Assembly (NCBI RefSeq): GCF_900104925.1
Contig: NZ_LT629735.1
Span: 3,393,001-3,457,000 of the forward strand
Source: Opitutus sp. GAS368
GTDB lineage: Bacteria > Verrucomicrobiota > Verrucomicrobiia > Opitutales > Opitutaceae
Direction: 5' to 3'
Length of the DNA: 64,000 nucleotides
Shown: positions 1-64,000 of the stretch, in pieces
How the letters are laid out: each line of letters starts with the position of its first letter
Numbering within the stretch: position 1 is the stretch's first letter
The notes under the pieces: model-generated
Told to the model about the DNA's origin: nothing
What the model saw: the letters and a program-made list of their open reading frames with translations, nothing else
Databases searched by the model: none
Made by a program: the position numbers and the translations under genes

Positions 1-1405
1 CGTCCACCGAGCCGGAGACTTCCTTGAGGGCCTCGATGCCCTCGGCGGCCACCTTGCGGGCCGTGTCGTTCTTGTCGTGGCCGTAGCGGGCGGCCGAGCC
101 GGCCTTCATCGCGGCGTGACTGCCCATGCCGCGGTATTGTTTGTAGAGCTTGCCCGAGATTTCCATGATCTCGCCCGGCGCCTCGCGGCAGCCGGCGAGC
201 AGGCCGCCGAGGATGACGGCGTCGGAGAGGGTGAGGGCCTTGACGATGTCGCCCGACTTCGTGATGCCGCCGTCGGCGATGAGGCGGACGCCCTTCCTGG
301 CGGCACCCTGGGCGGAGACATGGAGCGCGGTGAGCTGCGGGATGCCGACGCCCGCCACCATGCGCGTGGTGCAGATGGAGCCCGGGCCCTGGCCGATCTT
401 GATGGCGTTGGCGCCGGCGGCGGCGAGGAACTCGACGCCCGCGCCGCTGGTGACGTTGCCGGCGATGATGGGCAGGTCCTTGAACTGGCCGCGGATGAGC
501 TTCACGACATCGCCGACGCCGGCGGTGTGCCCGTGTGCCGTGGAGACGGCGACGATGTCCACGGCCTCGCGGACGAGTTCGCCCACGTGGTCGAAGATCT
601 TGTCGCGGTCGAGGGAGCCGTCGGGCTTGCGGATCGGGGAGACGGCCGCGCCGACGACGAGGCGGAAATGCGAGTCGCGCGCCGGCTTGCGGCGGGACTT
701 CGCCTCGTTGGTGATGCGCTCGATGTCGGAGATGGTGACGAGGCCGCGCAGGTGGTCCTTGTCGTCGACGACGAGGACCTTGTGGATGCCCACGTTCTCG
801 GTGAAAAACTTGTCCGCGGCCTTGATCGGGTCGGCGGCCATCTGTCTCTCGGAGACGGTGATGAGCTGCTTGCGGGGCGTCATGACCTCGGCGACCTGCT
901 TCGACTTGTAGCGGTCCTTGACGAGGTTGCCGGAGAGGAGGCCGGCGAGCTTGCCGTGGCTGTCCACGACGGGGAAGGTGCGGAAGTCGAAGCGCTTCTG
1001 GTCGATCATCGCCAGGACCTCGCTGACGAGCATGTCCGGCGTGACGGTGATGGGGTCCTGGATGAGGCCGTGGATGTGGCGCTTCACGCGGGCGACCTCC
1101 TTGATCTGGTCCTTGCCCGGCAGGTTGTAATGGATGAGGCCGAGACCGCCGTTGAGTGCCATGGCGATGGCCATGCGCGACTCGGTCACGGTGTCCATGT
1201 CGGACGAGATGATGGGGATCTGCAGCCGCAGGCCCTCGGCGAGGGTGGTGGCCAGGTCGGTGTCCTTCGGGAGGATCTCCGAGTGGAGCGTGGCGAGCGA
1301 GACGTCGTCGTAGGTCAGCGCGCTCGGCAGGTTGGCGGCGAAGAAGCGGTCGGCGGGCAGGTAGAAGTCCGAATCGCTGGCGGAAGAGGCAACAGGCTTG
1401 GTCAT
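1..1405 (-). CDS. guaB: IMP dehydrogenase, C-terminus beyond window
   Basis: Oxidises IMP to XMP with NAD+, the committed step of GMP synthesis in the cytosol. Reading the minus strand from the ATG at 1405 gives a continuous protein beginning [20 protein letters not shown]. It shows the N-terminal barrel strand with [13 protein letters not shown], then a CBS pair at roughly residues 100-215 ([13 protein letters not shown] and [11 protein letters not shown]). Next come the catalytic loop GPGSICTTR with its cysteine and the IMP-binding stretch [11 protein letters not shown]. The reading frame is open to position 1, so only the last residues are missing. No operon partner is visible. The large plus-strand frames over this gene are shadows of its GC-rich codons. 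Identification is firm. Confidence 0.96.
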
Positions 1406-1874
1406 CGTTGCCGTGAACGAAATACTCCTGCCGCGCCGAACCTCAAACAAAAAGCGCGCGGCAGAGACCTGAGACCTGAAACCTGAGACCTGAGGGTGAA
1501 AACCCACGCATTTTACAGGAGATAACGGAGCCAACAGAGGTAGTCTGAAGCTAGGAAACCACGCCCCCAAGCTCCTGGCTTTCTATAATCCTTCTCCGTT
1601 CCCTCTGTTTCCTCCTGTGGAGTTTACAGGATTGGAGGATTGAATTCAGCAAACTCAGGTTTGCTTCGCCATCTCCGCGTCAAGCGCTCCGTCAGGTCTC
1701 TCTGCCTCGGTTTCGCAAAGCGAGAACCGGGGACAGACACCGGGCGGGCAGCTCAGCCGCAGCGAAGGCTGCGCGACTGATCCCGGGCGCCCAGCAGGGC
1801 GCAACAGGAAGCCCGCAACGGCGAGGTTTCAGGTTTCTCTTCCCGGTCTTCCGTGTATTCTGTGGTGAAATTGC
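1406..1874. repeat. Intergenic repeat island between guaB and menC
   Basis: No gene is supported here. The stretch holds heptamer-type gagacct/gaaacct units (about 1464-1492), an 'acaggagataacggag...cctctgtttcctcctgtgg' inverted arrangement (about 1515-1620), and from about 1665 a longer repeat containing 'cgccatctccgcg' and 'tttcgcaaagcgagaacc'. The same long repeat is present in frame inside menE (3989-4140) and in altered form inside the GH-like gene near 42370-42480. The menC promoter should lie within the last 150 bases, but I see no convincing one. Confidence 0.7.
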
Positions 1875-2936
1875 ATGGCTTATCGCTTTGAGTTCAAACC
1901 TTACCGCCTGCCGTTGCGGGCGCCGCTGCGGACGGCCCACGGGGCCTGGACGGAGCGCGAGGGCCTCCTCGTGCGGCTGGAGGACCCGGCCGGCCGGGTC
2001 GGTTACGGGGAAATCGCCCCGCTGTCGTGGTTTGGGACGGAAACGTTGGCCGAAGCCGGGGAAATTTGCCGAAAGTTCGGGGCGACCGTGACAGACGAAC
2101 TCTTGGACGCTGTGCCGTCTCGCTTCGGCTGCGTGCGGTTCGCCTTGGCGTGTGCCAAGTCCGAGGTGGAGCGTGGCCTCCGGACGCGCTTAGGGGAATC
2201 CACAGAACAGAAAACCCGTCCGGAGGCCGGGTTCCACCTTACGACAAACACGCGTCTGCCGGTCGCCGCCCTGTTGCCGGCCGGTCGCGAGGCACTGGCC
2301 GCCTTGCCAGCCAAACTCGAGGCGGGTTATCTCGCCTTCAAGTGGAAGGTCGGCGTCGGAGCCGTAGACGATGAACTCGGGATTTTCGACGACCTGCTGG
2401 CTGCCCTGCCGGCCTACGCCAAGCTGCGGCTCGACGCCAACGGAGGCTGGGACCGCCGTCAGGCGGCCAAGTGGCTCGCGCGGTGCGCCGAGCGCCCGGT
2501 GGAATTCGTGGAGCAACCCGTGAACCCGGGCGACGAGGCCGCGCTGCTGGGTCTCGCGGCGGATTTTCCCGTGACGCTGGCACTCGACGAGTCGGTCACC
2601 GGTCTCGCGGCAGCGCAGCGCTGGCAGGGGCAGGGTTGGCGCGGGGTGTTCGTCCTCAAGCCCGCGCTGACGGGTCCGCTGGCCGAGCTCGCCGCCTGGG
2701 TGGCCGCGACCAAGGCCGATATTGTGCTCTCGAGCGCGATCGAAACGGCGCTGGGTCGGGCGGCAATCCTGCGGGCGGCGCTCACCCAGCCGCTGACCCA
2801 GCGGGCGCTCGGCTTCGGTGTCGGTGAGATTTTTGGCGATCGCCGCTGGGACGGCCCGTTCCTCGGGCCGGTGCTGGACGGCAGCTGGATCAAGGGAGTG
2901 GAACCGGAAGTGATCTGGAATGCCTTAAATCCCTGA
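1875..2936 (+). CDS. menC: o-succinylbenzoate synthase
   Basis: Dehydrates SHCHC to o-succinylbenzoate in menaquinone biosynthesis. It is an enolase-superfamily enzyme of 353 residues, a normal length. The N-terminal capping domain begins RFEFKPYRLPLRAPLRTAHG. The barrel shows the usual landmarks: a K-x-K pair in AFKWKVGV near residue 156, metal ligands in LRLDANGG (about 186), VEFVEQP (about 212) and LALDES (about 237), and a lysine in FVLKPALTG near 261. It starts at an ATG and is followed, after an inserted IS200-like element, by menE. The two were probably one transcription unit before the insertion. N-acylamino acid racemase is the main alternative in this superfamily, but the adjacent menE argues for menC. 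Confidence 0.9.
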   Translation: MAYRFEFKPYRLPLRAPLRTAHGAWTEREGLLVRLEDPAGRVGYGEIAPLSWFGTETLAEAGEICRKFGATVTDELLDAVPSRFGCVRFALACAKSEVERGLRTRLGESTEQKTRPEAGFHLTTNTRLPVAALLPAGREALAALPAKLEAGYLAFKWKVGVGAVDDELGIFDDLLAALPAYAKLRLDANGGWDRRQAAKWLARCAERPVEFVEQPVNPGDEAALLGLAADFPVTLALDESVTGLAAAQRWQGQGWRGVFVLKPALTGPLAELAAWVAATKADIVLSSAIETALGRAAILRAALTQPLTQRALGFGVGEIFGDRRWDGPFLGPVLDGSWIKGVEPEVIWNALNP

Positions 2937-3017
2937 GTTGTTGACCACGGATAACACGGATGAACATGGATGGTTTTTTTGCACAGGAGCCAACAGAGGG
3001 AACAGAGAAGTAAAGAT

Positions 3018-3540
3018 CCCCGGAGCAAGCTCCGGGGCATTTGATCAAGACAGCTCGAAATCCAACTGCCCCTTGTGCAACTGACGATACTCACTCTTCC
3101 CGCCCTGTCCCTGAACATACGCGGCTATCACCTTTTCGCTGCCGTGCTGACCCACCGTGTTTACGAAATAGCCCTCCCCCCAGAACGCTCCGCCCCACAA
3201 CTTCTGTTTCACTTCCGGCACCTGCGTGAACACCTCCCGTGCAACCACGCTCTTCACGAGCTGCACCATCCGACTCGGACTGTAACTCGGCACGGTTTGG
3301 ATGAGAAAGTGGACATGATCCCGATCCAACCCGATCTCCAGAAATCGAACCTCCCAGCGCTTCTCGATCTCCAAGCACACTTGCCGTAGCACCTCATCCA
3401 CCTTCTCACTCATCACCACCCGCCGATACTTCGCCGCGCACACCAAATGATACATCAACACAGAAACGTTGTGCGGCTTGTGCATATACCGACTCTCCAT
3501 CCCTCATCTTCCCATCCATCCAAGCCGGAGCAAGCTCCGG
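3018..3540 (-). mobile_element. IS200/IS605-like element bounded by hairpins
   Basis: The tnpA gene lies between two short perfect hairpins. The left one (3018-3037) is CCCCGGAGC-AA-GCTCCGGGG and the right one (3525-3540) is CCGGAGC-AA-GCTCCGG. IS200/IS605 elements characteristically carry imperfectly palindromic subterminal hairpins and no terminal inverted repeats. Sequence outside both hairpins (agtaaagatcc on the left, tattggacccaaag on the right) is shared with three tnpA-less elements at 8944-9076, 11945-12083 and 13652-13790. The exact cleavage points cannot be set from this sequence. It separates menC from menE. Confidence 0.75.
3045..3500 (-). CDS. tnpA: IS200/IS605-family transposase TnpA (Y1 HUH)
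   Basis: A single-strand DNA transposase of the HUH-tyrosine type, 151 residues, the normal size for IS200 TnpA. The HUH pair is H62 and H64 in DRDHVHFLIQ, and the catalytic tyrosine is Y128 in SEKVIAAYVQGQG. The family-typical WGGAFWGEGYFVNTVG precedes it. The start may instead be the methionine at 3485 (MHKPHNVSVLMYHLV), which aligns better with family N-termini. No TnpB or other accessory gene accompanies it, as in IS200 rather than IS605. The gene looks intact and so may be active. A REP-associated transposase is a possible alternative given the dispersed hairpins around it. Confidence 0.9.
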   Translation of the reverse strand: MESRYMHKPHNVSVLMYHLVCAAKYRRVVMSEKVDEVLRQVCLEIEKRWEVRFLEIGLDRDHVHFLIQTVPSYSPSRMVQLVKSVVAREVFTQVPEVKQKLWGGAFWGEGYFVNTVGQHGSEKVIAAYVQGQGGKSEYRQLHKGQLDFELS

Positions 3541-3769
3541 GGTATTGGACCCAAAGGGAATAAATCCAGCCCCTCCTGTATTTCCTCAGTTACCTCCTGT
3601 AAGAGACCTGTCTTGGCCTTTATCCGTTCTATGTTCCTGCACTGCCCATGAGCACCCGTGACAGTCACCCCTTCGCTTTCGCTGCGGGGCAACGCCTTCC
3701 GGCCTTGCCATCTTCGCGCGGTCGCGCTCCGTCCGTGCCATCCGTGGTTAAAAGATTTTGGCTCTCACC

Positions 3770-5221
3770 ATGACTCGTTCCGAACTAGCCTTATTGTTAG
3801 GCGCGTCCTCCGGTGTTGTCGCGGAGCCACGCCGCGGGCCCGTCGTAATCTCTGAGGCAGATCCCCGTAAATTTATGACCGCCCTTGCCGCCGCCGTGGC
3901 CGGAGACGGCGAGGTGTTCCTCGGCAGCCCGGCTTGGGGAGCGAACGAGCGCGCACAGTTGAAAGAACATCTTTCGCTAAATGGTCCGTCTGCTGTCCCT
4001 CAGGTTTGCTCCGCCATCTCCGCGCCAAGCGCTCCGTCAGGTCTCTCTGCCTCGGTTTCGCAAAGCGAGAACCGGGGACAGACACCGGGCGGGCAGCAGC
4101 CCGCAACGGCGAGGTCTCAGATTTCTCAGCCAGCCGCGAGCGGCTGGCTTATGATCCCGACCGGCGGCACCTCGGGCCGGCTGAAGTTCGCGCGGCACGA
4201 CGAAGAGACGCTCGCCGCCGCCGTGGGCGGGTTCTCGCGGCACTTCGGCCTCGCTCAAGTCAACGCCGCCGGCGTGCTGCCGCTGCATCATGTCAGCGGG
4301 CTCATGGCCTGGCTGCGTTGCGCCCTGACCGGCGGCGAATACCGGCCGCTCGACTGGAAGGCGGTGGAGGGCGGCGACCTCCCCGTCCTGCCCGCGAAGC
4401 CCGCGGGCTGGACAATTTCGCTCGTGCCGACCCAGCTTGAGCGCCTGCTGAACTGTAGGGCGGGATCACCGCATCCCGCCTCGGGCGCATCCCTTGGCCA
4501 CGAGGCAAGGCGGGATGCGGAGATCCCGCCCTACAACCAAACCGCGGTGGAATGGCTGCGGCAGTTCCGCATCATCTTCCTTGGCGGCGGGCCGGCGTGG
4601 CCGGCGCTGCTCGACCGGGCGGCCGCCGCGGGGCTGCCGCTGTCGCTGGGCTACGGCATGACCGAGACGGCGGCGATGGTCACGGCCCTCCGGCCGGAGG
4701 AATTCCTGGCCGGGGCGCGGAACTGCGGCACGGCCCTGCCGCACGCGACGGTGCGGATCGGGGCCGACAACACGATCATCATTGGCGGCGATTCGCTGTT
4801 CCGCGGCTACCACCCGGCGTGGCGGGATCGGGGGGATTTCGAGACGCAGGACCACGGATTGATCGATGAGAGGAACCGCCTCTTCGTCCTGGGCCGGCGC
4901 GACGCGGTCATCATCACCGGCGGCGAGAAGGTGGAGCCGGCGGAGCTCGAGGCGGTGCTGCGCGGCACCGGGCAATTTCCGGACCTCGTCGTGCTTGGCC
5001 TGCCCGATGCCAGGTGGGGCCAGCTCCTGGTGGTCGTCTATCCCGGCAACGCCCACCCCAATTTCCACGAGGTGATCCGGGCGACAAACCACCTCGCAGA
5101 CTACAAGCGGCCGAAGCGCTACATCCCGCTGGTGGGGGCTTGGCCGGCCACCGGCCAGGGCAAGGTCAACCGCGCCGGGCTCGTGGAGCGGGTGGCGGCC
5201 CAGCTGAAGGAACGGCGGTGA
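3770..5221 (+). CDS. menE: o-succinylbenzoate-CoA ligase with repeat insertions
   Basis: Adenylates o-succinylbenzoate and transfers it to CoA in menaquinone synthesis. ANL-superfamily motifs are in order: the P-loop-like IPTGGTSGRLKFA (about residue 128), YGMTETAAMV (about 295), GRRDAVIITGGEKVEP, and the C-terminal catalytic lysine in ATGQGKVNRAG (about 464). I chose the ATG at 3770 (MTRSELALLLG); an upstream TTG at 3758 is less likely. Two segments are foreign to the family and repeat-derived: 3989-4140, just before the P-loop, and the palindrome at 4454-4535. Both keep the frame and fall between conserved blocks. The last 81 bases are duplicated, with divergence, at 5927-6007 behind a small cassette. 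An operon link to menC is interrupted by the IS200-like element. Confidence 0.88.
   Translation: MTRSELALLLGASSGVVAEPRRGPVVISEADPRKFMTALAAAVAGDGEVFLGSPAWGANERAQLKEHLSLNGPSAVPQVCSAISAPSAPSGLSASVSQSENRGQTPGGQQPATARSQISQPAASGWLMIPTGGTSGRLKFARHDEETLAAAVGGFSRHFGLAQVNAAGVLPLHHVSGLMAWLRCALTGGEYRPLDWKAVEGGDLPVLPAKPAGWTISLVPTQLERLLNCRAGSPHPASGASLGHEARRDAEIPPYNQTAVEWLRQFRIIFLGGGPAWPALLDRAAAAGLPLSLGYGMTETAAMVTALRPEEFLAGARNCGTALPHATVRIGADNTIIIGGDSLFRGYHPAWRDRGDFETQDHGLIDERNRLFVLGRRDAVIITGGEKVEPAELEAVLRGTGQFPDLVVLGLPDARWGQLLVVVYPGNAHPNFHEVIRATNHLADYKRPKRYIPLVGAWPATGQGKVNRAGLVERVAAQLKERR
3989..4140 (+). repeat. Long intergenic-type repeat in frame within menE
   Basis: This segment closely matches the intergenic repeat at about 1665-1830: both contain 'cgccatctccgcg', 'agcgctccgtcagg', 'tttcgcaaagcgagaacc' and 'ggggacagacaccggg'. 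Here it is translated without a stop into a Ser/Ala/Gln-rich stretch of roughly 50 residues (including APSAPSGLSASVSQSENRGQ) just upstream of the nucleotide-binding loop. It ends near a second short palindrome (agccagccgcgagcggctggct). Confidence 0.85.
4454..4535 (+). repeat. Palindromic element in frame within menE
   Basis: Two 28-base arms beginning TGTAGGGCGGGATC pair almost perfectly (one mismatch, A opposite A) around a loop of about 26 bases. The element is read through as about 28 residues (CRAGSPHPASGASLG then HEARRDAEIPPYN). Related ends, tgtaggg and ccctaca, occur between genes at 17070-17123. This is similar in concept to the coding palindromic elements of Rickettsia, but no relationship of sequence is claimed. 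Confidence 0.85.
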
Positions 5222-5230
5222 CCCAGGCTC

Positions 5231-5258
5231 TTGACCCGCTATCAAAATGAGCGATAGT
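5231..5258 (+). promoter_or_regulatory. Predicted promoter of the nucleotidyltransferase cassette
   Basis: TTGACC at 5231-5236, a 16-base spacer and GATAGT at 5253-5258, with exactly 6 bases left before the ATG at 5265. The start of transcription would fall on the start codon. The same geometry is seen at the other antitoxin genes in this window. The -10 match is moderate. Confidence 0.45.
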
Positions 5259-5264
5259 GCGACC

Positions 5265-5447
5265 ATGGTTAAGAAAGGCGAAATGCTGGTGGTGGGAACC
5301 ATCAAGGCGACTCCGATGGAACGCTTCGGCCGCAACCAGCGTCGAGCGGCGGCGGTCGCGCCCCAAGCCGGATCCAAGCCGGGGGTAATCCGTTTCCGGA
5401 CTTGGGAGGATTTTGCCGCATGGAAGGAGAAACGCGCGAAGAGCTGA
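5265..5447 (+). CDS. Small basic protein, putative antitoxin partner
   Basis: About 60 residues starting MVKKGEMLVVGTIKATPMERFG and ending FRTWEDFAAWKEKRAKS. I recognise no family. It precedes and overlaps the nucleotidyltransferase gene by 28 bases, and the pair occupies a short cassette between two copies of the menE 3' end. Small gene first, nucleotidyltransferase second, with translational overlap, is the arrangement of several type II/IV toxin-antitoxin systems. That role is an inference. A start at 5247 is possible but would leave the promoter-like -10 inside the gene. Confidence 0.55.
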   Translation: MVKKGEMLVVGTIKATPMERFGRNQRRAAAVAPQAGSKPGVIRFRTWEDFAAWKEKRAKS

Positions 5448-5920
5448 CGCGGCCGCCCGATGACCGTGATGTGGCGGCTCTCGCCCGGGAGCTTAACCGG
5501 CTTGGGGCGCGTTATGTCGTGATTGGCGGTGTGGCCATCAATCGGCTGGGATTTGTCCGGGCGACGGATGATCTCGATTTGCTGATTGCCCGTGACCTGG
5601 TCAACCAACGGCTGGTGCGGAAGGCGTTGGAGATTTTGCCGGACAAGGCGGTGCGCGAACTGGATGAACGGGAGGATCTGGCGGCTTGGGTCGTGGTCCG
5701 GATTAACGATGAGATCACCGTCGACTTGATGACCGAAGCCACCGGTATCGGATACGACGAGGCCGAGCGTTATATCGAATGGCAGGAGGTGCAGGGGGTG
5801 CGAGTGCCTTTCGCCAATGCGGAACTCATGCTGCGGTTCAAGCAAGGCTGGCGGGATAAGGACGCCATGGACAGGAAATACTTGGAAGAGCGCCGCAACA
5901 GCCCGCCCAAGGAGCCGTAG
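5420..5920 (+). CDS. Nucleotidyltransferase-fold protein, MNT/AbiEii-like
   Basis: About 167 residues from the ATG at 5420 (MEGETREELTRPPDDRDV); the frame is open further upstream. The signature GGVAINRLGFVRATDDLDLLI is the minimal nucleotidyltransferase core: a glycine pair followed by the D-x-D metal ligands. A third acidic residue is likely in ITVDLMTEATG. The C-terminus (ANAELMLRFKQGWRDKDAMD) matches the helical end of DUF6036/AbiEii-like proteins, which are often toxins that transfer nucleotides to tRNA or to partner proteins. The substrate cannot be read from sequence. Its gene is flanked by direct repeats of the menE 3' end, so it appears to have arrived as a cassette. Confidence 0.75.
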   Translation: MEGETREELTRPPDDRDVAALARELNRLGARYVVIGGVAINRLGFVRATDDLDLLIARDLVNQRLVRKALEILPDKAVRELDEREDLAAWVVVRINDEITVDLMTEATGIGYDEAERYIEWQEVQGVRVPFANAELMLRFKQGWRDKDAMDRKYLEERRNSPPKEP

Positions 5921-5926
5921 CGGTTC

Positions 5927-6007
5927 TGGCCGGCCACCGGCCAGGCCAAGGTCAACCGCGCCGGGCTCGTGGAACGGGTGCTGGCCCAGCTGAAGGAACG
6001 GCGGTAA
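5927..6007 (+). pseudogene. Displaced second copy of the menE 3' end
   Basis: An 81-base segment matching the last 81 bases of menE (5141-5221) with about five differences. It translates in the same frame to the MenE C-terminus, with G to A in the ATGQGK motif, A to L, one synonymous GAG to GAA change and TAA in place of TGA. Together the copies bracket a 0.7 kb cassette (5222-5926). The mix of synonymous and conservative differences suggests an allele that was once functional rather than a fresh copy. Confidence 0.85.
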
Positions 6008-6201
6008 CCTCAAGCAGGTTTTAACGCAGAGGACGCAGAGACCGCAGAGTTTTTAACCACTAATATCCACTAAGACCTCACTAATGTGTCTGCTTTCACC
6101 CGAGGCGGGCACCCGCAAGCATCCACCCTGCGTGAAACAGCTCCGGGCTGCGCCATCTCCGCGCTATGCGCTCCATCATTAGTGCCCAATTAGTGTGGAT
6201 T

Positions 6202-6348
6202 AGGGAGTGTTTTCAAACCCGGTTTGTCATCCTGAGCGGAGCGAAGGTTCCACGGCAGCGAAGGCCATATCACGAGCGAACGCATGGATTCTTCACTTCG
6301 TTCAGAATGACAGGAAACGAGTATCTGTTGGGTTTGAAAACACTCCCT
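6202..6348. mobile_element. MITE with GGGAGTGTTTTCAAAC inverted ends
   Basis: Left end aGGGAGTGTTTTCAAACCC and right end GGGTTTGAAAACACTCCC are inverted repeats about 145 bases apart, with no coding capacity. The left flank is TA, and the right flank TG may be a mutated TA. The interior carries the 'gtcatcctgagcggagcg...cattctgaa' type palindrome. A second copy with the same ends is at 52873-53060. A dinucleotide TA target would fit IS630/Tc1-type mobilisation, but no such transposase is in the window. Confidence 0.75.
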
Positions 6349-6375
6349 GGTGGTGAATCCGTTTGTCTCTGTGCT

Positions 6376-6603
6376 CTCTGTTCCCTCCTGTGAAATATTC
6401 CGTGTATTTCGGGTGTTGTTCCCTGCACTGCCCCGCGGGCACCCGTGCAGGTCACCCCTGCGGGGCTATGCCTGTGGCATGACCATCTCCGCGCTGCCGC
6501 GCTTCGTCCGTGGTTTTGATCGGAATTTTCAGGTTTCAGGTTTCAAGTTTCAGGTTTCTATATATCGGTGATTGTCACCGATGAATAAGACCGAGATCGG
6601 CAC
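6376..6603 (+). pseudogene. Duplicated polX upstream region and first codons
   Basis: This segment repeats 6758-6980 at a constant offset of 382 bases. It includes the repeat stretch, the TTTCAGG heptamers, the start-codon hairpin and the ATG at 6581. The copy then reads MNKTEIGTR and stops. Compared with the real gene it lacks 21 bases between two GACCGAGATCG words, so it looks like a slippage deletion within a truncated 5' copy. It is not a functional gene. Confidence 0.8.
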
Positions 6604-6945
6604 CCGGTGATAAGATGATAAGAGACCTGAAAGCTGAGGAGAAGCCCAAGGCATTTCACAGGAGCCAACGGAGATAACGGAGGAATTCAGAAGCCAAAAA
6701 GCCATGCTTCCGGTTTTTTTGGTTTTATGGATTCTGAATAAATCACTCCTGCCTTTCCTCTGTTCCCTCCTGTGAAATATTCCGTGTATTTCGGGTGTTG
6801 TTCCCTGCACTGCCCCGCGGGCACCCGTGCCGGTCACCCCTGCGGGGCCATGCCTGTGGCATGACCATCTCCGCGCTGCCGCGCTTCGTCCGTGGTTATG
6901 ATCGGAATTTTCAGGTTTCAGGTTTCAAGTTTCAGGTTTCTCTAT
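6604..6945. repeat. Repeat island upstream of polX
   Basis: No gene. It holds an 'acaggagccaacggagataacggag' left arm (from about 6658) with its cctctgttccctcctgt right arm (about 6757), a GC-rich 'cactgccccgcgggcacccgtg' stretch, and TTTCAGG-type heptamers at 6908-6940 directly before polX. No clear sigma70 promoter is visible in it. Confidence 0.6.
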
Positions 6946-6964
6946 ATCGGTGATTGTCACCGAT
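6946..6964 (+). promoter_or_regulatory. Perfect hairpin overlapping the polX start codon
   Basis: ATCGGTGA-TTG-TCACCGAT is a perfect 8-base stem with a 3-base loop. Its last two bases are the AU of the polX start codon (ATG at 6963). The same hairpin is kept in the truncated copy at 6564-6582. In mRNA it would sequester the initiation region, and no other Shine-Dalgarno sequence is apparent. It could equally be a protein-binding operator. Confidence 0.55.
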
Positions 6965-8807
6965 GAATAAGACCGAGATCGCCGCCGTTCTGACCGAGAT
7001 CGGCACTCTGCTCGAACTGAAGGGTGAGAATCCCTTCAAGACCCGGGCCTACCAGGCCGGGGCGCGCGTCGTGGAGTCGCTGGGCGAGGACGAGCTCAAG
7101 GCGCGCGTGGCCGACGGCACGCTGCAGGAGGTCAAGGGCATCGGCGAGGCGCTGGCGCAGAAGATCACCGAATTGTCGACGACCGGGCGGCTGGAGTTCT
7201 TCGACCAGCTCAAGGCGTCCGTGCCGGCGGGGTTGGTGGAGATCATGGCCATTCCCGGCATGGGTCCGAAAAAGGTCCGGGCGTTGCAGGAGAAACTCGG
7301 CGTCGACACCATCGCCAAGCTCCGCGCGGCCTGCGCGGAGAACCGGGTGGCGGCGCTCGACGGCTTCGGCGAGAAAACCCAGGAGCGCATCCTGGCCGGC
7401 ATCCGCAACCGCGAGGCCTACAACAAGCGGCACCTCTGGTTCGTGGCCGCCGAGGCGGCGGCACCGATTCTCGCCGGGCTGCAGAAACTTCCCGGCGTCA
7501 AGCAGGTGGAGTCGTGCGGCAGCCTGCGCCGGCGGATGGAGACGGTCGGCGACATTGACTTCCTCGTGGCGACGACCGAGCCGGCGCCGATCGTCGAATG
7601 GTTCGTCACGCAGCCGGGCATCAAGGAGGTCACGGCCCGCGGCGAGACCAAGGCGAGCGTGCGGCTCGAGTCCGGCCTGCAGGCCGACCTGCGGTTGGTG
7701 CCGCCCGAGCAGTTCGTCTTCACGCTGCACCACCTGACCGGCTCGAAGGACCACAACGTCCAGATGCGCCAGCGCGCGCTGGCCCGGGGCTTCAGTATGA
7801 GCGAGTGGGGACTTTTCCCGTCGGACCAGAAGCATGGTCCGACGGAAAAAGAGAAACCTGAAACCGGAGACCTGAGACCTGAGGGGAAAGACAAAAAGAA
7901 ACCCGAATCGCCCGGCGCTTCCTCAGGCTTTCAGGTTTCAGGTTTCAGGTCTCAGGTCTCGGTGAAGACCGAGTCCGATCTCTTCAAGGCGCTCGGGCTG
8001 CACTTCGTCTCGCCCGAACTGCGCGAGGGGCACGGAGAGATCGAATTGGCGGAAAAGGACGCCCTGCCGCAACTGCTGGAGGAGGCCGACATCCGCGGCG
8101 TGTTTCACAACCACACGACGGCATCCGACGGACACAACACCCTCGAAGAAATGGTCGCGGCGACGCAGGCGCTCGGGCTCGACTACCTCGGCATCGCCGA
8201 TCACTCCAAGTCCAGTGTCCAGGCGCGGGGCCTCACCGAGGAGCGGTTGGCGGCGCAGATCGGGGAGATCGGGAAGCTCAACGCCGCGAAGAAATTCAAG
8301 TGCCACGTCTTCACCGGCACGGAATGCGACATCCTGCCCGACGGGAAACTCGACTTTGACCAGGGCATCCTGGCCCAGCTGGACTACACGGTGGTGTCGG
8401 TGCACAGCTCATTCCGGCAGGAGCGCGACGTCATGACGAAGCGCATCATCCGCGCCATCGAGCAGCCGCACGTGACGATGCTCGGGCACCTGACCGGCCG
8501 GCTGCTGCTTGAGCGCGAAGGCTATGAGGTGGACGTCGACAAGGTCGTCGATGCCGCCATCGCCAACGGGGTGGTCATTGAGCTCAACGCCAACCCCTGG
8601 CGCCTGGACCTGGACTGGCGGCACTGGCGCAAGGCGGCGGAGAAGGGCCTGCTGACGAGCATCAATCCCGACGCCCACCGCACCGAGCAGCTGGCCTTCT
8701 ACAAGATCGGCGTCGGCATCGCCCGCAAGGGCTGGCTGACGAAGGATCAGGTCGTCACCACCAAGCCGCTGGCCGCGATGAAGCAGTGGCTCGCGGCAAA
8801 GCGTTAG
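6963..8807 (+). CDS. polX: DNA polymerase X family protein with PHP domain
   Basis: A bacterial PolX: a gap-filling repair polymerase with a C-terminal PHP phosphoesterase (3'-5' exonuclease). From the ATG at 6963 it has 614 residues, a little above the usual 570. In order: the helix-hairpin-helix 8-kDa domain (MNKTEIAAVLTEIGTLLELKG), HhH motifs (VKGIGEALAQKI, IPGMGPKKVRAL), and a palm with CGSLRRRMETVGDIDFLVAT (D-x-D near 198). The PHP domain starts at about 375, with FHNHTTASDGHN, GIADHSK, GTECDILPDG, MLGHLTGR, NANPWR and NPDAHRT all intact. Between palm and PHP, residues about 284-335 are repeat-derived (see 7814-7962), which accounts for the extra length. No operon partners are seen. Confidence 0.93.
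   Translation: MNKTEIAAVLTEIGTLLELKGENPFKTRAYQAGARVVESLGEDELKARVADGTLQEVKGIGEALAQKITELSTTGRLEFFDQLKASVPAGLVEIMAIPGMGPKKVRALQEKLGVDTIAKLRAACAENRVAALDGFGEKTQERILAGIRNREAYNKRHLWFVAAEAAAPILAGLQKLPGVKQVESCGSLRRRMETVGDIDFLVATTEPAPIVEWFVTQPGIKEVTARGETKASVRLESGLQADLRLVPPEQFVFTLHHLTGSKDHNVQMRQRALARGFSMSEWGLFPSDQKHGPTEKEKPETGDLRPEGKDKKKPESPGASSGFQVSGFRSQVSVKTESDLFKALGLHFVSPELREGHGEIELAEKDALPQLLEEADIRGVFHNHTTASDGHNTLEEMVAATQALGLDYLGIADHSKSSVQARGLTEERLAAQIGEIGKLNAAKKFKCHVFTGTECDILPDGKLDFDQGILAQLDYTVVSVHSSFRQERDVMTKRIIRAIEQPHVTMLGHLTGRLLLEREGYEVDVDKVVDAAIANGVVIELNANPWRLDLDWRHWRKAAEKGLLTSINPDAHRTEQLAFYKIGVGIARKGWLTKDQVVTTKPLAAMKQWLAAKR
7814..7962 (+). repeat. Palindrome and two heptamer arrays in frame within polX
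   Basis: First comes a perfect hairpin CCGTCGGACCA-gaagca-TGGTCCGACGG at 7818-7845. It is followed by heptamers GAAACCT/GAAACCG/GAGACCT/GAGACCT (7853-7884). After about 38 bases come complementary-sense TCAGGTT/TCAGGTC heptamers (7923-7961). The two arrays can pair with each other. The segment is translated through (KPETGDLRPEGK and [14 protein letters not shown]) and falls between the polymerase and PHP domains. Confidence 0.9.
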
Positions 8808-9446
8808 CCGCCGGTGTGAAACCTGACGGAGCGCTTGACGCAGAGATGGCGAAGCAAACCTGAGTTTAAAATCTCGGTCTCGGAATATTTCACAGGAGGG
8901 AACAGAGGAAAGGCAGGAGTGATTTATTCCCTTTGGGTTCAATACCCCGGAGCTTGCTCCGGCTTGGATGGAGGCGGGACTATCAGTCCCGCGGGTTGCG
9001 GTCACGCGATGCATGCCTCGCGGGGCTAATAGCCCCGCCTCCATTTTCCGAATGCCCCGGGGCTTGCCCCGGGGATCTTTACTCAGAATCCATTAAACCA
9101 AGAACCGGAAGCATGGCTTTCTGACTTCTGAATTCCTCTGTTAGCTCTGTTATCTCCTGTAAAATGCGTGGGTTTTCACCTTCAGGTCTCAGGTTTCTCC
9201 TCAGGTCTCTTTGCCTCGGTTTCGCCAACCTTCAGGTTTCCGGTTTGCTTCGCCATCTCCGCGCAAAGCGCTCCGTCCGGTTTCAGGTTTCCTCCGTCAC
9301 CGGCCCCCCATCGGGCTGTTTCTCTTCTTGTTCCCGGATTTTACCGGTAAAAATTCCGGCAAGATGGGGCAATTCCGAACCACCACCGGGCGGAGCCGGT
9401 CGATAGGGTCGGTAAGTTGAACCCTCAACCTAGGAGAAAACTGACA
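8808..9446. repeat. Repeat island downstream of polX
   Basis: No gene is supported. Besides the hairpin element at 8944-9076 it holds 'gcggagatggcgaagcaaacctga' repeats near 8835-8865, the 'ctctgttagctctgttatctcctgt' arm near 9137, and TCAGGTC/TCAGGTT heptamers at about 9180-9300. The last 60 bases before 9447 are unique sequence and should contain the promoter and leader of the exported protein. Confidence 0.6.
8944..9076 (-). mobile_element. tnpA-less hairpin element, copy A
   Basis: Inverted relative to copies B and C. It runs from CCCCGGAGCTTGCTCCGG through a nested palindrome (ggaggcgggactatcagtcccgc paired with gcggggctaatagccccgcctcc) to CCCCGGGGCTTGCCCCGGGG. Its outer hairpins and flanking words match those around the IS200-like tnpA at 3018-3540, so it resembles a non-autonomous derivative. 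Confidence 0.75.
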
Positions 9447-10154
9447 ATGAAACGTAAGTTTATGATTAGCATCCTGACAGTTGCCACGCTCAGCGCCTTC
9501 GCCACGATGGCCATGGCTGCCGGGCACGGCGGTGGGGGCGGTGGCGGGGCCGGGGTCGGGGCCGGGGCGGCGATGCCCGCCTTCTCCCACGGACCGGCCA
9601 TTACACCCGCCGTGGGCGCCAATACACCCGCCGTGGGCGCCAGCGCGGGCGGATCCATGTCGGCCCATGCCTCGCCTGAAGCGACCGAAGCGAAGGGCAG
9701 TGACGGCCTGAACGCCAACGCCACCACCCACGCCTCGGCGGAAGGCCAGGCGAACGGCCTGGCCGTGGCCGCCGTCGCCTCGGACCGCACCCGCGACACT
9801 GTGCGCATGGACGAAACCGTGGAGGCGATTCACGCGGCGAAGTTCACCGACCGCGATCAAGTCACCACCGACATCAAGGCGCGTCTTGATGAGTCGGACA
9901 AGCTCGTGGCGGATCTCCGCCTCCGGGCCGCGGCCGCGGGCGACAAATCGCAGGCCGCCTTCGCCAAGGCCCTGGTCGAGGTGCGCGAGCAGGAGAAGCA
10001 GGTCCGGATCAGCCTGAAGGCCGCCACCAAGGCCAAGGACGCGGCCACCTGGGGCTCCGTGCAGTCGGACCTCGCGAAGAGCTACGGCGCCTATGCGCAT
10101 GCGCTCGCGGAGGCCGCGGTGGCCGCCCAGGTAACGCCGGCCCCCAAGTCCTGA
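9447..10154 (+). CDS. Exported Gly/Ala-rich protein of unknown function
   Basis: 235 residues from the ATG at 9447, chosen for its Shine-Dalgarno (aggagaaaactgaca) and the signal peptide it starts (MKRKFMISILTVATLSAF, cleavage probably after AMA near residue 24). The mature N-terminus is low-complexity glycine and alanine with a direct repeat of NTPAVGA (18-base DNA repeat at about 9601-9640). From about residue 120 a charged, helix-prone region begins (DRTRDTVRMDETVEAIHAAKF, ending KSYGAYAHALAEAAVAAQ), possibly coiled-coil. It is a periplasmic or envelope protein by inference. It is monocistronic, with a strong terminator 33 bases after the stop. No family recognised. Confidence 0.8.
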   Translation: MKRKFMISILTVATLSAFATMAMAAGHGGGGGGGAGVGAGAAMPAFSHGPAITPAVGANTPAVGASAGGSMSAHASPEATEAKGSDGLNANATTHASAEGQANGLAVAAVASDRTRDTVRMDETVEAIHAAKFTDRDQVTTDIKARLDESDKLVADLRLRAAAAGDKSQAAFAKALVEVREQEKQVRISLKAATKAKDAATWGSVQSDLAKSYGAYAHALAEAAVAAQVTPAPKS

Positions 10155-10186
10155 AGCCGGTGACGCGTCGGCCGGTGCCAATCACG

Positions 10187-10218
10187 GGCGCTGCGGTTCA
10201 TTCCGCAGCGCCTTTTTT
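10187..10218 (+). terminator. Rho-independent terminator
   Basis: Perfect 10-base stem GGCGCTGCGG / CCGCAGCGCC with a six-base loop (10197-10202), followed by six T residues. It ends the transcript of the exported Gly-rich protein. Confidence 0.93.
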
Positions 10219-11011
10219 AGGTTTCAGCCAGGAGACGAAGAGAGACCTGAGACCTGAAACCTGAGGAGGGTGCAGAGACCTGAGGGGTTCGGAACCTTCC
10301 GGTTTCAGGTTTCTCTTCAGTTCTTGCCCCAAAGTGGGGTCACCACGAAATACACGAAACACACGAAAAGAACACCTCCCAGCAAGCAACCGGTTGTCGG
10401 GTGACTCACCAAACGGTCATTTCGCCACCGTAATGAACTGGCTCCATTCCGCTTTGGATTTCGTGTCTTTGGTGTGTTTCGTGGTTTCCAGCTGAATCGT
10501 TCCGGCTTGGTGGATCTTAGTGGTTAAAATCTCCGCGGCCTCTGTGTTATACCAAACACCCAAAGCTTTTACACGAAGGTCGCAAAGAACGCAGAGATAT
10601 TTCCCCTCGCAGGATCTGCTTCGCGGTCTTGGCGACCTTGGTGTAGAGTGCAGTAGCTTGAGGCGATTGGTATGAGTGGCCAATTAGTGAAGATTAGTGG
10701 TTAAAAATCTCCTTCATCCGTTTGCCCGTGAATCCGCGGGACGACGGAGTTCTCGGGACAAACGCCGGGCGGCAAGATTGAACGGATAAAGACCAAGACA
10801 GGTTTCTTACAGGAGGTAACTGAGGAAATACAGGAGGGGTTGGATTTGTTTCTCTGTTCCCTCCGTTGGCTCCTGTGCAAAGACCATCCGTGTTAATCCG
10901 CTTAATGTTCCTGCACCGCCCATTGGCTGGGTTGATGAAATTTGCGGGCGGACAGATACGGACCCGAGGCGTTGCAGCATTGCGATGGTTCCGGCCCGGC
11001 CTTTTCTCCCA
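10219..11011. repeat. Repeat island between exported protein and VapC
   Basis: No gene. It contains gagacct/gaaacct heptamers (10242-10315), 'caccacgaaatacacgaaacacacgaaaag' (10340-10370), an ATACCAA element (10550-10674), 'gccaattagtgaagattagtggtt' (about 10679), and the 'acaggaggtaactgaggaaatacaggagg' / 'ctccgttggctcctgtg' arms (10810-10880). The last 100 bases are unique-looking, but no signal stands out. Confidence 0.6.
10550..10674. mobile_element. 125-bp ATACCAA element, complete copy
   Basis: It begins ATACCAAACACCCAAAGCTT and ends in the reverse complement of ATACCAATCGCCTC. Imperfect inverted ends share ATACCAA, AAGCT and CAC. Same length and ends as the copies at 34041-34165, 36322-36446 and 47866-47989, in opposite orientation to those. 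It has no coding capacity. Confidence 0.75.
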
Positions 11012-11440
11012 TTATGCTTTCATCGGTCTAAGGCCTAGCGCCGGTGCCGCCAGCGTCTGATGCCGGTCGTAGGTGTAGATTTCGGGCAGGTTGTGGTGCA
11101 CGCCGGTGATCAGGTGGAGACAATCCGCCGCCCGGAGAAATACCGGGACGGGAAGCGTGAGATAGGTCTTGGCGGCCGCCTCGATGATGGCTGCGTCCAA
11201 GGGGAGCCACGTCCAAAACCCTCCGATGTCGTCGGTGTTGAATTGACGGACGGCGGCATCAAATTTTTCGCGAGACCAGACTTTCTCACGTAATTGCCGG
11301 TGAAAAACGCCCATCAACTCGATGCGAACCAAATCCGACACGAAGCGCTGGTCATCTTTTTCGAGCAATGCCCGCACGGCCTTCGATTCGGCCTCGACCA
11401 CATAGAGCTTGGCGACCATCGATGTGTCGCAAAAAACCAT
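11012..11440 (-). CDS. vapC: PIN-domain toxin VapC
   Basis: A predicted Mg2+-dependent endoribonuclease toxin of 142 residues. PIN-domain acidic residues are visible: D5 in MVFCDTSMVAKLYV, E41 in RIELMGVF, an aspartate in LRAADCLHLITG (about 105) and another in YTYDRHQTL (about 124). It lies 3 bases downstream of its Phd-like antitoxin gene, so the two are co-transcribed and probably translationally coupled. The likely target is an RNA such as tRNA or rRNA, which cannot be inferred. It is intact. Confidence 0.9.
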   Translation of the reverse strand: MVFCDTSMVAKLYVVEAESKAVRALLEKDDQRFVSDLVRIELMGVFHRQLREKVWSREKFDAAVRQFNTDDIGGFWTWLPLDAAIIEAAAKTYLTLPVPVFLRAADCLHLITGVHHNLPEIYTYDRHQTLAAPALGLRPMKA

Positions 11441-11443
11441 GGC

Positions 11444-11698
11444 TCAGCGGTCACCGCGGATTTCGTCCAACGCTGCCTGGATGGTGTCGCCCGGAGCCTC
11501 GGCCATCATCGCCTCATATTCCGGCAGCACCGTGCGCTTGCGGTTTACCGGGCGAAGCAGCGACCGGTTGACGAGCACCGCCACCTCCTGTCCACGATCG
11601 GTGATGGGAACCGGGCGTTTCAAGGCCCCCGCACGCCGCACCAGGGCACCGGTGTCGTCGTGGAGTTGCTTGATGGTGAGAACAGTGGTTGCCGGCAT
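11444..11698 (-). CDS. Phd/YefM-type antitoxin
   Basis: 84 residues starting MPATTVLTIKQLHDDTGALVRRAG, the typical Phd/YefM N-terminus that both binds DNA and dimerises. The middle reads PITDRGQEVAVLVN, and a charged C-terminus (PGDTIQAALDEIRGDR) would wrap the VapC toxin. The frame is open upstream to 11815, but the ATG at 11698 matches family starts and sits 6 bases after a predicted -10. It should repress its own promoter. Confidence 0.82.
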   Translation of the reverse strand: MPATTVLTIKQLHDDTGALVRRAGALKRPVPITDRGQEVAVLVNRSLLRPVNRKRTVLPEYEAMMAEAPGDTIQAALDEIRGDR

Positions 11699-11704
11699 GG
11701 GTGT

Positions 11705-11733
11705 AACAGAGTCACATTTGGCGCAGATGTCAA
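11705..11733 (-). promoter_or_regulatory. Predicted promoter of the phd-vapC pair
   Basis: On the minus strand: TTGACA (11733-11728), 17-base spacer, TCTGTT as a weak -10 (11710-11705), then ACACCC and the ATG. The first T of the -35 is 35 bases from the start codon, so the transcript would start at or next to the AUG. Confidence 0.5.
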
Positions 11734-12436
11734 GAGACACAGAGACACAACAGTGACATTGGTATTTAACCGGCCGTCCCAAAGCGTTGGTTTTGCGATC
11801 GCCTATAGTGGGCAAAATCAGGCCAACTGATCCACTTGAGTCAGATGGATAGACGGAAACCTGAGGGACAAGGCCAAGGCATTTACCACGGATAACACGG
11901 ATGGTCTTTGCACAGGAGCCAACGGAGGGAACAGAGAAGTAAAGATCCCCGGGGCAAGCCCCCGGGGCATTCGGAAAGTGGAGGCGGGGCTATTAGCCCC
12001 GCGAGGCATGCATCGCGTGACCGCAACCCGCGGGACTGATAGTCCCGCCTCCATCCAAGCCAGAGCAAGCTGCTCCGGGGTATTGAACCCAAAGGAAATA
12101 AACCCAACCCCTCCTGTATTTCCTCAGTTACCTCCTGTAAGAGACCTGCCTTGGTCTTTAAAGGAGGCCTGAGGGACAAGGCCAAGGCATTTACCACGGA
12201 TAACACGGATGGTCTTTGCACAGGAGCCAACGGAGATAACGGAGAGTGCTTCCAACCACCTCCAGCCTTTCCTCAGTTTCCTCCTGTGAGAAACCTGTCT
12301 TGGTCTTTATCCGTTCAATGTTTCTGCACTGCCCATGAGCACCCGTGACAGTCACCCCTTCGCTTTAGCTGCGGGGCAACGCCTTCCGGCTTCGCCATCT
12401 CCGCGCCAGGCGCTCCGTCAGGTTTCTCCTCCGGCC
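11734..12436. repeat. Repeat island between phd-vapC and the VirK-like gene
   Basis: No gene. The block 'aaggcatttaccacggataacacggatggtctttgcacaggagccaacgg' occurs twice (about 11875 and 12182), first followed by the hairpin element at 11945-12083 and then by a shorter variant. The 3' part has 'cactgcccatgagcacccgtgacagtcacccc' and 'ttcgccatctccgcgccaggcgctccgtcagg'. It closely resembles 13570-14000. Confidence 0.65.
11945..12083 (+). mobile_element. tnpA-less hairpin element, copy B
   Basis: Left hairpin ccccggggcaagcccccgggg, a nested palindrome around gaggcatgcatcgcgtgacc, and a right end gagcaagctgctccggggta. Flanks (agtaaagatcc, tattgaacccaaag) are those of the IS200-like element at 3018-3540. 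Copy C is almost identical. Confidence 0.75.
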
Positions 12437-13522
12437 TCAGCTCGCAACGGCGGTCGCGAGTTCTCCGGCCGGCAGCCCGGATACCGCCTCCGGGTCCCGC
12501 TTTTCCGGTCCGGCGGGCGCCCACTCCCGCAGGCGCCGGCGCAGGGTCAGCTGCAAGTCCCGGATCCAGGCGTGGCGTTGGCGGTAGAGCGAGCGCTTGT
12601 GGGACTCGATCGCGGCCTCGGGCCGTTCCACCCAGTGCAGCGGCAGGCGGAAGAAGCCGTCGCTCTCCCGGGTGCCGCCGGCCTCGCGCCAGAATTCATC
12701 GTAGGCGATGCTGAACCGGCGGCTGCGGTTCAACGCGTAGACCGGATGGCGCGACGTGTGCACGCGGCTGCCCACGCCGAGCAGGCCGTGCGCGCCCCAG
12801 GCCTGCGCCAGCTCCTGCAGCACGGCGAGCAGCAGCGCCTTCGGCCTCAGCCCGAACAGCGCCTTGGCCGTGTCCTTGATGATGGCCTTGTCGGTCCCCG
12901 CCGGCAGCCCGGAGACGGCGCCGATGACCAGGCAGCGCCGCTGGCGGCGGTCGGGGGCCAGGACGAACGTCAGGCAGAAAATCCGGCACGCGTGCCGGGC
13001 GGAAACCAGCTCGAGCGTGGTTTCGCCCTCCTTGCGGAACTTCGGGTCGTAGCGCAGGCGCACCGTGAGGAGGTCGCCATTCCGGACGGGAAAGACGGCC
13101 AGCTCCGCCCCGGCGGGGGAGAAGATCTGCGCGCGGACCTCCGGGGCGACCGACCGGCGCAGCGCCTCGTAATGGTGGATCATCGCGGCCGTCTTCACGG
13201 CGTCGGGCCAGTTGCGGGAGACATAGGGGCGGACGACCTTGCGGTAGAGGCTGGGATGCTGCACCACCGCGGCGGCCATCCCCGGCCGGCCCAGGTAGTC
13301 GAGCCAGAGGCCGGCGTTGCGGCCGTGCGCCAAGTGCCGGGCGATGAATATCACCCGCAGGCCGCGGCTTTTCCAGGTCGGCCCGGGATAGACGGCGCGG
13401 GCAACCCGGCGCAGGGCCGCCAGGGAGAGGGAGGATAGGTTGCCCAAGAGGGCGGTTGGGCGAATGGCATCCGGCACGACGGATACAGTATCAGACCGCC
13501 GCCCCGCTGGGGAAGTAGGCAT
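12437..13522 (-). CDS. VirK/YbjX family protein (DUF535)
   Basis: 361 residues. Family landmarks are RPYVSRNWPDAVKTAAMIHHY near residue 100, the beta-rich middle (LELVSARHACRIFCLTFVL), IGAVSGLPAG, and the C-terminal AYDEFWREAGG, FFRLPLHWVERP and SHKRSLYRQRHAWI. VirK in Shigella affects virulence-protein localisation and YbjX is a PhoP-regulated protein, but the biochemical role of the family is not established. No signal peptide or membrane segment is seen, so it is probably cytosolic or peripheral. It stands alone between two repeat islands. The very C-terminus (GLPAGELATAVAS) abuts repeat sequence and may have been altered by it. Confidence 0.85.
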   Translation of the reverse strand: MPTSPAGRRSDTVSVVPDAIRPTALLGNLSSLSLAALRRVARAVYPGPTWKSRGLRVIFIARHLAHGRNAGLWLDYLGRPGMAAAVVQHPSLYRKVVRPYVSRNWPDAVKTAAMIHHYEALRRSVAPEVRAQIFSPAGAELAVFPVRNGDLLTVRLRYDPKFRKEGETTLELVSARHACRIFCLTFVLAPDRRQRRCLVIGAVSGLPAGTDKAIIKDTAKALFGLRPKALLLAVLQELAQAWGAHGLLGVGSRVHTSRHPVYALNRSRRFSIAYDEFWREAGGTRESDGFFRLPLHWVERPEAAIESHKRSLYRQRHAWIRDLQLTLRRRLREWAPAGPEKRDPEAVSGLPAGELATAVAS

Positions 13523-14200
13523 ACGCTGATTCCGGCGTAGGGCTTGGCCTTACCGAGCTGAGAGACAAGGCCAGGGCATTTTACCACGGATTGCACGGAT
13601 ACCCCGGATGGTTTTTTGCACAGGAGCTAACGGAGGGAACAGAGAAGTAAAGATCCCCGGGGCAAGCCCCTGGGGCATTCGGAAAGTGGAGGCGGGGCTA
13701 TTAGCCCCGCGAGGCATGCATCGCGTGACCGCAACCCGCGGGACTGATAGTCCCGCCTCCATCCAAGCCGGAGCAAGCTGCTCCGGGGTATTGAACCCAA
13801 AGGAAATAAATCCAACCCCTCCTGTATTTCCTCAGTTTCCTCCTGTAAGAGACCTGTCTTGGTCTTTATCCGTTTAATGTTCCTGCACTGCCCATGAGCA
13901 CCCGTGACAGTCACCCCTTCGCTTTAGCTGCGGGGCAACGCCTTCTGGCCTTGCCATCTTCGCGCTGTCGCGCTCCGTCCGTGAAATCCGCCTGCCAGCC
14001 AAAGGCCTGGCGACGGCTGGTGGTCAAAAAGGCTCGGGTGTGAGGATCAGAAGTTTTGTTCAAAATGAATTGAAGTATGCGGGTTTCTCCGCCTGACTGC
14101 CCGGGCCATGAACCCGAAACCCGCCGTTGCTGGTTGGCTGTTATTCGTTGTTGGTTCGACCCGGCAACCCTCAACCCTCAACCCATAACCCTACCGCCAG
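13523..14200. repeat. Repeat island upstream of the GbsR-like gene
   Basis: No gene. It carries the same order of blocks as 11870-12430: accacgga...cacggatgg, acaggagctaacggaggg, the hairpin element, cctcctgtatttcctcagtttcctcctgt, and cactgcccatgagcacccgtgac. At 14165-14192 there are four heptamers (CAACCCT, CAACCCT, CAACCCA, TAACCCT) just before the next gene. Confidence 0.65.
13652..13790 (+). mobile_element. tnpA-less hairpin element, copy C
   Basis: Almost the same sequence and orientation as copy B (11945-12083), differing mainly in the left hairpin (ccccggggcaagcccctgggg). The nested palindrome with the ggaggcggggctattagc arm is unchanged. No coding capacity. Confidence 0.75.
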
Positions 14201-14848
14201 ATGTCATCGTCGGTTGCCATTGATCGGAATCACGGCCTGGTCCTGCCGGGCAACCGGCCTGGGGCGGTGGTCGCCTTCGAGCGCGCCATGGTGGACTTCT
14301 TCGTCGACGCGGCCGAGCTGCTCGGGGTGCCGAAGTCGGTGGCGGCGATCTACGGCATCGTGTTCGCCTCGCCGGCGCCGCTCAGTTTCGCCGACATCGG
14401 GTCGCGGCTCGATATCAGCAAGGGCTCCGTGAGCCAGGGGCTGAGGGTTCTGCGGGAGGTCGGGGCGTTGCGGGCCATGAGCGTGGAGCCGGGAGCTGGG
14501 AGCCTGGAGCTGGGAGCTGGGAGCGTGGAACCGGGAGCTGGGGGCTCGAAGCTCAAGGCTGGTAGCGCGAAGCTCGAAGCTGCCACACCGCCAGCGCGCG
14601 GTGTTTTGTATGAGCCCGACATCGAGATGCGGAAGCTCATCGCGCGTTTCATCGAGCAGCGCCTGCAACGGCAGCTCGAGTCGGGGAAGGGGAAGCTCAA
14701 GGTCCTGGCCCGGGGCGCCGCGGCGTTTGCCGCCCCGGACCAGAAGGTGATGCAGCAGCGCCTGAAGAAGCTTTCGCAATGGCACGACCGCACGCGGGCC
14801 CTGCTGCCGATCGCCCGCACGTTCTTAAAGCTGGGAGCAGGGAGCTAG
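14201..14848 (+). CDS. GbsR/MarR-like transcriptional regulator with heptad insertion
   Basis: 215 residues. The N-terminal half is a winged helix: FERAMVDFFVDAAELLGVPKSV, AIYGIVFASPAPLSF, ADIGSRLDISKGSVSQGLRVLREVGALR, which matches the GbsR-like branch of MarR proteins. The C-terminal half is helical (DIEMRKLIARFIEQRLQRQ) and probably dimerises. Residues about 95-128 are a heptad repeat (EPGAGSL, ELGAGSV, EPGAGGS, KLKAGSA) encoded by 14 DNA heptamers and sit where the wing and linker should be. The last residues, LKLGAGS, again come from heptamer DNA. It stands upstream of the polysaccharide genes, so a role in their control is plausible but inferred. Confidence 0.82.
   Translation: MSSSVAIDRNHGLVLPGNRPGAVVAFERAMVDFFVDAAELLGVPKSVAAIYGIVFASPAPLSFADIGSRLDISKGSVSQGLRVLREVGALRAMSVEPGAGSLELGAGSVEPGAGGSKLKAGSAKLEAATPPARGVLYEPDIEMRKLIARFIEQRLQRQLESGKGKLKVLARGAAAFAAPDQKVMQQRLKKLSQWHDRTRALLPIARTFLKLGAGS
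14485..14582 (+). repeat. Fourteen 7-bp repeats in frame in the GbsR-like gene
   Basis: Fourteen contiguous heptamers of the form GGAGCTG and variants (GGAGCCG, GGAGCGT, GAAGCTC, AAGGCTG). Three units encode seven residues, giving the EPGAGSL-type heptad peptide. Confidence 0.95.
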
Positions 14849-15692
14849 GAGCATGGAGCGAAGCGCCGAGAGACCTGACGGAGCCGCGAGGCGGAGATGG
14901 CATTGCGCAGCAATGGCCAAAGGCCGACTGAATCGGGCGCCCGTCGGGCAGATGAAGGAGCAAACCTGAAAATTTAACACGGAGATCGCAGAGAGCGCGG
15001 AGCAAAACCCAAGACATTTTTAACCACACGAAGCGCGGCAGCGCGGAGATGGTCACCAGCAAGGTGACCCCGGAGCGAAAGCTAAGGGGTGACTGGCGCG
15101 GGTGCCCCTCCGGGCAGCGGCGGGAACAAATGACACGGATATACACGGATGATGGACGAGGAGCAGGGACGCAGCGCCGCAGCGCGGAGATGGCGCGCGC
15201 TTTGCCGCGTAAGCCCCGGAGCGACAGCAAAGGGGTGTCCGGTGGCGGGAGCCCTGTGGGCGCTACAGGACACAACTAAGAGCATGGAGATGTTGGCCAC
15301 AAAAAAGCACAAAGAACGCAAAAAATAGAAAACGTATTTAACGCGGAGATCGCAGAGAGCGCAGAGACCGAACTGTAGGAGGGGCTTTAGGCCCCGATGG
15401 GGCAAGGGTAGGGCGAATTGACCAGAGGACGGAGGACGGAAGACGGAGGACGGAAGACAGAAGACAGAGGACAGAGGACAGAGGACGGAGGACGGAGGAC
15501 GGAGGACGGAGGGTAGAAAGCCGATGACAGAAAAATCCAACGAACCAGCCGGTTGCTTCCACCAGGAAGTGACCAAGCGAAGCGCTGTGCGCATCGCTTG
15601 GGGTTATGGGTTAGGAGTTATTTGTTATTGGTGGGACGTTCGGGACTGACAACTCTCAGCTGATAACCAAGAACCGCAGCTCGGCTGCTCCC
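14849..15692. repeat. Repeat island before the epimerase
   Basis: No gene. The segment holds 'agacctgacggagccgcgaggcggagatgg', 'aacacggagatcgcagagagcgcggag', 'cacacgaagcgcggcagcgcggagatgg', a tgtaggaggggctttaggcccc element (about 15375), the heptamer array at 15425-15515 and gttattgg/ggttatgg words at about 15600-15635. Many short frames here are read from repeats and are not genes. Confidence 0.65.
15425..15515. repeat. Array of thirteen GAGGACG-type heptamers
   Basis: Thirteen contiguous 7-bp units: GAGGACG, GAAGACG, GAAGACA and GAGGACA in mixed order, ending GAGGGTA. Related ggaggac units occur in frame in the epimerase gene 1 kb downstream. Confidence 0.95.
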
Positions 15693-16925
15693 ATGCCCAA
15701 TAACCCTCAATGTCTAACGAATAACGGCAGCAACTGTTACTTGGTAACAGGTGCTGCAGGCTTCATCGCCGCCCGGGTCTGCGAGCTCCTGCTCGAGGCC
15801 GGGCACACCGTCGTGGGCGTGGACAATCTGAATGATTATTATGATGTGAGGCTGAAGGACTATCGCCTCGCGAAGTTATTGGGAAGGAGTTATGAGTTAG
15901 GCGGGGATGCGAAAACATCCATCTTCTCCAATAACAAAGAACCCTTAACGCATAACCGCTTCGAATTCCGCGTGCTTGATATCGAAAACCTCAAAGAGGT
16001 CGACGAGCTCTTTGCCACGCGGAAGTTCGAAGCCGTCTTCAACCTCGCCGCCCGGGCCGGCGTGCGCTACAGCCTCGAATTCCCCGAACTCTACCGCCGC
16101 ACGAACGTCCTCGGGGAGGAGAACGTGCTCAAGTGCCAGGTGAAATACGGGGTGACGAAGCAGGTGCTGGCGTCGAGTTCCTCGGTTTATGCCGGGTGTC
16201 CGATGCCCTTCACGGAGGACCGGCCCTTGCAGGTCGCGCAGTCGCCCTATGCGGAGACCAAGAAGCAGGCGGAGGCCCTGGCCCATGATTATCATCGGAA
16301 GCACGGCCTGGACATCACGGTGCTGCGTTATTTCACGGTGTTCGGCCCCGCCGGCCGGCCCGACATGGCGCCGCTGCGTTTCATCAAGTGGATTGACGAA
16401 GGCACGCCTATCACGCTCTACGGCGACGGCTCGCAGGCCCGGGACTTCACCTACGTGGACGACATTGCGCGAGGAACAATTTTGGCGGGAAAATTGTTCG
16501 GAGGGCGGATGACGGAGGACGGAGGGCAGATGCCGGACGGCGGAGGGCGGATGACGGATGACGGAGGACAGAGGGCAGCTGGCAGAGGTCAGCCGTCAGC
16601 CGTCAGCCATCAGCCCTTGGCTCCCGGCTACGACGTCATCAACCTCGGCGGCGGCCGCAACCCGATCAGCATGATGACCGTGATTGGGTTCATAGAGCAG
16701 GCGCTCTATGACAGAGGACGGAGAACGGAGGACGGAGGACGGATAAAGGCGAAGATTTCGGGCCAGCCCTCCAGCCCGGCCGATATGGCCGCCACCTGGG
16801 CCGACATCGCGAAAGCGAAACGGCTGTTGAACTGGCAGCCGGAAGTCAGTCCGGAGGACGGTTTCCGCAAGACCGTGGATTGGCATGTGCAGAATCGGGA
16901 CTGGTTGAGAGGTATCAGGTTGTGA
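15693..16925 (+). CDS. NAD-dependent nucleotide-sugar epimerase with repeat insertions
   Basis: An extended SDR of the UDP-glucuronate/UDP-galactose 4-epimerase kind, supplying a nucleotide sugar for exopolysaccharide. Landmarks: LVTGAAGFIAARVCELLLEAG (NAD loop), VDNLNDYYDVRLKDYRLAKL, FNLAARAGVRYSLEFPELY, the catalytic SPYAETKKQ (Y-x-x-x-K), and LRYFTVFGPAGRPDMAPLRF. The VDNLNDYYD stretch favours UDP-glucuronate 4-epimerase. Length is 410 rather than about 330, because repeat-derived segments are translated: 15884-15960, 16500-16618 and 16708-16745, plus a repeat-like N-terminus (MPNNPQCLTNNGSN). The 3' part is duplicated at 17967-18486 behind a VapC cassette. Whether the enzyme is active with these loops is unknown. 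Confidence 0.85.
   Translation: MPNNPQCLTNNGSNCYLVTGAAGFIAARVCELLLEAGHTVVGVDNLNDYYDVRLKDYRLAKLLGRSYELGGDAKTSIFSNNKEPLTHNRFEFRVLDIENLKEVDELFATRKFEAVFNLAARAGVRYSLEFPELYRRTNVLGEENVLKCQVKYGVTKQVLASSSSVYAGCPMPFTEDRPLQVAQSPYAETKKQAEALAHDYHRKHGLDITVLRYFTVFGPAGRPDMAPLRFIKWIDEGTPITLYGDGSQARDFTYVDDIARGTILAGKLFGGRMTEDGGQMPDGGGRMTDDGGQRAAGRGQPSAVSHQPLAPGYDVINLGGGRNPISMMTVIGFIEQALYDRGRRTEDGGRIKAKISGQPSSPADMAATWADIAKAKRLLNWQPEVSPEDGFRKTVDWHVQNRDWLRGIRL
16500..16618 (+). repeat. Seventeen 7-bp repeats in frame in the epimerase
   Basis: Seventeen contiguous heptamers running GGAGGGC, GGATGAC, GGAGGAC ... to AGCCGTC, AGCCATC, AGCCCTT. They encode heptads such as GGRMTED and GGQMPDG. The paralogous array at 18068-18179 has sixteen units. 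Confidence 0.95.
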
Positions 16926-16939
16926 GCGACCCACTTTCC

Positions 16940-17043
16940 AACACCCCTCGTCGTGGCGTGGCACCCCTCTTGCTAGAGGGGACCCAGACTCACGCCGGTT
17001 CAAATCCCCTCTATGAAGAGGGGTGCCAGCAGGGCGGGGTGTG
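16940..17043. repeat. Large inverted repeat after the epimerase
   Basis: Two arms of about 42 bases, each running from CACCCC to TGGCACCCCTCTT and AGAGGGGA, face each other around a short centre (cccagactcacgccggttc). No coding capacity. It marks the left edge of the VapC cassette. Confidence 0.75.
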
Positions 17044-17125
17044 TCTACCGGCACATGTCGTCTCGGACTGTAGGGTGGGGTCGCCTGACCTCGCCGTGGC
17101 GGCATCAGCGATGCCGCCCTACAAC

Positions 17126-17569
17126 TCAGCCCGCGTTCTTCGGCCAGAGCTTCAGACCCTCACCGGCGGCGGCCTTGCCTTGCCGGCGGTCATAAGTGAC
17201 GAACCAGATTGCGCCGGACTCCAGGGCGTGACCGATGTGCAGGGCGTCCAGCGAGCGGAGGCCCCGGTGCTGGCGCAGGAGATGGATGGCGCGGGCAAAG
17301 ATACCGGGCCATTCCGTGCCCGGCCGGGCCAACACGCCTTGCTTCAGATCCTTGTCGAGGGAGCCGACGATCTGGTTGACGCCGATGGTGGAGAGATCCC
17401 CTTCTTCGCGGCGGCGTTCGAGGGCATGGGTCAGCTCCAGCTCATGCAGCGAGGAAAAAGGCAGGGGCGGAGCGGATTTGCGGACAAAGGCGGACAATTC
17501 GGCGGTTTCCGGCTCGCGCACGTAGAGTTTCACCAAGGCGGAAGTGTCCAGGTAAAGATCGAAGGCCAT
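17126..17569 (-). CDS. vapC: PIN-domain toxin VapC
   Basis: 147 residues, a predicted endoribonuclease toxin. Acidic PIN residues: D8 in LYLDTSALVKLYVREPET, a glutamate in SLHELELTHAL (about 44), an aspartate in LRSLDALHIGHAL (about 109) and one in FVTYDRRQGK (about 127). It follows its antitoxin by 2 bases. The pair lies between two copies of the epimerase 3' part, so it looks like a cassette inserted into, or carried with, that gene end. It is distinct in sequence from the VapC at 11012-11440. Confidence 0.9.
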   Translation of the reverse strand: MAFDLYLDTSALVKLYVREPETAELSAFVRKSAPPLPFSSLHELELTHALERRREEGDLSTIGVNQIVGSLDKDLKQGVLARPGTEWPGIFARAIHLLRQHRGLRSLDALHIGHALESGAIWFVTYDRRQGKAAAGEGLKLWPKNAG

Positions 17570-17571
17570 GG

Positions 17572-17796
17572 TCAGTCCCGCTCAGCCAGGATGGTGGCGC
17601 TGAGGGGCGAGCCCTTGATGCGCGCGGTGCGGGCGGCGAAATCGGGCCATTTGGCGCGGGTGGCGGTGGCTGAGGCGGGCACGAGGCGGGCGATGGTGCG
17701 GCGGCGGCGGGTGACGAGAACCTCGCGGCCCTGGTCCACGTGGCGCATGACATCGCTCAGGTGGTGCTGCATGTGGCGGAGGGAGACAGATTTCAT
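17572..17796 (-). CDS. Phd/YefM-type antitoxin
   Basis: 74 residues from the ATG at 17796 (MKSVSLRHMQHHLSDVMRHVDQGREVLVTRRRRTIARLVPA). The N-terminal Phd fold and the C-terminal toxin-binding tail (RIKGSPLSATILAERD) are recognisable. The frame is open to 17817, but that extension would overlap the predicted -10. The word aatgacgcacaagc occurs twice upstream (17805-17818 and 17884-17897) and is a candidate operator. Confidence 0.82.
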   Translation of the reverse strand: MKSVSLRHMQHHLSDVMRHVDQGREVLVTRRRRTIARLVPASATATRAKWPDFAARTARIKGSPLSATILAERD

Positions 17797-17804
17797 GTGC
17801 AACC

Positions 17805-17833
17805 AAATGACGCACAAGCCGGGATGGCGTCAA
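17805..17833 (-). promoter_or_regulatory. Predicted promoter of the second phd-vapC pair
   Basis: Minus strand TTGACG (17833-17828), 17-base spacer, TCATTT (17810-17805), 8 bases to the ATG. The -10 match is weak. The -35 is 37 bases from the start codon, close to the geometry of the other modules. Confidence 0.4.
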
Positions 17834-17966
17834 GCCGGGAGTCGGGGCGTAGCAGGGCGCGGCGCCTGTGAGCATGTGCGTCTCAATGACGCACAAGCTA
17901 TTGCCACTGGCGAGGGTGAGGGCGGCGGGGGTTTGGGACGGGAGCCAGGGATGGCTTTTGGCAGCA

Positions 17967-18486
17967 AAGGCACGCCCATCACGCTCTACGGCGACGGCTC
18001 GCAGGCCCGGGACTTCACCTACGTGGACGACATCGCGCGGGGAACAATTTTGGCAGGAAAATTGTTCGGAGGGCGGATGACGGAGGACGGAGGGCAGATG
18101 CCGGACGGCGGAGGGCGGATGACGGACGACGGAGGGCAGATGTCAGATGTCGGACGTCAGCCGTCAGCCGTCAGCCCTTGGCTCCCGGCTACGACGTCAT
18201 CAACCTCGGCGGCGGCCGCAACCCGATCAGCATGATGACCGTGATTGGGTTCATTGAGAAATCTCTGAATAGGCTCCGTGCTCCCGGCTCCACGCTCCCT
18301 GCTACTAAGGCAAAGATTTCGGGCCAGCCCTCCAGCCCGGCCGATATGGCCGCCACCTGGGCCGACATCGCCAAGGCCAAGCGCCTGCTCGGCTGGTCGC
18401 CTCAGATTACTCCCGAGGAAGGCTTCAAGCGCACGGTCCAGTGGCACATCGACAACCAGCGGTGGTTGAGCGACATCAGGGTGTGA
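17967..18486 (+). pseudogene. Second copy of the epimerase 3' part, frameshifted
   Basis: It resumes at GTPITLYGDGSQARDFTYVDD, the point matching 16399 in the intact gene, and runs to the end of the protein. The first portion is nearly identical to the intact copy. The final 30 codons differ (LLGWSPQITPEEGFKRTVQWH against LLNWQPEVSPEDGFRKTVDWH), so it is a diverged paralogous end. Its heptamer array at 18068-18179 has 16 units instead of 17, shifting the frame: the upstream part reads in one frame and APGYDVINLGGG in another. It has no start of its own. Confidence 0.88.
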
Positions 18487-20764
18487 CTGTCTTAACCTTT
18501 CTGGGTCCGGCCTCGTTGATGATCTTATCCATTTTCTTCTGTGCCTTCGAACTGAGTTTGGATTCCAACACTGCGTCTACATCAAAGCCTGCCGCCTGCC
18601 ATTCGGCCCAGGAGTTAAGCGGTTTCCTGATCTGGGCCTGCTTCAAGACAGCCTTCACCGCCGGAGACAGACCTGCGAAATGATTGCCGGAGAAAATATT
18701 CTGCGCACCGAGCAAGCGAATATCGTAGGGCAAAAGAACATCGATGAAATGATTGTCCTCAATGCCCAGTTGCGAGGGCGTGAGCGGGTCATGAGCTTCA
18801 CGATCCCGAATTTCGGGGTAGGCCGCATAGTAGGGCGAACCCTCCTTCAGGAAGGGCCGCAGGTGGTCGAGGGAGGTTTGATAGGAACCCTGCGCATCGA
18901 CGAGCAAACCTGTTTGCATATGCGAGAAAAAATTACCTATGACGGTGTGGTAGCTGCCTCCACCGAGCAGGATGCCAGTCGTCTCGATATCGTCGAAGAC
19001 GTTATCCCGGATGAAGCTATTCTCGAGCATGTCATCCAGGTAAACCGCCGGAGCCAAGCCACCCGGGACATAGCGTTTGGCGGGAGGCAGTTGGGAATTG
19101 ACGGAGTTAGAGGGCAGGAAATGCCAGCCCACAATATTCCGGAACACGTTCCTCTCAATATGTGTGCCGCGATCAGCCCAGTTCCGGCCGGCATAGATCG
19201 CACCCGCATCGTTCGTCTCACGGCAGACATCCTCAATGAGGTTCGCCAGGATGCGGTGATTGTTGCCGGTAAAGGTCACCGCGCTGTGTGGAGCATGGCT
19301 GATATGGTTGTGTTCCACTACCAGGCCGACACCATCCAGATAAAGGGCCGGCAGGTAGCAGGCCAGCAGTTGGCCAAAGTTTCGCAGTTCGTTGTCACGC
19401 ACGATCGTTTGCGCCGGTTTCAGGGCAGTCTTGTCGCCACCGCTCAGCTTCATACCGCCCAGGCCCGTGTCGCGCACGATGTTTCGGTTGATCAGCAGTT
19501 GGCCGTCTGTTTTGGCGACAATGCCCCAGCCGGCGGCAAGCGCGACTTGATTGTCAGTGAAGGTGCAGTCCGAGACGTCCTCCAGGCGGATGGCATCACC
19601 AGTCGCTCCTTCCCACACGAAACCGGAAAAGCCGACACGGCTGACGCCCTTGAGATGCAGCATGGTGGCAAGTCGGGATATGAAAATCTCAGATCCGTGT
19701 TCCGAGGATTCGGGTGCGAGCACGAGCAGCTCACGTGTCTGCGGATCGAACCACCATTCACCCGGCTGATCCAAGGCGGCACGGGCGTTTTGCAGATAGA
19801 AGCGTGTGCCTGGCACGAGCGGATAGGACGTAGGGCTGGCCAGATGCAACTCCCCAGTGGTCGTGTCGTAACCTGCGACGGGAACCATCTGGTCATACCA
19901 TTCTGGCTGCGAGAAGACGCGAATCTCAGCACCAGTAACAGCCAATCCCGTAGGGAGGCCATGAACTGTGAAACGGTCCGTTGTAGCGGTCTTTGGCACG
20001 GCCTCGACATAAGCCCAGCCGTCGTCCGGGCGGTCGGTCCCGACAAGATTAGGCCAGCGCGCCAGTGGCAGGCGCCGGCCATTCCAGAAAACCTCAAAGC
20101 TTGGTCGGGAGCGACCAAGACGGGATTCGCTCGCCAGTCCGTTGGTGGCCACAGGTTCCGGCGGCAGACGGAAGGTAAGCAGATCGCCCCGGTCCCAGTG
20201 CGCTTGCGTCGGAGTCAATTTGGTGCCGCCGATCAGCCGAACCGTGCCGGGCTTTTCCGCGCGATAAACAACGGGCGCGTCGGCAGTGCCAGAGTCCTCC
20301 GGGCCAAGCACAACAGTCTCAGTGAGATAGTAGGTGCCGGTGTGCACGTAGACTTCAACCGGGCCGATGCCACCGGCCTTCCGCCACTGACGGACCAGTT
20401 CGCGAGCAGTAGTGAAGGAATCACACACTGCATCAGCAGAACGGGGCATGATTCGGCTGCTGCCCCCTGGGTCTTTTATATCGGCGGCTACGTAAAGCTC
20501 AAATGATGGCCGGGGTGCTCCTAGAAGATTATTGATCCCGATAACAAATACGATGCATAGGCTAGATTGCATTAAACGGCGAAAGCCAAACAGCGCCGAA
20601 AAAATCCGGCCTCGATCGCATATGTTTCCCATTAGATTCAGGGAAGCGCTGTTTGCGAAGGCTATAAACGCCTTGGCAAGATACATGAGAGTTTGGCTGA
20701 ATCTATGGCCTGACACCATGAGGTGCTTTTTCTTGCGCCAGTCGTAGGCTGCTTTTGTTGACAT
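18476..20764 (-). CDS. Right-handed beta-helix exported protein
   Basis: 762 residues from the ATG at 20764, or about 698 if translation begins at 20572 (MQSSLCIVFVIGINNLLGAPRPS), which would start a signal peptide directly. I consider the shorter form likely. The mature start FELYVAADIKDPGGSSRIMPRS, with FTTARELVRQ, PVEVYVHTGTYYLTETVVLGPEDSG and later IRLEDVSDCTFTDNQV, HNHISHAPHSAVTF and LENSFIRDNVFDDIETTGI, is typical of parallel beta-helix (PbH1) polysaccharide-active proteins. A polysaccharide lyase or epimerase acting on the polymer of this locus is plausible. No catalytic residues can be assigned. Its 3' end overlaps the epimerase fragment, and it diverges from the methyltransferase gene. 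Confidence 0.8.
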   Translation of the reverse strand: MSTKAAYDWRKKKHLMVSGHRFSQTLMYLAKAFIAFANSASLNLMGNICDRGRIFSALFGFRRLMQSSLCIVFVIGINNLLGAPRPSFELYVAADIKDPGGSSRIMPRSADAVCDSFTTARELVRQWRKAGGIGPVEVYVHTGTYYLTETVVLGPEDSGTADAPVVYRAEKPGTVRLIGGTKLTPTQAHWDRGDLLTFRLPPEPVATNGLASESRLGRSRPSFEVFWNGRRLPLARWPNLVGTDRPDDGWAYVEAVPKTATTDRFTVHGLPTGLAVTGAEIRVFSQPEWYDQMVPVAGYDTTTGELHLASPTSYPLVPGTRFYLQNARAALDQPGEWWFDPQTRELLVLAPESSEHGSEIFISRLATMLHLKGVSRVGFSGFVWEGATGDAIRLEDVSDCTFTDNQVALAAGWGIVAKTDGQLLINRNIVRDTGLGGMKLSGGDKTALKPAQTIVRDNELRNFGQLLACYLPALYLDGVGLVVEHNHISHAPHSAVTFTGNNHRILANLIEDVCRETNDAGAIYAGRNWADRGTHIERNVFRNIVGWHFLPSNSVNSQLPPAKRYVPGGLAPAVYLDDMLENSFIRDNVFDDIETTGILLGGGSYHTVIGNFFSHMQTGLLVDAQGSYQTSLDHLRPFLKEGSPYYAAYPEIRDREAHDPLTPSQLGIEDNHFIDVLLPYDIRLLGAQNIFSGNHFAGLSPAVKAVLKQAQIRKPLNSWAEWQAAGFDVDAVLESKLSSKAQKKMDKIINEAGPRKVKTVTP

Positions 20765-20809
20765 GATTTATTGATCCCAATTGAGGTTCAGCGATCTTAA
20801 TCACATAAC

Positions 20810-21577
20810 ATGAAAATCGATACAGTAGAATTTGATGGAGAAAGAGTATATCCGGAGAACTATACGCATCTCAGGCCGCTCCTTTATTACCACCTGGCGC
20901 GCTATGCTTTTGCCAAATCACTGTTGCGCAGAGGAGACAAGGTTGTGGATATTGCCTGTGGAAGCGGCTATGGAACATACGAGTTGGCGAGTATCGCGGA
21001 AAGTGTAATAGGGGTGGATATCTCATCCGTGGCGATTGACTACGCTCGCAAAAACTTTCCCGCTGGTAATATCGAATTTAAGATCGGAGATGCAATATCC
21101 TTGGATACAATGCTGTCAGGTTCGGTTGATGCAGTGGTTTCCTTTGAAACCATCGAACACCTAGCCGATGCGGATCAGGACTTATTTCTAGATGCTGCGC
21201 AGAAATCACTCTCTCGCTCAGGGATCTTGGTCATTTCTACTCCGAACACCATGGTGTACAGCGGTGGCCGGGCGACAAACAATCCACATCACTTGCGCGA
21301 GCTAACCATTGAACAGTTCAGAGAAAAGCTGGGAAAAAGGTTTGGTGTGGTCCAAATATTTGGGCAGAGAAAGTTTGAAGGCTCGACAGCGAAAGGCCTG
21401 ATGCTCCTCCTCGGAAATGTTTTGGTGCGATTTTGGAAGATGAATTTCAGGGGGTTAAAATTCAATGGCGATATAGCCCAGCAGACCGGGGATTTTGAAT
21501 TCCCGAGTTACGGATTGGCGGCGTGTCCTTACCTAATTGCTGTTTGTAAACGGCCCACGGCGGCGGTCAAGGAATGA
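20810..21577 (+). CDS. Class I SAM-dependent methyltransferase
   Basis: 255 residues with the SAM-binding signature DKVVDIACGSGYGTYELASIA (motif I), then IGVDISSVAIDYARKNF, FKIGDAISL and AVVSFETIEHL (motifs II-IV). It is first in a co-directional polysaccharide block and overlaps the next gene by ATGA, so a sugar or polymer O-methylation role is likely. The codons are clearly more AT-rich than in the flanking housekeeping genes, as in the next four genes, consistent with transfer of a block from another source. Confidence 0.85.
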   Translation: MKIDTVEFDGERVYPENYTHLRPLLYYHLARYAFAKSLLRRGDKVVDIACGSGYGTYELASIAESVIGVDISSVAIDYARKNFPAGNIEFKIGDAISLDTMLSGSVDAVVSFETIEHLADADQDLFLDAAQKSLSRSGILVISTPNTMVYSGGRATNNPHHLRELTIEQFREKLGKRFGVVQIFGQRKFEGSTAKGLMLLLGNVLVRFWKMNFRGLKFNGDIAQQTGDFEFPSYGLAACPYLIAVCKRPTAAVKE

Positions 21578-22308
21578 AGTCAATCTACGTCGTCTTCACG
21601 GCCAGCGTTAATCCCCACGCCCAAGCTTCAATCACGGCTGGAAATTTAAGCAGAGAAGACGAATACATTGAGGCAATCTCTGCGAACGTTCGCCTTGGAA
21701 GGCTTTCAGGAGTCAACGCAACATACATATTGGCCGAGAACTCAGAAGCGGCTGCGATGCGCTTGCGAAGCGCCTGCGGGCAACTTGGAGTCCGGTTTAT
21801 GCAATGTGCGGTCACTCCCGAAGGCTTCTTTAAAGGCAAGGGACATAGTGAGGCCCTAATGCTAAATGAAGTGATAGAGCGATTACCCGACGAGCCGAGC
21901 TCGATGGTTCTTCTGAAGGTAACCGGGCGCCTGCAGGTTCAAAACATGGACCGGCTTATTTGTGCGGCTCGCAACACATCGAGCGATAGTCTCGTCAATT
22001 TGTACTCGCGGGCGAAATATGCAGATACTCGTGTGATGGTTATTTCCGGCAGTTTCTGGAAATTGGTCATGCCACTCGTAGAAACCATTGACGACTCCAA
22101 GCATCGTTACTTGGAGCATATCGTTCCGCTTGCGATCAGCACTGCAACAAAGGCGGGGCTGAAATGCGACTATTTGCTGCCGCCTCCACAGATCCGCGGG
22201 AGAAGCGCCAGCACCGGACAAATCTATGAGACATCGCCGGCGGGCTATGCCCTAGAGTATCTAAAGATCCTAGCGAAGAAGTTCATTTATCGGCAGCGCA
22301 AACTCTAA
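21574..22308 (+). CDS. Putative glycosyltransferase-like polysaccharide protein
   Basis: 244 residues starting MKSIYVVFTASVNPHAQAS. I cannot place it in a named family with confidence. The combination GKGHSEALMLNEVIE followed by MVLLKVTGRLQVQNMDRLI resembles uncharacterised glycosyltransferase-type proteins in capsule and O-antigen loci, where a conserved K-x-TGR block follows an acidic nucleotide-binding region. It overlaps the methyltransferase gene (ATGA) and precedes the flippase gene by 26 bases, so it belongs to the same transcript. Low-GC coding as its neighbours. Confidence 0.6.
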   Translation: MKSIYVVFTASVNPHAQASITAGNLSREDEYIEAISANVRLGRLSGVNATYILAENSEAAAMRLRSACGQLGVRFMQCAVTPEGFFKGKGHSEALMLNEVIERLPDEPSSMVLLKVTGRLQVQNMDRLICAARNTSSDSLVNLYSRAKYADTRVMVISGSFWKLVMPLVETIDDSKHRYLEHIVPLAISTATKAGLKCDYLLPPPQIRGRSASTGQIYETSPAGYALEYLKILAKKFIYRQRKL

Positions 22309-22334
22309 GCCGTCGAGGGGTTGCTGCTTTCAGA

Positions 22335-23675
22335 TTGAAAATACCCGTTGGCACAGAAAGAAACAACCGCATTTGGCGGGCTGTAGGGACCTCTTTTATT
22401 TCGAAAGGAGGCACGCTGCTGGTGCAGTTTATCGCACTTCCAATTGTGGCCAGAAAACTGGGCCCGGAAATGTTTGGCGTCTTTGCCGCCATGAGCACGA
22501 TCCCGGCCTTCTTTTCCTCGGCAGATTTGGGAATAGGCCCTGCCCTGGGACACAAGCTGGCACTCGGAGTGGTGGGCGACGACAGGCCATTACAGGCACG
22601 CTATTTTAGAGCCGCTTTTGCTGTTGTCGTTTCGGTGGGGATTTTGATCGCCGGGTTAGGCGCAGGGTTTCTGCTTCTTGGCAAAGCCGATTTTATTTTC
22701 GGTAGACCATTTGCTGCTCATCAGGTGCAGCTTCAACAGGGCTGCTGGATTGTTTTGGGCATTGTTGCCATGCAGGTAATTGTTTCAATAGGCGGAAAGG
22801 CGCGTGCAGGGTTTCAAGAGATCCATTTGAATAACATCTTTGGGGCCACCGGTAACCTAGTTACAGTTTTGCTGCTGCTCATTGTCGCTTGGCTGGATCC
22901 CGACCTGATCTTGATAATATTGGTTGTCTACGGAGTGGGTTTGGTCGCGCAGTGCAGCAACCTCATTCACTTGCTGGTTGGCCGACCTTATCTTCTTCGG
23001 TCGCAGGTTAGCAATATATGGCAAGACATTCGCCGCCTGTTGACTGATAGCATCCTATACGCTGTGGCTATCGGATTAATCGGGTGGCAGCGTGAATTGG
23101 CCAAACTGTCACTGGGGCGGTCAGTTGGGCCTGTCGAGGTTGGACATCTAGCTATATTGCTGAGCTTGGCTTCAATGTTTGGAGGCCTTGTGATAATGGT
23201 CACAGCGCCGGTGTGGCCAGCAATAGCAGATGCAAGAGCGCGGTCTGATGCATTGTGGTTGGATGTATTATGGCGGAAGCTTAACCGGCTCTCTACGGTT
23301 TTTGCTCTGCTGGTCGGCGTTTTGATAGGGGGAGGCGGGGGAATCGCTGTTCGATATTTATACGGCAACTCATATGACATGCCCGCCCAATATTTTTGGC
23401 TCCTCGGCCTCTATTTCCTTATTTTCGTGTTGGGACATATCCGTTTCACATGGCTTATGGGGCATAATCGCATGAAACAATTGGCACTAATCGCAGTGCT
23501 GGAGTTTGCCTCGAACGCAGCTTGCCTGTGGGGATTCCACAATCATTTGTCGATTGAGTTCCTGCTTTCGATACTTGTCGCGAATCATTTTGCTTTTTCC
23601 GTATGTCTGCAGGAGGCCTTGCGGCGGAGGGTGCTCAATTTTGAGCTTCCGCACAATCCCCAGAGCGATTCATGA
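22335..23675 (+). CDS. Polysaccharide flippase, Wzx-like (MOP superfamily)
   Basis: About 446 residues with many hydrophobic segments spaced as in Wzx/MATE transporters: WRAVGTSFISKGGTLLVQFIALPIV at the N-terminus, then MFGVFAAMSTIPAFFSSADLG and GNLVTVLLLLIVAW. The frame begins at TTG 22335; no better ATG precedes the first transmembrane segment, so the TTG start is tentative. It would flip undecaprenyl-linked repeat units across the inner membrane, working with the polymerase at 24759. It overlaps the following glycosyltransferase gene by ATGA. Confidence 0.86.
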   Translation: MKIPVGTERNNRIWRAVGTSFISKGGTLLVQFIALPIVARKLGPEMFGVFAAMSTIPAFFSSADLGIGPALGHKLALGVVGDDRPLQARYFRAAFAVVVSVGILIAGLGAGFLLLGKADFIFGRPFAAHQVQLQQGCWIVLGIVAMQVIVSIGGKARAGFQEIHLNNIFGATGNLVTVLLLLIVAWLDPDLILIILVVYGVGLVAQCSNLIHLLVGRPYLLRSQVSNIWQDIRRLLTDSILYAVAIGLIGWQRELAKLSLGRSVGPVEVGHLAILLSLASMFGGLVIMVTAPVWPAIADARARSDALWLDVLWRKLNRLSTVFALLVGVLIGGGGGIAVRYLYGNSYDMPAQYFWLLGLYFLIFVLGHIRFTWLMGHNRMKQLALIAVLEFASNAACLWGFHNHLSIEFLLSILVANHFAFSVCLQEALRRRVLNFELPHNPQSDS

Positions 23676-24751
23676 AGATCCTACTCTATGAACCGGGCAA
23701 TACGGGGCATCGCCCGGTTATTCTTCGTTACACGATTAAGGTCTTGGAGCAGGCGTGTATAAGCTGGATTCACGAAGCGCGTAAACAGGAGAACTCGGCT
23801 TGGGGTTTGGTGAAGAAAGCAAGGGAGTCTGATTGCGATATTATCTATGTATTGACCGTGGATGGCATCGCGGGGTTTACGTGGCGGGTTTCACTGATCG
23901 CGCGTTTCTACGGCATTCGGGTGATCTGCACCTACTATCTCTTCAATAACCTGAGCGCAGGCTGGAAATCATGGGTCTGGCGTGTGTTGTTAATCACGGG
24001 CAATATCAACAGAGTGCATATCTCGGATGAGCGACTGAAACGCGGACATGATCGCTACCCCAAGCAGGCATGGTTTCTTCCCGATCCTTGGGATCCGGAT
24101 GAGTTTCCAGAATGGACTCAGGAAGCTGCTCGGAAGCGACTGGGGATCACAAATGGCGCGACGGTTTTTCTGATGTTCGGATTGATAGATGAGCGTAAGG
24201 GGGCTGATATGTTTCTTCAAGCCTCTCTGGCGCTGGCCGAAAAACGCACCGCCCGTGCAGTAGTATTCCTGTTGGCAGGCCAAATGAGTCCAGGCGTTCG
24301 CAAATTATACGATAAGTGCTGCCAGCATTCCGGCGGGAATTATAGCTGGATAGGAATAGACCGGAGAATGCCAGAGGATGAGGTGTCTATTTATTATTAT
24401 GCGACCGACTATCTTCTCTGCGCTTATCCCCCATATTTTAAGGTTTCAAGCAACACAGTCACTAGGGCTTTGGCAGCAGGCCGGCCGATCATCGTTCCGT
24501 CCCATGGATTGAATGCAGCTTTGGTGAATGATTGTGCATGTGGATTGCTCTTTCACACAGGCAGCCTGTCGGCATTGACGAAGACTCTGGCGGAGGCCGT
24601 TGAACTCAGGTGCAATAATATTCCACGATACGAGAAAATGTGTGAGGTTGCACGTCAAACCGCTTGTTCAAGGGGGCTGAATGTTTATGGCACTCATTTG
24701 TGTTTGAGCATTGATAGTCTCATGCATCGAGATGCTTTTCGCACATACTGA
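23672..24751 (+). CDS. Glycosyltransferase, GT4-like
   Basis: 359 residues. The C-terminal Rossmann domain has FLMFGLIDERKGADMFLQAS, VVFLLAGQMSPGVRKLY, a short loop (DEVSIYYYATDYLLCAYPPYF) and VTRALAAGRPIIVPSHGLNAALV, where GT4 enzymes bind the nucleotide sugar. The N-terminal MKILLYEPGNTGHRPV is the usual first strand with its glycine-rich loop. It would add a sugar to the lipid-linked repeat unit on the cytosolic face. It overlaps the flippase gene and runs into the polymerase gene. Donor and acceptor are unknown. Confidence 0.85.
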   Translation: MKILLYEPGNTGHRPVILRYTIKVLEQACISWIHEARKQENSAWGLVKKARESDCDIIYVLTVDGIAGFTWRVSLIARFYGIRVICTYYLFNNLSAGWKSWVWRVLLITGNINRVHISDERLKRGHDRYPKQAWFLPDPWDPDEFPEWTQEAARKRLGITNGATVFLMFGLIDERKGADMFLQASLALAEKRTARAVVFLLAGQMSPGVRKLYDKCCQHSGGNYSWIGIDRRMPEDEVSIYYYATDYLLCAYPPYFKVSSNTVTRALAAGRPIIVPSHGLNAALVNDCACGLLFHTGSLSALTKTLAEAVELRCNNIPRYEKMCEVARQTACSRGLNVYGTHLCLSIDSLMHRDAFRTY

Positions 24752-24758
24752 CCCTGTA

Positions 24759-26177
24759 ATGAACTCGACCCGTTATCTTTTGCCAACAGAACCTTGGAAA
24801 AACGATCTTTTGCGTGTATTACTAATCGTCTATCCATTTTCTTTCGCTCTCGATTTTAAGGGCCCCGGGGGCGGATCACTAGAGCAGATCGTAATGGCGG
24901 TCAGTTCAGTGGCTGTTTTTTTGGCAATCCTCATCACGGGGTCGCTAAGAGCAACCCGTGGTATAAAGTTAGTTATCTGTTCTTCCTTCTTTTTTTCCGT
25001 TTTGGGTTGCCTGTCGGCTATTTATTACAGTGTGCCCGCAGACCAAATGGTGCGGCTAGTTTTCCCCTATTGGCTATTCATAACCGGAGTGTGGGCCGGC
25101 ACGGTGGCAGCAAATTCCCTGGAGCTAGCATGGGGTCTTTTTCGGGCAATGGTGAGTGCGGGTGTGATTTCTTTGTTCTTCAGATATTACTACGCGACGG
25201 AAGTAAGCGGATTGGAAATGGACGAGATGCGTTACCAAGTGCTTTCACCAGCTATTTGCAGTCTGATCGCCTATGTTTGCGCGACCTTTTGTTTTATGCG
25301 TAAACTGAATCTCGCCGCGATGTTTATCGCGGGAGCGACGATTGTGATAATTTCCCTTTCAGTTACGCGCTCTTTTCTAATCACCTTCGGTTTTACTGTC
25401 GTGGGAGTGTCTTTACTGATCACGCGTCTCAATTGGGGTAACCCGGGCCATAAGATTTATTTCCGCTGGCGCAAAATCGGATTGATAATCGTTTGTTGCG
25501 GCACCGTCATCGGCTTTGCGGCGGCCTATAAAATCAGACCCGATGTTTTCGACGTGTGGGCTTCTAGGCTGTATTCGGATCGTGTAAACACTAGTTCTGG
25601 CGATGATGTTAATCTAATTTCGAGGGTCGCCGAGGCCAAGGGCATTTGGGAGGAGGTGAGTGAGACGCCTTTAAAGATATTTTTTGGCAAAGGGTTTGGC
25701 AACACCTACCACTGGAGTGATTCCTATATGGCAGACGTAAGGTCGGTCTCTGAGGAAATAGTTACGACTTTTTTTGCGCCAACTTGGAACGCGGCACACT
25801 CGCCTTTTACCTATGCATTATTCTTCGGCGGTATTCCGGCCATGCTTTGGCAGGTCTGGATTTTTGCAGCCCCGTTATGGCATGGATGGCAGCGTCTGCG
25901 CTGGCTTCGCACAATAGCGGACTCGCGTTTTCTGCAGTTATTCACCTTTAATCTGCTCTCGTTGTTTTTGTTTCTCTCCCAGAGTCTGACATCAAACCCG
26001 TTCGGTGAAAGATTGTCGGCCCAATATTTAGGGCTATCAATCGGCCTGTTGTTGGCAGCCGAAAAAACGAGCAGGTCACTTGGCTCCGGACATTTAAACC
26101 CTTCTCAGGACCTTCAAGTCGATGGCTCCTTCCATCATCGGCCACAATATCCAGTACGTCCGCCCAGTAAATCATGA
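24759..26177 (+). CDS. O-antigen polymerase/ligase-like membrane protein
   Basis: About 472 residues from the ATG at 24759 (MNSTRYLLPTEPWKNDLL); the frame is open to 24711, but that would overlap the preceding gene by 41 bases. About ten hydrophobic helices are visible (LLRVLLIVYPFSFALDF, LIICSSFFFSVLGCL and FLITFGFTVVGVSLLI, among others). Between late helices lies a large extracytoplasmic loop with RVAEAKGIWEEV and GKGFGNTYHW, then WNAAHSPFTYALFFGGI. This H-S/P loop is the Wzy_C/O-antigen ligase-like pattern. It probably polymerises repeat units exported by the flippase. It overlaps the next gene (ATGA). Confidence 0.8.
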   Translation: MNSTRYLLPTEPWKNDLLRVLLIVYPFSFALDFKGPGGGSLEQIVMAVSSVAVFLAILITGSLRATRGIKLVICSSFFFSVLGCLSAIYYSVPADQMVRLVFPYWLFITGVWAGTVAANSLELAWGLFRAMVSAGVISLFFRYYYATEVSGLEMDEMRYQVLSPAICSLIAYVCATFCFMRKLNLAAMFIAGATIVIISLSVTRSFLITFGFTVVGVSLLITRLNWGNPGHKIYFRWRKIGLIIVCCGTVIGFAAAYKIRPDVFDVWASRLYSDRVNTSSGDDVNLISRVAEAKGIWEEVSETPLKIFFGKGFGNTYHWSDSYMADVRSVSEEIVTTFFAPTWNAAHSPFTYALFFGGIPAMLWQVWIFAAPLWHGWQRLRWLRTIADSRFLQLFTFNLLSLFLFLSQSLTSNPFGERLSAQYLGLSIGLLLAAEKTSRSLGSGHLNPSQDLQVDGSFHHRPQYPVRPPSKS

Positions 26178-28510
26178 TAAGGATTTGTGTTCTTTGGCAG
26201 AGTTACGGACCGTATCATTTCGCCCGGCTCGCGGCCCTGCAGAAGCTGTGCGCGGAGTGCGGTCATGAGGTGGTCGGACTGGAGGTGGGCGATAAGACCA
26301 GCACCTATGGCTGGCGCAGAACCGGCCCGGGGGAGCGGGGGATTGTCACGCTGTTTCCTGGTCGGGTGGCGGAAGCAGTGTCGCCCTTGGCGGTCCGGCA
26401 GGCGGCGAAAAAATTCCTGAAACAAGCGCGCTGCGAGGTGATCTTCACGCCGAGTTACTGGCCCTTGTATGGCGTCCTGGCGGCAATGGCGGCAAGATCG
26501 CTGGGGATGCGGGTGGTCATGATGAATGACAGTCATCGGGTGACTGGGACCAATTCAGTGCCGGTTTTCGCCGTGAAAAAGCAGATCGCTAAATTGTATG
26601 ATGCCGCCTTTGTGGCGGGATCTGTTCACCGGGGTTTTCACCGAGAGTTGGGATTCTCCGATAAAAACATATTTGAAGGCTATGATGCCGTGGATAACGC
26701 CTATTTTGGCGCCCGGGCGGACGAGGTGAGGAAAGATGCAGCGCAATGGCGGAAGCGCCTGGGGTTGCCGCAGCGATTTATCCTGAACATCGGGCGCTTC
26801 GTGGCGAAAAAGAACCTGCCGAGCTTGATCAAGGCCTTCGCCCTGGCCCGCCGCAGGGGCTGGCTGAATGGCTGCGACCTGGTGCTGGTGGGCAGCGGGC
26901 CGGAGAAAGACCGGCTGACCGGCGTGGCGGAAAGCGAGCGGCTGAAGGTGGTCGAGGGGCGTCGGGACGAGATTGTTTCACCGAGCATCGCGGGGGCGGA
27001 GGTCGTGCGCTTCTACCCGTTTGCCCAGATCGAGGAACTGCCGGCGTATTACACCCTCGCGGAGTGCTTCGTCCTGCCCAGCCTGTATGAGGAGTGGGGG
27101 TTGGTGGTCAACGAGGCCATGGCCAGCGGATGCGCCGTGGGGGTCTCCAACGCCGTGGGTTGCGCTTCAGACCTAGTGGTGCCCGGCCGGACGGGGTTCG
27201 CCTTTGATCCCGAAAACATCGGGCAACTCGCCGACGGACTGCGCTCAGCCTGCCAGGATCAGGCGTTCGCCCGGCAATTAGGCGCAAACGCCCGGGACCA
27301 TATCGCCGGCTGGTCCTGCGAGCGTTTCGCCGAAAACGCCCTCAAAGCCGCCGGCGCCGCTCTCGCCGCCCCGCAGCGGGCTGCGAGCGAAACCAGCGGT
27401 GCACAGGCGACAAACCGTCCGGCCGTGGTGCTGCTGCAGACGTGCTTTCCCGATTATCGCGAACCGGTCTTCGATGAAATCGGCCGGCGGTTCGCCGGTG
27501 ACTTCGAGCTGATCTGCGGCGAAGACTATTTCACCCGCGACGTCAAAGTGTGCGCGCACCCCAAACCCTGGCGCACTCCGGCGGGCAATGTTTTTCTATT
27601 TTCCCGCAACCTGTTGTGGCAAAATCGGGTGGTCGAGCGGCTCTGCGAGGCGGACATCGCGCTGCTGGAGCTGAATCCCCGCGTCATTTCGAGCTGGGTG
27701 ATTCTGCTGGCGAGAAGGATGTCCGGAGTGCCGACCTTGCTGTGGGGCCATGTCTGGGCCCGCGACGGCATCGGTGCCTGGACGAATATCATTCGTTTGA
27801 TGATGATGCGCCTGTCCGACGGCATCATTCCCTACACCTATACCCAGGGAAAGGAACTGCAGCGCCGCATGCCCGGCCTGCTCGTTGTCACCGCTCCCAA
27901 TTCGTTGGTGCCGAAGGCGGCGTGCGTCGCGGCGATTGCGCCGATGGAGCGCACCACGGACATTATTTTTGTGGGGCGGGTGAAGCTGGACAAGAAGCCC
28001 GGGCTGCTGCTGGAAGCCTTCGCGCTGGCGATTCCTCACCTGGAGCCGGAGGTAAGGCTGGTTTTTGTCGGCGAAGGGCCGGAGACCGCCAGCCTCAAGC
28101 AGAGGGCAGGGGAGCACTACCTGGCCCACCGGGTGATTTTCCGCGGCCATGTGATCGATGCCGTGAAACTGCGGGAAATCTATTCGACGGCGTTCTGTGC
28201 GGTGTCGCCCGGCTATGTCGGCCTGAGTGCGATCCAATCCTTTGCCCATGGCGTGCCCATGGTGGTGGCGGATCGCGAACCTCACTCGCCGGAAATCGAG
28301 GCGTGCTTTGAGGGGCGGAACAGCCGGTTTTTCAGCAGCGACAATAGCCGGGATCTGGCGGACAAACTCGGCGAGATGTGGCGAGACCGGGGGACCTGGT
28401 GGAGTAAACGGGCCGATATCGCCAGTTGGGTGGCGGAGCAATACAGTGTCGAAAACATGGCCGACGGCTTTGAATCCGCCGTCAGAGAAATAAAGGACAG
28501 GCGAAACTGA
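26174..28510 (+). CDS. Fusion of two GT4-like glycosyltransferases
   Basis: 778 residues, about twice a normal GT4. The first unit (1-390) has MIRICVLWQSYGPYHFARL, LNIGRFVAKKNLPSLIKAF, LVLVGSGPEKDRLTGVAE, ECFVLPSLYEEWGLVVNEAM and GCAVGVSNAVGCASDLV. The E-x(7)-E equivalent of GT4 enzymes is in the last two blocks. A linker rich in A, T and S (AASETSGAQATNRP) leads to a second unit (about 410-778), with VVLLQTCFPDYREPVFDEIG, DIIFVGRVKLDKKPGLLLEA and SPGYVGLSAIQSFAHGVPMV. Both halves look complete, so one polypeptide may add two sugars. Base composition returns here to the high-GC level of the window. Confidence 0.87.
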   Translation: MIRICVLWQSYGPYHFARLAALQKLCAECGHEVVGLEVGDKTSTYGWRRTGPGERGIVTLFPGRVAEAVSPLAVRQAAKKFLKQARCEVIFTPSYWPLYGVLAAMAARSLGMRVVMMNDSHRVTGTNSVPVFAVKKQIAKLYDAAFVAGSVHRGFHRELGFSDKNIFEGYDAVDNAYFGARADEVRKDAAQWRKRLGLPQRFILNIGRFVAKKNLPSLIKAFALARRRGWLNGCDLVLVGSGPEKDRLTGVAESERLKVVEGRRDEIVSPSIAGAEVVRFYPFAQIEELPAYYTLAECFVLPSLYEEWGLVVNEAMASGCAVGVSNAVGCASDLVVPGRTGFAFDPENIGQLADGLRSACQDQAFARQLGANARDHIAGWSCERFAENALKAAGAALAAPQRAASETSGAQATNRPAVVLLQTCFPDYREPVFDEIGRRFAGDFELICGEDYFTRDVKVCAHPKPWRTPAGNVFLFSRNLLWQNRVVERLCEADIALLELNPRVISSWVILLARRMSGVPTLLWGHVWARDGIGAWTNIIRLMMMRLSDGIIPYTYTQGKELQRRMPGLLVVTAPNSLVPKAACVAAIAPMERTTDIIFVGRVKLDKKPGLLLEAFALAIPHLEPEVRLVFVGEGPETASLKQRAGEHYLAHRVIFRGHVIDAVKLREIYSTAFCAVSPGYVGLSAIQSFAHGVPMVVADREPHSPEIEACFEGRNSRFFSSDNSRDLADKLGEMWRDRGTWWSKRADIASWVAEQYSVENMADGFESAVREIKDRRN

Positions 28511-28546
28511 TGGGGGCAGCAGAGGAGAAACCGCTAATTGTCGCCA

Positions 28547-29698
28547 ATGAACGCTAATGAGGAAACTGGAGTATCTGAAGCTGTTGCTGGAGCGGCGACC
28601 AAGGCGCAGTTGCTGATAATCGGTCCTTTCCCTCCTCCGCGCCACGGCGTTGCGACCGTGAACGAGGCCATGTATGCCGAGGCGATCAAGGCCGGGATCG
28701 AAGTCCGGCGATACGATACCGCCCCGCCTTCGCTGGACCGGTCGCTGGGCGTCCGCCTCCGGCGCCTGAAGAAGATCGTTGGGGCTCTCAAGGTGCTATG
28801 GCATTTTGGGCGGGAACATCCGGAGGGAACGGTGTATTGCTCGCTCAGCGGTGGGTTCGGGCTGTTATACGAGGTGTGCTTGATCGGGGTCGCGCGGGTC
28901 GCGCGCCTGCGCGTGCTGGTGCACCACCACAGCTTCCGCTATCTGGACCGGCCCTTCTGGCCCATGCATCTGCTCGTGCGGGCGGCTGGTCCCAAGGCCC
29001 TGCATGTGGTGCAAACCCGGAGCATGGGCGAGAAACTGCAGCAGCGCTACCCTCGGGCGGTTCGTGTGCTGGATATGAATAATACGATCTTCATGGGATC
29101 ACCCATTTCCGCCCGGCAGCTCCTTTCGGATCGCACGCCGTTCACGGTGGGATACATGGCCAACCTATCGCGAGCGAAAGGTCTGGATGACATGCTCCAA
29201 CTGGCGGAGCTGGCGCAGCGTGCCCACTCCACCATGCGATTCAAGATTGCCGGACCGTTTGAAAACCCGGCCGACGAAGCCCAATATCGCCAGCGTCTAT
29301 CCCGCCTCGCCAACGTGGATTACTTGGGGCCGGTTTACGGGGATGCCTATAAGGCATTCTGGCAGAACCTTGGGGCATTTGCCTTCCCGACCCGCTATCG
29401 GAATGAAACCGAGCCATTGGTCGTGCATGAGGCGCTGCGTCACGGCAAACCCGTGATCGCATTGGGCCGGGGGTGCATTGCCGCGCAAGTCGGCGACGCC
29501 GGCCACGTGTTGCCGCCTGATGGGGATTTTGCCCATGAGGCCTGGCGCATCCTGTCGGAGTGGGCGAGCGACGCCGGCCGGCTGGAGCACCTGCAGGGAC
29601 TGGCACATGCCCAATATAACGCCCTCCACCGGGAAAGTCTCGTTGCGTTGACGCAGATTCTTCAACAAATAAAGTCCAAACCCACCCAAGATCCATGA
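28547..29698 (+). CDS. Glycosyltransferase, GT4-like
   Basis: About 383 residues from the ATG at 28547. The N-terminus QLLIIGPFPPPRHGVATVNEAM has the glycine-rich loop of GT4 enzymes. GTVYCSLSGGFGLLYEV and VLVHHHSFRYLDRPF follow. The C-terminal half has VGYMANLSRAKGLDDMLQLAEL, FKIAGPFENPADEAQYR, WQNLGAFAFPTRYRNETEPLVV and HEALRHGKPVIALGRGCI. It is co-directional with the fusion protein 36 bases upstream and overlaps the following gene (ATGA). It should act on the same lipid-linked oligosaccharide. Confidence 0.87.
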   Translation: MNANEETGVSEAVAGAATKAQLLIIGPFPPPRHGVATVNEAMYAEAIKAGIEVRRYDTAPPSLDRSLGVRLRRLKKIVGALKVLWHFGREHPEGTVYCSLSGGFGLLYEVCLIGVARVARLRVLVHHHSFRYLDRPFWPMHLLVRAAGPKALHVVQTRSMGEKLQQRYPRAVRVLDMNNTIFMGSPISARQLLSDRTPFTVGYMANLSRAKGLDDMLQLAELAQRAHSTMRFKIAGPFENPADEAQYRQRLSRLANVDYLGPVYGDAYKAFWQNLGAFAFPTRYRNETEPLVVHEALRHGKPVIALGRGCIAAQVGDAGHVLPPDGDFAHEAWRILSEWASDAGRLEHLQGLAHAQYNALHRESLVALTQILQQIKSKPTQDP

Positions 29699-30360
29699 GT
29701 CCAACCCCCTCGGCTCCTTACCGTCTGTTTGCCTACATCTGCGGTCTGGCGATATCCTTTGTTGTGCTGGGAGTGATCGGCTTCCTGCTGGCGCGGTCGC
29801 TCAAGGGGGAATACGTGCCTTTGATCCAGAGCCATTTGCCGGCGCTGGACCAGATCCGGACAGTCACAAAGATGACCAATGCCGGCCGCAAGGTCATAGG
29901 CCCGCTCAGGTTCGACTCCTCCAAGGAGGTCCGGGCCTTTGCGCGGAAAAAATTTGTAGAGACCGTGACCAGGAACGATCGCAATCTCACCGAACTGGCC
30001 GAGCTGCTGAAGGATACCCGCAGCCAGGAGGCGCTGGCCCAGCTGAAGCAGGAAAGGGCCGATTATCTGAACATGACCCGGGAGTTCCTGGGGGAGCCAA
30101 GCAACCCCCAGACCGAGGCGGAATTCATCGAGAAGCGGCGCCATTACTACGCCGCCCTGGACAGCTACCTCAACGAGCAGGATGCGCTGGCCTCCACGAT
30201 CGCGGACCTGGTTTATCAGGACAGTGCGGCCATCTCCGAGAAAACCAACCGGATCCTGCTCTTTTTCGGGCTGTTCGCCCTTTGGCCGATCCTGGTGGGG
30301 ATCGGATTTTTCTTCTATGGCCTGGTTTCGGCCAAACTGCACTACGAACGGACCAATTGA
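29695..30360 (+). CDS. Two-helix inner-membrane protein with periplasmic helical domain
   Basis: 221 residues: transmembrane helix near 10-33 (LFAYICGLAISFVVLGVIGFLLA), a periplasmic all-helical region of about 150 residues (NDRNLTELAELLKDTRSQEAL...LKQERADYLNMTREFL), a second membrane helix near 190-212 (ILLFFGLFALWPILVGIGFF) and a short basic tail. The shape resembles the sensory four-helix-bundle of chemoreceptors but lacks any HAMP or signalling domain. Wzz-type chain-length regulators share the TM-periplasmic helices-TM plan, and the gene sits in a polysaccharide operon, so that role is possible. A similar protein is at 35303-36034. Confidence 0.65.
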   Translation: MSPTPSAPYRLFAYICGLAISFVVLGVIGFLLARSLKGEYVPLIQSHLPALDQIRTVTKMTNAGRKVIGPLRFDSSKEVRAFARKKFVETVTRNDRNLTELAELLKDTRSQEALAQLKQERADYLNMTREFLGEPSNPQTEAEFIEKRRHYYAALDSYLNEQDALASTIADLVYQDSAAISEKTNRILLFFGLFALWPILVGIGFFFYGLVSAKLHYERTN

Positions 30361-30391
30361 GCGCCTCCCGTTTTAAAGTTGGTGAACTGTA

Positions 30392-30946
30392 ATGCGTGTC
30401 CGCAACGATCAATTTGATCCCACCAAGGGTCTGGATCGTGGCCGCCCGCGCTGGGTGGAGGCGATCTGGTATTTGGCGAAGTGTGTTTTTTTTCTCAGCG
30501 CCTTCCCTTGGCCGAGCGGGTGGCGGGTGGCCCTGCTGCGGCGGTTTGGCGCCCGGATCGGGCAGGGCGTTTATATCAAGCCGCGGGTAAACATCCATTT
30601 CCCTTGGAAGCTGATGGTGGGCGACTACAGTTGGATCGGTGAGGAGGCGTTCATCCTGAACTTCGAACCGGTGGCCATCGGCGCTCATGCCTGTATCTCG
30701 CAGCGCGCCTTCCTTTGCACGGGCAATCATGATTTCCGCGATCCGGCCATGACTTATCGCAATGCGCCGATAACGGTTGGCGATGGAGCGTGGATCGGAG
30801 CTCAGTGCTTTGTCGGCCCCGGGGTTACAGTGGGCGACGAGGCCGTTGCAACCGCGGGGAGCATCGTGACGGGAGATCTGCCGGCGGGCATGATTTGCGC
30901 GGGCCATCCCTGCGCACCGGTGAAACCCCGTTGGTCGGAAAAATGA
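30392..30946 (+). CDS. WcaF-like acetyltransferase
   Basis: 184 residues of left-handed beta-helix (hexapeptide) acyltransferase. The N-terminal membrane-associated helix (WVEAIWYLAKCVFFLSAFPWP) precedes RFGARIGQGVYIKPRVNIHFPW, then hexapeptide turns with DYSWIGEEAFILN, VAIGAHACISQRAFLCTGNHDF (catalytic histidine in GNHD) and VGDGAWIGAQCFVGPGVTVG. This is the putative colanic-acid acetyltransferase WcaF family. It probably O-acetylates a sugar of the repeat unit using acetyl-CoA. The ATG at 30392 starts 31 bases after the previous stop, and its stop overlaps the EpsI-like gene. Confidence 0.9.
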   Translation: MRVRNDQFDPTKGLDRGRPRWVEAIWYLAKCVFFLSAFPWPSGWRVALLRRFGARIGQGVYIKPRVNIHFPWKLMVGDYSWIGEEAFILNFEPVAIGAHACISQRAFLCTGNHDFRDPAMTYRNAPITVGDGAWIGAQCFVGPGVTVGDEAVATAGSIVTGDLPAGMICAGHPCAPVKPRWSEK

Positions 30947-31668
30947 CGAGACGAACCGGGCTTTGGTGGACAATGGGAGCAGGCAGTTTGCTGGTGCTGG
31001 CACTGGCCCTTCAGCTGTGGCCGGCAGCGTCCGGCCCCGCGGCTTCAAGCGTGGCCAAAGCTGGCCGCCTGGAAACCGTGCTGCCGGTCCGTTTGGGAAG
31101 CGGTGGCGCGCGCGACGAACCGATTGCAGCCACCGAGGAAATGAAGAAGGCGGTCGGGGAACTGCTCAACTTCAACGACGGCATCTACCGCATCTACCAA
31201 CTGTCCGAGGCAAGGGTTTCGGTCTATATCGCGTGGTGGGAACCCGGACGAATGTCTCCACGTCTGGTCGCCGGCCATACTCCGGATGTCTGCTGGCCGG
31301 GCAACGGCTGGCTGCGGGACAACGCCGCGGAACGCAGGCTGGGCGCATTGCGCGAAGAGTTGAGCGCAACCGGATTTGCCGAAGGCGAGGTCCGCGTATT
31401 TCGCATGCAGAACAAACCGGAATATGTCGTCTTTTGGCACAAGGTGGGCGACCGGATGTTGAGCTATCATACGGGCTACGCGCCACCGTGGTGGGCCTGG
31501 CTCGACGAGATGTGGCGGGGCGGGTTGAATCTACGCAAGGAGCAGCTCTTCGTCCGCATCAGCTCGGACACGCCGCTCGAGACAATCTGGCCGCAGGCGG
31601 AAATGGCGCCGCTGCGGCAGGCGTTGCTGGCGCTCGGCCTGGGAATGGCGGCCAAGCCTGCCCGGTGA
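30943..31668 (+). CDS. EpsI-like protein (exosortase-associated, DUF3485)
   Basis: 241 residues starting at the ATG 30943 that overlaps the preceding TGA. The frame extends upstream, but only inside the acetyltransferase gene. An N-terminal hydrophobic anchor (LWWTMGAGSLLVLALALQLWP) precedes a periplasmic domain with VSVYIAWWEPGRMSPRLVA, GHTPDVCWPGNGW and FWHKVGDRMLSYHTGY. The HTPDVCWPGNGW block is diagnostic of the EpsI/DUF3485 family, often found beside or fused to exosortases and in EPS loci such as methanolan. No exosortase and no PEP-CTERM-like protein is seen in this window, so its partner must be elsewhere or it acts directly in polymer export. Confidence 0.85.
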   Translation: MTRRTGLWWTMGAGSLLVLALALQLWPAASGPAASSVAKAGRLETVLPVRLGSGGARDEPIAATEEMKKAVGELLNFNDGIYRIYQLSEARVSVYIAWWEPGRMSPRLVAGHTPDVCWPGNGWLRDNAAERRLGALREELSATGFAEGEVRVFRMQNKPEYVVFWHKVGDRMLSYHTGYAPPWWAWLDEMWRGGLNLRKEQLFVRISSDTPLETIWPQAEMAPLRQALLALGLGMAAKPAR

Positions 31669-31684
31669 AAGCCTTCTCACTCCC

Positions 31685-32932
31685 ATGCGCCTGTTGATTC
31701 ACGATTACGCCGGACATCCGTTCCCGGTGAGCCTTTCGCGCCAGCTGGCGGCAAGAGGCCATGAGGTTGTGCACGCATTTGCCTCAGAGCTGTTGACGCC
31801 CCGGGGAATTCTGCAGCGGCAGGAAGAAGACCCACCGGGCCTGAGTTTTCAGGCGGTGCCCATGTCGCGGGACTATCGGGCAAACAAATATAGTTTCCTG
31901 AAGCGAGCAGGCTATGAGAGAGAGTATGGGCACGAGTTGGTCAGCCTGATCAGGGAGCTGAGACCTGATTTGATCTGTAGCGGGCAGACCCCCTCGGATC
32001 CCCAGCTCAGGCTGATTCGGGCGGCGACCCGGCTGGACATCCCGGTTGTCACCTGGGTGCAGGATTTCTATAGCATGGCGGTGGATAAACTGGCGCGGAA
32101 AAAACTGCCCGTGCTTGGAGCCTTGGCGGGTGCGTGGTATCGACACCTGGACGCCCAATGCCTTCGCGCCAGCGCGGGGGTGGTGGCCATCACAGAGGAT
32201 TTTACCCCGATCCTGGCGAAGTTTGGTGTGCCGGAGGATAAGGTTACCATCATACCCAATTGGGCGCCCTTGGATGAACTCCCGCTGCGTCCGAGGCGGA
32301 ACGCCTGGTCGGCCAAACATGGCCTCGATGACAAATTTGTGTTCCTTTATTCGGGTACCCTGGCGATGAAGCACAACCCCGATCTGCTCCGGCGCCTGGC
32401 TTTGGGCTTCAAAGACGATCCGGCTGTGCGCGTGGTCATCATTTCCGAAGGTCCTGGCGCGGACTTCCTGCGCGGACGACAGGCGCAGGAAAGCCTTTCG
32501 AATCTCCTCTTGCTGCCATTTCAGCCGTTCACGGACATGCCGGAAGCGCTGGCCGCTGCCGATGTGCTCGTGACGGTGCTGGAGGCCGATGCGGGAGTCT
32601 TCTCCGTGCCCTCCAAGGTTCTCACCTATCATGCGGCCGGCCGGCCGATCCTCGGGGCAATGCCGGCGGAAAATCTCTCAACCCGCATCATCGAGCAGCA
32701 GGTATCCGGTCTATGCGTGCGCCCGGACGATTGGACCGGCCTTCTGCGCGGAGCCTCGGTTTTGAGGAACGATGCCCCGTTGCGGCAAAGCATGGCGGCT
32801 TGTGCGCGGTGCTACGCCGAGCGGGAGTTTGACATCGAGCGCATCGCCGACCGTTTTGAAGAGGTTTTTTCCAAGGCAATGGGGAAAAACAAAGGGCGAT
32901 CGCAGAGCCTGAGACCGAAACTTGAAACCTGA
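31685..32932 (+). CDS. Glycosyltransferase, WcaI-like GT4
   Basis: 415 residues. WcaI-like features: LLIHDYAGHPFPVSLSRQLAA at the N-terminus, CSGQTPSDPQLRLI, VTWVQDFYSMAVDKL, VAITEDFTPILAKFGV, VTIIPNWAPLDEL, FLYSGTLAMKHNPDLL and VPSKVLTYHAAGRPIL. It would add a sugar in exopolysaccharide assembly and is the last gene of the plus-strand operon, 16 bases after the EpsI-like gene. The last 10 residues (GRSQSLRPKLET) come from gagcctgagaccgaaactt heptamer sequence, so the native C-terminus has been replaced or extended by a repeat. Confidence 0.88.
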   Translation: MRLLIHDYAGHPFPVSLSRQLAARGHEVVHAFASELLTPRGILQRQEEDPPGLSFQAVPMSRDYRANKYSFLKRAGYEREYGHELVSLIRELRPDLICSGQTPSDPQLRLIRAATRLDIPVVTWVQDFYSMAVDKLARKKLPVLGALAGAWYRHLDAQCLRASAGVVAITEDFTPILAKFGVPEDKVTIIPNWAPLDELPLRPRRNAWSAKHGLDDKFVFLYSGTLAMKHNPDLLRRLALGFKDDPAVRVVIISEGPGADFLRGRQAQESLSNLLLLPFQPFTDMPEALAAADVLVTVLEADAGVFSVPSKVLTYHAAGRPILGAMPAENLSTRIIEQQVSGLCVRPDDWTGLLRGASVLRNDAPLRQSMAACARCYAEREFDIERIADRFEEVFSKAMGKNKGRSQSLRPKLET

Positions 32933-33349
32933 CGAGCGCTGCGCGGAGATGGCGAAGCAAACCTTGAGGATTCAGGCCAAGGCGGTTTAAACACAGAGAG
33001 CACAGAGGCCACAGAGACTTTAACCACCAATGAATACTAATGAGACACTAATTGGGTGGGTGAGATAGAATCAATCGAATCGGACCAAGGCATTTTTTAA
33101 CCACGAAGGACACGAAGGGACGCGAAGCCAAGCCAAGTCATTTTTTTTTAACCACGGATTACACGGATGAACACGGATGGTTTTTTGCACAGGAGCCAAC
33201 GGAGATAACGGAGGAATTCAGAAGCCAGAAAGCCATGCTGCCGGTTCTTGGTTTCATGGATTCTGTATAAATCACTCCTGCCTTTCCTCTGTTCCCTCCT
33301 GTGAAATATTCCGTGTATTTCGTGTGTTCCGTGGCTAATCAAACCGGCC
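32933..33349. repeat. Repeat island after the exopolysaccharide operon
   Basis: No gene. Blocks include gcgctgcgcggagatggcgaagc, aacacagagagcacagaggccacagag, accacgaaggacacgaaggga, accacggattacacggatgaacacgg and the acaggagccaacggagataacggag / cctctgttccctcctgtg arms. The same series occurs at 48700-48870. Confidence 0.65.
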
Positions 33350-33422
33350 GAGTAAACACCGCGTCCAGCGTGCGCCAATCGGTGGGAACCAGTTTCTGCA
33401 TGGGACTGCACGGCGAGGTCGC
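33350..33422 (-). pseudogene. Fragment of a hicA 5' end
   Basis: Nearly the same sequence as 45757-45830, where the hicA gene begins. Read on the minus strand it starts MQKLVPTDWRTLDAVFTR and then ends at repeat sequence; the intact HicA starts MPKLVPTDWRTLDAVFTR. It is a gene-end relic immediately upstream of the RHH-RelE pair. Confidence 0.85.
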
Positions 33423-33475
33423 CGTGGCTCCAGAACGAATAACTGGAGAGCGGGCGACCCCGCCCGGCAACGTGG

Positions 33476-33506
33476 TTGACAGCCCGCGTAATACGCCCTG
33501 TATTAC
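33476..33506 (+). promoter_or_regulatory. Promoter and operator of the RHH-RelE pair
   Basis: Consensus TTGACA (33476-33481), 17-base spacer, TGTATT (33499-33504), then 6 bases to the ATG at 33511. A perfect inverted repeat GTAATAC-gccct-GTATTAC (33488-33506) covers the spacer and -10, a natural binding site for the ribbon-helix-helix antitoxin. The transcript should be leaderless. Confidence 0.7.
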
Positions 33507-33510
33507 ATCC

Positions 33511-33735
33511 ATGCTTACTCTCCGTCTCCCGCCCGCGCTCGCCAAGAGCCTGGGCCGCAGCGCCCGCGCCGCCAAGCAGACCAAGAGCGCCTTTGTGCGC
33601 GATGCCGTGCTGGAGCGCATCGCCGAAGCCGAGGATCACCGCATTGCAGTCAAGCGGCTCCGCGCTTTGAAGGCCGGGAAATCACGCACCTATACCGCCG
33701 GGGAAATCAAGCGTGACCTGGGCCTGGGAGTTTGA
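33511..33735 (+). CDS. Ribbon-helix-helix antitoxin
   Basis: 74 residues: MLTLRLPPALAKSLGRSARAAKQTKSAFVRDAVLERI gives the beta strand and two helices of an RHH/CopG-type DNA-binding domain. The C-terminal tail (RALKAGKSRTYTAGEIKRDLGLGV) is likely the toxin-binding part. I chose the ATG at 33511 because the longer open frame runs through the hicA relic and has no family similarity. It overlaps the RelE-like toxin gene by 23 bases and should repress the operator at 33488-33506. Confidence 0.82.
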   Translation: MLTLRLPPALAKSLGRSARAAKQTKSAFVRDAVLERIAEAEDHRIAVKRLRALKAGKSRTYTAGEIKRDLGLGV

Positions 33736-33979
33736 GGGGGAGGCCCGGCGCGAATTCAACCGGCTCGATTTCGCGGCGCAGAAGCGGATAATCCGCTACC
33801 TTGATACGCGCATCATCGGCGGCGATCCCCGCCGTTTCGGCCAGCCCTTGCGCAGCGACCTGCACGGCCTTTGGCGCTGGCGGGTCGGCGATTACCGCCT
33901 GATCGGCCAGATCAAGGACGGTGTATGGCTCATCCTCATCGTTCGGGTGGCCCACCGCTCCACGGTTTACGAGGATTGA
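33713..33979 (+). CDS. RelE/ParE-family toxin
   Basis: 88 residues starting at GTG 33713 (MTWAWEFEGEARREFNRLD). The family core is clear: AARREF-type helix, then RRFGQPLRSDLHGLWRWRVGDYRLIGQI and ILIVRVAHRSTVYED at the C-terminus. RelE members cleave mRNA on the ribosome and ParE members poison gyrase. The conserved R-V-G-D-Y-R block and C-terminal H-R-x-x-V-Y favour a RelE-type nuclease. It is translated from the same mRNA as the RHH antitoxin with a 23-base overlap. Confidence 0.9.
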   Translation: MTWAWEFEGEARREFNRLDFAAQKRIIRYLDTRIIGGDPRRFGQPLRSDLHGLWRWRVGDYRLIGQIKDGVWLILIVRVAHRSTVYED

Positions 33980-34253
33980 GGATCATGGGCGGAGCTATCC
34001 GTGATAATCGATGAACAAATATCACGGATTGCCACGGATAATACCAATCGCCTCAAGCTACTGCACTCTACACCAAGGTCGCCAAGACCGCGAAGCAGGT
34101 CCTGCGATGGGAAATATCTCCGCGTTCTTTGCGGCCTTCGTGTAAAAGCTTTGGGTGTTTGGTATAAATAGGAGCGTTGAACAGTATCGACCTTCGCGGC
34201 CTGGCGGCTTGGCGTTGAAAAGCAGCGGTCGGGCTGCCGGGCTGACCGGTCGC
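33980..34253. repeat. Repeat island between RelE and MazEF
   Basis: No gene. It contains a short 'aatatcacggattgccacggata' repeat and one complete ATACCAA element (34041-34165), then unique-looking sequence with the start of the next promoter. Confidence 0.65.
34041..34165. mobile_element. 125-bp ATACCAA element, complete copy
   Basis: Runs from ATACCAATCGCCTCAAGCTA to CTTTGGGTGTTTGGTAT. Same ends and length as 36322-36446 and, inverted, 10550-10674. The centre reads like 'caccaaggtcgccaagaccgcgaag'. No coding capacity. Confidence 0.75.
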
Positions 34254-34287
34254 TTGACAAGCCGGGTGGGGTAGGAAAATGCAAGTC

Positions 34288-34533
34288 ATGCAACTCACGC
34301 TCTCCAGCAAGGGCCAGATTGTCCTGCCCGCCCCCATGCGCCGCCGCCTCCGGCTCAAAACCCGCGCCAAGCTGGAGATCGAGGAGCGCGATGGCGGGCT
34401 GTTCCTCCGTCCGGCGAAGGCCGTGCCCACCGTCGAGCCCATCGACTACCCGTCCCCCGGCTCCCTCAAGCTCGACAAGTGGGAATACGCCCTCATGGCC
34501 CGCAGCTCCGATGCCGGCCCGGACAAACCATGA
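34288..34533 (+). CDS. mazE: AbrB/MazE-type antitoxin
   Basis: 81 residues from the ATG at 34288 (MQLTLSSKGQIVLPAPMRRRL), the standard swapped-hairpin AbrB/SpoVT DNA-binding start; an ATG three codons upstream is possible. LKTRAKLEIEERDGGLFLRPA completes the fold. The C-terminal tail (LDKWEYALMARSSDAGPDKP) should bind the toxin. It overlaps the MazF-like gene by ATGA. TTGACA lies 34 bases upstream of the start codon (34254-34259). Confidence 0.85.
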   Translation: MQLTLSSKGQIVLPAPMRRRLRLKTRAKLEIEERDGGLFLRPAKAVPTVEPIDYPSPGSLKLDKWEYALMARSSDAGPDKP

Positions 34534-34871
34534 GCCTCCCCCTCAGGCAGTGGGATGTCGTCAAAGTCCGGATCAATCCGGGCGACCGGGACGAGCACCC
34601 CGCTCTGGTCATCTCGGCCGATGAGGTGTGCGCCTCCGCGCCGCGGGTCAACGTGCTCTACGGCCGCACGCGCCGCCCCGGCCAGCCCGTGCGCCCTCAC
34701 CAGGCGGTGCTCAACGGGGCCGAAGGGCTCGACCGCGCCACCCTTTTCAGTTGCGGACATTTCTACCAGGTCGCCCCGGGCGCCATCACCGGCCACCATG
34801 GCAGCGTCGGCCCCGTGCGCCGCCGCGAAATTGCCCGCAAAATCATCGCCTCCTATCGGTTCACCTTCTGA
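34530..34871 (+). CDS. mazF: MazF/PemK-family toxin
   Basis: 113 residues from the ATG 34530 that overlaps the antitoxin stop (MSLPLRQWDVVKVRINPGDRDEHPALVISADE). The MazF pattern of GDVVxVxx, then HPALVIS, NVLYGRTRR and ARKIIASYRFTF is present. It is a sequence-specific mRNA endoribonuclease by family. The catalytic arginine should be in the first beta-hairpin (NPGDRDEH). The pair is intact. Confidence 0.85.
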   Translation: MSLPLRQWDVVKVRINPGDRDEHPALVISADEVCASAPRVNVLYGRTRRPGQPVRPHQAVLNGAEGLDRATLFSCGHFYQVAPGAITGHHGSVGPVRRREIARKIIASYRFTF

Positions 34872-35242
34872 GCTGGTTTCCGGACGGTTAACGCCAAGGC
34901 GCAAGGACGCAGGGGGAAACACTGAGACAAACCGTTTGACCACACGGAGCGCAAAGCGCGGAGAAGGCAGCACCGCAGGTGTTGCCCGGAACCCACGACG
35001 TGGGAGCCGGGTGATTCGAGTGGATGCCCCTCCGGGCAACGAGAGGAACAAATATCACGGATAAAGGCGAAGGCAGGTTTTCACAGGAGCACGCAGAGAA
35101 AAGGCAGGAGATCGAAATCTCTGCTTCCTCTGCGACCTCCTGTAAAGAGATTGGGATGTTTCCATCCGTGTTCATCCGTTTGCTCGTGAATCCGCGGGAC
35201 GACGGAGTTCTCGGGACAAACGCCGCGCGGTGCGCCGCCAGC
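34872..35242. repeat. Repeat island after MazEF
   Basis: No gene. It holds 'acgccaaggcgcaaggacgcag', 'cacacggagcgcaaagcgcggag', acaggagcacgcagagaaaaggcaggag with its cctctgcgacctcctgt partner, and the 'cgggacgacggagttctcgggacaaacgcc' block also seen near 10738, 46400 and 49350. Confidence 0.6.
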
Positions 35243-35258
35243 TGGCTCGGAACTTGCA
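35243..35258 (+). promoter_or_regulatory. Predicted sigma-54 promoter
   Basis: TGGCTCGGAACTTGCA matches the -24/-12 consensus TGGCACG-N4-TTGCA closely, with GG and GC separated by the required 10 bases. It is 45 bases upstream of the four-helix-bundle protein gene at 35303. Enhancer sites are not identifiable in the repeat-rich upstream DNA. Confidence 0.6.
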
Positions 35259-35302
35259 TGGAGGCGCCATATCGTCTTCTTTGACACCGGGAAACCACCG
35301 CA

Positions 35303-36034
35303 ATGTGCCAGCGTCACTTTGCCCGGTTCTTCTTCAACCTGATGCGACTCAACTTCTCCGCTCTCCGCCGGTGGCTCGTCCTCGGCCTGATTGCCTCCAA
35401 CCTGGCCTTGGGCGGGCTGAGCTTCGTGCTGCTCCGCGGACTGGACTCCGAGTATAGCGAATTGCTCGGCCGCTCGGTGCCCATCCTCGCCCAGCTCCAT
35501 GGCATCTCCGTGAACCTCATCCGCTCCCGCCGGGCCATGCTCGATGCCCTGGCCGCCCAGACCGACGCGGAACGTGCGCGGTTGCTCGATCGCGCCGTGT
35601 ATTTTGAGCATGTATCGGCCAAGCTGCGCCTCGATTACCAACGTTCGCCCGATCTGGTGAATGGTGAGGCCGTGGATTTCGAAATCGAGACCGCCGCCCG
35701 CGACTTCAAGGCCGGGATGGAGCAATTCATCGCCCTGGTGCGCGCCGGCCGGACGGCGGACGCGAATGAATTCCGCGCCAGCCGGCTGCGCCTGCTGGTC
35801 GACCGCTACTACGATATTATCGAGAAACGGGTGACCCTGATCGGAGCCCGGGCCGAGCAAATCAATCTGGCCTACACGCAGGGCAACGGCCTTCGGGCCA
35901 AGGTGGTGCTCCTGCTCGCCTCCTGGCCGTTCGTGGCCACGTTGGTCGTCGGTTGCGTGTTGGTTGTCACCCTGATCGCGCTGCTGGTGGCCGTGCTCAA
36001 GCCCATTATCGTCGCCCGCAAACCGGCCGCTTAG
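35303..36034 (+). CDS. Two-helix membrane protein with four-helix-bundle sensor-like domain
   Basis: 243 residues (or 230 from the ATG at 35342, MRLNFSALRRWLVLG). Membrane helix near 28-50 (WLVLGLIASNLALGGLSFVLL), a periplasmic helical region (VPILAQLHGISVNLIRSRRAMLDALAAQ then LEHVSAKL-like and AARDFKAGMEQFIALVRAGR), a second helix near 208-235 (WPFVATLVVGCVLVVTLIALL) and a short tail. It resembles the 4HB_MCP ligand-binding module with no HAMP or output domain. Same architecture as the protein at 29695-30360. A sigma-54-like promoter precedes it. Function unknown. Confidence 0.7.
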   Translation: MCQRHFARFFFNLMRLNFSALRRWLVLGLIASNLALGGLSFVLLRGLDSEYSELLGRSVPILAQLHGISVNLIRSRRAMLDALAAQTDAERARLLDRAVYFEHVSAKLRLDYQRSPDLVNGEAVDFEIETAARDFKAGMEQFIALVRAGRTADANEFRASRLRLLVDRYYDIIEKRVTLIGARAEQINLAYTQGNGLRAKVVLLLASWPFVATLVVGCVLVVTLIALLVAVLKPIIVARKPAA

Positions 36035-36110
36035 GGCGTGGTGCTGAGCGTGCCAAGGGCAAAGAGCTAAGAGCTAAGAGCTAAGAGCAGGGAGCAGGGA
36101 GCAGGGAGTA

Positions 36111-36220
36111 AGCTACTACACTCTACACCAAGATCGCCAAGACCGCGAAGCAGATCCTGCGAGAGGAAATATCTCTGCGTTCTTTGCGGCCTTCGTGTAA
36201 AAGCTTTGGGTGTTTGGTAG
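36111..36220. mobile_element. ATACCAA element, 5'-truncated copy
   Basis: Begins inside the element at agctactacactctacacc and ends at ggtgtttggtag instead of GGTAT. Its start abuts the GAGCTAA/GAGCAGG heptamer array. Confidence 0.6.
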
Positions 36221-36321
36221 TAGGGACCAAGGCATTTTTAACGCGAAGAACGCAGAGGTCGCGGAGGATAGGGATAAACCAAGGCATTTTTTCACCACTA
36301 ATCTTCACTAATTGGCCACTA

Positions 36322-36446
36322 ATACCAATCGCCTCAAGCTACTATACTCTACACCAAGGTCGCCAAGATCGCGAAGCAGATCCTGCGTTGGGAAATATCT
36401 CTGCGTTCTTTGCGGCCTTCGTGTAAAGGCTTTGGGTGTTTGGTAT
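36322..36446. mobile_element. 125-bp ATACCAA element, complete copy
   Basis: ATACCAATCGCCTCAAGCTA to GCTTTGGGTGTTTGGTAT, the same orientation as 34041-34165 with a few base differences. Confidence 0.75.
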
Positions 36447-36574
36447 AAATAGAAGCGGTGAGCAGGATCGACCTCTGCGGCTTGGCGTCTTTGCGTTGAG
36501 AAGGCATTGGTCGGAGATTTGTGCAAGCGCCGTAGGTGCGCCCGATGGATGCTTCGCCCGGCTCAGCATGATCA

Positions 36575-36608
36575 ATAAAAACGCCACGGACGCTGCAGCA
36601 TCCGTGGC
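36575..36608 (-). terminator. Rho-independent terminator
   Basis: On the minus strand GCCACGGA-tgctgcagcg-TCCGTGGC followed by GTTTTTATT. It lies about 70 bases after the stop of the two-gene unit 37514-36677. Confidence 0.85.
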
Positions 36609-36676
36609 GCACTCTGCACCGTTGTTGGTTTGCTACCAACCCGGTATTTGTCCGGGCCGTCGCCCGGCAAACGCAC

Positions 36677-37243
36677 TCAGGCGATCAGCCAGGGCTGGCT
36701 CAGGCTGCCCGTGTGGCCGGGCCGGTCCTTCGCCGTGGCCTCGATCGTGACCATCTCGCCGGCGGGCACCGCCACCGTCGCGGTGTAGACCCACTTCTCG
36801 CCCACGAGCACGGCCGGGCCCTGCTCGAGCACGGCGGCGGTGTCGTCCCGGATCACGACGTTCACCCCGACGACCTCAAAGTCGTCGATGGCAGTCACCT
36901 TGACCGGATCGCCAATCCGGCCGTGGTAGTCCGTGGTGTCGATGACCTTCACTTCCGGCGGCAGGAGGTAGTCGCTGACAGCCACGGCGAACACCGGGTG
37001 TTGCCGCAGCTTCGAGCGCTCCGCGTAGACCGCCCGGGTCGCGGGGTTGCCCAGCGCGCCTTTGGCATAGGCGGCCCCGAGCAGGAAGCGTTCGTAGACC
37101 TGCTGCTGCGCCGCGGTGGGCGGGGCCGACGAGGGCTTGCGCCGCAGGACCACGATCTTCCGGCCGAGGTAGTTCCGGAACCGGATGTCGCCGAGCTTGC
37201 CTTGGAAGTGGCTGGTGATGGCGTTGATTTCAACCTTGGCCAT
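36677..37243 (-). CDS. Unknown protein with C-terminal beta-rich domain
   Basis: 188 residues from the ATG at 37243, which has a good Shine-Dalgarno (aaggaggga). The N-terminal half (MAKVEINAITSHFQGKLGD, IRFRNYLGRKIVVLRRKPS, then TAAQQQVYERFLLGAAYAKGAL and PVFAVAVSDYL) resembles DUF6266-like proteins of unknown function. The C-terminal half (VKVIDTTDYHGRIGDPVKVTAI...VTIEATAKDRPGHTGS) looks like an immunoglobulin-type beta sandwich. No signal peptide. It is the second gene of a minus-strand pair that ends at the terminator 36575-36608. A related shorter protein appears to be at 38059-38364. Confidence 0.7.
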   Translation of the reverse strand: MAKVEINAITSHFQGKLGDIRFRNYLGRKIVVLRRKPSSAPPTAAQQQVYERFLLGAAYAKGALGNPATRAVYAERSKLRQHPVFAVAVSDYLLPPEVKVIDTTDYHGRIGDPVKVTAIDDFEVVGVNVVIRDDTAAVLEQGPAVLVGEKWVYTATVAVPAGEMVTIEATAKDRPGHTGSLSQPWLIA

Positions 37244-37514
37244 GGCCGGTCCCTCCTTTTTCCAGCGCGGAGGCGGGGGCCGCCTGGCGCCGGGGTTTGG
37301 CCGCACATTGGCCATACATTGGCTTTACTTTGGCTTTAACCGGATTTGTGCTTTCCGGCCCGCTCACCTTGCTGCGGAACAGCCGCAGCACGAAGCCGGC
37401 GAGGGCGCCGATGGTGGCGAGTTTCTTGAGCGGGTTCAGCATATTGGCCGAACCCAAAGCGGCAGCCTGGGCCACCGCGTCTAGCTTTAACGATGAACGT
37501 GTCTTTTGTGACAT
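37230..37514 (-). CDS. Small protein with one hydrophobic segment
   Basis: 94 residues from the ATG at 37514, preceded by a strong Shine-Dalgarno (aaaaggagattaac), which is why I accept it. MSQKTRSSLKLDAVAQAAALG is followed by ANMLNPLKKLATIGALAGFVL, possibly a membrane helix, and a basic proline/alanine-rich tail. Its end overlaps the start of the next gene by 14 bases, so the two are translationally coupled. No family recognised. Confidence 0.6.
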   Translation of the reverse strand: MSQKTRSSLKLDAVAQAAALGSANMLNPLKKLATIGALAGFVLRLFRSKVSGPESTNPVKAKVKPMYGQCAAKPRRQAAPASALEKGGTGHGQG

Positions 37515-38058
37515 GTTAATCTCCTTTTCTTTGAGTTACACCCGGCCCGGAGCCGCGTTGTGCGGTCCCTTCGCGGGTGCGACAACACTCTAGCGGAATT
37601 CCGAATCCGACCGTTAATCGATAAGGCTGATGCTGGGCATCAGCGGGGCTGATGGTCGCGGAAGAATACGAACAGCAGTCGACCCCAGATGTTTTGGACA
37701 GAATCAACTGAATTTGAACCAAGGCATTTTTAACCACGAAGGACACGAATGAACACGGATGGTCTTTGCACAGGAGCAAACGGAGATAACCGAGAGAGCA
37801 ATCCAACCACCTCCAGTCTTTCCTCAGTTACCTCTGCAGGAAACATGACCCGGTCTTTATCCGTTCAATCCGTGTTATCCGTGGTGAATCAGACGAAGTC
37901 AGCTTCGCGTTTTTCGCGTCTGCGCGTGAGACGGATTGGGTTGCAACCGGGGCGCACTGGCGCGGCACGTCTGAGAGAAAACCGAAGCGCAAAACACCAC
38001 CTAATCTCAGGATGTTTTCAGAATACGCTCCAGCCGGCTTTTGGATTGTAATCCAACC
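37515..38058. repeat. Repeat island between the small unknown genes
   Basis: No gene. The first 170 bases upstream of 37514 are unique and should hold its promoter. From about 37720 there are repeat blocks: aaccaaggcatttttaacc, acgaaggacacgaatgaacacggatgg, acaggagcaaacggagataaccgag, and tccgttcaatccgtgttatccgtgg. Confidence 0.6.
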
Positions 38059-38364
38059 ATGACAAAAATCAGACGTCTTACCGCCCTCCATCTTCTGGCC
38101 GCGCTCAGCGATGGCTTGGTCTGCAAACACTATCGGAAGGGCAAGCGCGGGTATGTGCTGAGCCGCAAGCCCGATATGAGCAAGGTGAAGCCCTCGCGCG
38201 CGCAGCTGGCCCGGCGCGAGATGATGCGCAAAGCCGGCGAGTTCCACCGCCAAGTGCTGGCTGATCCCAAGCTGCTGAAAAAATACGAGGCGATTGCGCG
38301 GGAGAAACAAATCCCTCTCTCCGCCGCGACCATGGGCGACTTCCTCCGCCGGAAATCCCCGTAG
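38059..38364 (+). CDS. Unknown basic protein, DUF6266-like fragment
   Basis: 101 residues from the ATG at 38059 (MTKIRRLTALHLLAALSDGL). Very basic. Its core RKPDMSKVKPSRAQLARREMM, EFHRQVLADPKLLKKYEAIA and PLSAATMGDFLRRK parallels the protein at 36677-37243 in order: RKPS, TAAQQQV, AYAKGALGNPATRAVY, PVFAVAVSDYL. I infer a shared ancestor in which this one keeps only the middle region. Function unknown. It precedes the LysR gene by 75 bases in the same direction. Confidence 0.6.
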   Translation: MTKIRRLTALHLLAALSDGLVCKHYRKGKRGYVLSRKPDMSKVKPSRAQLARREMMRKAGEFHRQVLADPKLLKKYEAIAREKQIPLSAATMGDFLRRKSP

Positions 38365-38439
38365 CGCTCCCGCCTCTCGCGGCAGGCCGCTTCGCGCCTG
38401 GCCATCCACTCCTAGCCGGCTTTCCAGCAACTCGTTCCG

Positions 38440-39324
38440 ATGTTTCGTCCACATCAGCTGGAGCTTTTCTATTACGTGGCCCGCTACGGTGGCATCAGCG
38501 CCGCCGTCCGGCATATTCCCTATGGCATCGGCCAGCCGGCGGTCAGCGGCCAGTTGGCGGCGCTTGAGCGCATGGTGGGTGCCAGCCTGTTTGACCGCCG
38601 GCCTTTCCAGCTTACGGAACAGGGCAGGCACATCTACAACCATGTCCGACCCTTTCATGAGAAGCTCGGGGCCCTCTGGGAAAGGGTGCGGGGCCGGCCG
38701 GACCAGACCGTGCGTCTCGCCGTGGCTGGGTTCTTGGACCCTGAATTCCTCGCCTTGGTCCTCGCGGCTGCGTCGCCTCGGCCTGAAGGGGTTCGCTACG
38801 AGCTGCTGACCGGCCAACCAGACGACCTAGTGACGTGGGTGCGGGAGCGGCGGGTGCGGCTGGCCGTCATGCCCTCGGATCGCCGGGCTCCGCTGGTTTC
38901 CTCGCGGATTATCGGCCGGGCCGGTCTGCACCTGTTGGTGTCGCGCCGGGCGGGCATTCGCTCCGCCCAAGATCTCTGGGGACGGCCAAAGATCACTGAA
39001 CCGCTGATCTGTCCGCCGGAGACCGACCCCGTGGGCCGGAGTTTTGTCAGCGGCTTGAAGGCCCTGCACGTCAAATGGGCATCCCGCATCTGGGTGGAAT
39101 CACCCCGGGCCTTGCTGCAGCTCGTCGCCGAGGGCCAAGGCGTGGGCGTCGGTCTCGACCTGCCTTGGGCGACCCGGCACCCGGCGGTCCGGGCGCTGCC
39201 GCTCACCGGGTTCGCTTCGGTGCCGTTGGTCGTGCTCTGGCGCAAGCCGGTTGACCCGTTGCTCCAGTCCCTGCTGACGGCGCTCGACAAAACCAGCCGC
39301 AAGCTTTGGCGGTTCGGGTTGTGA
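38440..39324 (+). CDS. LysR-family transcriptional regulator
   Basis: 294 residues. The N-terminal winged helix is clear: MFRPHQLELFYYVARYGGISA, AVRHIPYGIGQPAVSGQLAAL, ERMVGASLFDRRPFQLTEQG. A periplasmic-binding-protein-like effector domain follows (VRLAVAGFLDPEFLALVLA, LAVMPSDR, QLVAEGQGVGVGLDLPW). No obvious target operon adjoins it: downstream genes are on the opposite strand and upstream is an unknown small gene. The effector is unknown. Confidence 0.9.
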   Translation: MFRPHQLELFYYVARYGGISAAVRHIPYGIGQPAVSGQLAALERMVGASLFDRRPFQLTEQGRHIYNHVRPFHEKLGALWERVRGRPDQTVRLAVAGFLDPEFLALVLAAASPRPEGVRYELLTGQPDDLVTWVRERRVRLAVMPSDRRAPLVSSRIIGRAGLHLLVSRRAGIRSAQDLWGRPKITEPLICPPETDPVGRSFVSGLKALHVKWASRIWVESPRALLQLVAEGQGVGVGLDLPWATRHPAVRALPLTGFASVPLVVLWRKPVDPLLQSLLTALDKTSRKLWRFGL

Positions 39325-39485
39325 TCGGGCCGCTGCTCGCCGGATCGTGGCTGCTGATCTTTGACGATTGGGCGGGCGTGGCGCAGGGCGCCGTGTTGTT
39401 GTTGCTTGAAAGTTGATGGTGTTGGGTCGGAAACCTGACAACAAACCGCAGACAACCGACGACCGCAGTCAGCAGCGCGGGGCAC

Positions 39486-40904
39486 TCAGTAAGCGTTCCG
39501 TCGACGGAAAAACGTCAGAATCATTATCTGCACATCAAACCAGAAGGACCAATTCTCGATGTAGTAAAGGTCGTAGCGAATGCGCTCGACCAGGCTGGTA
39601 TTGCCCCGCAGGCCGTTGACCTGGGCCCAACCGGTCAGGCCGGGGCGCACTTCGTGGCGGGGATTGTAGTGGGGAATCTCATGCTCGAATTGCCTGATCA
39701 GTTCGGGGCGCTCGGGCCGTGGGCCGACCAGACTCATGTCGCCTTTGAGGATGTTCCAGAATTGCGGCAGCTCATCAAGATTCCATTCGCGCATGAAGGC
39801 CCCGATCTTGAGCCGCCGCGGGTCGGCGGCGGTCGCCCATTGCGGGCCGGAAGCGGCTTCGGCATCGGCGCGCATCGAGCGAAGTTTGATGATCGTGAAC
39901 GGGCGGCCATGCAGGCCGGTCCGCACCTGCTTGTAGAACACCGGGCCCGGGCTTTCCCGTCTGATAAGGAAGGTGAAAAGCAGCATTAGTGGGGTCGAGA
40001 GCGTCAGTCCGATCAGCGCTCCGCCGATATCCATGAGGCGCTTGATGATCTGATTGGGCACGCTGTGCAGCGGGATCTGCTCTATGCCCAGCAGAGGCAC
40101 ACCGGAGACGGTTTGCATGCGCAGGCTGGAGACAAATACCTGGAAAAAAGACGGGATGACCTTGAAGTCCACATATCGCCGTTCACACACCGCCGCAATG
40201 CGCCCCAGCTCATCCCGGGAAAGGTCCAGGTCGGCCACCACGATGATATCAACGAGGTGCTGGTCCAGGATTTGATCGAGTTGATCGGCTGATCCGAGCC
40301 GCTTTTGTTCGCGACTGACCTGGGTCTCGGTCGCTGGGGTCGTGATTACGCCGTAGACGGAATACGGATGATTCTTATCACTAAGAATGGCCTGGGTCAG
40401 GCTTTCGGCCTCTCCGCTCCAGCCGACAAGGGCAACCCGCTGAGTGATGCGTTCCCGCCACTCGCTGCGGGAAAGGATATAAAAAAACGAAAACCGCCAC
40501 AACAACACGGCCACCAGCGTGGTCAGGCAGGATACGGCCACGAAAATGCGCGAGATGGCGGGATCAAACTTCAGGATCAACGAGGTGCTGAGAAACAGGG
40601 CGAACCAGAAAAAGGTGCCGCGCAGGATGATATTGGCCGAGCGATGGGGTCGGAGCAGAAGACGGGCGTCATACAGGCTCAGGAAAGCATAGCTGATCAC
40701 GAAAAACCCGGCGCCGAGGAAAAGGAGCTGGTTGTAGGTGGCGAAGGTCGAACCGATGTCCTCGACGCCGAGAGCACGCAGAGGAGAGTTGAACCTGAGC
40801 CAATAACCGGCACAGAGGCCAAGGTAACTGACGAGCAAATCCCCCAATAACTGGAGGGTTACGAGGAGTCGCTGGGATCGCGGATAGGAACGCTTGCCGG
40901 GCAT
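39486..40904 (-). CDS. WcaJ-like undecaprenyl-phosphate sugar phosphotransferase
   Basis: The initiating (priming) enzyme of repeat-unit synthesis: it transfers hexose-1-phosphate to undecaprenyl phosphate at the inner membrane. From the ATG at 40904 (MPGKRSYPRSQRLL) it has 472 residues; the frame is open to 41021. Four N-terminal membrane helices, a CoA-binding-like middle (VALVGWSGEAESLTQAIL) and the C-terminal transferase with RRESPGPVFYKQVRTGLHGR, FTIIKLRSMRADAE, REWNLDELPQFWNILKGDMSL, VGPRPERPEL and RHEVRPGLTGWAQVNG are all present. It is last of three minus-strand genes and serves the plus-strand glycosyltransferases. Confidence 0.93.
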   Translation of the reverse strand: MPGKRSYPRSQRLLVTLQLLGDLLVSYLGLCAGYWLRFNSPLRALGVEDIGSTFATYNQLLFLGAGFFVISYAFLSLYDARLLLRPHRSANIILRGTFFWFALFLSTSLILKFDPAISRIFVAVSCLTTLVAVLLWRFSFFYILSRSEWRERITQRVALVGWSGEAESLTQAILSDKNHPYSVYGVITTPATETQVSREQKRLGSADQLDQILDQHLVDIIVVADLDLSRDELGRIAAVCERRYVDFKVIPSFFQVFVSSLRMQTVSGVPLLGIEQIPLHSVPNQIIKRLMDIGGALIGLTLSTPLMLLFTFLIRRESPGPVFYKQVRTGLHGRPFTIIKLRSMRADAEAASGPQWATAADPRRLKIGAFMREWNLDELPQFWNILKGDMSLVGPRPERPELIRQFEHEIPHYNPRHEVRPGLTGWAQVNGLRGNTSLVERIRYDLYYIENWSFWFDVQIMILTFFRRRNAY

Positions 40905-41020
40905 GGTGGTGTGCGGGAGGAGATAGAAGCGACGACGCTCACAGGGCGAGGAGAAAGCTGAGGCCAAAACAGCACCGGGCTTCAGGACCCACGCCCCGGG
41001 TTTGACCGGGATAGACGACA

Positions 41021-43411
41021 CTAGCGCAGACGATATTCAAGCGAGAGAAAAGTTTCCTCGGCGAACTTCAAACCATCAGGCCAAGGCAGCTCCACCTCGA
41101 TGCGTTGGGGTTTCCCCGGGGGAAGCGCCGACACGATCACAGCGAGGCCCTCGGGGGTGCGCGTGACTTGGGCGCCTTGCTGGCCAAAGAAACCGCCGGT
41201 TTCGGTCATGGGCGCTTCTTCGGTGGCGCGGGGCCGCTCCGCAATGACTTTTGCCTCCGGCTCCAGGCTCCCAGCTGCAGGCTGACGCAGCAGCCCAGCC
41301 ACAACCTTCGTATTCATCCCGCCAATGTCGGGGATAAACGATGTCACGAATCGCGCCGGAGAAATTGCCTTGTCGTCCGGTGTAAACAAGACGGGTGAGG
41401 CAATGCGCTCATAGCGGTCGCCGGCTACCTGGATGATGACGGTGACTTCGCGGCGTTCGTTGGGCAGGAGCGTTAACGCGGAGGACACGGAGCGTCCGGA
41501 AGAATCGGCCGGCGCGCCAGGGACAACCGGTGCCATCGTCGCCGGCAGGATCAGCCTCCCGGAGACCGGCTTGTTCGATAGGTTATACAGCATGATCTTT
41601 CCCCGGCCATATCTGCTGCGGCCCCCCAATGCCTTGCTCTCGGTTCCCAACGCAATCAACCGCACCCACCGGAATTCAAAGGTTGCCGGCAATTGCTTCG
41701 GATAAAACACCAGCACCAGCGACCGGGGCCGGTTGTCCTTGAACCGCCAGGGCAGTTCGGCACGGCCATAAAACGACATGGTGAAATTGCCCGGTGGTTC
41801 CAGGTATTGCTGCCATTCCGGCGTGGCCAGCCGGGTGGGATAGACTTCGTAGAGATTGCCGTTCTGGGTTCTGACCTGAACCATGAACTCTTCAGCCTTG
41901 GCAGGCTGACTCTTGGTTGTTGGCTGCTGGTTGCCGGGCATTGCCGGTTTAGTCTCCGGCTCCTTGTCTTGTCGCGCCGAAGCCCCGGCGGAGGCGGCTC
42001 CCGAGCCCTCCGTAAGCCCGGTGACAAAACTTCCATGGTATCTTTTGATCGGGGAGAGTCCGTCACCGGCGAGAAAGTCGAGCACGATGGGGGAGGGCAC
42101 GGAAGTCGCGACCGCCCAGGAACGGTTTTGGTTGGTAGCGGTTGGTTGTTGGCTGGCTGGATCGTTTTTGTAGCTCCCTGCTCCCGGCTCCTTGCTCGTA
42201 GCTCTTTGCGCAAGCCACCAGGCCAAAGCGGGAGTCGCTTCATTGCCACCGATTCCCCCCCCAATCATCTTCATCCAAGGCTTTATTTCAGGTTTCAGGT
42301 CTCCGGTCTCAGGTTTCTCCGCAAAATCCTTCGCCGTGTAATTGATTCCGCCGGCAGTCCAACCCTCCGGTTTCAAGTCTCTCTGCCCGCCGCCGGCCGG
42401 GACAGATACCGGGTTGGCAGCAGCCAACAATGGCACGGTTTGCTTCGCCATCTCCGCGCCAGACGCTCCGACAGGTTTCTGCAGTGGCGCCACCGCCAGC
42501 CCATACTCCGAGATATCGTATTCCAGATATGGCTGCAGATAGAACGCCATCGGAGCGTCGGGTTGCAGTATCGCAATCTGCTCGCTGATTGACTTGAACC
42601 AGCGCCATTGCCGCAGGCGTCCGTCCTTGGTATCCCGCGCCTGCTTGTCGAGCATGCCATAACCGATCTCAGTCATGAACACGGGAAGGGTTTTTTCCAC
42701 ACCATGAACAGAATTACCCGAACCATTCGGTAAGTTCTGGCCACCCAGGTCAGCGACCGCGCGTTCATGCTGTTTGTAGACGGCGCTGAAATCATCGGAA
42801 TACCCATAATAGTGGTAGTTGTAGCCATCGGTGTAGGCGAAGCCGTCGTTGGCGGCGAAGCGCTCCAGCCACGGGCCGGGTGGCAAGCCCAACGAGCCCA
42901 TGAGCACCAGTCCTGCCTTGCTTTCGGCTCCACCCTCTTGGATCCCTGCTTTCAGACCGAGATAGGTGGCCTTCAGAAAAGCCGCATAACGTTCGGCCGC
43001 TTCCGGCACGAAGCCGAGGTCGGGTTCGTTGTCCACTTCCCAGGCATCAACCAAATCACCATAAGCGGCACCCAGTTTGCGGCTGTTTGCATATGTCTCG
43101 CGCAGATCTTCCGGCAGATATTTCCTTTTCCAATTCTTCGTTGGAAGGCGCAGCAGGACGCAGGTCTTCAAGTGGCGGGTGTGCAGCCTCTCGAGTGCAT
43201 CCCGGGTGGAATGCATGAGGACACTGTCGGTTGGATCGGCGATCCCGCGGATTCTCATCCAGCCGGCGAACTGCGGGCTATCCGGCTCTGAAGCCAACTG
43301 GTGTTCAAGCCCGATCGCATCAAGGCCCGTATCGATCCCCAAGCCCGGGGCAATCTGGCCAGAACCGAGGATGGCCAGGGCGAGGATCGTAACGAAGCCG
43401 GAGCGAGACAT
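41021..43411 (-). CDS. Exported glycoside-hydrolase-like protein with repeat insertions
   Basis: 796 residues from the ATG at 43411, which starts a signal peptide (MSRSGFVTILALAILGSGQ); the frame is open to 43612, but that part lies inside the neighbouring gene. The first half is a TIM-barrel glycosidase (clan A, GH39-like): YGDLVDAWEVDNEPDLGF with acid/base E in N-E-P, and PVFMTEIGYGML with a nucleophile E. The second half is beta-rich. At least five heptamer arrays are translated in the middle and C-terminal part (41254-41286, 41912-41940, 42124-42161, 42172-42206, 42286-42320), and near 42370-42480 there is a copy of the longer 'ttcgccatctccgcgcc' repeat. It probably trims or releases the polymer. 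Confidence 0.8.
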   Translation of the reverse strand: MSRSGFVTILALAILGSGQIAPGLGIDTGLDAIGLEHQLASEPDSPQFAGWMRIRGIADPTDSVLMHSTRDALERLHTRHLKTCVLLRLPTKNWKRKYLPEDLRETYANSRKLGAAYGDLVDAWEVDNEPDLGFVPEAAERYAAFLKATYLGLKAGIQEGGAESKAGLVLMGSLGLPPGPWLERFAANDGFAYTDGYNYHYYGYSDDFSAVYKQHERAVADLGGQNLPNGSGNSVHGVEKTLPVFMTEIGYGMLDKQARDTKDGRLRQWRWFKSISEQIAILQPDAPMAFYLQPYLEYDISEYGLAVAPLQKPVGASGAEMAKQTVPLLAAANPVSVPAGGGQRDLKPEGWTAGGINYTAKDFAEKPETGDLKPEIKPWMKMIGGGIGGNEATPALAWWLAQRATSKEPGAGSYKNDPASQQPTATNQNRSWAVATSVPSPIVLDFLAGDGLSPIKRYHGSFVTGLTEGSGAASAGASARQDKEPETKPAMPGNQQPTTKSQPAKAEEFMVQVRTQNGNLYEVYPTRLATPEWQQYLEPPGNFTMSFYGRAELPWRFKDNRPRSLVLVFYPKQLPATFEFRWVRLIALGTESKALGGRSRYGRGKIMLYNLSNKPVSGRLILPATMAPVVPGAPADSSGRSVSSALTLLPNERREVTVIIQVAGDRYERIASPVLFTPDDKAISPARFVTSFIPDIGGMNTKVVAGLLRQPAAGSLEPEAKVIAERPRATEEAPMTETGGFFGQQGAQVTRTPEGLAVIVSALPPGKPQRIEVELPWPDGLKFAEETFLSLEYRLR
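42124..42320 (-). repeat. Three heptamer arrays in frame in the GH-like gene
   Basis: Array 1 (42124-42161): ttggtag/cggttgg/ttgttgg units. Array 2 (42172-42206): AGCTCCC, TGCTCCC, GGCTCCT, TGCTCGT, AGCTCTT. Array 3 (42286-42320): TTTCAGG twice, TCTCCGG, TCTCAGG, TTTCTCC. They are read as NDPASQQPTATNQNRS, SKEPGAGSYK and PETGDLKPE. Each uses a different heptamer sequence. Confidence 0.9.
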
Positions 43412-43422
43412 GCGGGTCGCGC

Positions 43423-44958
43423 TTAATTTGCGTCCAACTCGACCCAGCGGGCTGACAAGGCAACCAATGCCATCCAGGTGACGAGGATCGCCGGGCACTG
43501 GAAGGGAAAATCGAACCACGCATGCGCGAGTGCCTGGCTGCAGCCAATCAATACGGGCACCGCCAACGAGTGCCAGACGGCCCGGCTCCGGTAGAAAGCT
43601 CTCAACCACCAACCCGCACCTAACAACAGCAGCAGTGTTCCCGTTGCCCCCAGCTCGATCGGGATTTCCCGCCAGTCGCAGTGGGCGTGCTCCCAGAAGA
43701 GTTTTCCCCCGGCATAGACCTCCGGGTAGAGCTTAATGTATTCGGGGAACAGGTAACGGAAGCCCCCAGCCCCCACACCACGCACCCAAGTATTTCCGAG
43801 CATTTTTGACGAAGCGGCGTGAGCCATTAATCGCGCCGGCGTGCTATCATATCGGGAATCGTCATGATGATTGATCAGGAAATCGAAACGCTGCTGAATC
43901 GAAGAAAAATCCACCTCGCTGACGGTGAAACCGATCACGATGAGAAACAGCAGGACCACCGCGGCATAGACAACAGGACTTGTGCTGCCCCCGGATTGAT
44001 TGTGCCGGCGGCTCAACCAGAACCAAGCAGCCACGGCCATCCAAGCGAACGTCACGAGAAGGCTGGCTCCGCGCGAGAGAGAAAAAAAGACTGCGGCGGT
44101 TAGGAATACCGCACAGAAAAAAAGCAGCCCGGCCGGAGTGGATTTTCGGCCGGCGCGCTCGCCTTGGGAGAAAGTCCAGATCGCAAGAGACACGGCAAGG
44201 AAGGTGACGAGGCCGAAGTAGGCGCCGGCGTGATTACGATAAATGAAACTGGCAAAGGCGGTATGCCCGACCGGCCACTCCATAAGGAACAAGTATTTGC
44301 TCGAGCCGGAAAATCGCTGCACGAAACCCACGCCGGCCAGCAGCATGGCGTTGGCCAGCAGCACGGTAAGCAGGAGTTGCAGCGAGCGCCGGCGGGTGAA
44401 TCCGGTCCAGACGGTGCACACGGTCAGCCAGGCGGAGGCGTAGATGATGAACTGCCGCCAGATGTCGAAGCGCTCAAAGGGCGTATCAACCGAGGTGGGC
44501 AGCCAGGGGATGTCGTCCACCCGGCGCAGCCACCATTGCGTGGCACTGCGCTCCCACACCCAGGAGGGATTGGAGGCCTGCAGGGCGATGTAGCCGAGCA
44601 GGGCGAGTCCGATCCAGAAAATGGGGAAATGCAGCAGGCGGGGCAGCGGGTTAAGACGGAAACCTGAAACCTGAGACCTGAAACCTGAAGGCTGGCCATG
44701 GCCAGTGGTCAACTGAATGCTTGGGGCATAGTCTCCCGAGTAGGTCCGCGGGATCAGGGCCAACACCAGGCCCACGGCGCTTAGCGCCAGGCTGGTGAGC
44801 TGGCTCCAGGCGTGCATCGTGCCGAGGGCCCACGGGAGAAAGCAGAGGTGCACCGCTACTACGGTCAACACCGCCTTCTCCAACGGATGTAAAGGAAGGC
44901 GGCGCTTGGAGGCTCGAAAGTGTTCGAGGACGCGGCTGGGAGACTGTTCAGCGTTCAT
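43423..44958 (-). CDS. O-antigen ligase family membrane protein
   Basis: 511 residues with about ten membrane helices (AVLTVVAVHLCFLPWALGTM, LALSAVGLVLALIP, FPIFWIGLALLGYIAL and others). The Wzy_C region has HTAFASFIYRNHAGAYFGLV, then GNTWVRGVGAGGFRYLFPEY and EHAHCDWREIPIELGATGT, with the conserved histidine and following acidic residues. It polymerises or transfers polymer chains at the periplasmic face. Residues about 85-99 ([16 protein letters not shown]) come from five GAAACCT-type heptamers at 44659-44693. Its first 29 codons have a diverged second copy at 45069-45155. First gene of the minus-strand trio with the GH-like and priming enzymes. Confidence 0.87.
   Translation of the reverse strand: MNAEQSPSRVLEHFRASKRRLPLHPLEKAVLTVVAVHLCFLPWALGTMHAWSQLTSLALSAVGLVLALIPRTYSGDYAPSIQLTTGHGQPSGFRSQVSGFRLNPLPRLLHFPIFWIGLALLGYIALQASNPSWVWERSATQWWLRRVDDIPWLPTSVDTPFERFDIWRQFIIYASAWLTVCTVWTGFTRRRSLQLLLTVLLANAMLLAGVGFVQRFSGSSKYLFLMEWPVGHTAFASFIYRNHAGAYFGLVTFLAVSLAIWTFSQGERAGRKSTPAGLLFFCAVFLTAAVFFSLSRGASLLVTFAWMAVAAWFWLSRRHNQSGGSTSPVVYAAVVLLFLIVIGFTVSEVDFSSIQQRFDFLINHHDDSRYDSTPARLMAHAASSKMLGNTWVRGVGAGGFRYLFPEYIKLYPEVYAGGKLFWEHAHCDWREIPIELGATGTLLLLLGAGWWLRAFYRSRAVWHSLAVPVLIGCSQALAHAWFDFPFQCPAILVTWMALVALSARWVELDAN
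44659..44693 (-). repeat. Five 7-bp repeats in frame in the O-antigen ligase gene
   Basis: GAAACCT, GAAACCT, GAGACCT, GAAACCT, GAAGGCT contiguous on the plus strand. The gene is read on the other strand as GFRSQVSGFR, the same heptad peptide as in PolX ([12 protein letters not shown]). Confidence 0.95.
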
Positions 44959-45068
44959 TTTTCAATGTCCATTGGTCATATCGGACCAAGCGAACGCAGG
45001 TGATGCGACTGAGCATTTCGGGAAATGACTGGTGAACATTGAACGATGAACAATGAACATTTGGTGCC

Positions 45069-45155
45069 GGCCTTTTCGAGCGGGTGCAGCGGCAGACGCT
45101 TCCGGTCGGAACGGAACTTGGCCAGGAGACTGGCCGAAGATTGTTCAGCGTTCAT
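45069..45155 (-). pseudogene. Displaced copy of the O-antigen ligase 5' end
   Basis: From an ATG at 45155 the minus strand reads MNAEQSSASLLAKFRSDRKR then LPLHPLEKA, matching the intact gene start MNAEQSPSRVLEHFRASKRR then LPLHPLEKA. Homology stops there, at the GAACATT heptamer array. Differences are spread over many codons, so the copies diverged as coding sequences. Confidence 0.85.
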
Positions 45156-45491
45156 TTTTCACCGTTCCCTGTTCATTGGGCTGAGAGCTTGCGCCGTTGT
45201 TGGCCGCTGCCAACCCGGCGTGCCCGGTTGATGCGTGCTCGCATCCCAGGGATCGTCCACCAACCTGCGTTGGGGCGTTTGTCCGCGGTTCTCGCTTCGC
45301 GAAACCGAGGCAAAGAGCTGGGAGCGGGGAGCCGGATAAGGCAGACATCGGAGGTTAACCACTAATGCACACTAATCGGCGCCAATGACAGAGGAAATTC
45401 TCCGGATTGGACCAAGGCATTTTTAACGCGGAGGACGCAGAGGTCGCGGAGGGGTGGAATCAACGGGTACCTGAGATCTGAAATTCACGAA

Positions 45492-45552
45492 CTGTAGGAG
45501 GGGCTTTAGGCCCCGATGGATCTCGGAATCGCGGCGTAAAGCCGCTCCTCCA
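45492..45552. repeat. Palindromic TGTAGGAG element
   Basis: It begins TGTAGGAGGGGCTTTAGGCC and ends GGCGTAAAGCCGCTCCTCCA, with internal hairpins (GGGGCTTTAGGCCCC and GCGGCGTAAAGCCGC). A left half also occurs at about 15375. It resembles REP-like palindromes seen widely in bacterial intergenic DNA. Confidence 0.7.
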
Positions 45553-45573
45553 ATGGGCAGGCCGTCCCACGGC

Positions 45574-45807
45574 TCAGCCCACCTCAGCGAGCAACCGGAA
45601 GTAATCATCCCGGGACAGTCCTGCCGTGCGCAGGTTATTGCGGATGATAAACACCGGGATCTCCTGATAGGTCGGAATGACGATGGGGCGCAGCACACAC
45701 GGTTTCACATAGGAACGATGACTGCCTTCTTGCCGCCGGAACACAAAACCGGCGCGAGTAAACACCGCGTCCAGCGTGCGCCAATCGGTGGGAACCAGTT
45801 TCGGCAT
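45574..45807 (-). CDS. hicA: HicA mRNA interferase toxin
   Basis: 77 residues from the ATG at 45807 (MPKLVPTDWRTLDAVFTRAGFVFRRQ), with the catalytic histidine in EGSHRSYVKP, as in HicA double-stranded-RNA-binding-fold nucleases. The end (GLSRDDYFRLLAEVG) is family-typical. A longer start at 45825 would overlap HicB. It follows hicB by 4 bases. Its first codons have a relic copy at 33350-33422. Confidence 0.9.
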   Translation of the reverse strand: MPKLVPTDWRTLDAVFTRAGFVFRRQEGSHRSYVKPCVLRPIVIPTYQEIPVFIIRNNLRTAGLSRDDYFRLLAEVG

Positions 45808-45811
45808 GGGA

Positions 45812-46081
45812 CTACACGGCGACAAGTGCGGCGGCTTTCTCGGTCTTGAGCCACTTGGGACTCAACCAGCCTCGCACTCCTCGCGTATAGCCCGTTTCTT
45901 CCAAAACCCGTTCCAAGGTGCCTTCTTCCTGCGCGGTCTTGAGGAAAAGACCCACGGCCTCGGCGAGTGCGGCCCGCGCCTTGGCCGGCGTCGATCCGCT
46001 GCTCGCCACCTCCAGCGGCATGGCATGGGCGATATATTGCCCGCCTTCCCGCCAAAGCTGCACGGTGTAGCCCAATTTCAT
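45812..46081 (-). CDS. hicB: HicB-family antitoxin
   Basis: 89 residues from the ATG at 46081 (MKLGYTVQLWREGGQYIAHAMPLEVASSG). The HicB partial RNase-H-like fold is followed by STPAKARAALAEAVGLFLKTA and a C-terminal region (LSPKWLKTEKAAALVAV). The order hicB then hicA is less common than hicA first, but known. The frame is open to 46153 without similarity. TTGACT lies 36 bases upstream of the start codon (46117-46112). Confidence 0.87.
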   Translation of the reverse strand: MKLGYTVQLWREGGQYIAHAMPLEVASSGSTPAKARAALAEAVGLFLKTAQEEGTLERVLEETGYTRGVRGWLSPKWLKTEKAAALVAV

Positions 46082-46117
46082 GCTCCCCGAGCAAATCCGC
46101 TTTGCCCGTCCAGTCAA

Positions 46118-46882
46118 GCCGCCGCCGGCTATACAGTGAACCAGCCGTCTCAACCCTGAGACCTGAGGGTTCAGACCAAGGCATTTTTAACACGAAGGAC
46201 GCAGAGATCGCGGAGGATAGGGGTACCGAAACCTGACGGAGCGCTGCGCGGAGATGGCGAAGCAAACCTGACGAAGATGGCGAAGCAACCTGAGGAGAGG
46301 ACCAAGGCATCTTAACCACGGATTACACACCGTTGCGGCATGCTTGCCACCCGGTGTGCCCTGTTGATGCGTGCTCGCATCCCAGGGATCGTCCACCAAC
46401 CTGCGTTGGGGCGTTTGTCCCGAGAACTCCGTCGTCCCGCGGATTCACGGGCAAACGGATGAACACGGATGGTTTTTGCACAGGAGCCAACGGAGATAAC
46501 AGAGAGAGCAATCCACCGCCCCTCCTGCCTTTCCTCGGTTTCCTCCTGTCCGAAACCTGTCTTGGTCTTTAGACGGAGACCTGAGGGACAAGGCCAAGGC
46601 ATTTTTAACACGAAGGACGCAGAGATCGCGGAGGGTAGGGATACCGAAGCCTGACGGAGCGCTGCGCGGAGATGACGAAGCAAACCTGAGGAAGGGACCA
46701 AGGCATTTTAACCACGGATTCCACGGATGAACACGGATGGAAACATCCCAATCTCTTTACAGGAGGTCGCAGAGGAAGCAGAGATTTCGATCTCCGGCCT
46801 TTTCTCTGCGTGCTCCTGTGAAAACCTGCCTTGGCCTTGATCCGTTCAATCCGTGATCCCTGGGTTTAAACCGGCTGCGGGG
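46118..46882. repeat. Repeat island between hicAB and the ParDE-like pair
   Basis: No gene. The block at about 46321-46560 (cgttgcggcatgcttgccac ... caatccaccgcccctcctgc) and the block at about 46689-46856 (accacggattccacggatg ... gatccgttcaatccgtgat) both recur, in the opposite order, at 49021-49470. Between them are gcgctgcgcggagatg and ggacgcagagatcgcggagg repeats. Confidence 0.7.
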
Positions 46883-46910
46883 TTGACTGGGCGAACGCGC
46901 CGGGTAAGTT
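46883..46910 (+). promoter_or_regulatory. Predicted promoter of the ParDE-like pair
   Basis: TTGACT (46883-46888), 16-base spacer, TAAGTT (46905-46910), 6 bases to the ATG at 46917. Transcript predicted to be leaderless. Confidence 0.55.
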
Positions 46911-46916
46911 GACGGC

Positions 46917-47135
46917 ATGACCAAGCTCGCGGAAATCCAGGAAGCGATCCAGCGGCTCGCCCCCCAGGAGCAGCAGGCATTGCGGCATTGGCTGGATGAG
47001 ACGGTGGAAGAGACACCGGAGATGCTGGCCGCGATTGATGAGGGTCTGCGCTCGCTTCACCTCCAGGGCGCCAAAACATTCACCCGGGCCGAACTCCAAT
47101 CAAGGGTTCGACAATGGGCTGGCGTGTCACGCTGA
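46917..47135 (+). CDS. Antitoxin of a ParDE/RelBE-like pair
   Basis: 72 residues (MTKLAEIQEAIQRLAPQEQQALRHWLDETVEET). The helical N-terminus with IQ-x-L-x-P-x-E-x-x-x-L-x-x-W-L is the pattern of addiction-module antitoxins that precede ParE-type toxins. The acidic C-terminus (EMLAAIDEGLRSLHLQGAK) would bind the toxin. Its 3' end overlaps the toxin gene by 22 bases. Its 5' end follows the predicted -10 by 6 bases. Confidence 0.78.
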   Translation: MTKLAEIQEAIQRLAPQEQQALRHWLDETVEETPEMLAAIDEGLRSLHLQGAKTFTRAELQSRVRQWAGVSR

Positions 47136-47410
47136 CCGACAGGGCGGAAGCGGATTTGGAAGCGGCCGTGGTTTTCCTGGCCGGCTACAGCCCGGCCGTC
47201 GCCGGGCGGATCGGATTGGAACTGGTGGAAGTGATATTTTCACTTGATCAGTTGCCCCACCGGGGCGCTCCGGTGCGCGCGCGTCCGGGCCTGCGCAAAC
47301 TGTCGCATCGCTACTACCTGATTTATTACGAGATCAACGAAGCGACGCAATCGGTGGCGATCGTGCGCATCTGGGATGGGCGCAAGGATCCTGCCGGACT
47401 AAGGCTGTGA
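47114..47410 (+). CDS. ParE/RelE-family toxin
   Basis: 98 residues (MGWRVTLTDRAEADLEAAVVFLAGYSP). ParE-like order: first strand, two long helices (SPAVAGRIGLELVEVIFSLDQL) with P-x-R-G-x-P after them, then LRKLSHRYYLIYYEINEATQ and VAIVRIWDGRKDP. The ...IWDGRKDP end is common in ParE members, which poison DNA gyrase, but an RNase-type RelE cannot be excluded. Translated with overlap from the antitoxin mRNA. Confidence 0.88.
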   Translation: MGWRVTLTDRAEADLEAAVVFLAGYSPAVAGRIGLELVEVIFSLDQLPHRGAPVRARPGLRKLSHRYYLIYYEINEATQSVAIVRIWDGRKDPAGLRL

Positions 47411-47659
47411 CCCGACATGATACCCGCGACCTGAGGGTTCAGGCCAAGGCATTTTTAACGCGGAGGACGCAGAGATCGCGGAGGGTAGGGATACCGAAAC
47501 CTGAGGCCTGACGAAGATGGCGAAGCAAACCTGAGGGTTCAGACCAAGGCATTTGCCACCACTAATACACACTAATGTGACACTAATCATGAGTGAAATC
47601 TTAGCGGGGATCATGCAGCCGGAGGTCACCACGAAATACACGAAACACACGAAAAGAAT

Positions 47660-47762
47660 ACTGCACTCTACACCAAGGTCGCCAAGACCGCGAAGCAGAT
47701 CCTGCGATAGAAATATCTCTGCGTTCTTTGCGGCCTTTGTGTGAAAGCTTTGGGTGTTTGGT
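47660..47762. mobile_element. ATACCAA element, truncated copy
   Basis: Begins ctgcactctacaccaaggtc, lacking the first 20 bases, and ends tgggtgtttggtag. It pairs with the complete copy at 47866 as in the 36111/36322 arrangement. Confidence 0.6.
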
Positions 47763-47865
47763 AGTAGGGACCAAGGCATTTTTAACGCGGAGGGCGCAAA
47801 GGTCGCGGAGGATAGGGATAAACCAAGGCATTTTTTCACCACTAATCTTCACTAATTGGCCACTC

Positions 47866-47989
47866 ATACCAATCGCCTCAAGCTACTACACTCTACACCA
47901 AGGTCGCCAAGACCGCGAAGCAGATCCTGCGATGGGAATATCTCTGCGTTCTTTGCGGCCTTCGTGTAAAAGCTTTGGGTGGTTGGTAT
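47866..47989. mobile_element. ATACCAA element, complete copy
   Basis: ATACCAATCGCCTCAAGCTA to GCTTTGGGTGGTTGGTAT, 124 bases, same orientation as the 34041 and 36322 copies. Confidence 0.75.
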
Positions 47990-48106
47990 AAGGGAAACCC
48001 CCGAAGGTGAGTTGTTCGGATTAGTGAGCATTAGTGTGAATTGTCCTATGTCGCTTCGCTCGGTAGTGGTGACCCGCCTGATCCGTGATACCCAGGAAGC
48101 TGCCGG

Positions 48107-48394
48107 TTATTTCTTCGCCAGAGACGCAATATAGGCACGCACAGCGGTAATTGGGTCTTTGACCGGGGGTAACTTTAGGACGTGAACGAAGTTGTCATAA
48201 CTCCCGGTTTTAGATTGGGCAACCCACGCATAGCAGCGTTTTGCTCCGGGGTGCTTTATCAGATCAAAGACTTCGACCACTCCCTCCCATACAACTTCAC
48301 CGTGAAAAGTTTCTCGCACGGGAACGGATTCAACGTGTTTGACGAAACATCGCTCCATCGTCTCAAGAGACTTCCCTAGGAGTGCCTTTCTCAT
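48107..48394 (-). CDS. Unknown 95-residue protein
   Basis: MRKALLGKSLETMERCFVKH at the start, then RETFHGEVVWEGVVEVFDLI, KRCYAWVAQSKTG and a tail PPVKDPITAVRAYIASLAKK. No family recognised. The composition is more balanced than in the repeat-derived frames around it, and it lies 2 bases behind the IS1-like remnant, so it may be a passenger of that element. A real gene is likely but not certain. Confidence 0.55.
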   Translation of the reverse strand: MRKALLGKSLETMERCFVKHVESVPVRETFHGEVVWEGVVEVFDLIKHPGAKRCYAWVAQSKTGSYDNFVHVLKLPPVKDPITAVRAYIASLAKK

Positions 48395-48396
48395 GA

Positions 48397-48726
48397 TTAC
48401 CCCTCAATCATCTCCACAAGATTGCCGACAGTCCACTGCGAACTAACGACCCCCGCCGCCATGGCCGGGGTGCAGCGGATGCTCTTATGCATCTTCACGA
48501 AGTTGTAATAGCCATAGTGGAGCGCCACGGCAGCTTTGAAGTTCTCCAGCTTCTTGCTGAAGGCGTTAGTCAGGCGGGACATTCTACGGCAGTGCATCCG
48601 CAGGGTGTGGTTTTGCTTCTCAACGTAGCTCGTGGAAATCAAACCGGCGTCAGGTTCGCCAAGCACAGCGTTCTTTTCCACGCTCACAAACCTGAGGAGA
48701 GAACCAAGGCATTTCACAGGAGCCAA
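48397..48726 (-). pseudogene. IS1-like transposase, C-terminal remnant
   Basis: The region from ISTSYVEKQNHTLRMHCRRM through RLTNAFSKKLENFKAAVALH to YYNFVKMHKSIRCTPAMAAG matches the C-terminal third of IS1-type DDE transposases; the glutamate in SYVEKQN is the expected catalytic E. The upstream half, with the two aspartates, is missing. The frame's first 15 residues come from a 'gcatttcacaggagccaacgg' repeat, so the element was truncated and joined to repeat DNA. Confidence 0.8.
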
Positions 48727-49556
48727 CGGAGATAACGGAGGAATTCAGAAGCCAGAAAGCCATGCTGCCGGTTCTTGGTTTAATGGATTCTGAATAAATC
48801 ACTCCTGCCTTTCCTCTGTTCCCTCCTGTGAGATATTCCGTGTATTTCGTGTGTTCCGTGGTTAAACCGTCTTAACTCCGAAACCTGAGGAAGGGACCAA
48901 GGCATTTTTAACACGAAGGACGCAGAGATCGCGGAGAGTAGGGTACCGAAACCTGACGGAGCGCTTGGCGCGGAGATGGCGAAGCAAACCTGACGAAGAT
49001 GACGAAGCAACTTGAGGAGAGGACCAAGGCATTTTAACCACGGATTCCACGGATGAACACGGATGGAAACATCCCAATCTCTTTACAGGAGGTCGCAGAG
49101 GAAGCAGAGATTTCGATCTCCGGCCTTTTCTCTGTGTGCTCCTGTGAAAACCTGCCTTGGCCGTGATCCGTTCAATCCGTGATATCCGTGGTCAGACCGC
49201 CTTGACTCCGAAACCTGAGGAAGGGACCAAGGCATTTTAACCACGGATTACACACCGTTGCGGCATGCTTGCCACCCGGTGTGCCCTGTTGATGCGTGCT
49301 CGCATCCCAGGGATCGTCCACCAACCTGCGTTGGGGCGTTTGTCCCGAGAACTCCGTCGTCCCGCGGATTCACGGGCAAACGGATGAACACGGATGGTTT
49401 TTGCACAGGAGCCAACGGAGATAACAGAGAGAGAGCAATCCACCGCCCCTCCTGCCTTTCCTCTGTTCCCTCCTGTGAAATATTCCGTGTATTTCGTGTG
49501 TTCCGTGGTTAATTAAAGCCCGACCTGCAAATGCAGGTTATTTCCGGGACACCACA
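48727..49556. repeat. Repeat island before the oxidoreductase operon
   Basis: No gene. It contains accaaggcatttttaacacg, gcgcttggcgcggagatggcg, block B (49021-49190) and block A (about 49240-49470), both shared with 46321-46856 in swapped order, and ends with cctctgttccctcctgtgaaatattccgtg repeats. Its last 50 bases are unique and may contain the operon terminator, though I see no clean hairpin plus T run. Confidence 0.65.
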
Positions 49557-50228
49557 CTAGCACAAGACCACGTGATGCCATTCCGCGCCGCGGTGAAAGT
49601 CCGGTTCGCGCAGCGGGGCGGTGGCGGAGAGCACGAAGGTTCCGCCGGCTGCATAGTCATACCGGCCCACCATGGCGCCGAAGTTCTGGCCGGCGAGGAG
49701 CGATCCGACCCCCAGGCGGTCCGCCGGCAGGAAGATTTGCGCCACCCAATAGCCCGCGCCAATGAAGGTCCGGCTCTGCATCCAGTCGGGTTGGTCAATC
49801 AGGAAAGAGTCGAGCGGGGCGGAACCGGCGCGGACGCGCTGCAGCCCCAGGGGTGGCCAGGCCAGCTGGAGTCGCTGGTTTTCGGGTGTGACGTGGCATT
49901 CAAGATAGACCGGGGCCGCCGGCGGACGCAGGAATAATTCGCAGACCTCGCCGAGCTCCCACGTTTTTTCATTCAATCTCCGGGCCCGATTGCCTGGCTG
50001 GGGGCCGAACAAAATGGCCTCAAGCCACAACCCTTCCGGCTCCCAGCCGAGACGGGCCCAGCCGGGATGAAAGCCGGTCTCCGGTCCGTTGGGCTGCCAG
50101 AATTGGCCGAGCGGCAACCAGTCCGAGCCGATCGATAGCGGGGACAGCCGGGAGAGTTCGACCGGCGCGCGGCTCCGGATTTGGGCCCACCAGATCGGGG
50201 CGGGAGCGCCCTGCGCCGATGGTTGCAT
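49557..50228 (-). CDS. CBM9-like carbohydrate-binding protein
   Basis: 223 residues from the ATG at 50228 (MQPSAQGAPAPIWWAQIRSR). It shows the CBM9/DOMON-like series WARLGWEPEGLWLEAILFGP, WELGEVCELFLRP, YLECHVTPENQRLQL, YWVAQIFLPADRLG and WHHVVLC, a beta-sandwich often found in verrucomicrobial and planctomycetal sugar clusters. No signal peptide is apparent. Last gene of the minus-strand operon, 57 bases after the aldo/keto reductase. Its ligand is unknown. Confidence 0.78.
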   Translation of the reverse strand: MQPSAQGAPAPIWWAQIRSRAPVELSRLSPLSIGSDWLPLGQFWQPNGPETGFHPGWARLGWEPEGLWLEAILFGPQPGNRARRLNEKTWELGEVCELFLRPPAAPVYLECHVTPENQRLQLAWPPLGLQRVRAGSAPLDSFLIDQPDWMQSRTFIGAGYWVAQIFLPADRLGVGSLLAGQNFGAMVGRYDYAAGGTFVLSATAPLREPDFHRGAEWHHVVLC

Positions 50229-50285
50229 GGAGGTCAGACGCCCGTCCCTGCGGTTGGAAACAAGCGGCAAACCGGGAGCAAGCGC

Positions 50286-51284
50286 TCAGACCTGGGCATG
50301 GGGAAGGTCATCCCAGGTCGCGATCCCGGCCAGCCATTCCGGGTTCAACTCCAGGCGCTGGGCGGCGAGAGCGTTGTCGAGTTGGGCCTGGGTGCGTGCC
50401 CCGACCAGGACCGTGTCGACGAGGGGATCGCGCAGCACCCAGGCCAGGGCGAGCTGAAGGGCCGGCACTCCGACGCTTTGCGCCAGCCGGTGCAGCAGCT
50501 GCACGCGGCGGAAATTGCGCTCGGTAAAATAGATGTCGGCATGGGCGGGAATGACATCGAAGCGGGATCCCTTGGGCATGGTCGCCCGATCGGGGGTGTA
50601 TTTGCCCGAGAGAAAACCCGCGGCGAGCGGACTGTAGGCCATGATCCCCAGACGCGCCTGCCGGGCGATGGGAAGGGCCTCGGGAGCGTTCTGGAGAAGA
50701 TTGTAGGGCAGCTGGAGGGTGGTGAAGCCGTGGAGTCCCCGGCTTCGGCTGGCTTCGAGGGCGGCTTGCAGCTGCGGACCTGAATGATTGCTGCAACCCC
50801 CCGCCCGCGTGAGTCCGGCGCGGATGACCGAGTCGATCGCGATGGCGGCCTCCTCCACGGGACTGGCCGGGTCAAAGCTGTGATAGAGATACAGGTCGGC
50901 GTGGTCGGTCTGCAGGCGGGCCAGGCTTGCTTCGAGCGCCTGACGCACGTGGCCAGCCCGGAAATCCCTGGTCACCTTGGTCACGAGCGTGATCCGGTCC
51001 CGGGTGCCCCGCGCCCGGAACCAGCGGCCGATGATCTTCTCGGAGGAATGCATCTCGCCGGACACCTCGCGGGTATCATCAATGCCCAGCTGGGCGCGCC
51101 GGTAGGCCCGGGCCTGCCCGCCGCCGTAGGCCTCGGCGGTGTCAAAGAGCGTGATGCCGTTGGCCAGGGCGTAGTCCATCAGCGCGAAGGCCTCGGCCTC
51201 GCTGATTTCCCGGCCAAACGTGGTGCAGCCGAGCCCGAGCCGGCTGACCGTCAGTCCGCTGCAGCCGAGTGACCGGGGCGACAT
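50286..51284 (-). CDS. Aldo/keto reductase
   Basis: 332 residues from the ATG at 51284 (MSPRSLGCSGLTVSRLGLGCTTFG). The TIM-barrel AKR motifs are present: ITLFDTAEAYGGGQARAYRR (D and catalytic Y), ITLVTKVTRDFR (K), HADLYLYHSFDP (H) and the C-terminal NADPH-binding LVDTVLVGARTQAQLDNAL. It would reduce or oxidise a carbonyl of a sugar or sugar-derived compound. The start overlaps the end of the upstream SDR gene. No substrate can be inferred. Confidence 0.9.
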   Translation of the reverse strand: MSPRSLGCSGLTVSRLGLGCTTFGREISEAEAFALMDYALANGITLFDTAEAYGGGQARAYRRAQLGIDDTREVSGEMHSSEKIIGRWFRARGTRDRITLVTKVTRDFRAGHVRQALEASLARLQTDHADLYLYHSFDPASPVEEAAIAIDSVIRAGLTRAGGCSNHSGPQLQAALEASRSRGLHGFTTLQLPYNLLQNAPEALPIARQARLGIMAYSPLAAGFLSGKYTPDRATMPKGSRFDVIPAHADIYFTERNFRRVQLLHRLAQSVGVPALQLALAWVLRDPLVDTVLVGARTQAQLDNALAAQRLELNPEWLAGIATWDDLPHAQV

Positions 51285-51297
51285 GGCAGTCGGCAAC

Positions 51298-52077
51298 TCA
51301 CCAGGCGGTCCAGCCGCCGTCCACCACGAGGTTGTGGCCCGTGACGAACGAGGCGCTGTCCGTGAGCAGGAAGAGGGTGGGGCCGACGATCTCCCCATTC
51401 TGCCCGATGCGGTTCAGCACCGTCTTCCGGCTCAGGTCGCGGATGAACGCCGGGTGCTGCTGCTGGGCGGTGGGATTGGGAAAGGGCCCCGGGCTGACGC
51501 AGTTGAAGCGGATTCCGCTGGAGCCGTAATGCATGGCCAGATAGCGCGAGAGCTGGAGCGTCGCGGCCTTGCTGGTCCCGTAGTCGACCGGATTGGGCGC
51601 CATCGGGTCGTGGTAGATGCGCGCATCCGGCGCCACGAGGCCATACATGCTGGAGAAGAGCACGATGCTCCCCGCGCCCCGTGGCTTCATGCGCTCGGCC
51701 AGCAGGCGGCAAAGGACGAAAGTCGGGGTCAGCGCGAGGTCGAGCGTGCGCCGGAAGTCCTCGGCGCCGAGTTTTTCCAGGCGGACGCCGCTGGAGGAGG
51801 CGGTGACCAGGTGGACGACACCGTCGGGCACGCCGTGGCTGGCGATCAGCGCCTCGAGGGCGGCCGGCAGACCGGCGGTATCGTAGAAGTCCAGCGCAAG
51901 CGGAGTGGTCCGGGTCAGCCGGTGCTCGCGCACGAGGGCCTCGGCCCGGCCGGGCAGGTCGAAACAAAGGACCTTTGCGCCCACCGCGTCGAGTTCGCGC
52001 GTGATGGCCGAGCCGAGGTAGCCGGCGCCGCCGGTGACCCAGACCGTCTTGTGTTCGAGGGAATGCCAGGGTTTCAT
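51298..52077 (-). CDS. SDR-family oxidoreductase
   Basis: 259 residues from the ATG at 52077 (MKPWHSLEHKTVWVTGGAGYLGSAIT). Glycine-rich NAD(P) loop at the start, catalytic S in LFSSMYGLVAPD, and Y-x-x-x-K in VDYGTSKAATLQLSRYLA. FNCVSPGPFPNPTAQQQHP and VTGHNLVVDGGWTAW follow. SDRs with SMYGLVAPDxxIY and SPGPF/SPGGI blocks are related to PtmA-type enzymes of nonulosonate clusters as well as to catabolic enzymes. Its start overlaps the stop of the next SDR (ATGA). Confidence 0.88.
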   Translation of the reverse strand: MKPWHSLEHKTVWVTGGAGYLGSAITRELDAVGAKVLCFDLPGRAEALVREHRLTRTTPLALDFYDTAGLPAALEALIASHGVPDGVVHLVTASSSGVRLEKLGAEDFRRTLDLALTPTFVLCRLLAERMKPRGAGSIVLFSSMYGLVAPDARIYHDPMAPNPVDYGTSKAATLQLSRYLAMHYGSSGIRFNCVSPGPFPNPTAQQQHPAFIRDLSRKTVLNRIGQNGEIVGPTLFLLTDSASFVTGHNLVVDGGWTAW

Positions 52078-52859
52078 TTCGCGGTGTGGCCGCCGTCGAC
52101 CGGAAGGTTGACGCCCGTGATGTAACTGGCGGCGTCGCTGAGCAGGAAGACGACGGCGCCGCCGACCTCGCGCGCCTCGCACATGCGGCCGAGCATCGTG
52201 ATCTTGTTGTAGCGTTCGATGAACTCCGCGGCCTGCGGGGTGTCCGGATTGTAGATGCCGCCGGGGGAGACCACGTTGACGCGCACGCCGCTCGGGCCGT
52301 AGTGCGAACCGAGGTAGCGGGTGAGGTTCACCATGCCGCCCTTGTGGAAGAAGTAGTCGGGCGCGACGGTCATGTTCGTGCCTTCGTAGAGCATGAGGTT
52401 GCTGCCGACCATGCCGTAGATGGAGCCGATGTTGACGATGCTGCCCGAATGCCGGGCCGCCATGACGTCGCCGAACACGCGGCAGGTGGCGAAGAAGCCC
52501 GTGGCGTTCGTTTCCATGGAGGACCGCCAGATCGCCAGGTCGTCGGTCATCGCGCGCATCGGGCGGCTGACGGCGTTGAAGACGATGCCGTCGACGCGTT
52601 GGTGCCGGGCGAGCACCCGGTCGCGGAGGGACTGGAGCGAGGCCTCGGAACCGATGTCCGTCTCCTCGATGAGCACGGTGCGGCCGGCGGCCCGCTCGCT
52701 GTCTGCGAGGGACTGCAGGGAGGCGCGGTTGCGCGAGGCGACGATGAGGGTCGCCCCGGCCGCGGCCAGGGACTTGACCAGGGCGCGGCCGAGCAGGCCG
52801 GTGCCGCCGAATTGGATTATGACTTTGCCTTGGAGGGAAAACGACGAAGGGTCACTCAT
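52074..52859 (-). CDS. SDR-family oxidoreductase
   Basis: 261 residues. VIIQFGGTGLLGRALVKSLA is the NAD(P) loop. IVNIGSIYGMVGSN holds the catalytic serine region, and PDYFFHKGGMVNLTRYLGSH has Y-x-x-x-K. VNVVSPGGIYNPDTPQ and AASYITGVNLPVDGGHTAK close the fold. It is a paralogue of the SDR downstream (same SIYG/SPGG/RYLG layout) and overlaps it by ATGA. Between it and the hisD-like gene upstream lies a 188-bp MITE, which may now separate two transcripts. Confidence 0.88.
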   Translation of the reverse strand: MSDPSSFSLQGKVIIQFGGTGLLGRALVKSLAAAGATLIVASRNRASLQSLADSERAAGRTVLIEETDIGSEASLQSLRDRVLARHQRVDGIVFNAVSRPMRAMTDDLAIWRSSMETNATGFFATCRVFGDVMAARHSGSIVNIGSIYGMVGSNLMLYEGTNMTVAPDYFFHKGGMVNLTRYLGSHYGPSGVRVNVVSPGGIYNPDTPQAAEFIERYNKITMLGRMCEAREVGGAVVFLLSDAASYITGVNLPVDGGHTAK

Positions 52860-52872
52860 GAACGGGAGGATT

Positions 52873-53060
52873 AGGGAGTGTTTTCAAACTTGGTTTGTCA
52901 TTCTGAGCCGTGCGAAGAATCCAGGATGATGTGCGCCGGCGGTCGTGCTGCTGGATCCTTCGCACGGCTCAGGATGACAGGTTATGCAGGTTTTCGGTGG
53001 ATCGAAACTGGTGGCCTATGGAAGATTGCATCGGTTTGGGTGGGTTTGAAAACACTCCCT
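52873..53060. mobile_element. MITE with GGGAGTGTTTTCAAAC inverted ends
   Basis: Ends GGGAGTGTTTTCAAAC and its inverted complement, flanked by TA on both sides. The interior has a large palindrome (gagccgtgcgaagaatccag with ctggatccttcgcacggctc) and unique sequence. The final CT of the element and the next A give the CTA (TAG) stop of the hisD-like gene. Second copy of the family at 6202-6348. Confidence 0.78.
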
Positions 53061-54351
53061 AGTGGTTGGGGGAAGCGGGGGCCAGCTCGCGGTAGCGGTC
53101 GACCCGCGTGCGGGCGGTGATGGCGTGGGCGTGCATGCGCTCGACGTCGCATTGGCGGGCGGTGACGGCACCGACCTCGCGGCTCGCGGCGGGAGTCATG
53201 CGCTGGTAAGTGACGGTCTTGAGGAATTTCCCGACCCAGACGCCGCCCGTATAACGGGCGGAACGGCTCGTGGGCAGGATATGGTTCGTGCCGATGCTCT
53301 TGTCCCCGTAGGCGACGGTCGTTTCCTCCCCAATGAAAAGGGACCCGTAGTTCCTGAGGCGGGAGAAGTAGGGCCCGGGATCGCGCACGTGCAGCTCGAG
53401 ATGCTCGGGTGCGTAGTCGTCGGACAGGCGGATCGCCTCGGCCTCATCCGCGGCGACGTAGAGCTTGCCGTGGCTCCGCCAGGATTGTTCGGCAATCTCG
53501 CGGGTGGGCAGGGTGGCCAGCTGGCGTTCCACCTCCCGGAGCACCGCGTGCGCGAAGGCCTCGTCGAGGCACACGCAGAGCTGGCCGCTGGCCGGGTCGT
53601 GCTCGGCCTGGCCGAGCAGGTCGCAGGCGACCAGGGCGGGATCGGCGTGGCGATCGGCGATGATGGCGATCTCGGTGGGCCCGGCCAGCAGGTCGATGCC
53701 GCACTGGCCGAAGAGCTGGCGCTTGGCCTCGGCCACGAACTTGTTGCCCGCGCCGCAGAGGATGTCGACCGGCTCGACCACCCCCATCCCGAAGGCCATC
53801 AGGGCCATCGCCGGCACCCCGCCCAGCACGAAGATCCGGTCGGCCCCCGCGCGCTTCATGGCATTGATGGTGGCGGGATAGTAGCCGCCCTCCTTCACCG
53901 GCGGCGTGCAGGCGACGACCGTATCGACCCCCGCGACCTTGGCGGGGATGATGCTCATCTGGGCGGAGCCGAACATGGGGTAGCGACCGCCCGGAACGTA
54001 ACTGCCGACCCCGCGGACCGGAATGTGCCGGTGTCCGAGCCAGATTCCCGGGCGGGACTCGATCTCCAGCGGCCGGAGCGTCGCCAGCTGCGCCCGGGCA
54101 AAATGGCGGACGTTTTCCTGGCAATACTCGGTGTCGCGCCGCAGCTGCTCGGGGCATTGCGCGATGGCGGCGGCGATCTGGCGTTCATTCAGCTCGAAGT
54201 TCGCGGGGTCCCAGCCGTCGAAGCGGCGGCTGCAGTCCCGGACGGCATCCAGGCCGCGGCGGCGGAGGTCGGCGAGCAGTTCGGCGACGTATCGTGCGGT
54301 CTCGGGATCGTTTTCAAACAACCGGTGGCCGCCTTCCTTGATGATCTTCAT
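53059..54351 (-). CDS. Histidinol dehydrogenase family protein
   Basis: 430 residues. HisD-family zinc and catalytic features: LGQAEHDPASGQ (Q and H ligands), YAPEHLELHVRD (E-H catalytic pair), IPVRGVGSYVPGGRYPMFGS (NAD binding) and GKSIGTNHILPT-like YGDKSIGTNHILPT. Context is a sugar-type oxidoreductase operon with no other his genes, so histidine synthesis is unlikely. HisD homologues also oxidise polyols such as 2,3-dihydroxypropanesulfonate, and a polyol or sugar-alcohol substrate is a reasonable guess. The stop codon is formed at the edge of the MITE at 52873-53060, so the C-terminus may be changed. Confidence 0.85.
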   Translation of the reverse strand: MKIIKEGGHRLFENDPETARYVAELLADLRRRGLDAVRDCSRRFDGWDPANFELNERQIAAAIAQCPEQLRRDTEYCQENVRHFARAQLATLRPLEIESRPGIWLGHRHIPVRGVGSYVPGGRYPMFGSAQMSIIPAKVAGVDTVVACTPPVKEGGYYPATINAMKRAGADRIFVLGGVPAMALMAFGMGVVEPVDILCGAGNKFVAEAKRQLFGQCGIDLLAGPTEIAIIADRHADPALVACDLLGQAEHDPASGQLCVCLDEAFAHAVLREVERQLATLPTREIAEQSWRSHGKLYVAADEAEAIRLSDDYAPEHLELHVRDPGPYFSRLRNYGSLFIGEETTVAYGDKSIGTNHILPTSRSARYTGGVWVGKFLKTVTYQRMTPAASREVGAVTARQCDVERMHAHAITARTRVDRYRELAPASPNH

Positions 54352-54375
54352 GATGAGATGCCGGTGGACCGGGAC

Positions 54376-55134
54376 TCAGATGCAACGTCCGCCGTCGACC
54401 TCCAGGCAGACCCCCGTCACGAACTCGGAGGCCGGATCGGCGAGGAACACCGCGGCATTGGCGACATCGGCCGGGCGCCCGAGGCGGCCGAGGGGAATGG
54501 AGGCGGTGAAGCGGGCCCGGTTTTCCTGGGTGTCGCTCGCGCCCATGAACGTGGTGAGCAGCGGGGTCTCCGCGATGGCGGGATTGATGGCGTTGACCCG
54601 GATGCCGTCGGGGGCGAGCTCCACGGCCATGGATTTGGTCAGGAGGAGGACGGCCCCCTTGGAGCCGTTATACCAGGTCAGGCCGGGCCGGGGGCGCACG
54701 GCGGCGGTGGAGCCGATGTTGATAAAGCAGCCCCGGCGTTGCCGGCGGAACACCGGCACGCAGTGCGTCGCCGAGTGGAAGATGCTCTTCACGTTAACCT
54801 GGAAGATACGGTCGAAGGTTTCCTCGGAGACGTCCAGCATCGGCTGGTTGGGATGGCTGATGCCGGCGTTGTTGACCATGACATCGAGGCGACCATGGCG
54901 GTCGAGGGTCGCCTGCACCAGCCGGCCCAGGTCGGCGGACCTGGTCACGTCGGTCCGGCAGAACCAGGCCTCATGACCGGCGGTCCGCAGGCGGGCGGCC
55001 ACTTGCTCGCCGAGCCCGGTGTTGGTGTCGGCGACGACCACCTTGGCGCCTTGCGCAACGAAGGCCTCGGCCATGCCGGCGCCGAAGCCGGAGGCGCCGC
55101 CGGTGATAATCGCTACCTGGTGCGCGAGACGCAT
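54376..55134 (-). CDS. SDR-family oxidoreductase
   Basis: 252 residues, classical SDR: VAIITGGASGFGAGMAEAFV (TGxxxGxG), VMVNNAGISHPNQPM (NNAG), INIGSTAAVRPRP with the catalytic serine, and TWYNGSKGAVLLLTKSMAVE with Y-x-x-x-K. The end GVCLEVDGGRCI is family-typical. It probably oxidises a hydroxyl of the pathway intermediate. It lies 24 bases upstream of the hisD-like gene, in the same operon. Confidence 0.9.
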   Translation of the reverse strand: MRLAHQVAIITGGASGFGAGMAEAFVAQGAKVVVADTNTGLGEQVAARLRTAGHEAWFCRTDVTRSADLGRLVQATLDRHGRLDVMVNNAGISHPNQPMLDVSEETFDRIFQVNVKSIFHSATHCVPVFRRQRRGCFINIGSTAAVRPRPGLTWYNGSKGAVLLLTKSMAVELAPDGIRVNAINPAIAETPLLTTFMGASDTQENRARFTASIPLGRLGRPADVANAAVFLADPASEFVTGVCLEVDGGRCI

Positions 55135-55171
55135 AAGAGAAAGCGGGAAAGGGCCGGGCGGAGACGGACGC

Positions 55172-55993
55172 TCAGGCGTAGGGGGAGCGGACCGGCGGCT
55201 TGATGGCGGGGGGCAGGGCGGAGATGTGGCCCCGGATCAGATCAAGGCGTTGCTTGACATATCCGGTGAGCGCCACGACATCGGCGCCAATGCCGATGAC
55301 ATGGTAGCCCTCGGCGACGAGGTCGGCCATCGGGGCGATGAGCCCGGCGGTCATGCAGAACTTGCCGTGCTGGCGGGCGGCGGCGGCGATACGCCGCCGG
55401 GCGGCCACGACCTCGGGGGCGTCGAGCTGGCCCGCCTTGCCGATCCGGTGGCTGAAATCACCGGGGCCGAAAAGGATGCCGTCGAAGCCGGGCACGGCGG
55501 CGATCGCCTCGACGTTCTCCAGGGCCTCCGGCGACTCGATCTGCAGGATCACGATCCGTTCGCTGTTGGAATGGCGGATGTAGTCCTCCAGCGGAACCAG
55601 GCAGAACTGACCGTCGGTGTTGCCGCCATCGAGGGCGCGCTTGCCGACGGGATGGAAGCGGACCCACTCGACGATCTGGCGCGCCTCCGCGGCGCTGGCG
55701 ACGTGCGGCACGATGATGCCGGTGGCGTCGGCTTCGAAGGGGCGGATGTAGTCGCTGTAGCTGCCCCGGCCGACCCGCACCAGCGAGTCGATGTTGTGCA
55801 CCCGGGCGGCGCGGATCTGGTTTTCGAGGCCGATCCAGTCGTTGGGCACATGTTCGGTGCAGAGCCAGACGGCATCGGCGCCGCACAGGCCGGCGATCTC
55901 GGTGACGCGCGGGTCGGAGAGATTCACCTTCAGGACGGTGGGCAGTTGTTTTTCGCGGAGGAGCTTGAGCACCCGACTGGAGCGGAGTTTCAT
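55172..55993 (-). CDS. HpcH/HpaI-type 2-oxo acid aldolase
   Basis: 273 residues from the ATG at 55993 (MKLRSSRVLKLLREKQLPTVL). HpcH/HpaI landmarks: LCGADAVWLCTEHVPND (E), SLVRVGRGSYSDYIRPF (R), GIIVPHVASAAEAR, ILQIESPEALENVEAIA (E metal ligand) and GFDGILFGPGDFSHRIG (D ligand). These metal-dependent enzymes split or form 4-hydroxy-2-oxo acids such as 2-keto-3-deoxy sugar acids. A C-C cleavage step in a sugar-acid pathway is therefore likely, and a synthetic aldol direction is possible. Confidence 0.9.
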   Translation of the reverse strand: MKLRSSRVLKLLREKQLPTVLKVNLSDPRVTEIAGLCGADAVWLCTEHVPNDWIGLENQIRAARVHNIDSLVRVGRGSYSDYIRPFEADATGIIVPHVASAAEARQIVEWVRFHPVGKRALDGGNTDGQFCLVPLEDYIRHSNSERIVILQIESPEALENVEAIAAVPGFDGILFGPGDFSHRIGKAGQLDAPEVVAARRRIAAAARQHGKFCMTAGLIAPMADLVAEGYHVIGIGADVVALTGYVKQRLDLIRGHISALPPAIKPPVRSPYA

Positions 55994-56033
55994 AATGGGA
56001 AAGGAGGGGAGGGAGGGCGGAGCGGGAAAAAAT

Positions 56034-56993
56034 TCAGATTTCGGCCAGGGCCACCTCGCGGCCGCCCTGTTCGCGGCTGCGGAGGGCGGCAATGAGGAGC
56101 TGCATGAGCTCGACGGTCTCGTCGAAGGGGAAGGGGCGCCGGCCGGTGCGCAGGTAGCCGATGAACGCCTCGAGCTGGGACTTGAACGAGAAGAAGGTGT
56201 CGCCGGTCGCCACATTCACGTGGCCGGCCGTCCCGATGAGCTGAAGCAGGCCGAAGCCGCCATACATGTCGGTATTGGCCACGACGACCACATCGGCCCC
56301 GCCGCGATGCTTGAGGTGGACGACATTGCGGTCGGGCGTGCCCGTGTTGCGCGCGCTGACGAAACCGGGCCCCAGGATCGGATACATGCCCTCGAGCGCA
56401 TGGATGCCGTAGGTTTCCCAGCTCTTGGGCGTGGTAATGCTCACATAGCGCAGATCGCCCAGTTCGCGGGTGGAGATCCGGTAGGGCAGGTATTCCTTGG
56501 CGTAGCGCATGCTGCTGGACGACATGATCGCCCGGCCGGCGGCGACCCATGCCCGGAAGACCTGCAGGTCGGCCGCGTTGTCCGTGAGCGGCTTGTCGAT
56601 GAAGACCGGCAGGCCGGCCTCGACGAACGGCCGCGCGCGCGCGACGTGCTCGCCGCCGATGTCGGTCGCGATGATGACGGCGTCCACGTGGCCGATCACA
56701 TCCGTGGGTTGCTTCACGACATGCGGGATGAGGGAGCAATGCGCGACGTGCTCGGCGGTGAAGCCGCCGTTGCCGATGCAGCAGATGTGGGTGACCTTGG
56801 CGCCGGGGATGGTGAGCGTGTCGGCCGGCTGCTTGTTCAGGTAGACCGGGATGCCGGCGAAGGGGCACTCCTTGGTCATCGCCTCGCGATTGTAGCCGTT
56901 GAACATCGCGCTCCAGGAATACGGGTGGCCGTTGCCCGGCGTGGAACCGATCAGGGCGAGGCGGATGGCTTGGGGATGGGGGACAAGGCTCAT
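56034..56993 (-). CDS. Gfo/Idh/MocA-family oxidoreductase, atypical Rossmann loop
   Basis: 319 residues from the ATG at 56993. The first strand LALIGSTPGNGHPYSWSAMF lacks the usual G-x-G-x-x-G, having G-S-T-P-G-N-G-H-P instead, followed by NGYNREAMTKECPFAGIPVYL. The E-K-P motif is changed to VFIDKPLTDN. The C-terminal half (WETYGIHALEGMYPILGPGF) is a shortened alpha/beta domain. This subtype occurs in sugar clusters with SDRs and aldolases; its reaction is not known to me. It starts 17 bases after the ferritin-like gene. Confidence 0.8.
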   Translation of the reverse strand: MSLVPHPQAIRLALIGSTPGNGHPYSWSAMFNGYNREAMTKECPFAGIPVYLNKQPADTLTIPGAKVTHICCIGNGGFTAEHVAHCSLIPHVVKQPTDVIGHVDAVIIATDIGGEHVARARPFVEAGLPVFIDKPLTDNAADLQVFRAWVAAGRAIMSSSSMRYAKEYLPYRISTRELGDLRYVSITTPKSWETYGIHALEGMYPILGPGFVSARNTGTPDRNVVHLKHRGGADVVVVANTDMYGGFGLLQLIGTAGHVNVATGDTFFSFKSQLEAFIGYLRTGRRPFPFDETVELMQLLIAALRSREQGGREVALAEI

Positions 56994-57010
56994 GGGGACG
57001 GAAGCGGGGG

Positions 57011-58288
57011 TTACTCGACGTTGATCGTCAGTTTGCCGGAGCGATACTGCTCCTCCCAGACTTTCAGGACCCCGGTGGTGTATTCCTCGAGCGAGCGCTT
57101 TTCGCCGACATGCTTGAGCAGCTCGGGCAGCCACCGGCGGCCGAAACGCACGTGCTGCGTCTCGTCGGCGATGTCATACCGCACGAACTGCTCGCTGAGG
57201 CGGTCGCCGGACTCCTCGTGCGCCTTCACGCGGCGGTGCCGGTAGGGGAAGGCGTGCACCTCGTTGCCCATGGTCAGCAGGCAATACTGCATGACCGGCG
57301 GAAACTGGCTGCGCCATTTGTAGATGTGCAGATACTGCGGCGAGGCGAAGGGGTCCATGCCGTGCGCGCGCATCCATTCGTAGCCCATGAGGCAGTGCCG
57401 CACCTCGTCGTAAAGGTGGCGCGCGGTATCGTATTGGAATTCCCACGGCATGCGCGGAACGGAGAACATGACCAGGGCCACGGTCTCGGCCGCCAGCATT
57501 TCGGTCGAATAGCGCTCGAATTCCTCGACGGTGTGTCCGCGGTAGTCCTCCTCCGGCGGCATCACCCCGGGGTCGGCCTGGCGCTGGGTGAAACGCGCAT
57601 CGCGGCCGGCTTCCCGCGGGGCCACGAACTCCGTGCGGGCCTTCGGCGCCCGGGGCGTGGCGGAGGGACGCGGCTCGCGGCCGGAGATCCCGCCGGCGGC
57701 AGCCAGGAGCTGGCGCAGGTAATTCTCCCAGGCCCGCGTCGCGGCCTGTTCGCGGCCGGCGGGTGCGACCGGCGCCAGCAGCGCCTCGGCCCGGGCCGAT
57801 TGGGCGCGCAGGTCGAGCAGGGCATGCGTGATCACATGGACGCTCGGCTGGTCGCTGTTGGGAAAGGTGGCGGTCTCGTGGGACTCGAGCGCGCGGATCA
57901 GGCTGGGGGTGATGACGCGGTAGAGGCCGGCGGCCAGGGCGAATTCGTCCGGAGCATGCAGCGCCTCGCGCATCAGGGTCACCAGCGCGGCATCATCGGG
58001 CGTCTGGAAGGCCGGCGACTGTATTTCGCGCAGCCGCAGGTAGAGGGCGTTCACGTGCTGCGAATACTCCCAGATCGTGCGGCCCAGCTCGCATTTCAGC
58101 TCGAAGGTCTCGGTGCGGGGCAGCCAGCCGGCCAGAATCCGCATGCCTTCCTGCTCGACGAAGCGGTATCGGTTCAGGAGGCGGCGGTTCTCGTCGATGG
58201 CGAGCACCGCCGCGTCGCGCTTGGCGGCGGCCGGCTGGTGCGCAGTCGGGGAACCGGGCGGTTTTGATCTGGCGGCGCGGGCTTTCAT
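57011..58288 (-). CDS. Ferritin-like diiron-domain protein of unknown function
   Basis: 425 residues. Two helical halves separated by a proline/alanine-rich linker (about 210-250). In the second half carboxylate and histidine residues recur on helices: TEMLAAETVALVMFSVPRMP, HLYDEVRHCLMGYEWM (E-x-x-H), MGNEVHAFPYRHRRV (E-x-x-H) and YDIADETQHVRFGRRW (E-x-x-H), consistent with a diiron ferritin-like (DUF455-type) centre. Such proteins can be oxygenases or storage proteins. Its place between two Gfo/Idh genes suggests an oxidative step. It overlaps the upstream gene by 4 bases. Confidence 0.72.
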   Translation of the reverse strand: MKARAARSKPPGSPTAHQPAAAKRDAAVLAIDENRRLLNRYRFVEQEGMRILAGWLPRTETFELKCELGRTIWEYSQHVNALYLRLREIQSPAFQTPDDAALVTLMREALHAPDEFALAAGLYRVITPSLIRALESHETATFPNSDQPSVHVITHALLDLRAQSARAEALLAPVAPAGREQAATRAWENYLRQLLAAAGGISGREPRPSATPRAPKARTEFVAPREAGRDARFTQRQADPGVMPPEEDYRGHTVEEFERYSTEMLAAETVALVMFSVPRMPWEFQYDTARHLYDEVRHCLMGYEWMRAHGMDPFASPQYLHIYKWRSQFPPVMQYCLLTMGNEVHAFPYRHRRVKAHEESGDRLSEQFVRYDIADETQHVRFGRRWLPELLKHVGEKRSLEEYTTGVLKVWEEQYRSGKLTINVE

Positions 58289-59322
58289 GGGTTCGGGGGG
58301 TTCTGGAGACAGTCCGGCACGGTGGCGCAGTGCACGCGCGCGCCGGTTTCAGCGGAGGCGATGGCCGAGAGGTTGAAGCGGAGGGTCTGGAGAGCGGCCT
58401 CGAGCGAGCACATCGGCGCGGACTTGCCCTCGATGAGGTCCAGGAAGCGGTTGGCCTGGCTCTGGAACGGCGCGTCGCGATCCGCGGCCGGCACCTCGTG
58501 CCAGGTCCAGTCCTTGTCGCCGAGCCGGAACGAGCCCCACCGGCGGTGGTGCAGCTCGATCTTCACGCTGCCCCGGGCGGTGTTGAACTGCAGCGTGCTC
58601 TCGTTGGGGGCCTGGAATTGGTTCAGGGTGTAATTGACCAGGACGCGGCCGTGGCGCGCGCTCAGGTTGACCGTGTCCTCAACGGTGACTTCCGGCAGCG
58701 CCTGATGGGCGCAGTCGCAGAGGACGCTGTCGGTCGGTCCGAGCACGCTTTCCATCCAGTTGGCCGTATGCGTCAGCGCATCCTGAATCGCCCCGCCGCC
58801 GGTGCGCCGGTCGCGGTAGTAGGTTTTGGCGTAGGGCACGGCATGGGCCGGGCGGCCGCCGGGAAAATACTGCCCGCTCGTGCAGGTGGCGTGCAGCACG
58901 GGCCCGAGCTCGCCCGCCTGCAGGAACTCCCGCGCCTGCGTCAGGAGCGGGTAGACGTGCAGCACATAGGCGACCACCGCCCGGCGGCGCGTGGCGTCCC
59001 GCAGGGCGATGAGGTCGGCCACGCCGGCCAGGGACTGGGAGAGCGGCTTCTCAATGAGGACATCCAGACCTCGCTGCAGCGCCTGCGTGGCCATGGGCAC
59101 ATGGAACGGGGCGGGCGTGCAAACGACCACGGCGCCGAATTGCCCGCTGGCGATGGCCTGTTGCCAGTCGGTGGCGACCGGGGCGTGGTAGGTTTTCGCA
59201 ATGGTTTGCAGCAAAACCGGATCCGTGTCGCAGGCCGTCACCCGCGCCCGCCCGGTATTCAGGAAGCAGCGCAAATGCCTCTCACCAATACTGCCGGCGC
59301 CGATGACGAGAATGGAATGCAT
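58285..59322 (-). CDS. Gfo/Idh/MocA-family oxidoreductase
   Basis: 345 residues from the ATG at 59322 (MHSILVIGAGSIGERHLRCFLNTG). Classic GAGSIGERH NAD(P) loop, DVLIEKPLSQSLAGV with the E-K-P motif, and GGGAIQDALTHTANWMESVLG with the conserved G-G-x-x-x-D-x-x-x-H. It would oxidise a sugar or inositol-type ring hydroxyl. First gene of the minus-strand operon that runs to 49557. A TGTATACA word lies 100 bases upstream. Confidence 0.9.
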   Translation of the reverse strand: MHSILVIGAGSIGERHLRCFLNTGRARVTACDTDPVLLQTIAKTYHAPVATDWQQAIASGQFGAVVVCTPAPFHVPMATQALQRGLDVLIEKPLSQSLAGVADLIALRDATRRRAVVAYVLHVYPLLTQAREFLQAGELGPVLHATCTSGQYFPGGRPAHAVPYAKTYYRDRRTGGGAIQDALTHTANWMESVLGPTDSVLCDCAHQALPEVTVEDTVNLSARHGRVLVNYTLNQFQAPNESTLQFNTARGSVKIELHHRRWGSFRLGDKDWTWHEVPAADRDAPFQSQANRFLDLIEGKSAPMCSLEAALQTLRFNLSAIASAETGARVHCATVPDCLQNPPNP

Positions 59323-59421
59323 GGGTGAAGATAAGCCTAGATTCGTTGAAGAATCAGCCACGGGACCGCGCGAAACTCAAAAAATGACACGGTAGCCGCG
59401 GAGGAACTGGATGGTTTTATA

Positions 59422-59429
59422 TGTATACA
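59422..59429. promoter_or_regulatory. TGTATACA palindrome upstream of the oxidoreductase operon
   Basis: Perfect 8-base palindrome in an AT-rich stretch (ttttatatgtatacacacg). The same word lies upstream of the TonB receptor gene at 60690-60697. A GntR- or LacI-type operator is a possible reading. Confidence 0.35.
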
Positions 59430-59540
59430 CACGTATTTTCATTTACGAGGATAAAGTGTCAACACCGATGTTGCCGGCGAATCGCGCCCCGCAGGCGGGT
59501 GCTCCGCTTCGATTTTCCCGGGATGTCTCAGCAGTTGGGT

Positions 59541-60527
59541 TCACCGATTTTCGGTCAAATGGGTGGCCCTCAGGCGCAGGACGGCCCAAGCCGCGCCGAT
59601 GCGCGTGTCTGCATCCTTTGCGGCCAGGATGATTTCCAGCCGGCCGGCATTTTCCACCGGCCAGAGGTGCATGAGGGTCAGGGATATCTCGGATCGCCCT
59701 GAAGCGGTTGGTTCGGCCAGGAGCCGGCTGAGGCGGTCAATGTAGTCTTGTTGCAATTCCCTTCTTTCGGTGAGTACGGCGAGCGCGCAGAGCAAATAAG
59801 GATAGGCGACCGAACCGGCTGGTTCGCTCGACCAGGCGCGGGCCAAGGCGGCGGATACACTTTTCCCCGCCAGGTGATCGCGTTTCAGGATGTAGGCCGC
59901 GCGGAGTCGCGCGACCGGGTCCGTCGCGCTCAAGCCGTCCACGATTCGGGGCAGCGCATCGGGCGCGCCATTGATATGCAGGACCCACCAGGGCAACGGT
60001 GCCTCGGCAGGAGTCGCGTGGATGGCGAAATTCCGGATCGCGTCGAGTTCGGTCCGGTCGAGATGCACGTGCAATTTTCCCAGCGTTTCCAAGGCCTGCA
60101 GCCGGTCGCCGGCCGCCGCGTCGAGCGCGACCTTGCGCACACGGCCGATCCATTCGTCCCGCTCGACGGCCGTGGCGCTGGCCAACGCCAGCACGCGCCA
60201 TGTCCCGATGCGCGCGCCGGCCGCGGTCGCGCCGGTACCGGCGCCGGCAAAAGCCGCCCGCACGGATTCGCCGGACCCGGTGTCGAGGAGGGCCTCGGCG
60301 GCGTGAATGCGGACGAAACCCGATTCCTCCCGCAGGGCACGCTCGAGGACCTCGCGGGCCCGGGATTGCAATGGGGGGAGGTCGGCGGCGGCGGTGAAAC
60401 CAAGCGAGCTTAGAAAAAGGAGCATAAGTCCAAGCGGCAGTCGTTTGGCACAGGGTTGTCTTTTCGGGCCGATCCCTAGCGCCGGTTCACGGGGTAGACG
60501 CCGGTAGGTGGTGGGGGTGGTTATCAT
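59541..60527 (-). CDS. HEAT-repeat-like exported protein
   Basis: 328 residues from the ATG at 60527, or about 294 from 60425 (MLLFLSSLGFTAAADLPPLQ), which would start a signal peptide directly. The body is a series of helical pairs: SRAREVLERALREESGFVRI, HAAEALLDTGSGESVRAAFA, RVRKVALDAAAGDRLQALET, VARLRAAYILKRDH, EISLTLMHLWPVEN and TRIGAAWAVLRLRATHL, which read as HEAT-like repeats. A periplasmic scaffold is plausible. It faces away from the TonB receptor gene, with 200 bases between them. Confidence 0.78.
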   Translation of the reverse strand: MITTPTTYRRLPREPALGIGPKRQPCAKRLPLGLMLLFLSSLGFTAAADLPPLQSRAREVLERALREESGFVRIHAAEALLDTGSGESVRAAFAGAGTGATAAGARIGTWRVLALASATAVERDEWIGRVRKVALDAAAGDRLQALETLGKLHVHLDRTELDAIRNFAIHATPAEAPLPWWVLHINGAPDALPRIVDGLSATDPVARLRAAYILKRDHLAGKSVSAALARAWSSEPAGSVAYPYLLCALAVLTERRELQQDYIDRLSRLLAEPTASGRSEISLTLMHLWPVENAGRLEIILAAKDADTRIGAAWAVLRLRATHLTENR

Positions 60528-60731
60528 TTTTGGAAAGGGATTGTTCGTTGGGGAATACGTCCCCGGATGAGTCCGGTCCGGATGGGGAGTCGAATTGAGG
60601 TTCGGTATCGGTGTCGGTGCTGGAGAAATGGGCGCGGGTCAATTTCAGGTGAAATAATGGATTGACTGATGGGCACAGGTGTATTGCTCTGTATACAAGA
60701 TTTGCAAGCTGGCACTTAACCCAACTAACCA
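60528..60731. promoter_or_regulatory. Divergent regulatory region with TGTATACA
   Basis: Divergent intergenic region between the HEAT protein and TonB receptor genes. TTGACT at 60663-60668 and TGTATACA at 60690-60697 (the inner TATACA could be a -10) are visible, but their spacing of 23 bases is too long for a standard promoter. No repeat elements are present here, in contrast to most intergenic DNA of the window. Confidence 0.4.
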
Positions 60732-62927
60732 ATGAATATTGTTCCGGTGATCGAAGCTTTGCGTCGTCGTGCAGTTTTTGTCTGCGCGACTTTTCTGGCC
60801 CTGACGACAGGGGTTCACGCCCAAGTGGCCGCGTCGGCGCCCGCCGACAGCAAGAAGGCGGATGATGTCCTGAACCTGTCGGTCTACCGCGTTAACTCGA
60901 CTCAGGATACCGGCTACAACGCGACGAGCGCGACGCCGTTCAAAACGAAGCAGGCGATGTCCGACATCCCGCAGTCCATCACGGTGGTCACGCGCGACAT
61001 GCTCAACGACCTCGGCGAAGTGGACCTGGAAAAGGTGCTGACCTACGTGGGTGGCGTGCCGCTCTTCAGCGGTGAACTCTACCAATTGCGCGGGAGCAAC
61101 GCCTTGTCCACCTACCCGGTGGTGGATGGACAGATCGACCGCACGGTCTTCATGGACAATGTCTACATCGACTCGATGGAGATCATCCGTGGCCCGGCGG
61201 CCTTGCTGTATCCCAATTCGAATCTCACGGGTATTATCAACAAAACCACCAAACGACCCCAGGCCCGGCCGATGAGCTCACTTTCGCTGAGTGTGACGGA
61301 CTTCGGCCAGTGGCGTCTCGTGGGCGACACGACGGGCCCGATCGGGAAGCTGGGCGATGGCCAGGTCAACTATCGCCTGGTTGGCGGGCTGCAGCGCGGA
61401 GATGCCTATTTCACCAACACCAAGGAGGACCGGACGATGTTCCATCCTTCCGTGCAGTGGGAGGATGAAAACACCACGGCCATGATCGCCTTCGATTATC
61501 AGAAGATTGTCCGGCCCTCGAATCCCACCGGCATTCTGCAGCCGAATGGCGTGGTTTTCACCGGCAACGGCCGCGAGAACAGCCTTTTCATGCCGCCGGG
61601 CGCCTCCGAGACGCACGAGCACCAAGGGGTTCGCGGCCTCGTGACACACAGGCTTTCACGCAATTGGGAAACCCGGCTCGGATTGGATTATAACCATCTG
61701 CATCGGACCGGCTCCATTGTCTTGCCCACGGGCGGCGTCAATTGGGACACCCGCACGATCAGCTTTTTCAATCGGCGCAATGACATCAAGTTGGATAATG
61801 CCTCCGTCTCCCTGGATACGAATGGAATCTACGAGATTGCCGGGATGAAATTCCAGAGCACCTTTGGCTTCACCATTACGACGCAAAAAGCGATCCAAGC
61901 GCTCTGGACCAACACCAATTTCGGCGGGCCCGGTGTCACCTTTAATGTGCGTCCGCTCGACAATCCCGACGTGAATTCCCTGCCGGTCCTGCCCTTCGAT
62001 TCCTATGTGGCCCCGGCCAATCCCGGCAGCCGGACCAAGGATACGTATGGGAATTTCTATTACCAGCAGAACATCGACGTGATCAAAGACCACCTGATCC
62101 TGGTGGGCGGCTACGCCAAGTTCACGGACGAAACCTCTCTCATATCGAACTTCACCACGACCACGCCGGCCAGTGTGGTTGGGATAAACAGTAATCTGCA
62201 CCGGTTCGGGGCGGTGGCTCAGTTCCTCGACAAGAAATTGTCATTCTATGCCATGACGGGCAACACCCAGTTGCCGCGGAGCCCCACGGCGATCCTGCAG
62301 GATGGGTCCTCGGCGCCCGCGCCTTCCGGCAGTGGCAAGGAAATTGGCACCAAAGTGAGCCTGTTCAATAATCGAGTAAATGCGACCGTGTCTTACTTCG
62401 ATCTCAAGACCAGCGGCCTGAGTGTGTTCGGCGGTGTTTTGCCCGATGGCCGCTCCTACAATATCCCAGTCGGTCAGACCAGGGCCAAGGGTGTTGACGG
62501 GGAGATCGGCGTCGGCGTCACCCGGGAATTCGAGCTGGTCTGCAATTTCTACACCGGCACCGTGAAGGATCAGAACGGAAATCCCGTCGACAATTCCTAC
62601 AAGAACACGGTCGGTATCCTCTCGAAATATAGCTTCCGCGACGGTCCGCTGAAAGGCCTCGAGCTCGGCGCCGGTGGTTATCGCACCGGAGGCCGCGTCA
62701 CGGCCACGGGAGCACTGACCTACGTCGGCAAACCCGCGTTCATCGAGAACAAGGCGGAGCCCATCGTGAAGCTCTTCGCCAACTACGCGGTCACCCAGCA
62801 TCTCTCCCTGAAGCTGCAGTTGGATAATCTCTTCGACAAGGTCGTGCCCCTGGCCATCAACTCGGCGGTGCTGGCCGAGGTAAATCTTCCGCGCACCTTC
62901 ACGATGCGCGCTGATTACAAGTTCTGA
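60732..62927 (+). CDS. TonB-dependent outer-membrane receptor
   Basis: 731 residues. Signal peptide MNIVPVIEALRRRAVFVCAT to about VHA-Q. A TonB-box-like segment (VLNLSVYRVNS), plug domain AMSDIPQSITVVTRDMLNDLG, YQLRGSNALSTYPVVDGQ, YIDSMEIIRGPAALLYPNSN and GIINKTTKRP, then a 22-strand-type barrel ending in the outer-membrane signature FTMRADYKF. Closest in style to siderophore/ferric-type receptors, but in Verrucomicrobiota such receptors also serve other substrates. It could serve the oxidoreductase operon or the gluconate-type oxidase downstream. The shared TGTATACA upstream is suggestive only. Confidence 0.92.
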   Translation: MNIVPVIEALRRRAVFVCATFLALTTGVHAQVAASAPADSKKADDVLNLSVYRVNSTQDTGYNATSATPFKTKQAMSDIPQSITVVTRDMLNDLGEVDLEKVLTYVGGVPLFSGELYQLRGSNALSTYPVVDGQIDRTVFMDNVYIDSMEIIRGPAALLYPNSNLTGIINKTTKRPQARPMSSLSLSVTDFGQWRLVGDTTGPIGKLGDGQVNYRLVGGLQRGDAYFTNTKEDRTMFHPSVQWEDENTTAMIAFDYQKIVRPSNPTGILQPNGVVFTGNGRENSLFMPPGASETHEHQGVRGLVTHRLSRNWETRLGLDYNHLHRTGSIVLPTGGVNWDTRTISFFNRRNDIKLDNASVSLDTNGIYEIAGMKFQSTFGFTITTQKAIQALWTNTNFGGPGVTFNVRPLDNPDVNSLPVLPFDSYVAPANPGSRTKDTYGNFYYQQNIDVIKDHLILVGGYAKFTDETSLISNFTTTTPASVVGINSNLHRFGAVAQFLDKKLSFYAMTGNTQLPRSPTAILQDGSSAPAPSGSGKEIGTKVSLFNNRVNATVSYFDLKTSGLSVFGGVLPDGRSYNIPVGQTRAKGVDGEIGVGVTREFELVCNFYTGTVKDQNGNPVDNSYKNTVGILSKYSFRDGPLKGLELGAGGYRTGGRVTATGALTYVGKPAFIENKAEPIVKLFANYAVTQHLSLKLQLDNLFDKVVPLAINSAVLAEVNLPRTFTMRADYKF

Positions 62928-63037
62928 TTCCTGGTAGTGATGCTTTCCGCCGGTTTCCTCGCCCGGATTTTCCTCCGGCGCGGGAACCGGCGGTTTAGCG
63001 TCAGTGCCCAACGGTCGCCCCATCCCGCGTTGTCCCT

Positions 63038-63793
63038 GTGAACACGACACCTGACTCCGCTCCCGCCTCCTCACCGGGGTCGGGGCGACGGGCTTTCATT
63101 CAACGGGCGGCGGGTGCGGCTGCGTTGCTCTGCCTGCGCGGCGAAAGCGCGGCGGCTTCCGACTCTCCCGTCGGGCCTGCCGCCGCGCCGGACGCGGGCC
63201 CCCCGGACGGCGTCTACCTTTTCTTCAGCCCGGACGAGGCGGGATTGGTCGAGTCCTTGGTCGATCACATGTGTCCCCCCGATGAGCTCACTCCCGGTGG
63301 CGTTGACTGCGGCCTCGCGATCTTCATTGACCGCCAACTGGCCGGAGCCTTTGGCCAGGGCGATCGACTTTATCTGCACGGGCCATTTCGCGCCGGTCTG
63401 CCGGAAGACGGTTATCAGAGGCCCATGACCCCAGCTCAGTATTTCAAGGCCGGCGTCCGCGCCTTCGACGAGCACTGCCTTCGCCGCCAGGGGGCGGGCT
63501 TTGCCCGCCTCGACGCGTCCGCCAAGGAGCCGTCCCTGGTCGAGGTCGCCGCAGGACGATGGGACGATGCCACCGGGTTTCCGCTCGGGACCTGGTTCAA
63601 CGAGCTGATCTATCCGCTATTCGAGCAGGCGTGTTTTGCGGACCCGGCGTATGGCGGCAACCGCCGCAAGGTTTTCTGGAAAATGATCGGGTATCCGGGC
63701 CTGCCCGCGGTCAACGGTCTCAACATGGTCCGCTATCGCGGCAAACCCTTTCCCGGCGCGAGCATCCCGCAGTCGATGGAGGATTTTGCCTGA
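63038..63793 (+). CDS. Gluconate 2-dehydrogenase subunit 3-like protein
   Basis: 251 residues from a GTG start at 63038. A Tat-type signal (GRRAFIQRAAGAAALLCLRG) begins near residue 11, so export folded with its partner is expected. The body matches the gluconate 2-dehydrogenase gamma subunit: FFSPDEAGLVESLVDHMCPPD, DCGLAIFIDRQLAGAFGQGD, TWFNELIYPLFEQACFADP and GNRRKVFWKMIGYPG. It escorts and stabilises the flavoprotein subunit encoded immediately downstream (1 base gap to the next ATG). Confidence 0.9.
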   Translation: MNTTPDSAPASSPGSGRRAFIQRAAGAAALLCLRGESAAASDSPVGPAAAPDAGPPDGVYLFFSPDEAGLVESLVDHMCPPDELTPGGVDCGLAIFIDRQLAGAFGQGDRLYLHGPFRAGLPEDGYQRPMTPAQYFKAGVRAFDEHCLRRQGAGFARLDASAKEPSLVEVAAGRWDDATGFPLGTWFNELIYPLFEQACFADPAYGGNRRKVFWKMIGYPGLPAVNGLNMVRYRGKPFPGASIPQSMEDFA

Positions 63794-63794
63794 C

Positions 63795-64000
63795 ATGAAA
63801 TCGATGCCACATCGCGCCGTCGCGGTGATCGGAGGCGGTCTCGCCGGCGGGCTGGTCGCCCGGCAGCTGGCGCGGCAGCGCATTGACACCGTGGTATTGG
63901 AACGCGGCGGCGATCGTCACGGCGGTGCCGAAGGACGGCTGCCGACGCAGCGGGACGAATTGCGGTGGGATGCCCGCACGGGGCTGATGCAGGATGCCGC
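63795..64000 (+). CDS. GMC-type flavoprotein dehydrogenase, N-terminal part
   Basis: Begins MKSMPHRAVAVIGGGLAGGL at 63795 and runs past the window edge. The FAD loop GGGLAGG and a following VVLERGG acidic strand end are visible in the 68 residues present. With the subunit-3 gene just before, it should be the large subunit of a membrane-bound periplasmic sugar or sugar-acid dehydrogenase passing electrons to a cytochrome. Confidence 0.85.
   Translation, partial: MKSMPHRAVAVIGGGLAGGLVARQLARQRIDTVVLERGGDRHGGAEGRLPTQRDELRWDARTGLMQDA

Follow-up and report, generated by a model that had tools for sequence, protein, structure and literature searches.

Why do many tandem arrays of apparently different sequence in one stretch of the Opitutus sp. 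GAS368 genome (64,000 nt, referred to here as the window) share a unit of exactly 7 bp? Twelve such arrays had been listed in a preliminary description of the sequence, and all 12 are present, with a 7-bp array found at the listed coordinates or only a few bases away (Table 1). The claim that they differ in sequence holds in part: many of the words are indeed unrelated, but TTTCAGG and GAAACCT/GAGACCT are one family read on opposite strands. Since TTTCAGG is the reverse complement of GAAACCT, four of the 12 listed arrays, and eight arrays in the window, belong to this single family.

Table 1. Heptad arrays and associated genes in the window.
Position	Strand	Feature	Remarks
1464..1494	+	GAGACCT-family cassette	4.4 units
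6527..6558	-	GAAACCT-family cassette	TTTCAGG on + strand; hairpin adjoining
6909..6940	-	GAAACCT-family cassette	identical to 6527-6558
6954..8807	+	polX-like gene with inverted pair in linker	HHH, DNA_pol_B_thumb, PHP domains
7853..7883	+	purine-richer arm of inverted pair	in-frame in polX
7929..7960	-	pyrimidine-richer arm of polX inverted pair	in-frame
10242..10264	+	GAGACCT-family array	3.3 units
14165..14191	+	CAACCCT array	
14479..14581	+	GGAGCNN array	in-frame in HTH-regulator ORF 14201-14848
14829..14859	+	GGAGCNN array	spans end of HTH-regulator ORF 14201-14848
15425..15512	+	GAGGACG array	12.6 units
16499..16615	+	composite CGGAGGN to CAGCCNN array	epimerase ORF 15693-16925, site 1, in-frame; 7-bp array over 16499-16629
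16694..16745	+	epimerase site 2, copy 1	hairpin + GACGGAG array, 52 bp
18067..18176	+	site-1 array of partial epimerase copy	copy 1 is longer by one 7-bp unit; 7-bp array over 18067-18190
18255..18306	-	site 2 of partial epimerase copy	GCTCCNN array replacing GACGGAG, 52 bp
36052..36108	+	AAGAGCT to GAGCAGG array	starts 12 bp before the position first described
42173..42209	-	GCTCCNN array	
42286..42317	-	GAAACCT-family cassette	
44659..44694	+	GAAACCT-family cassette	
45033..45059	+	TGAACAA array	inverted word at 45140-45175

Period 7 in the window, the genome and the genus

At a lenient threshold the window contains 24 period-7 arrays. At a strict threshold 13 were detected as compared to none in five shuffles, by which chance was rejected as their origin, and each other period from 4 to 30 is represented by at most two arrays, except for the harmonics 14 (six) and 21 (five). 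An evenly spaced 400-kb sample covering about 10% of this genome (G000) yielded five period-7 arrays, none when shuffled, and at most two arrays of every other period. With 13 strict arrays in the window and five in this sample, period-7 arrays are thus about 16-fold enriched in the window. The anticipated peak of unit length at 7 was observed in the window, the genome sample and the congener sets, period 7 being the largest or joint-largest class in all eight sequence sets, several of which are small. The eight sets include three congeners without GAAACCT arrays, whose words are unrelated to GAAACCT. Descent of all words from one repeat was rejected. Dispersal in G000 extends to words other than GAAACCT, which were likewise found in the 400-kb sample.

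It had further been stated that neighbouring families run into each other in phase. This is the case inside the composite array at 16499-16629, where the match rate is 0.53 at lag 63 as compared to a mean of 0.27 over lags not divisible by 7, but in a congener, whose longest composite array (L217) was compared, the phase fades within about 40 bp. An Rfam scan of the window at gathering scores gave no match.

Heptameric repeats in bacteria are already known, and the anatomy of the cassettes is the new part of this work. Their over-representation was reported in 2007 and, according to excerpts of a 2015 paper, had no detailed literature (PMC4692102). Therefore, the earlier remark that no counterpart is known can hold only for this group, for which literature titles and abstract openings named no such cassettes. 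A preference for four units is described for the GGGNATC heptads of Xanthomonas and Nostoc, and heptanucleotide repeats are also known from Calothrix and, as TAACTGA, from Beggiatoaceae (PMC4692102, PMC4679880). The arrays studied here resemble these bacterial heptameric SSRs in their 7-bp unit, their dispersal and their mostly short length, and both a 7-bp unit above chance and genome-wide dispersal, which define this class, were found. In contrast to the one to three words per organism given in excerpts of those papers, many unrelated words, inverted pairs of one polarity and words that vary at a given codon are present here. A paper on triplex-DNA motifs (PMC4666352) was also considered and set aside, as it describes other motifs.

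The GAAACCT family, inverted pairs and adjoining hairpins

GAAACCT blocks are usually 30-32 bp long, corresponding to four heptads plus 2-4 nt. Among 76 arrays assigned to the family by a loose rule, which takes in a few CAAGT-, TCCAACC- and CAACCCT-type arrays, 48 begin at the same phase and 43 measure 30-32 bp; long homogeneous GAGACCT arrays of 78 and 102 bp also exist. GAAACCT or GAGACCT occurs at at least 24 places in G000, and the cassette at 6527-6558 lies inside a 224-bp repeat that is 98% identical to positions 6758-6981. One repeat does spread, namely GAAACCT, whose family consists of dispersed and phase-locked units about 30 bp long. Of the proposal that the arrays reflect a copying process with a 7-nt step rather than the spread of one repeat, the fixed period with free sequence is supported, but the denial of spread needs changing for this family.

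Blocks are frequently arranged as inverted pairs. In 1.42 Mb of genus sequence the purine-richer arm comes first in all 29 inverted pairs with arms within 120 bp of each other, 12 of which use words other than GAAACCT. The arms often occur alone, and arm sequence differs between families. No common interior sequence was found among 28 inverted pairs. Direct repeats of 3-5 bp flank 10 of these 28 pairs (36%), as compared to 207 of 756 mismatched controls with repeats of 3-6 bp (27%), a comparison that is blind to 2-bp duplications. Between the flanks of the 28 pairs there are 13 short matches, four of them 29-72 bp long.

An excess of hairpins over expectation was observed directly at the 5' end of the purine strand. 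Among 155 arrays of up to 60 bp lying away from locus ends, stems of at least 7 are located within 45 bp of this end in 26 cases and at the 3' end in 8; further out, the counts fall to 3 (at 50 bp) and 2 (at 100 bp) on the 5' side and are again 8 on the 3' side. Most arrays have no adjoining hairpin: on the 5' side, not even a 6-bp stem is present in 119 of the 155. When 13 rows with strong hairpins were compared by eye, the sequences differed, the copies at 6527 and 6909 being the one exception.

Heptad blocks in conserved genes

Blocks lie in-frame in polX, an epimerase and an HTH regulator, at sites where a block is missing from most of the congeners that were read, as judged by eye from alignments. 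In the polX linker, inserts with three different words are present in four of the 20 genomes that have sequence there (one of the 21 genomes, G010, has none), and the hairpin half adjoining the array looks native by eye. For the epimerase, 25 loci were retrieved, of which 18 entered one comparison and 19 a second, the additional one (L282) being copy 1 again. Site 1 carries an array in 4 of 18 gene copies, with the related-looking words TCAACCC, TCAGCTC and TCAGCCN, and site 2 in 2 of 18 as well as in the partial copy of the window, with three different words. Insert-bearing epimerase genes have common flanking residues at site 1, and the insertion there may therefore be ancestral, the word having changed later. 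In G019, polX and the epimerase both carry the word GCAAAGN. The array in the HTH regulator is present in one of five genomes and missing from all four congeners aligned; eight loci had been entered, one of which (L249) was removed by the word filter, and two were second pieces of the same genes. ORF 14201-14848, which we take to be a GbsR-like regulator, gave weak Pfam matches to HTH domains and no others. The same orthologous codon thus carries different heptad words in different lineages, and identity by descent, named in the preliminary description as the opposing case, does not apply to all words.

The two epimerase stretches of the window are near-identical over about 390 bp, their flanks differing at 4 of 90, 1 of 80 and 1 of 55 positions. 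Their site-1 arrays differ by one 7-bp unit, and their words at site 2 are wholly different. Outside this block they diverge soon: to the right, 16 of 100 positions differ, and to the left nothing clearly matches. A good alternative at this locus is therefore gene conversion acting around a difference that is older.

In-frame insertion into conserved protein genes, as in polX, the epimerase and the HTH regulator, is also a property of the Rickettsia palindromic elements (RPE), which the excerpted source describes as palindromic and dispersed (PMC10969869). Whereas these, according to the same excerpts, are about 150 bp long and form defined families with a conserved peptide, the arms described here are about 30 bp long, have no common interior and are free in sequence.

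Possible origins of the cassettes

The observations to be explained are the period, the usual length and phase of GAAACCT blocks, the polarity of the pairs, the surplus of hairpins next to arrays, and the orthologous codons at which a block is either present or absent, with lineage-specific words. Neither local slippage nor the spread of a single repeat accounts for all of them. We tentatively propose that the arrays are dispersed heptad cassettes of about 30 bp which arose from copying in 7-nt steps and were inserted at many places in the genus, a reading that we hold to be quite possible rather than probable. A cassette would be set down either alone or paired in inverted orientation, the purine-richer arm leading. 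Each genome may keep a small pool of words that are copied to new sites, and the 7-bp step would be set by how the cassettes are made and not by one ancestral sequence. In the mechanism we favour, a DNA 3' end beside a hairpin would be re-copied over and over in short stretches, the hairpin behind the growing end drawing it back each time by about 7 nt. A two-ended break could leave a purine-strand array on each side, which would match the observed convergent order, and ordinary slippage may afterwards lengthen some arrays. Hairpin slippage alone would give a local word per site and therefore leaves the recurrence of one word at at least 24 places unexplained; the native-looking hairpin half in polX fits poorly with a simple snap-back origin.

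The 78- and 102-bp homogeneous GAGACCT arrays, the single unit separating the epimerase stretches at site 1 and the resemblance of the site-1 words would be expected if heptads arose locally by replication slippage, with loops too big for mismatch repair, words drifting by mutation and unit turnover, and a few old arrays perhaps ancestral to all families. Excerpts of a published study likewise state that loops of 1-3 nt are well repaired by mismatch repair and larger ones poorly (PMC4060949). However, slippage should make periods 5, 6 and 8 nearly as common and predicts neither the phase-locked length of about 30 bp, nor the single polarity of the pairs, the many places of one word or the presence of arrays at codons where most congeners have none, and we regard it as rather unlikely. 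Slightly less likely still is a palindromic transposable element of the RPE, REP or MITE sort, whose ends happen to be heptad arrays and which a transposase, for example an IS200-like Y1 enzyme, would mobilise in trans. Fixed-polarity inverted pairs, dispersed copies and in-frame gene inserts are consistent with it, and REP/RAYT systems share the short palindromes in many copies and the Y1 transposase genes; nine Y1_Tnp (IS200-like) matches were found in G000, one at window positions 3045-3500. But the 28 pairs have no common interior, their end sequences are unrelated and flanking direct repeats occur in 36% of them as compared to 27% of the controls. Among the 13 rows judged by eye, no common hairpin sequence as in REP was seen apart from one duplicated locus, and inverted arms as in a MITE are present but vary between families and are often single. 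GAAACCT matches occur in 10 of 16 genus genomes with Y1_Tnp and in 1 of 5 without (Fisher p = 0.15), a weak association that would fit such an element; yet G019 (91% complete) contains cassettes and, at E <= 0.001, lacks a Y1_Tnp match, and G018 has seven such matches but no GAAACCT match.

If the step were templated, as it is in telomerase or DRT10, the period would be fixed and any word permitted, and according to excerpts of the DRT10 work 9-nt tandem repeats are made from a non-coding RNA (PMC12632851). The repeat step is fixed in these systems as well, with the sequence set by the template, but here it is 7 bp, as compared to 9 nt in DRT10, and a genome with so many words would require many templates. 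A reverse transcriptase working in 7-nt steps, as envisaged in the preliminary description, found no support in searches with RVT_1 (PF00078), which matched 4 of 21 genus genomes: G011, G017 and G020 have arrays and one match each, but there was no match in G000 or in the array-rich G003, G004 and G016. We consider RNA-templated addition very improbable. Hardly more credible are selected signals, such as terminator hairpins or sites for a protein reading 7-bp steps. The pairs can fold, hairpins adjoin some arrays, and the TAACTGA repeats of Beggiatoaceae have been proposed as binding sites (PMC4679880), but arrays also lie within coding sequence, and at a single codon the words differ.

More far-reaching, and in our estimation unlikely, is that the genus, and perhaps many phyla, possess a DNA-writing activity which adds or inserts blocks of about 30 nt in 7-nt steps without a recognisable reverse transcriptase. 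In this reading, such blocks would often be laid down near hairpins, the purine strand facing inward at either end. If true, this would be a previously undescribed repeat-synthesising process, generating new words over evolutionary time and editing the loops of conserved proteins in passing. The patterns of polarity, length, hairpins and orthologous sites make the cause of the bacterial 7-bp excess testable, and they suggest that conserved enzymes gain new loops from heptad blocks in several lineages.

In viral contigs, exact 27-base searches gave 6 matches for GAAACCT, 10 for the reversed word and 3 for GAGGACG, as compared to 75 for a 6-bp control, which may be a coding repeat, and 1 for an 8-bp control; the 7-bp words are not commoner than the 6-bp control and thus show no excess there. 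Also weighing against the cassette proposal, GAAACCT pairs in loci of other phyla are mostly of opposite polarity, by 33 to 1, or by 19 to 8 when scored by purine content.

Period 7 in the window, the genome and its relatives

Each of the twelve 7-bp arrays listed in the preliminary description of the window (bases 3393001-3457000 of a single 4,150,783-bp contig) was confirmed by Tandem Repeats Finder and by a lag-match scan. Using a strict score, 13 period-7 arrays were detected in the window as compared to none in five shuffles, and other non-harmonic periods were represented by at most two arrays each. A 400-kb genome sample consisting of 20 evenly spaced stretches contained five arrays at period 7 and at most two at any other period. 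With a lenient score, period 7 led or shared the lead among the period classes in all eight sets compared: the window (14 of 19 arrays), the genome sample (10 of 28), the congeners G009 (12 of 23), G018 (3 of 8, tied with period 9) and G002 (2 of 2), five other genera of the family (2 of 3) and spread stretches of G016 (1 of 1) and G003 (3 of 11). Since shuffling produced between 0 and 4 arrays per set across all periods, and a single period-7 array over all eight sets, little weight attaches to the small sets (G016, G002, other genera).

TTTCAGG and GAAACCT/GAGACCT represent a single family seen on opposite strands. A 21-base GAAACCT pattern, allowing at most two mismatches, matched 16 of 57 genomes (that of the window, G000, and 56 relatives), 11 of these within the genus, and its backwards control matched 3 of 57. 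G000 alone gave 83 overlapping matches, with the family at at least 24 distinct places among the matches listed. The pattern had no match in G002, G009 and G018, and the heptads of these genomes are therefore other words. Across the phylum, a 27-base pattern with up to two mismatches was present in 30 of 288 genomes and its backwards control in 3. In one-per-species genomes the exact 27-base pattern occurred in at least 120 stretches, and the 80 named matches listed included Bacteroidota, Planctomycetota, Acidobacteriota, Cyanobacteria and Chloroflexota. After masking of GAAACCT in 120 loci from other phyla (L059-L178), which were selected for carrying this word and thus form a non-random sample, the other arrays showed a best period of 7 in 34 cases, 8 in 15, 14 in 7 and 21 in 7, with at most three arrays at any further period and none in shuffled sequence. 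In one Planctomycetota contig (L088) several 8-bp arrays adjoin 7-bp arrays, and a second favoured step may exist.

Arrays inside conserved genes

The polX linker, readable in 20 of 21 genus genomes, contains a GAAACCT inverted pair in G000 and G004, a CAACGCC array in G014 and a GCAAAGN pair in G019. The other 16 genomes have no clear array; G017 shows a short GAGGACG-like run. At epimerase site 1, which precedes the YxxINLGGG motif, arrays are present in 4 of 18 gene copies and absent from 14. The words are CGGAGGN to CAGCCNN in G000, CGAGCTN followed by GCTCAAA in G011, TCAACCC in G014, and TCAGCTC with a hairpin in a G018 paralogue. Because the four array-bearing copies share neighbouring residues, site 1 may be an ancestral site in which the word was replaced later. 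Site 2 carries arrays in 2 of 18 copies, namely GACGGAG in G000, after a hairpin absent from the other rows, and a GCAAAGN pair in G019, and none in the remaining 16; a second G000 copy beyond the 18 has GCTCCNN. The helix-turn-helix (HTH) regulator of the window, which we take to be GbsR-like, has weak HTH matches in Pfam. Its insert is found in G000 only and is absent from four congeners; in the G007 regulator the alignment runs contiguously over the insert site.

A partial epimerase copy in the window is near-identical to copy 1 across about 390 bp, with flank differences of 4/90 (left), 1/80 (middle) and 1/55 (right). To the right of this block the two diverge at 16/100 and 37/150 positions. 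The site-1 arrays of the two stretches measure 117 and 110 bp, one being a unit shorter than the other, and several units are altered. Site 2 is 52 bp long in both, yet word and orientation differ. Given how abruptly the likeness ends, this case is explained as well by gene conversion around dissimilar, older arrays as by recent replacement, and it carries less weight than the cross-species gene sites.

Cassettes, inverted pairs and hairpins

In genus sequence, 48 of 76 GAAACCT-family arrays start, on the purine strand, with the G of GAAACCT, and 43 of the 76 have a length of 30-32 bp; many of these loci were fetched via a GAAACCT match, which should dictate neither phase nor length. For tandem arrays that grew in place, no starting phase should be preferred. 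At two G000 loci, long uniform arrays reach 78 and 102 bp and look like products of slippage.

Within 1.42 Mb of genus sequence, comprising 20 stretches chosen mainly for GAAACCT arrays and some for pairs as well as stretches not selected for arrays, the purine-richer arm came first in 29 of 29 inverted pairs counted within 120 bp (17 of the GAAACCT family, 12 of other words). A looser count up to 250 bp gave 30 purine-first and 2 pyrimidine-first pairs, and 3 further pairs with both arms on the same side of the purine threshold. In the 120 foreign loci, most GAAACCT pairs show the reverse of the order found in the genus, with the pyrimidine arm leading (33 versus 1 within 200 bp as scored by word orientation, 19 versus 8 within 120 bp as scored by purine content); all 7 foreign pairs built of other words are purine-first. 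Among 28 genus pairs examined, the arms are separated by 7 to 80 bp with no common interior sequence, and flanking direct repeats of at least 3 bp occur in 10 of 28 versus 207 of 756 mismatched controls. Comparison of the flanks of these pairs with one another gave four matches of 29-72 bp, which places some pairs beside other dispersed repeats.

Hairpins (perfect stem of at least 7, loop of 3-9, at most 45 bp from the array end) were counted beside 155 arrays of up to 60 bp. Such a hairpin accompanies the purine-strand 5' end in 26 arrays and the 3' end in 8 (p = 0.002), and the 26 abutting 5' hairpins compare to 3 found 50 bp further out (p = 6e-6), both p values being too small since arrays within one genus are related. 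At 100 bp the 5' side gave 2, and the 3' side gave 8 at either distance. An earlier set of 119 arrays had 23 (5') and 6 (3') hairpins, with 3.6 expected at random places.

Possible origins and further repeats

Any explanation has to provide three things: a step of 7 bp, a bounded length, and a word pool that is common to the loci of a genome and differs among lineages. Local slippage would provide the first of these in part only. A transposed element would account for the word pool across loci and leaves the free sequence unaccounted for; Y1_Tnp is present in 16 of 21 genus genomes, and a GAAACCT match occurs in 10 of the 16 with Y1_Tnp versus 1 of the 5 without, a weak association (p = 0.15) that slightly raises the standing of this origin, which we still consider unlikely. 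Our main explanation, held tentatively, is that of dispersed heptad cassettes; the Y1_Tnp association and the gene-conversion alternative each weaken it a little. A 3' end would be re-copied repeatedly beside a hairpin, a guess based on hairpin side and polarity, and words would then, as a further postulate, spread by copying from other loci. A reverse transcriptase, raised earlier as a candidate source of 7-nt steps, is not supported by a search for RVT_1, which matched in 4 of 21 genus genomes and not in G000.

According to a 2015 paper (PMC4692102), heptameric repeats were found in 2007 to be over-represented among bacterial repeats, and detailed literature was lacking as of 2015. Other papers describe TAACTGA repeats (PMC4679880), RPEs (PMC10969869) and 9-nt repeats added by DRT10 (PMC12632851). 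A literature search covering mostly titles and abstract openings yielded nothing on repeats of this kind in the present group of bacteria.

Several further features, including inverted repeats of other kinds, are compiled in the table.

Coordinates of further features in the window and in one congener locus
Feature	Sequence	Coordinates	Strand	Remarks
Second inverted-repeat class	Window	6653-6778, 48711-48834, 46589-46839, 49025-49204		Outer motifs such as ATTTCACAGGAGCC or CAAGGCATTTT; inner imperfect repeats of CACGGAT and CACGAAG types; first two near-identical to one another
Perfect inverted repeats	Window	6202-6348, 52872-53061		With AGGGAGTGTTTTCAAAC; 109 and 154 nt between arms
Near-perfect palindromes	Window	4454-4535, 8968-9044, 11979-12053, 13687-13761		25-26 nt between arms; last three mutually similar
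Partial epimerase copy	Window	near 17970-18360		
Heptads, about 470 bp	L217 (G016)	15071-15539		Word switching every few units
IS200-like Y1 transposase	Window	3045-3500	-	Equal-scoring second match elsewhere in the genome
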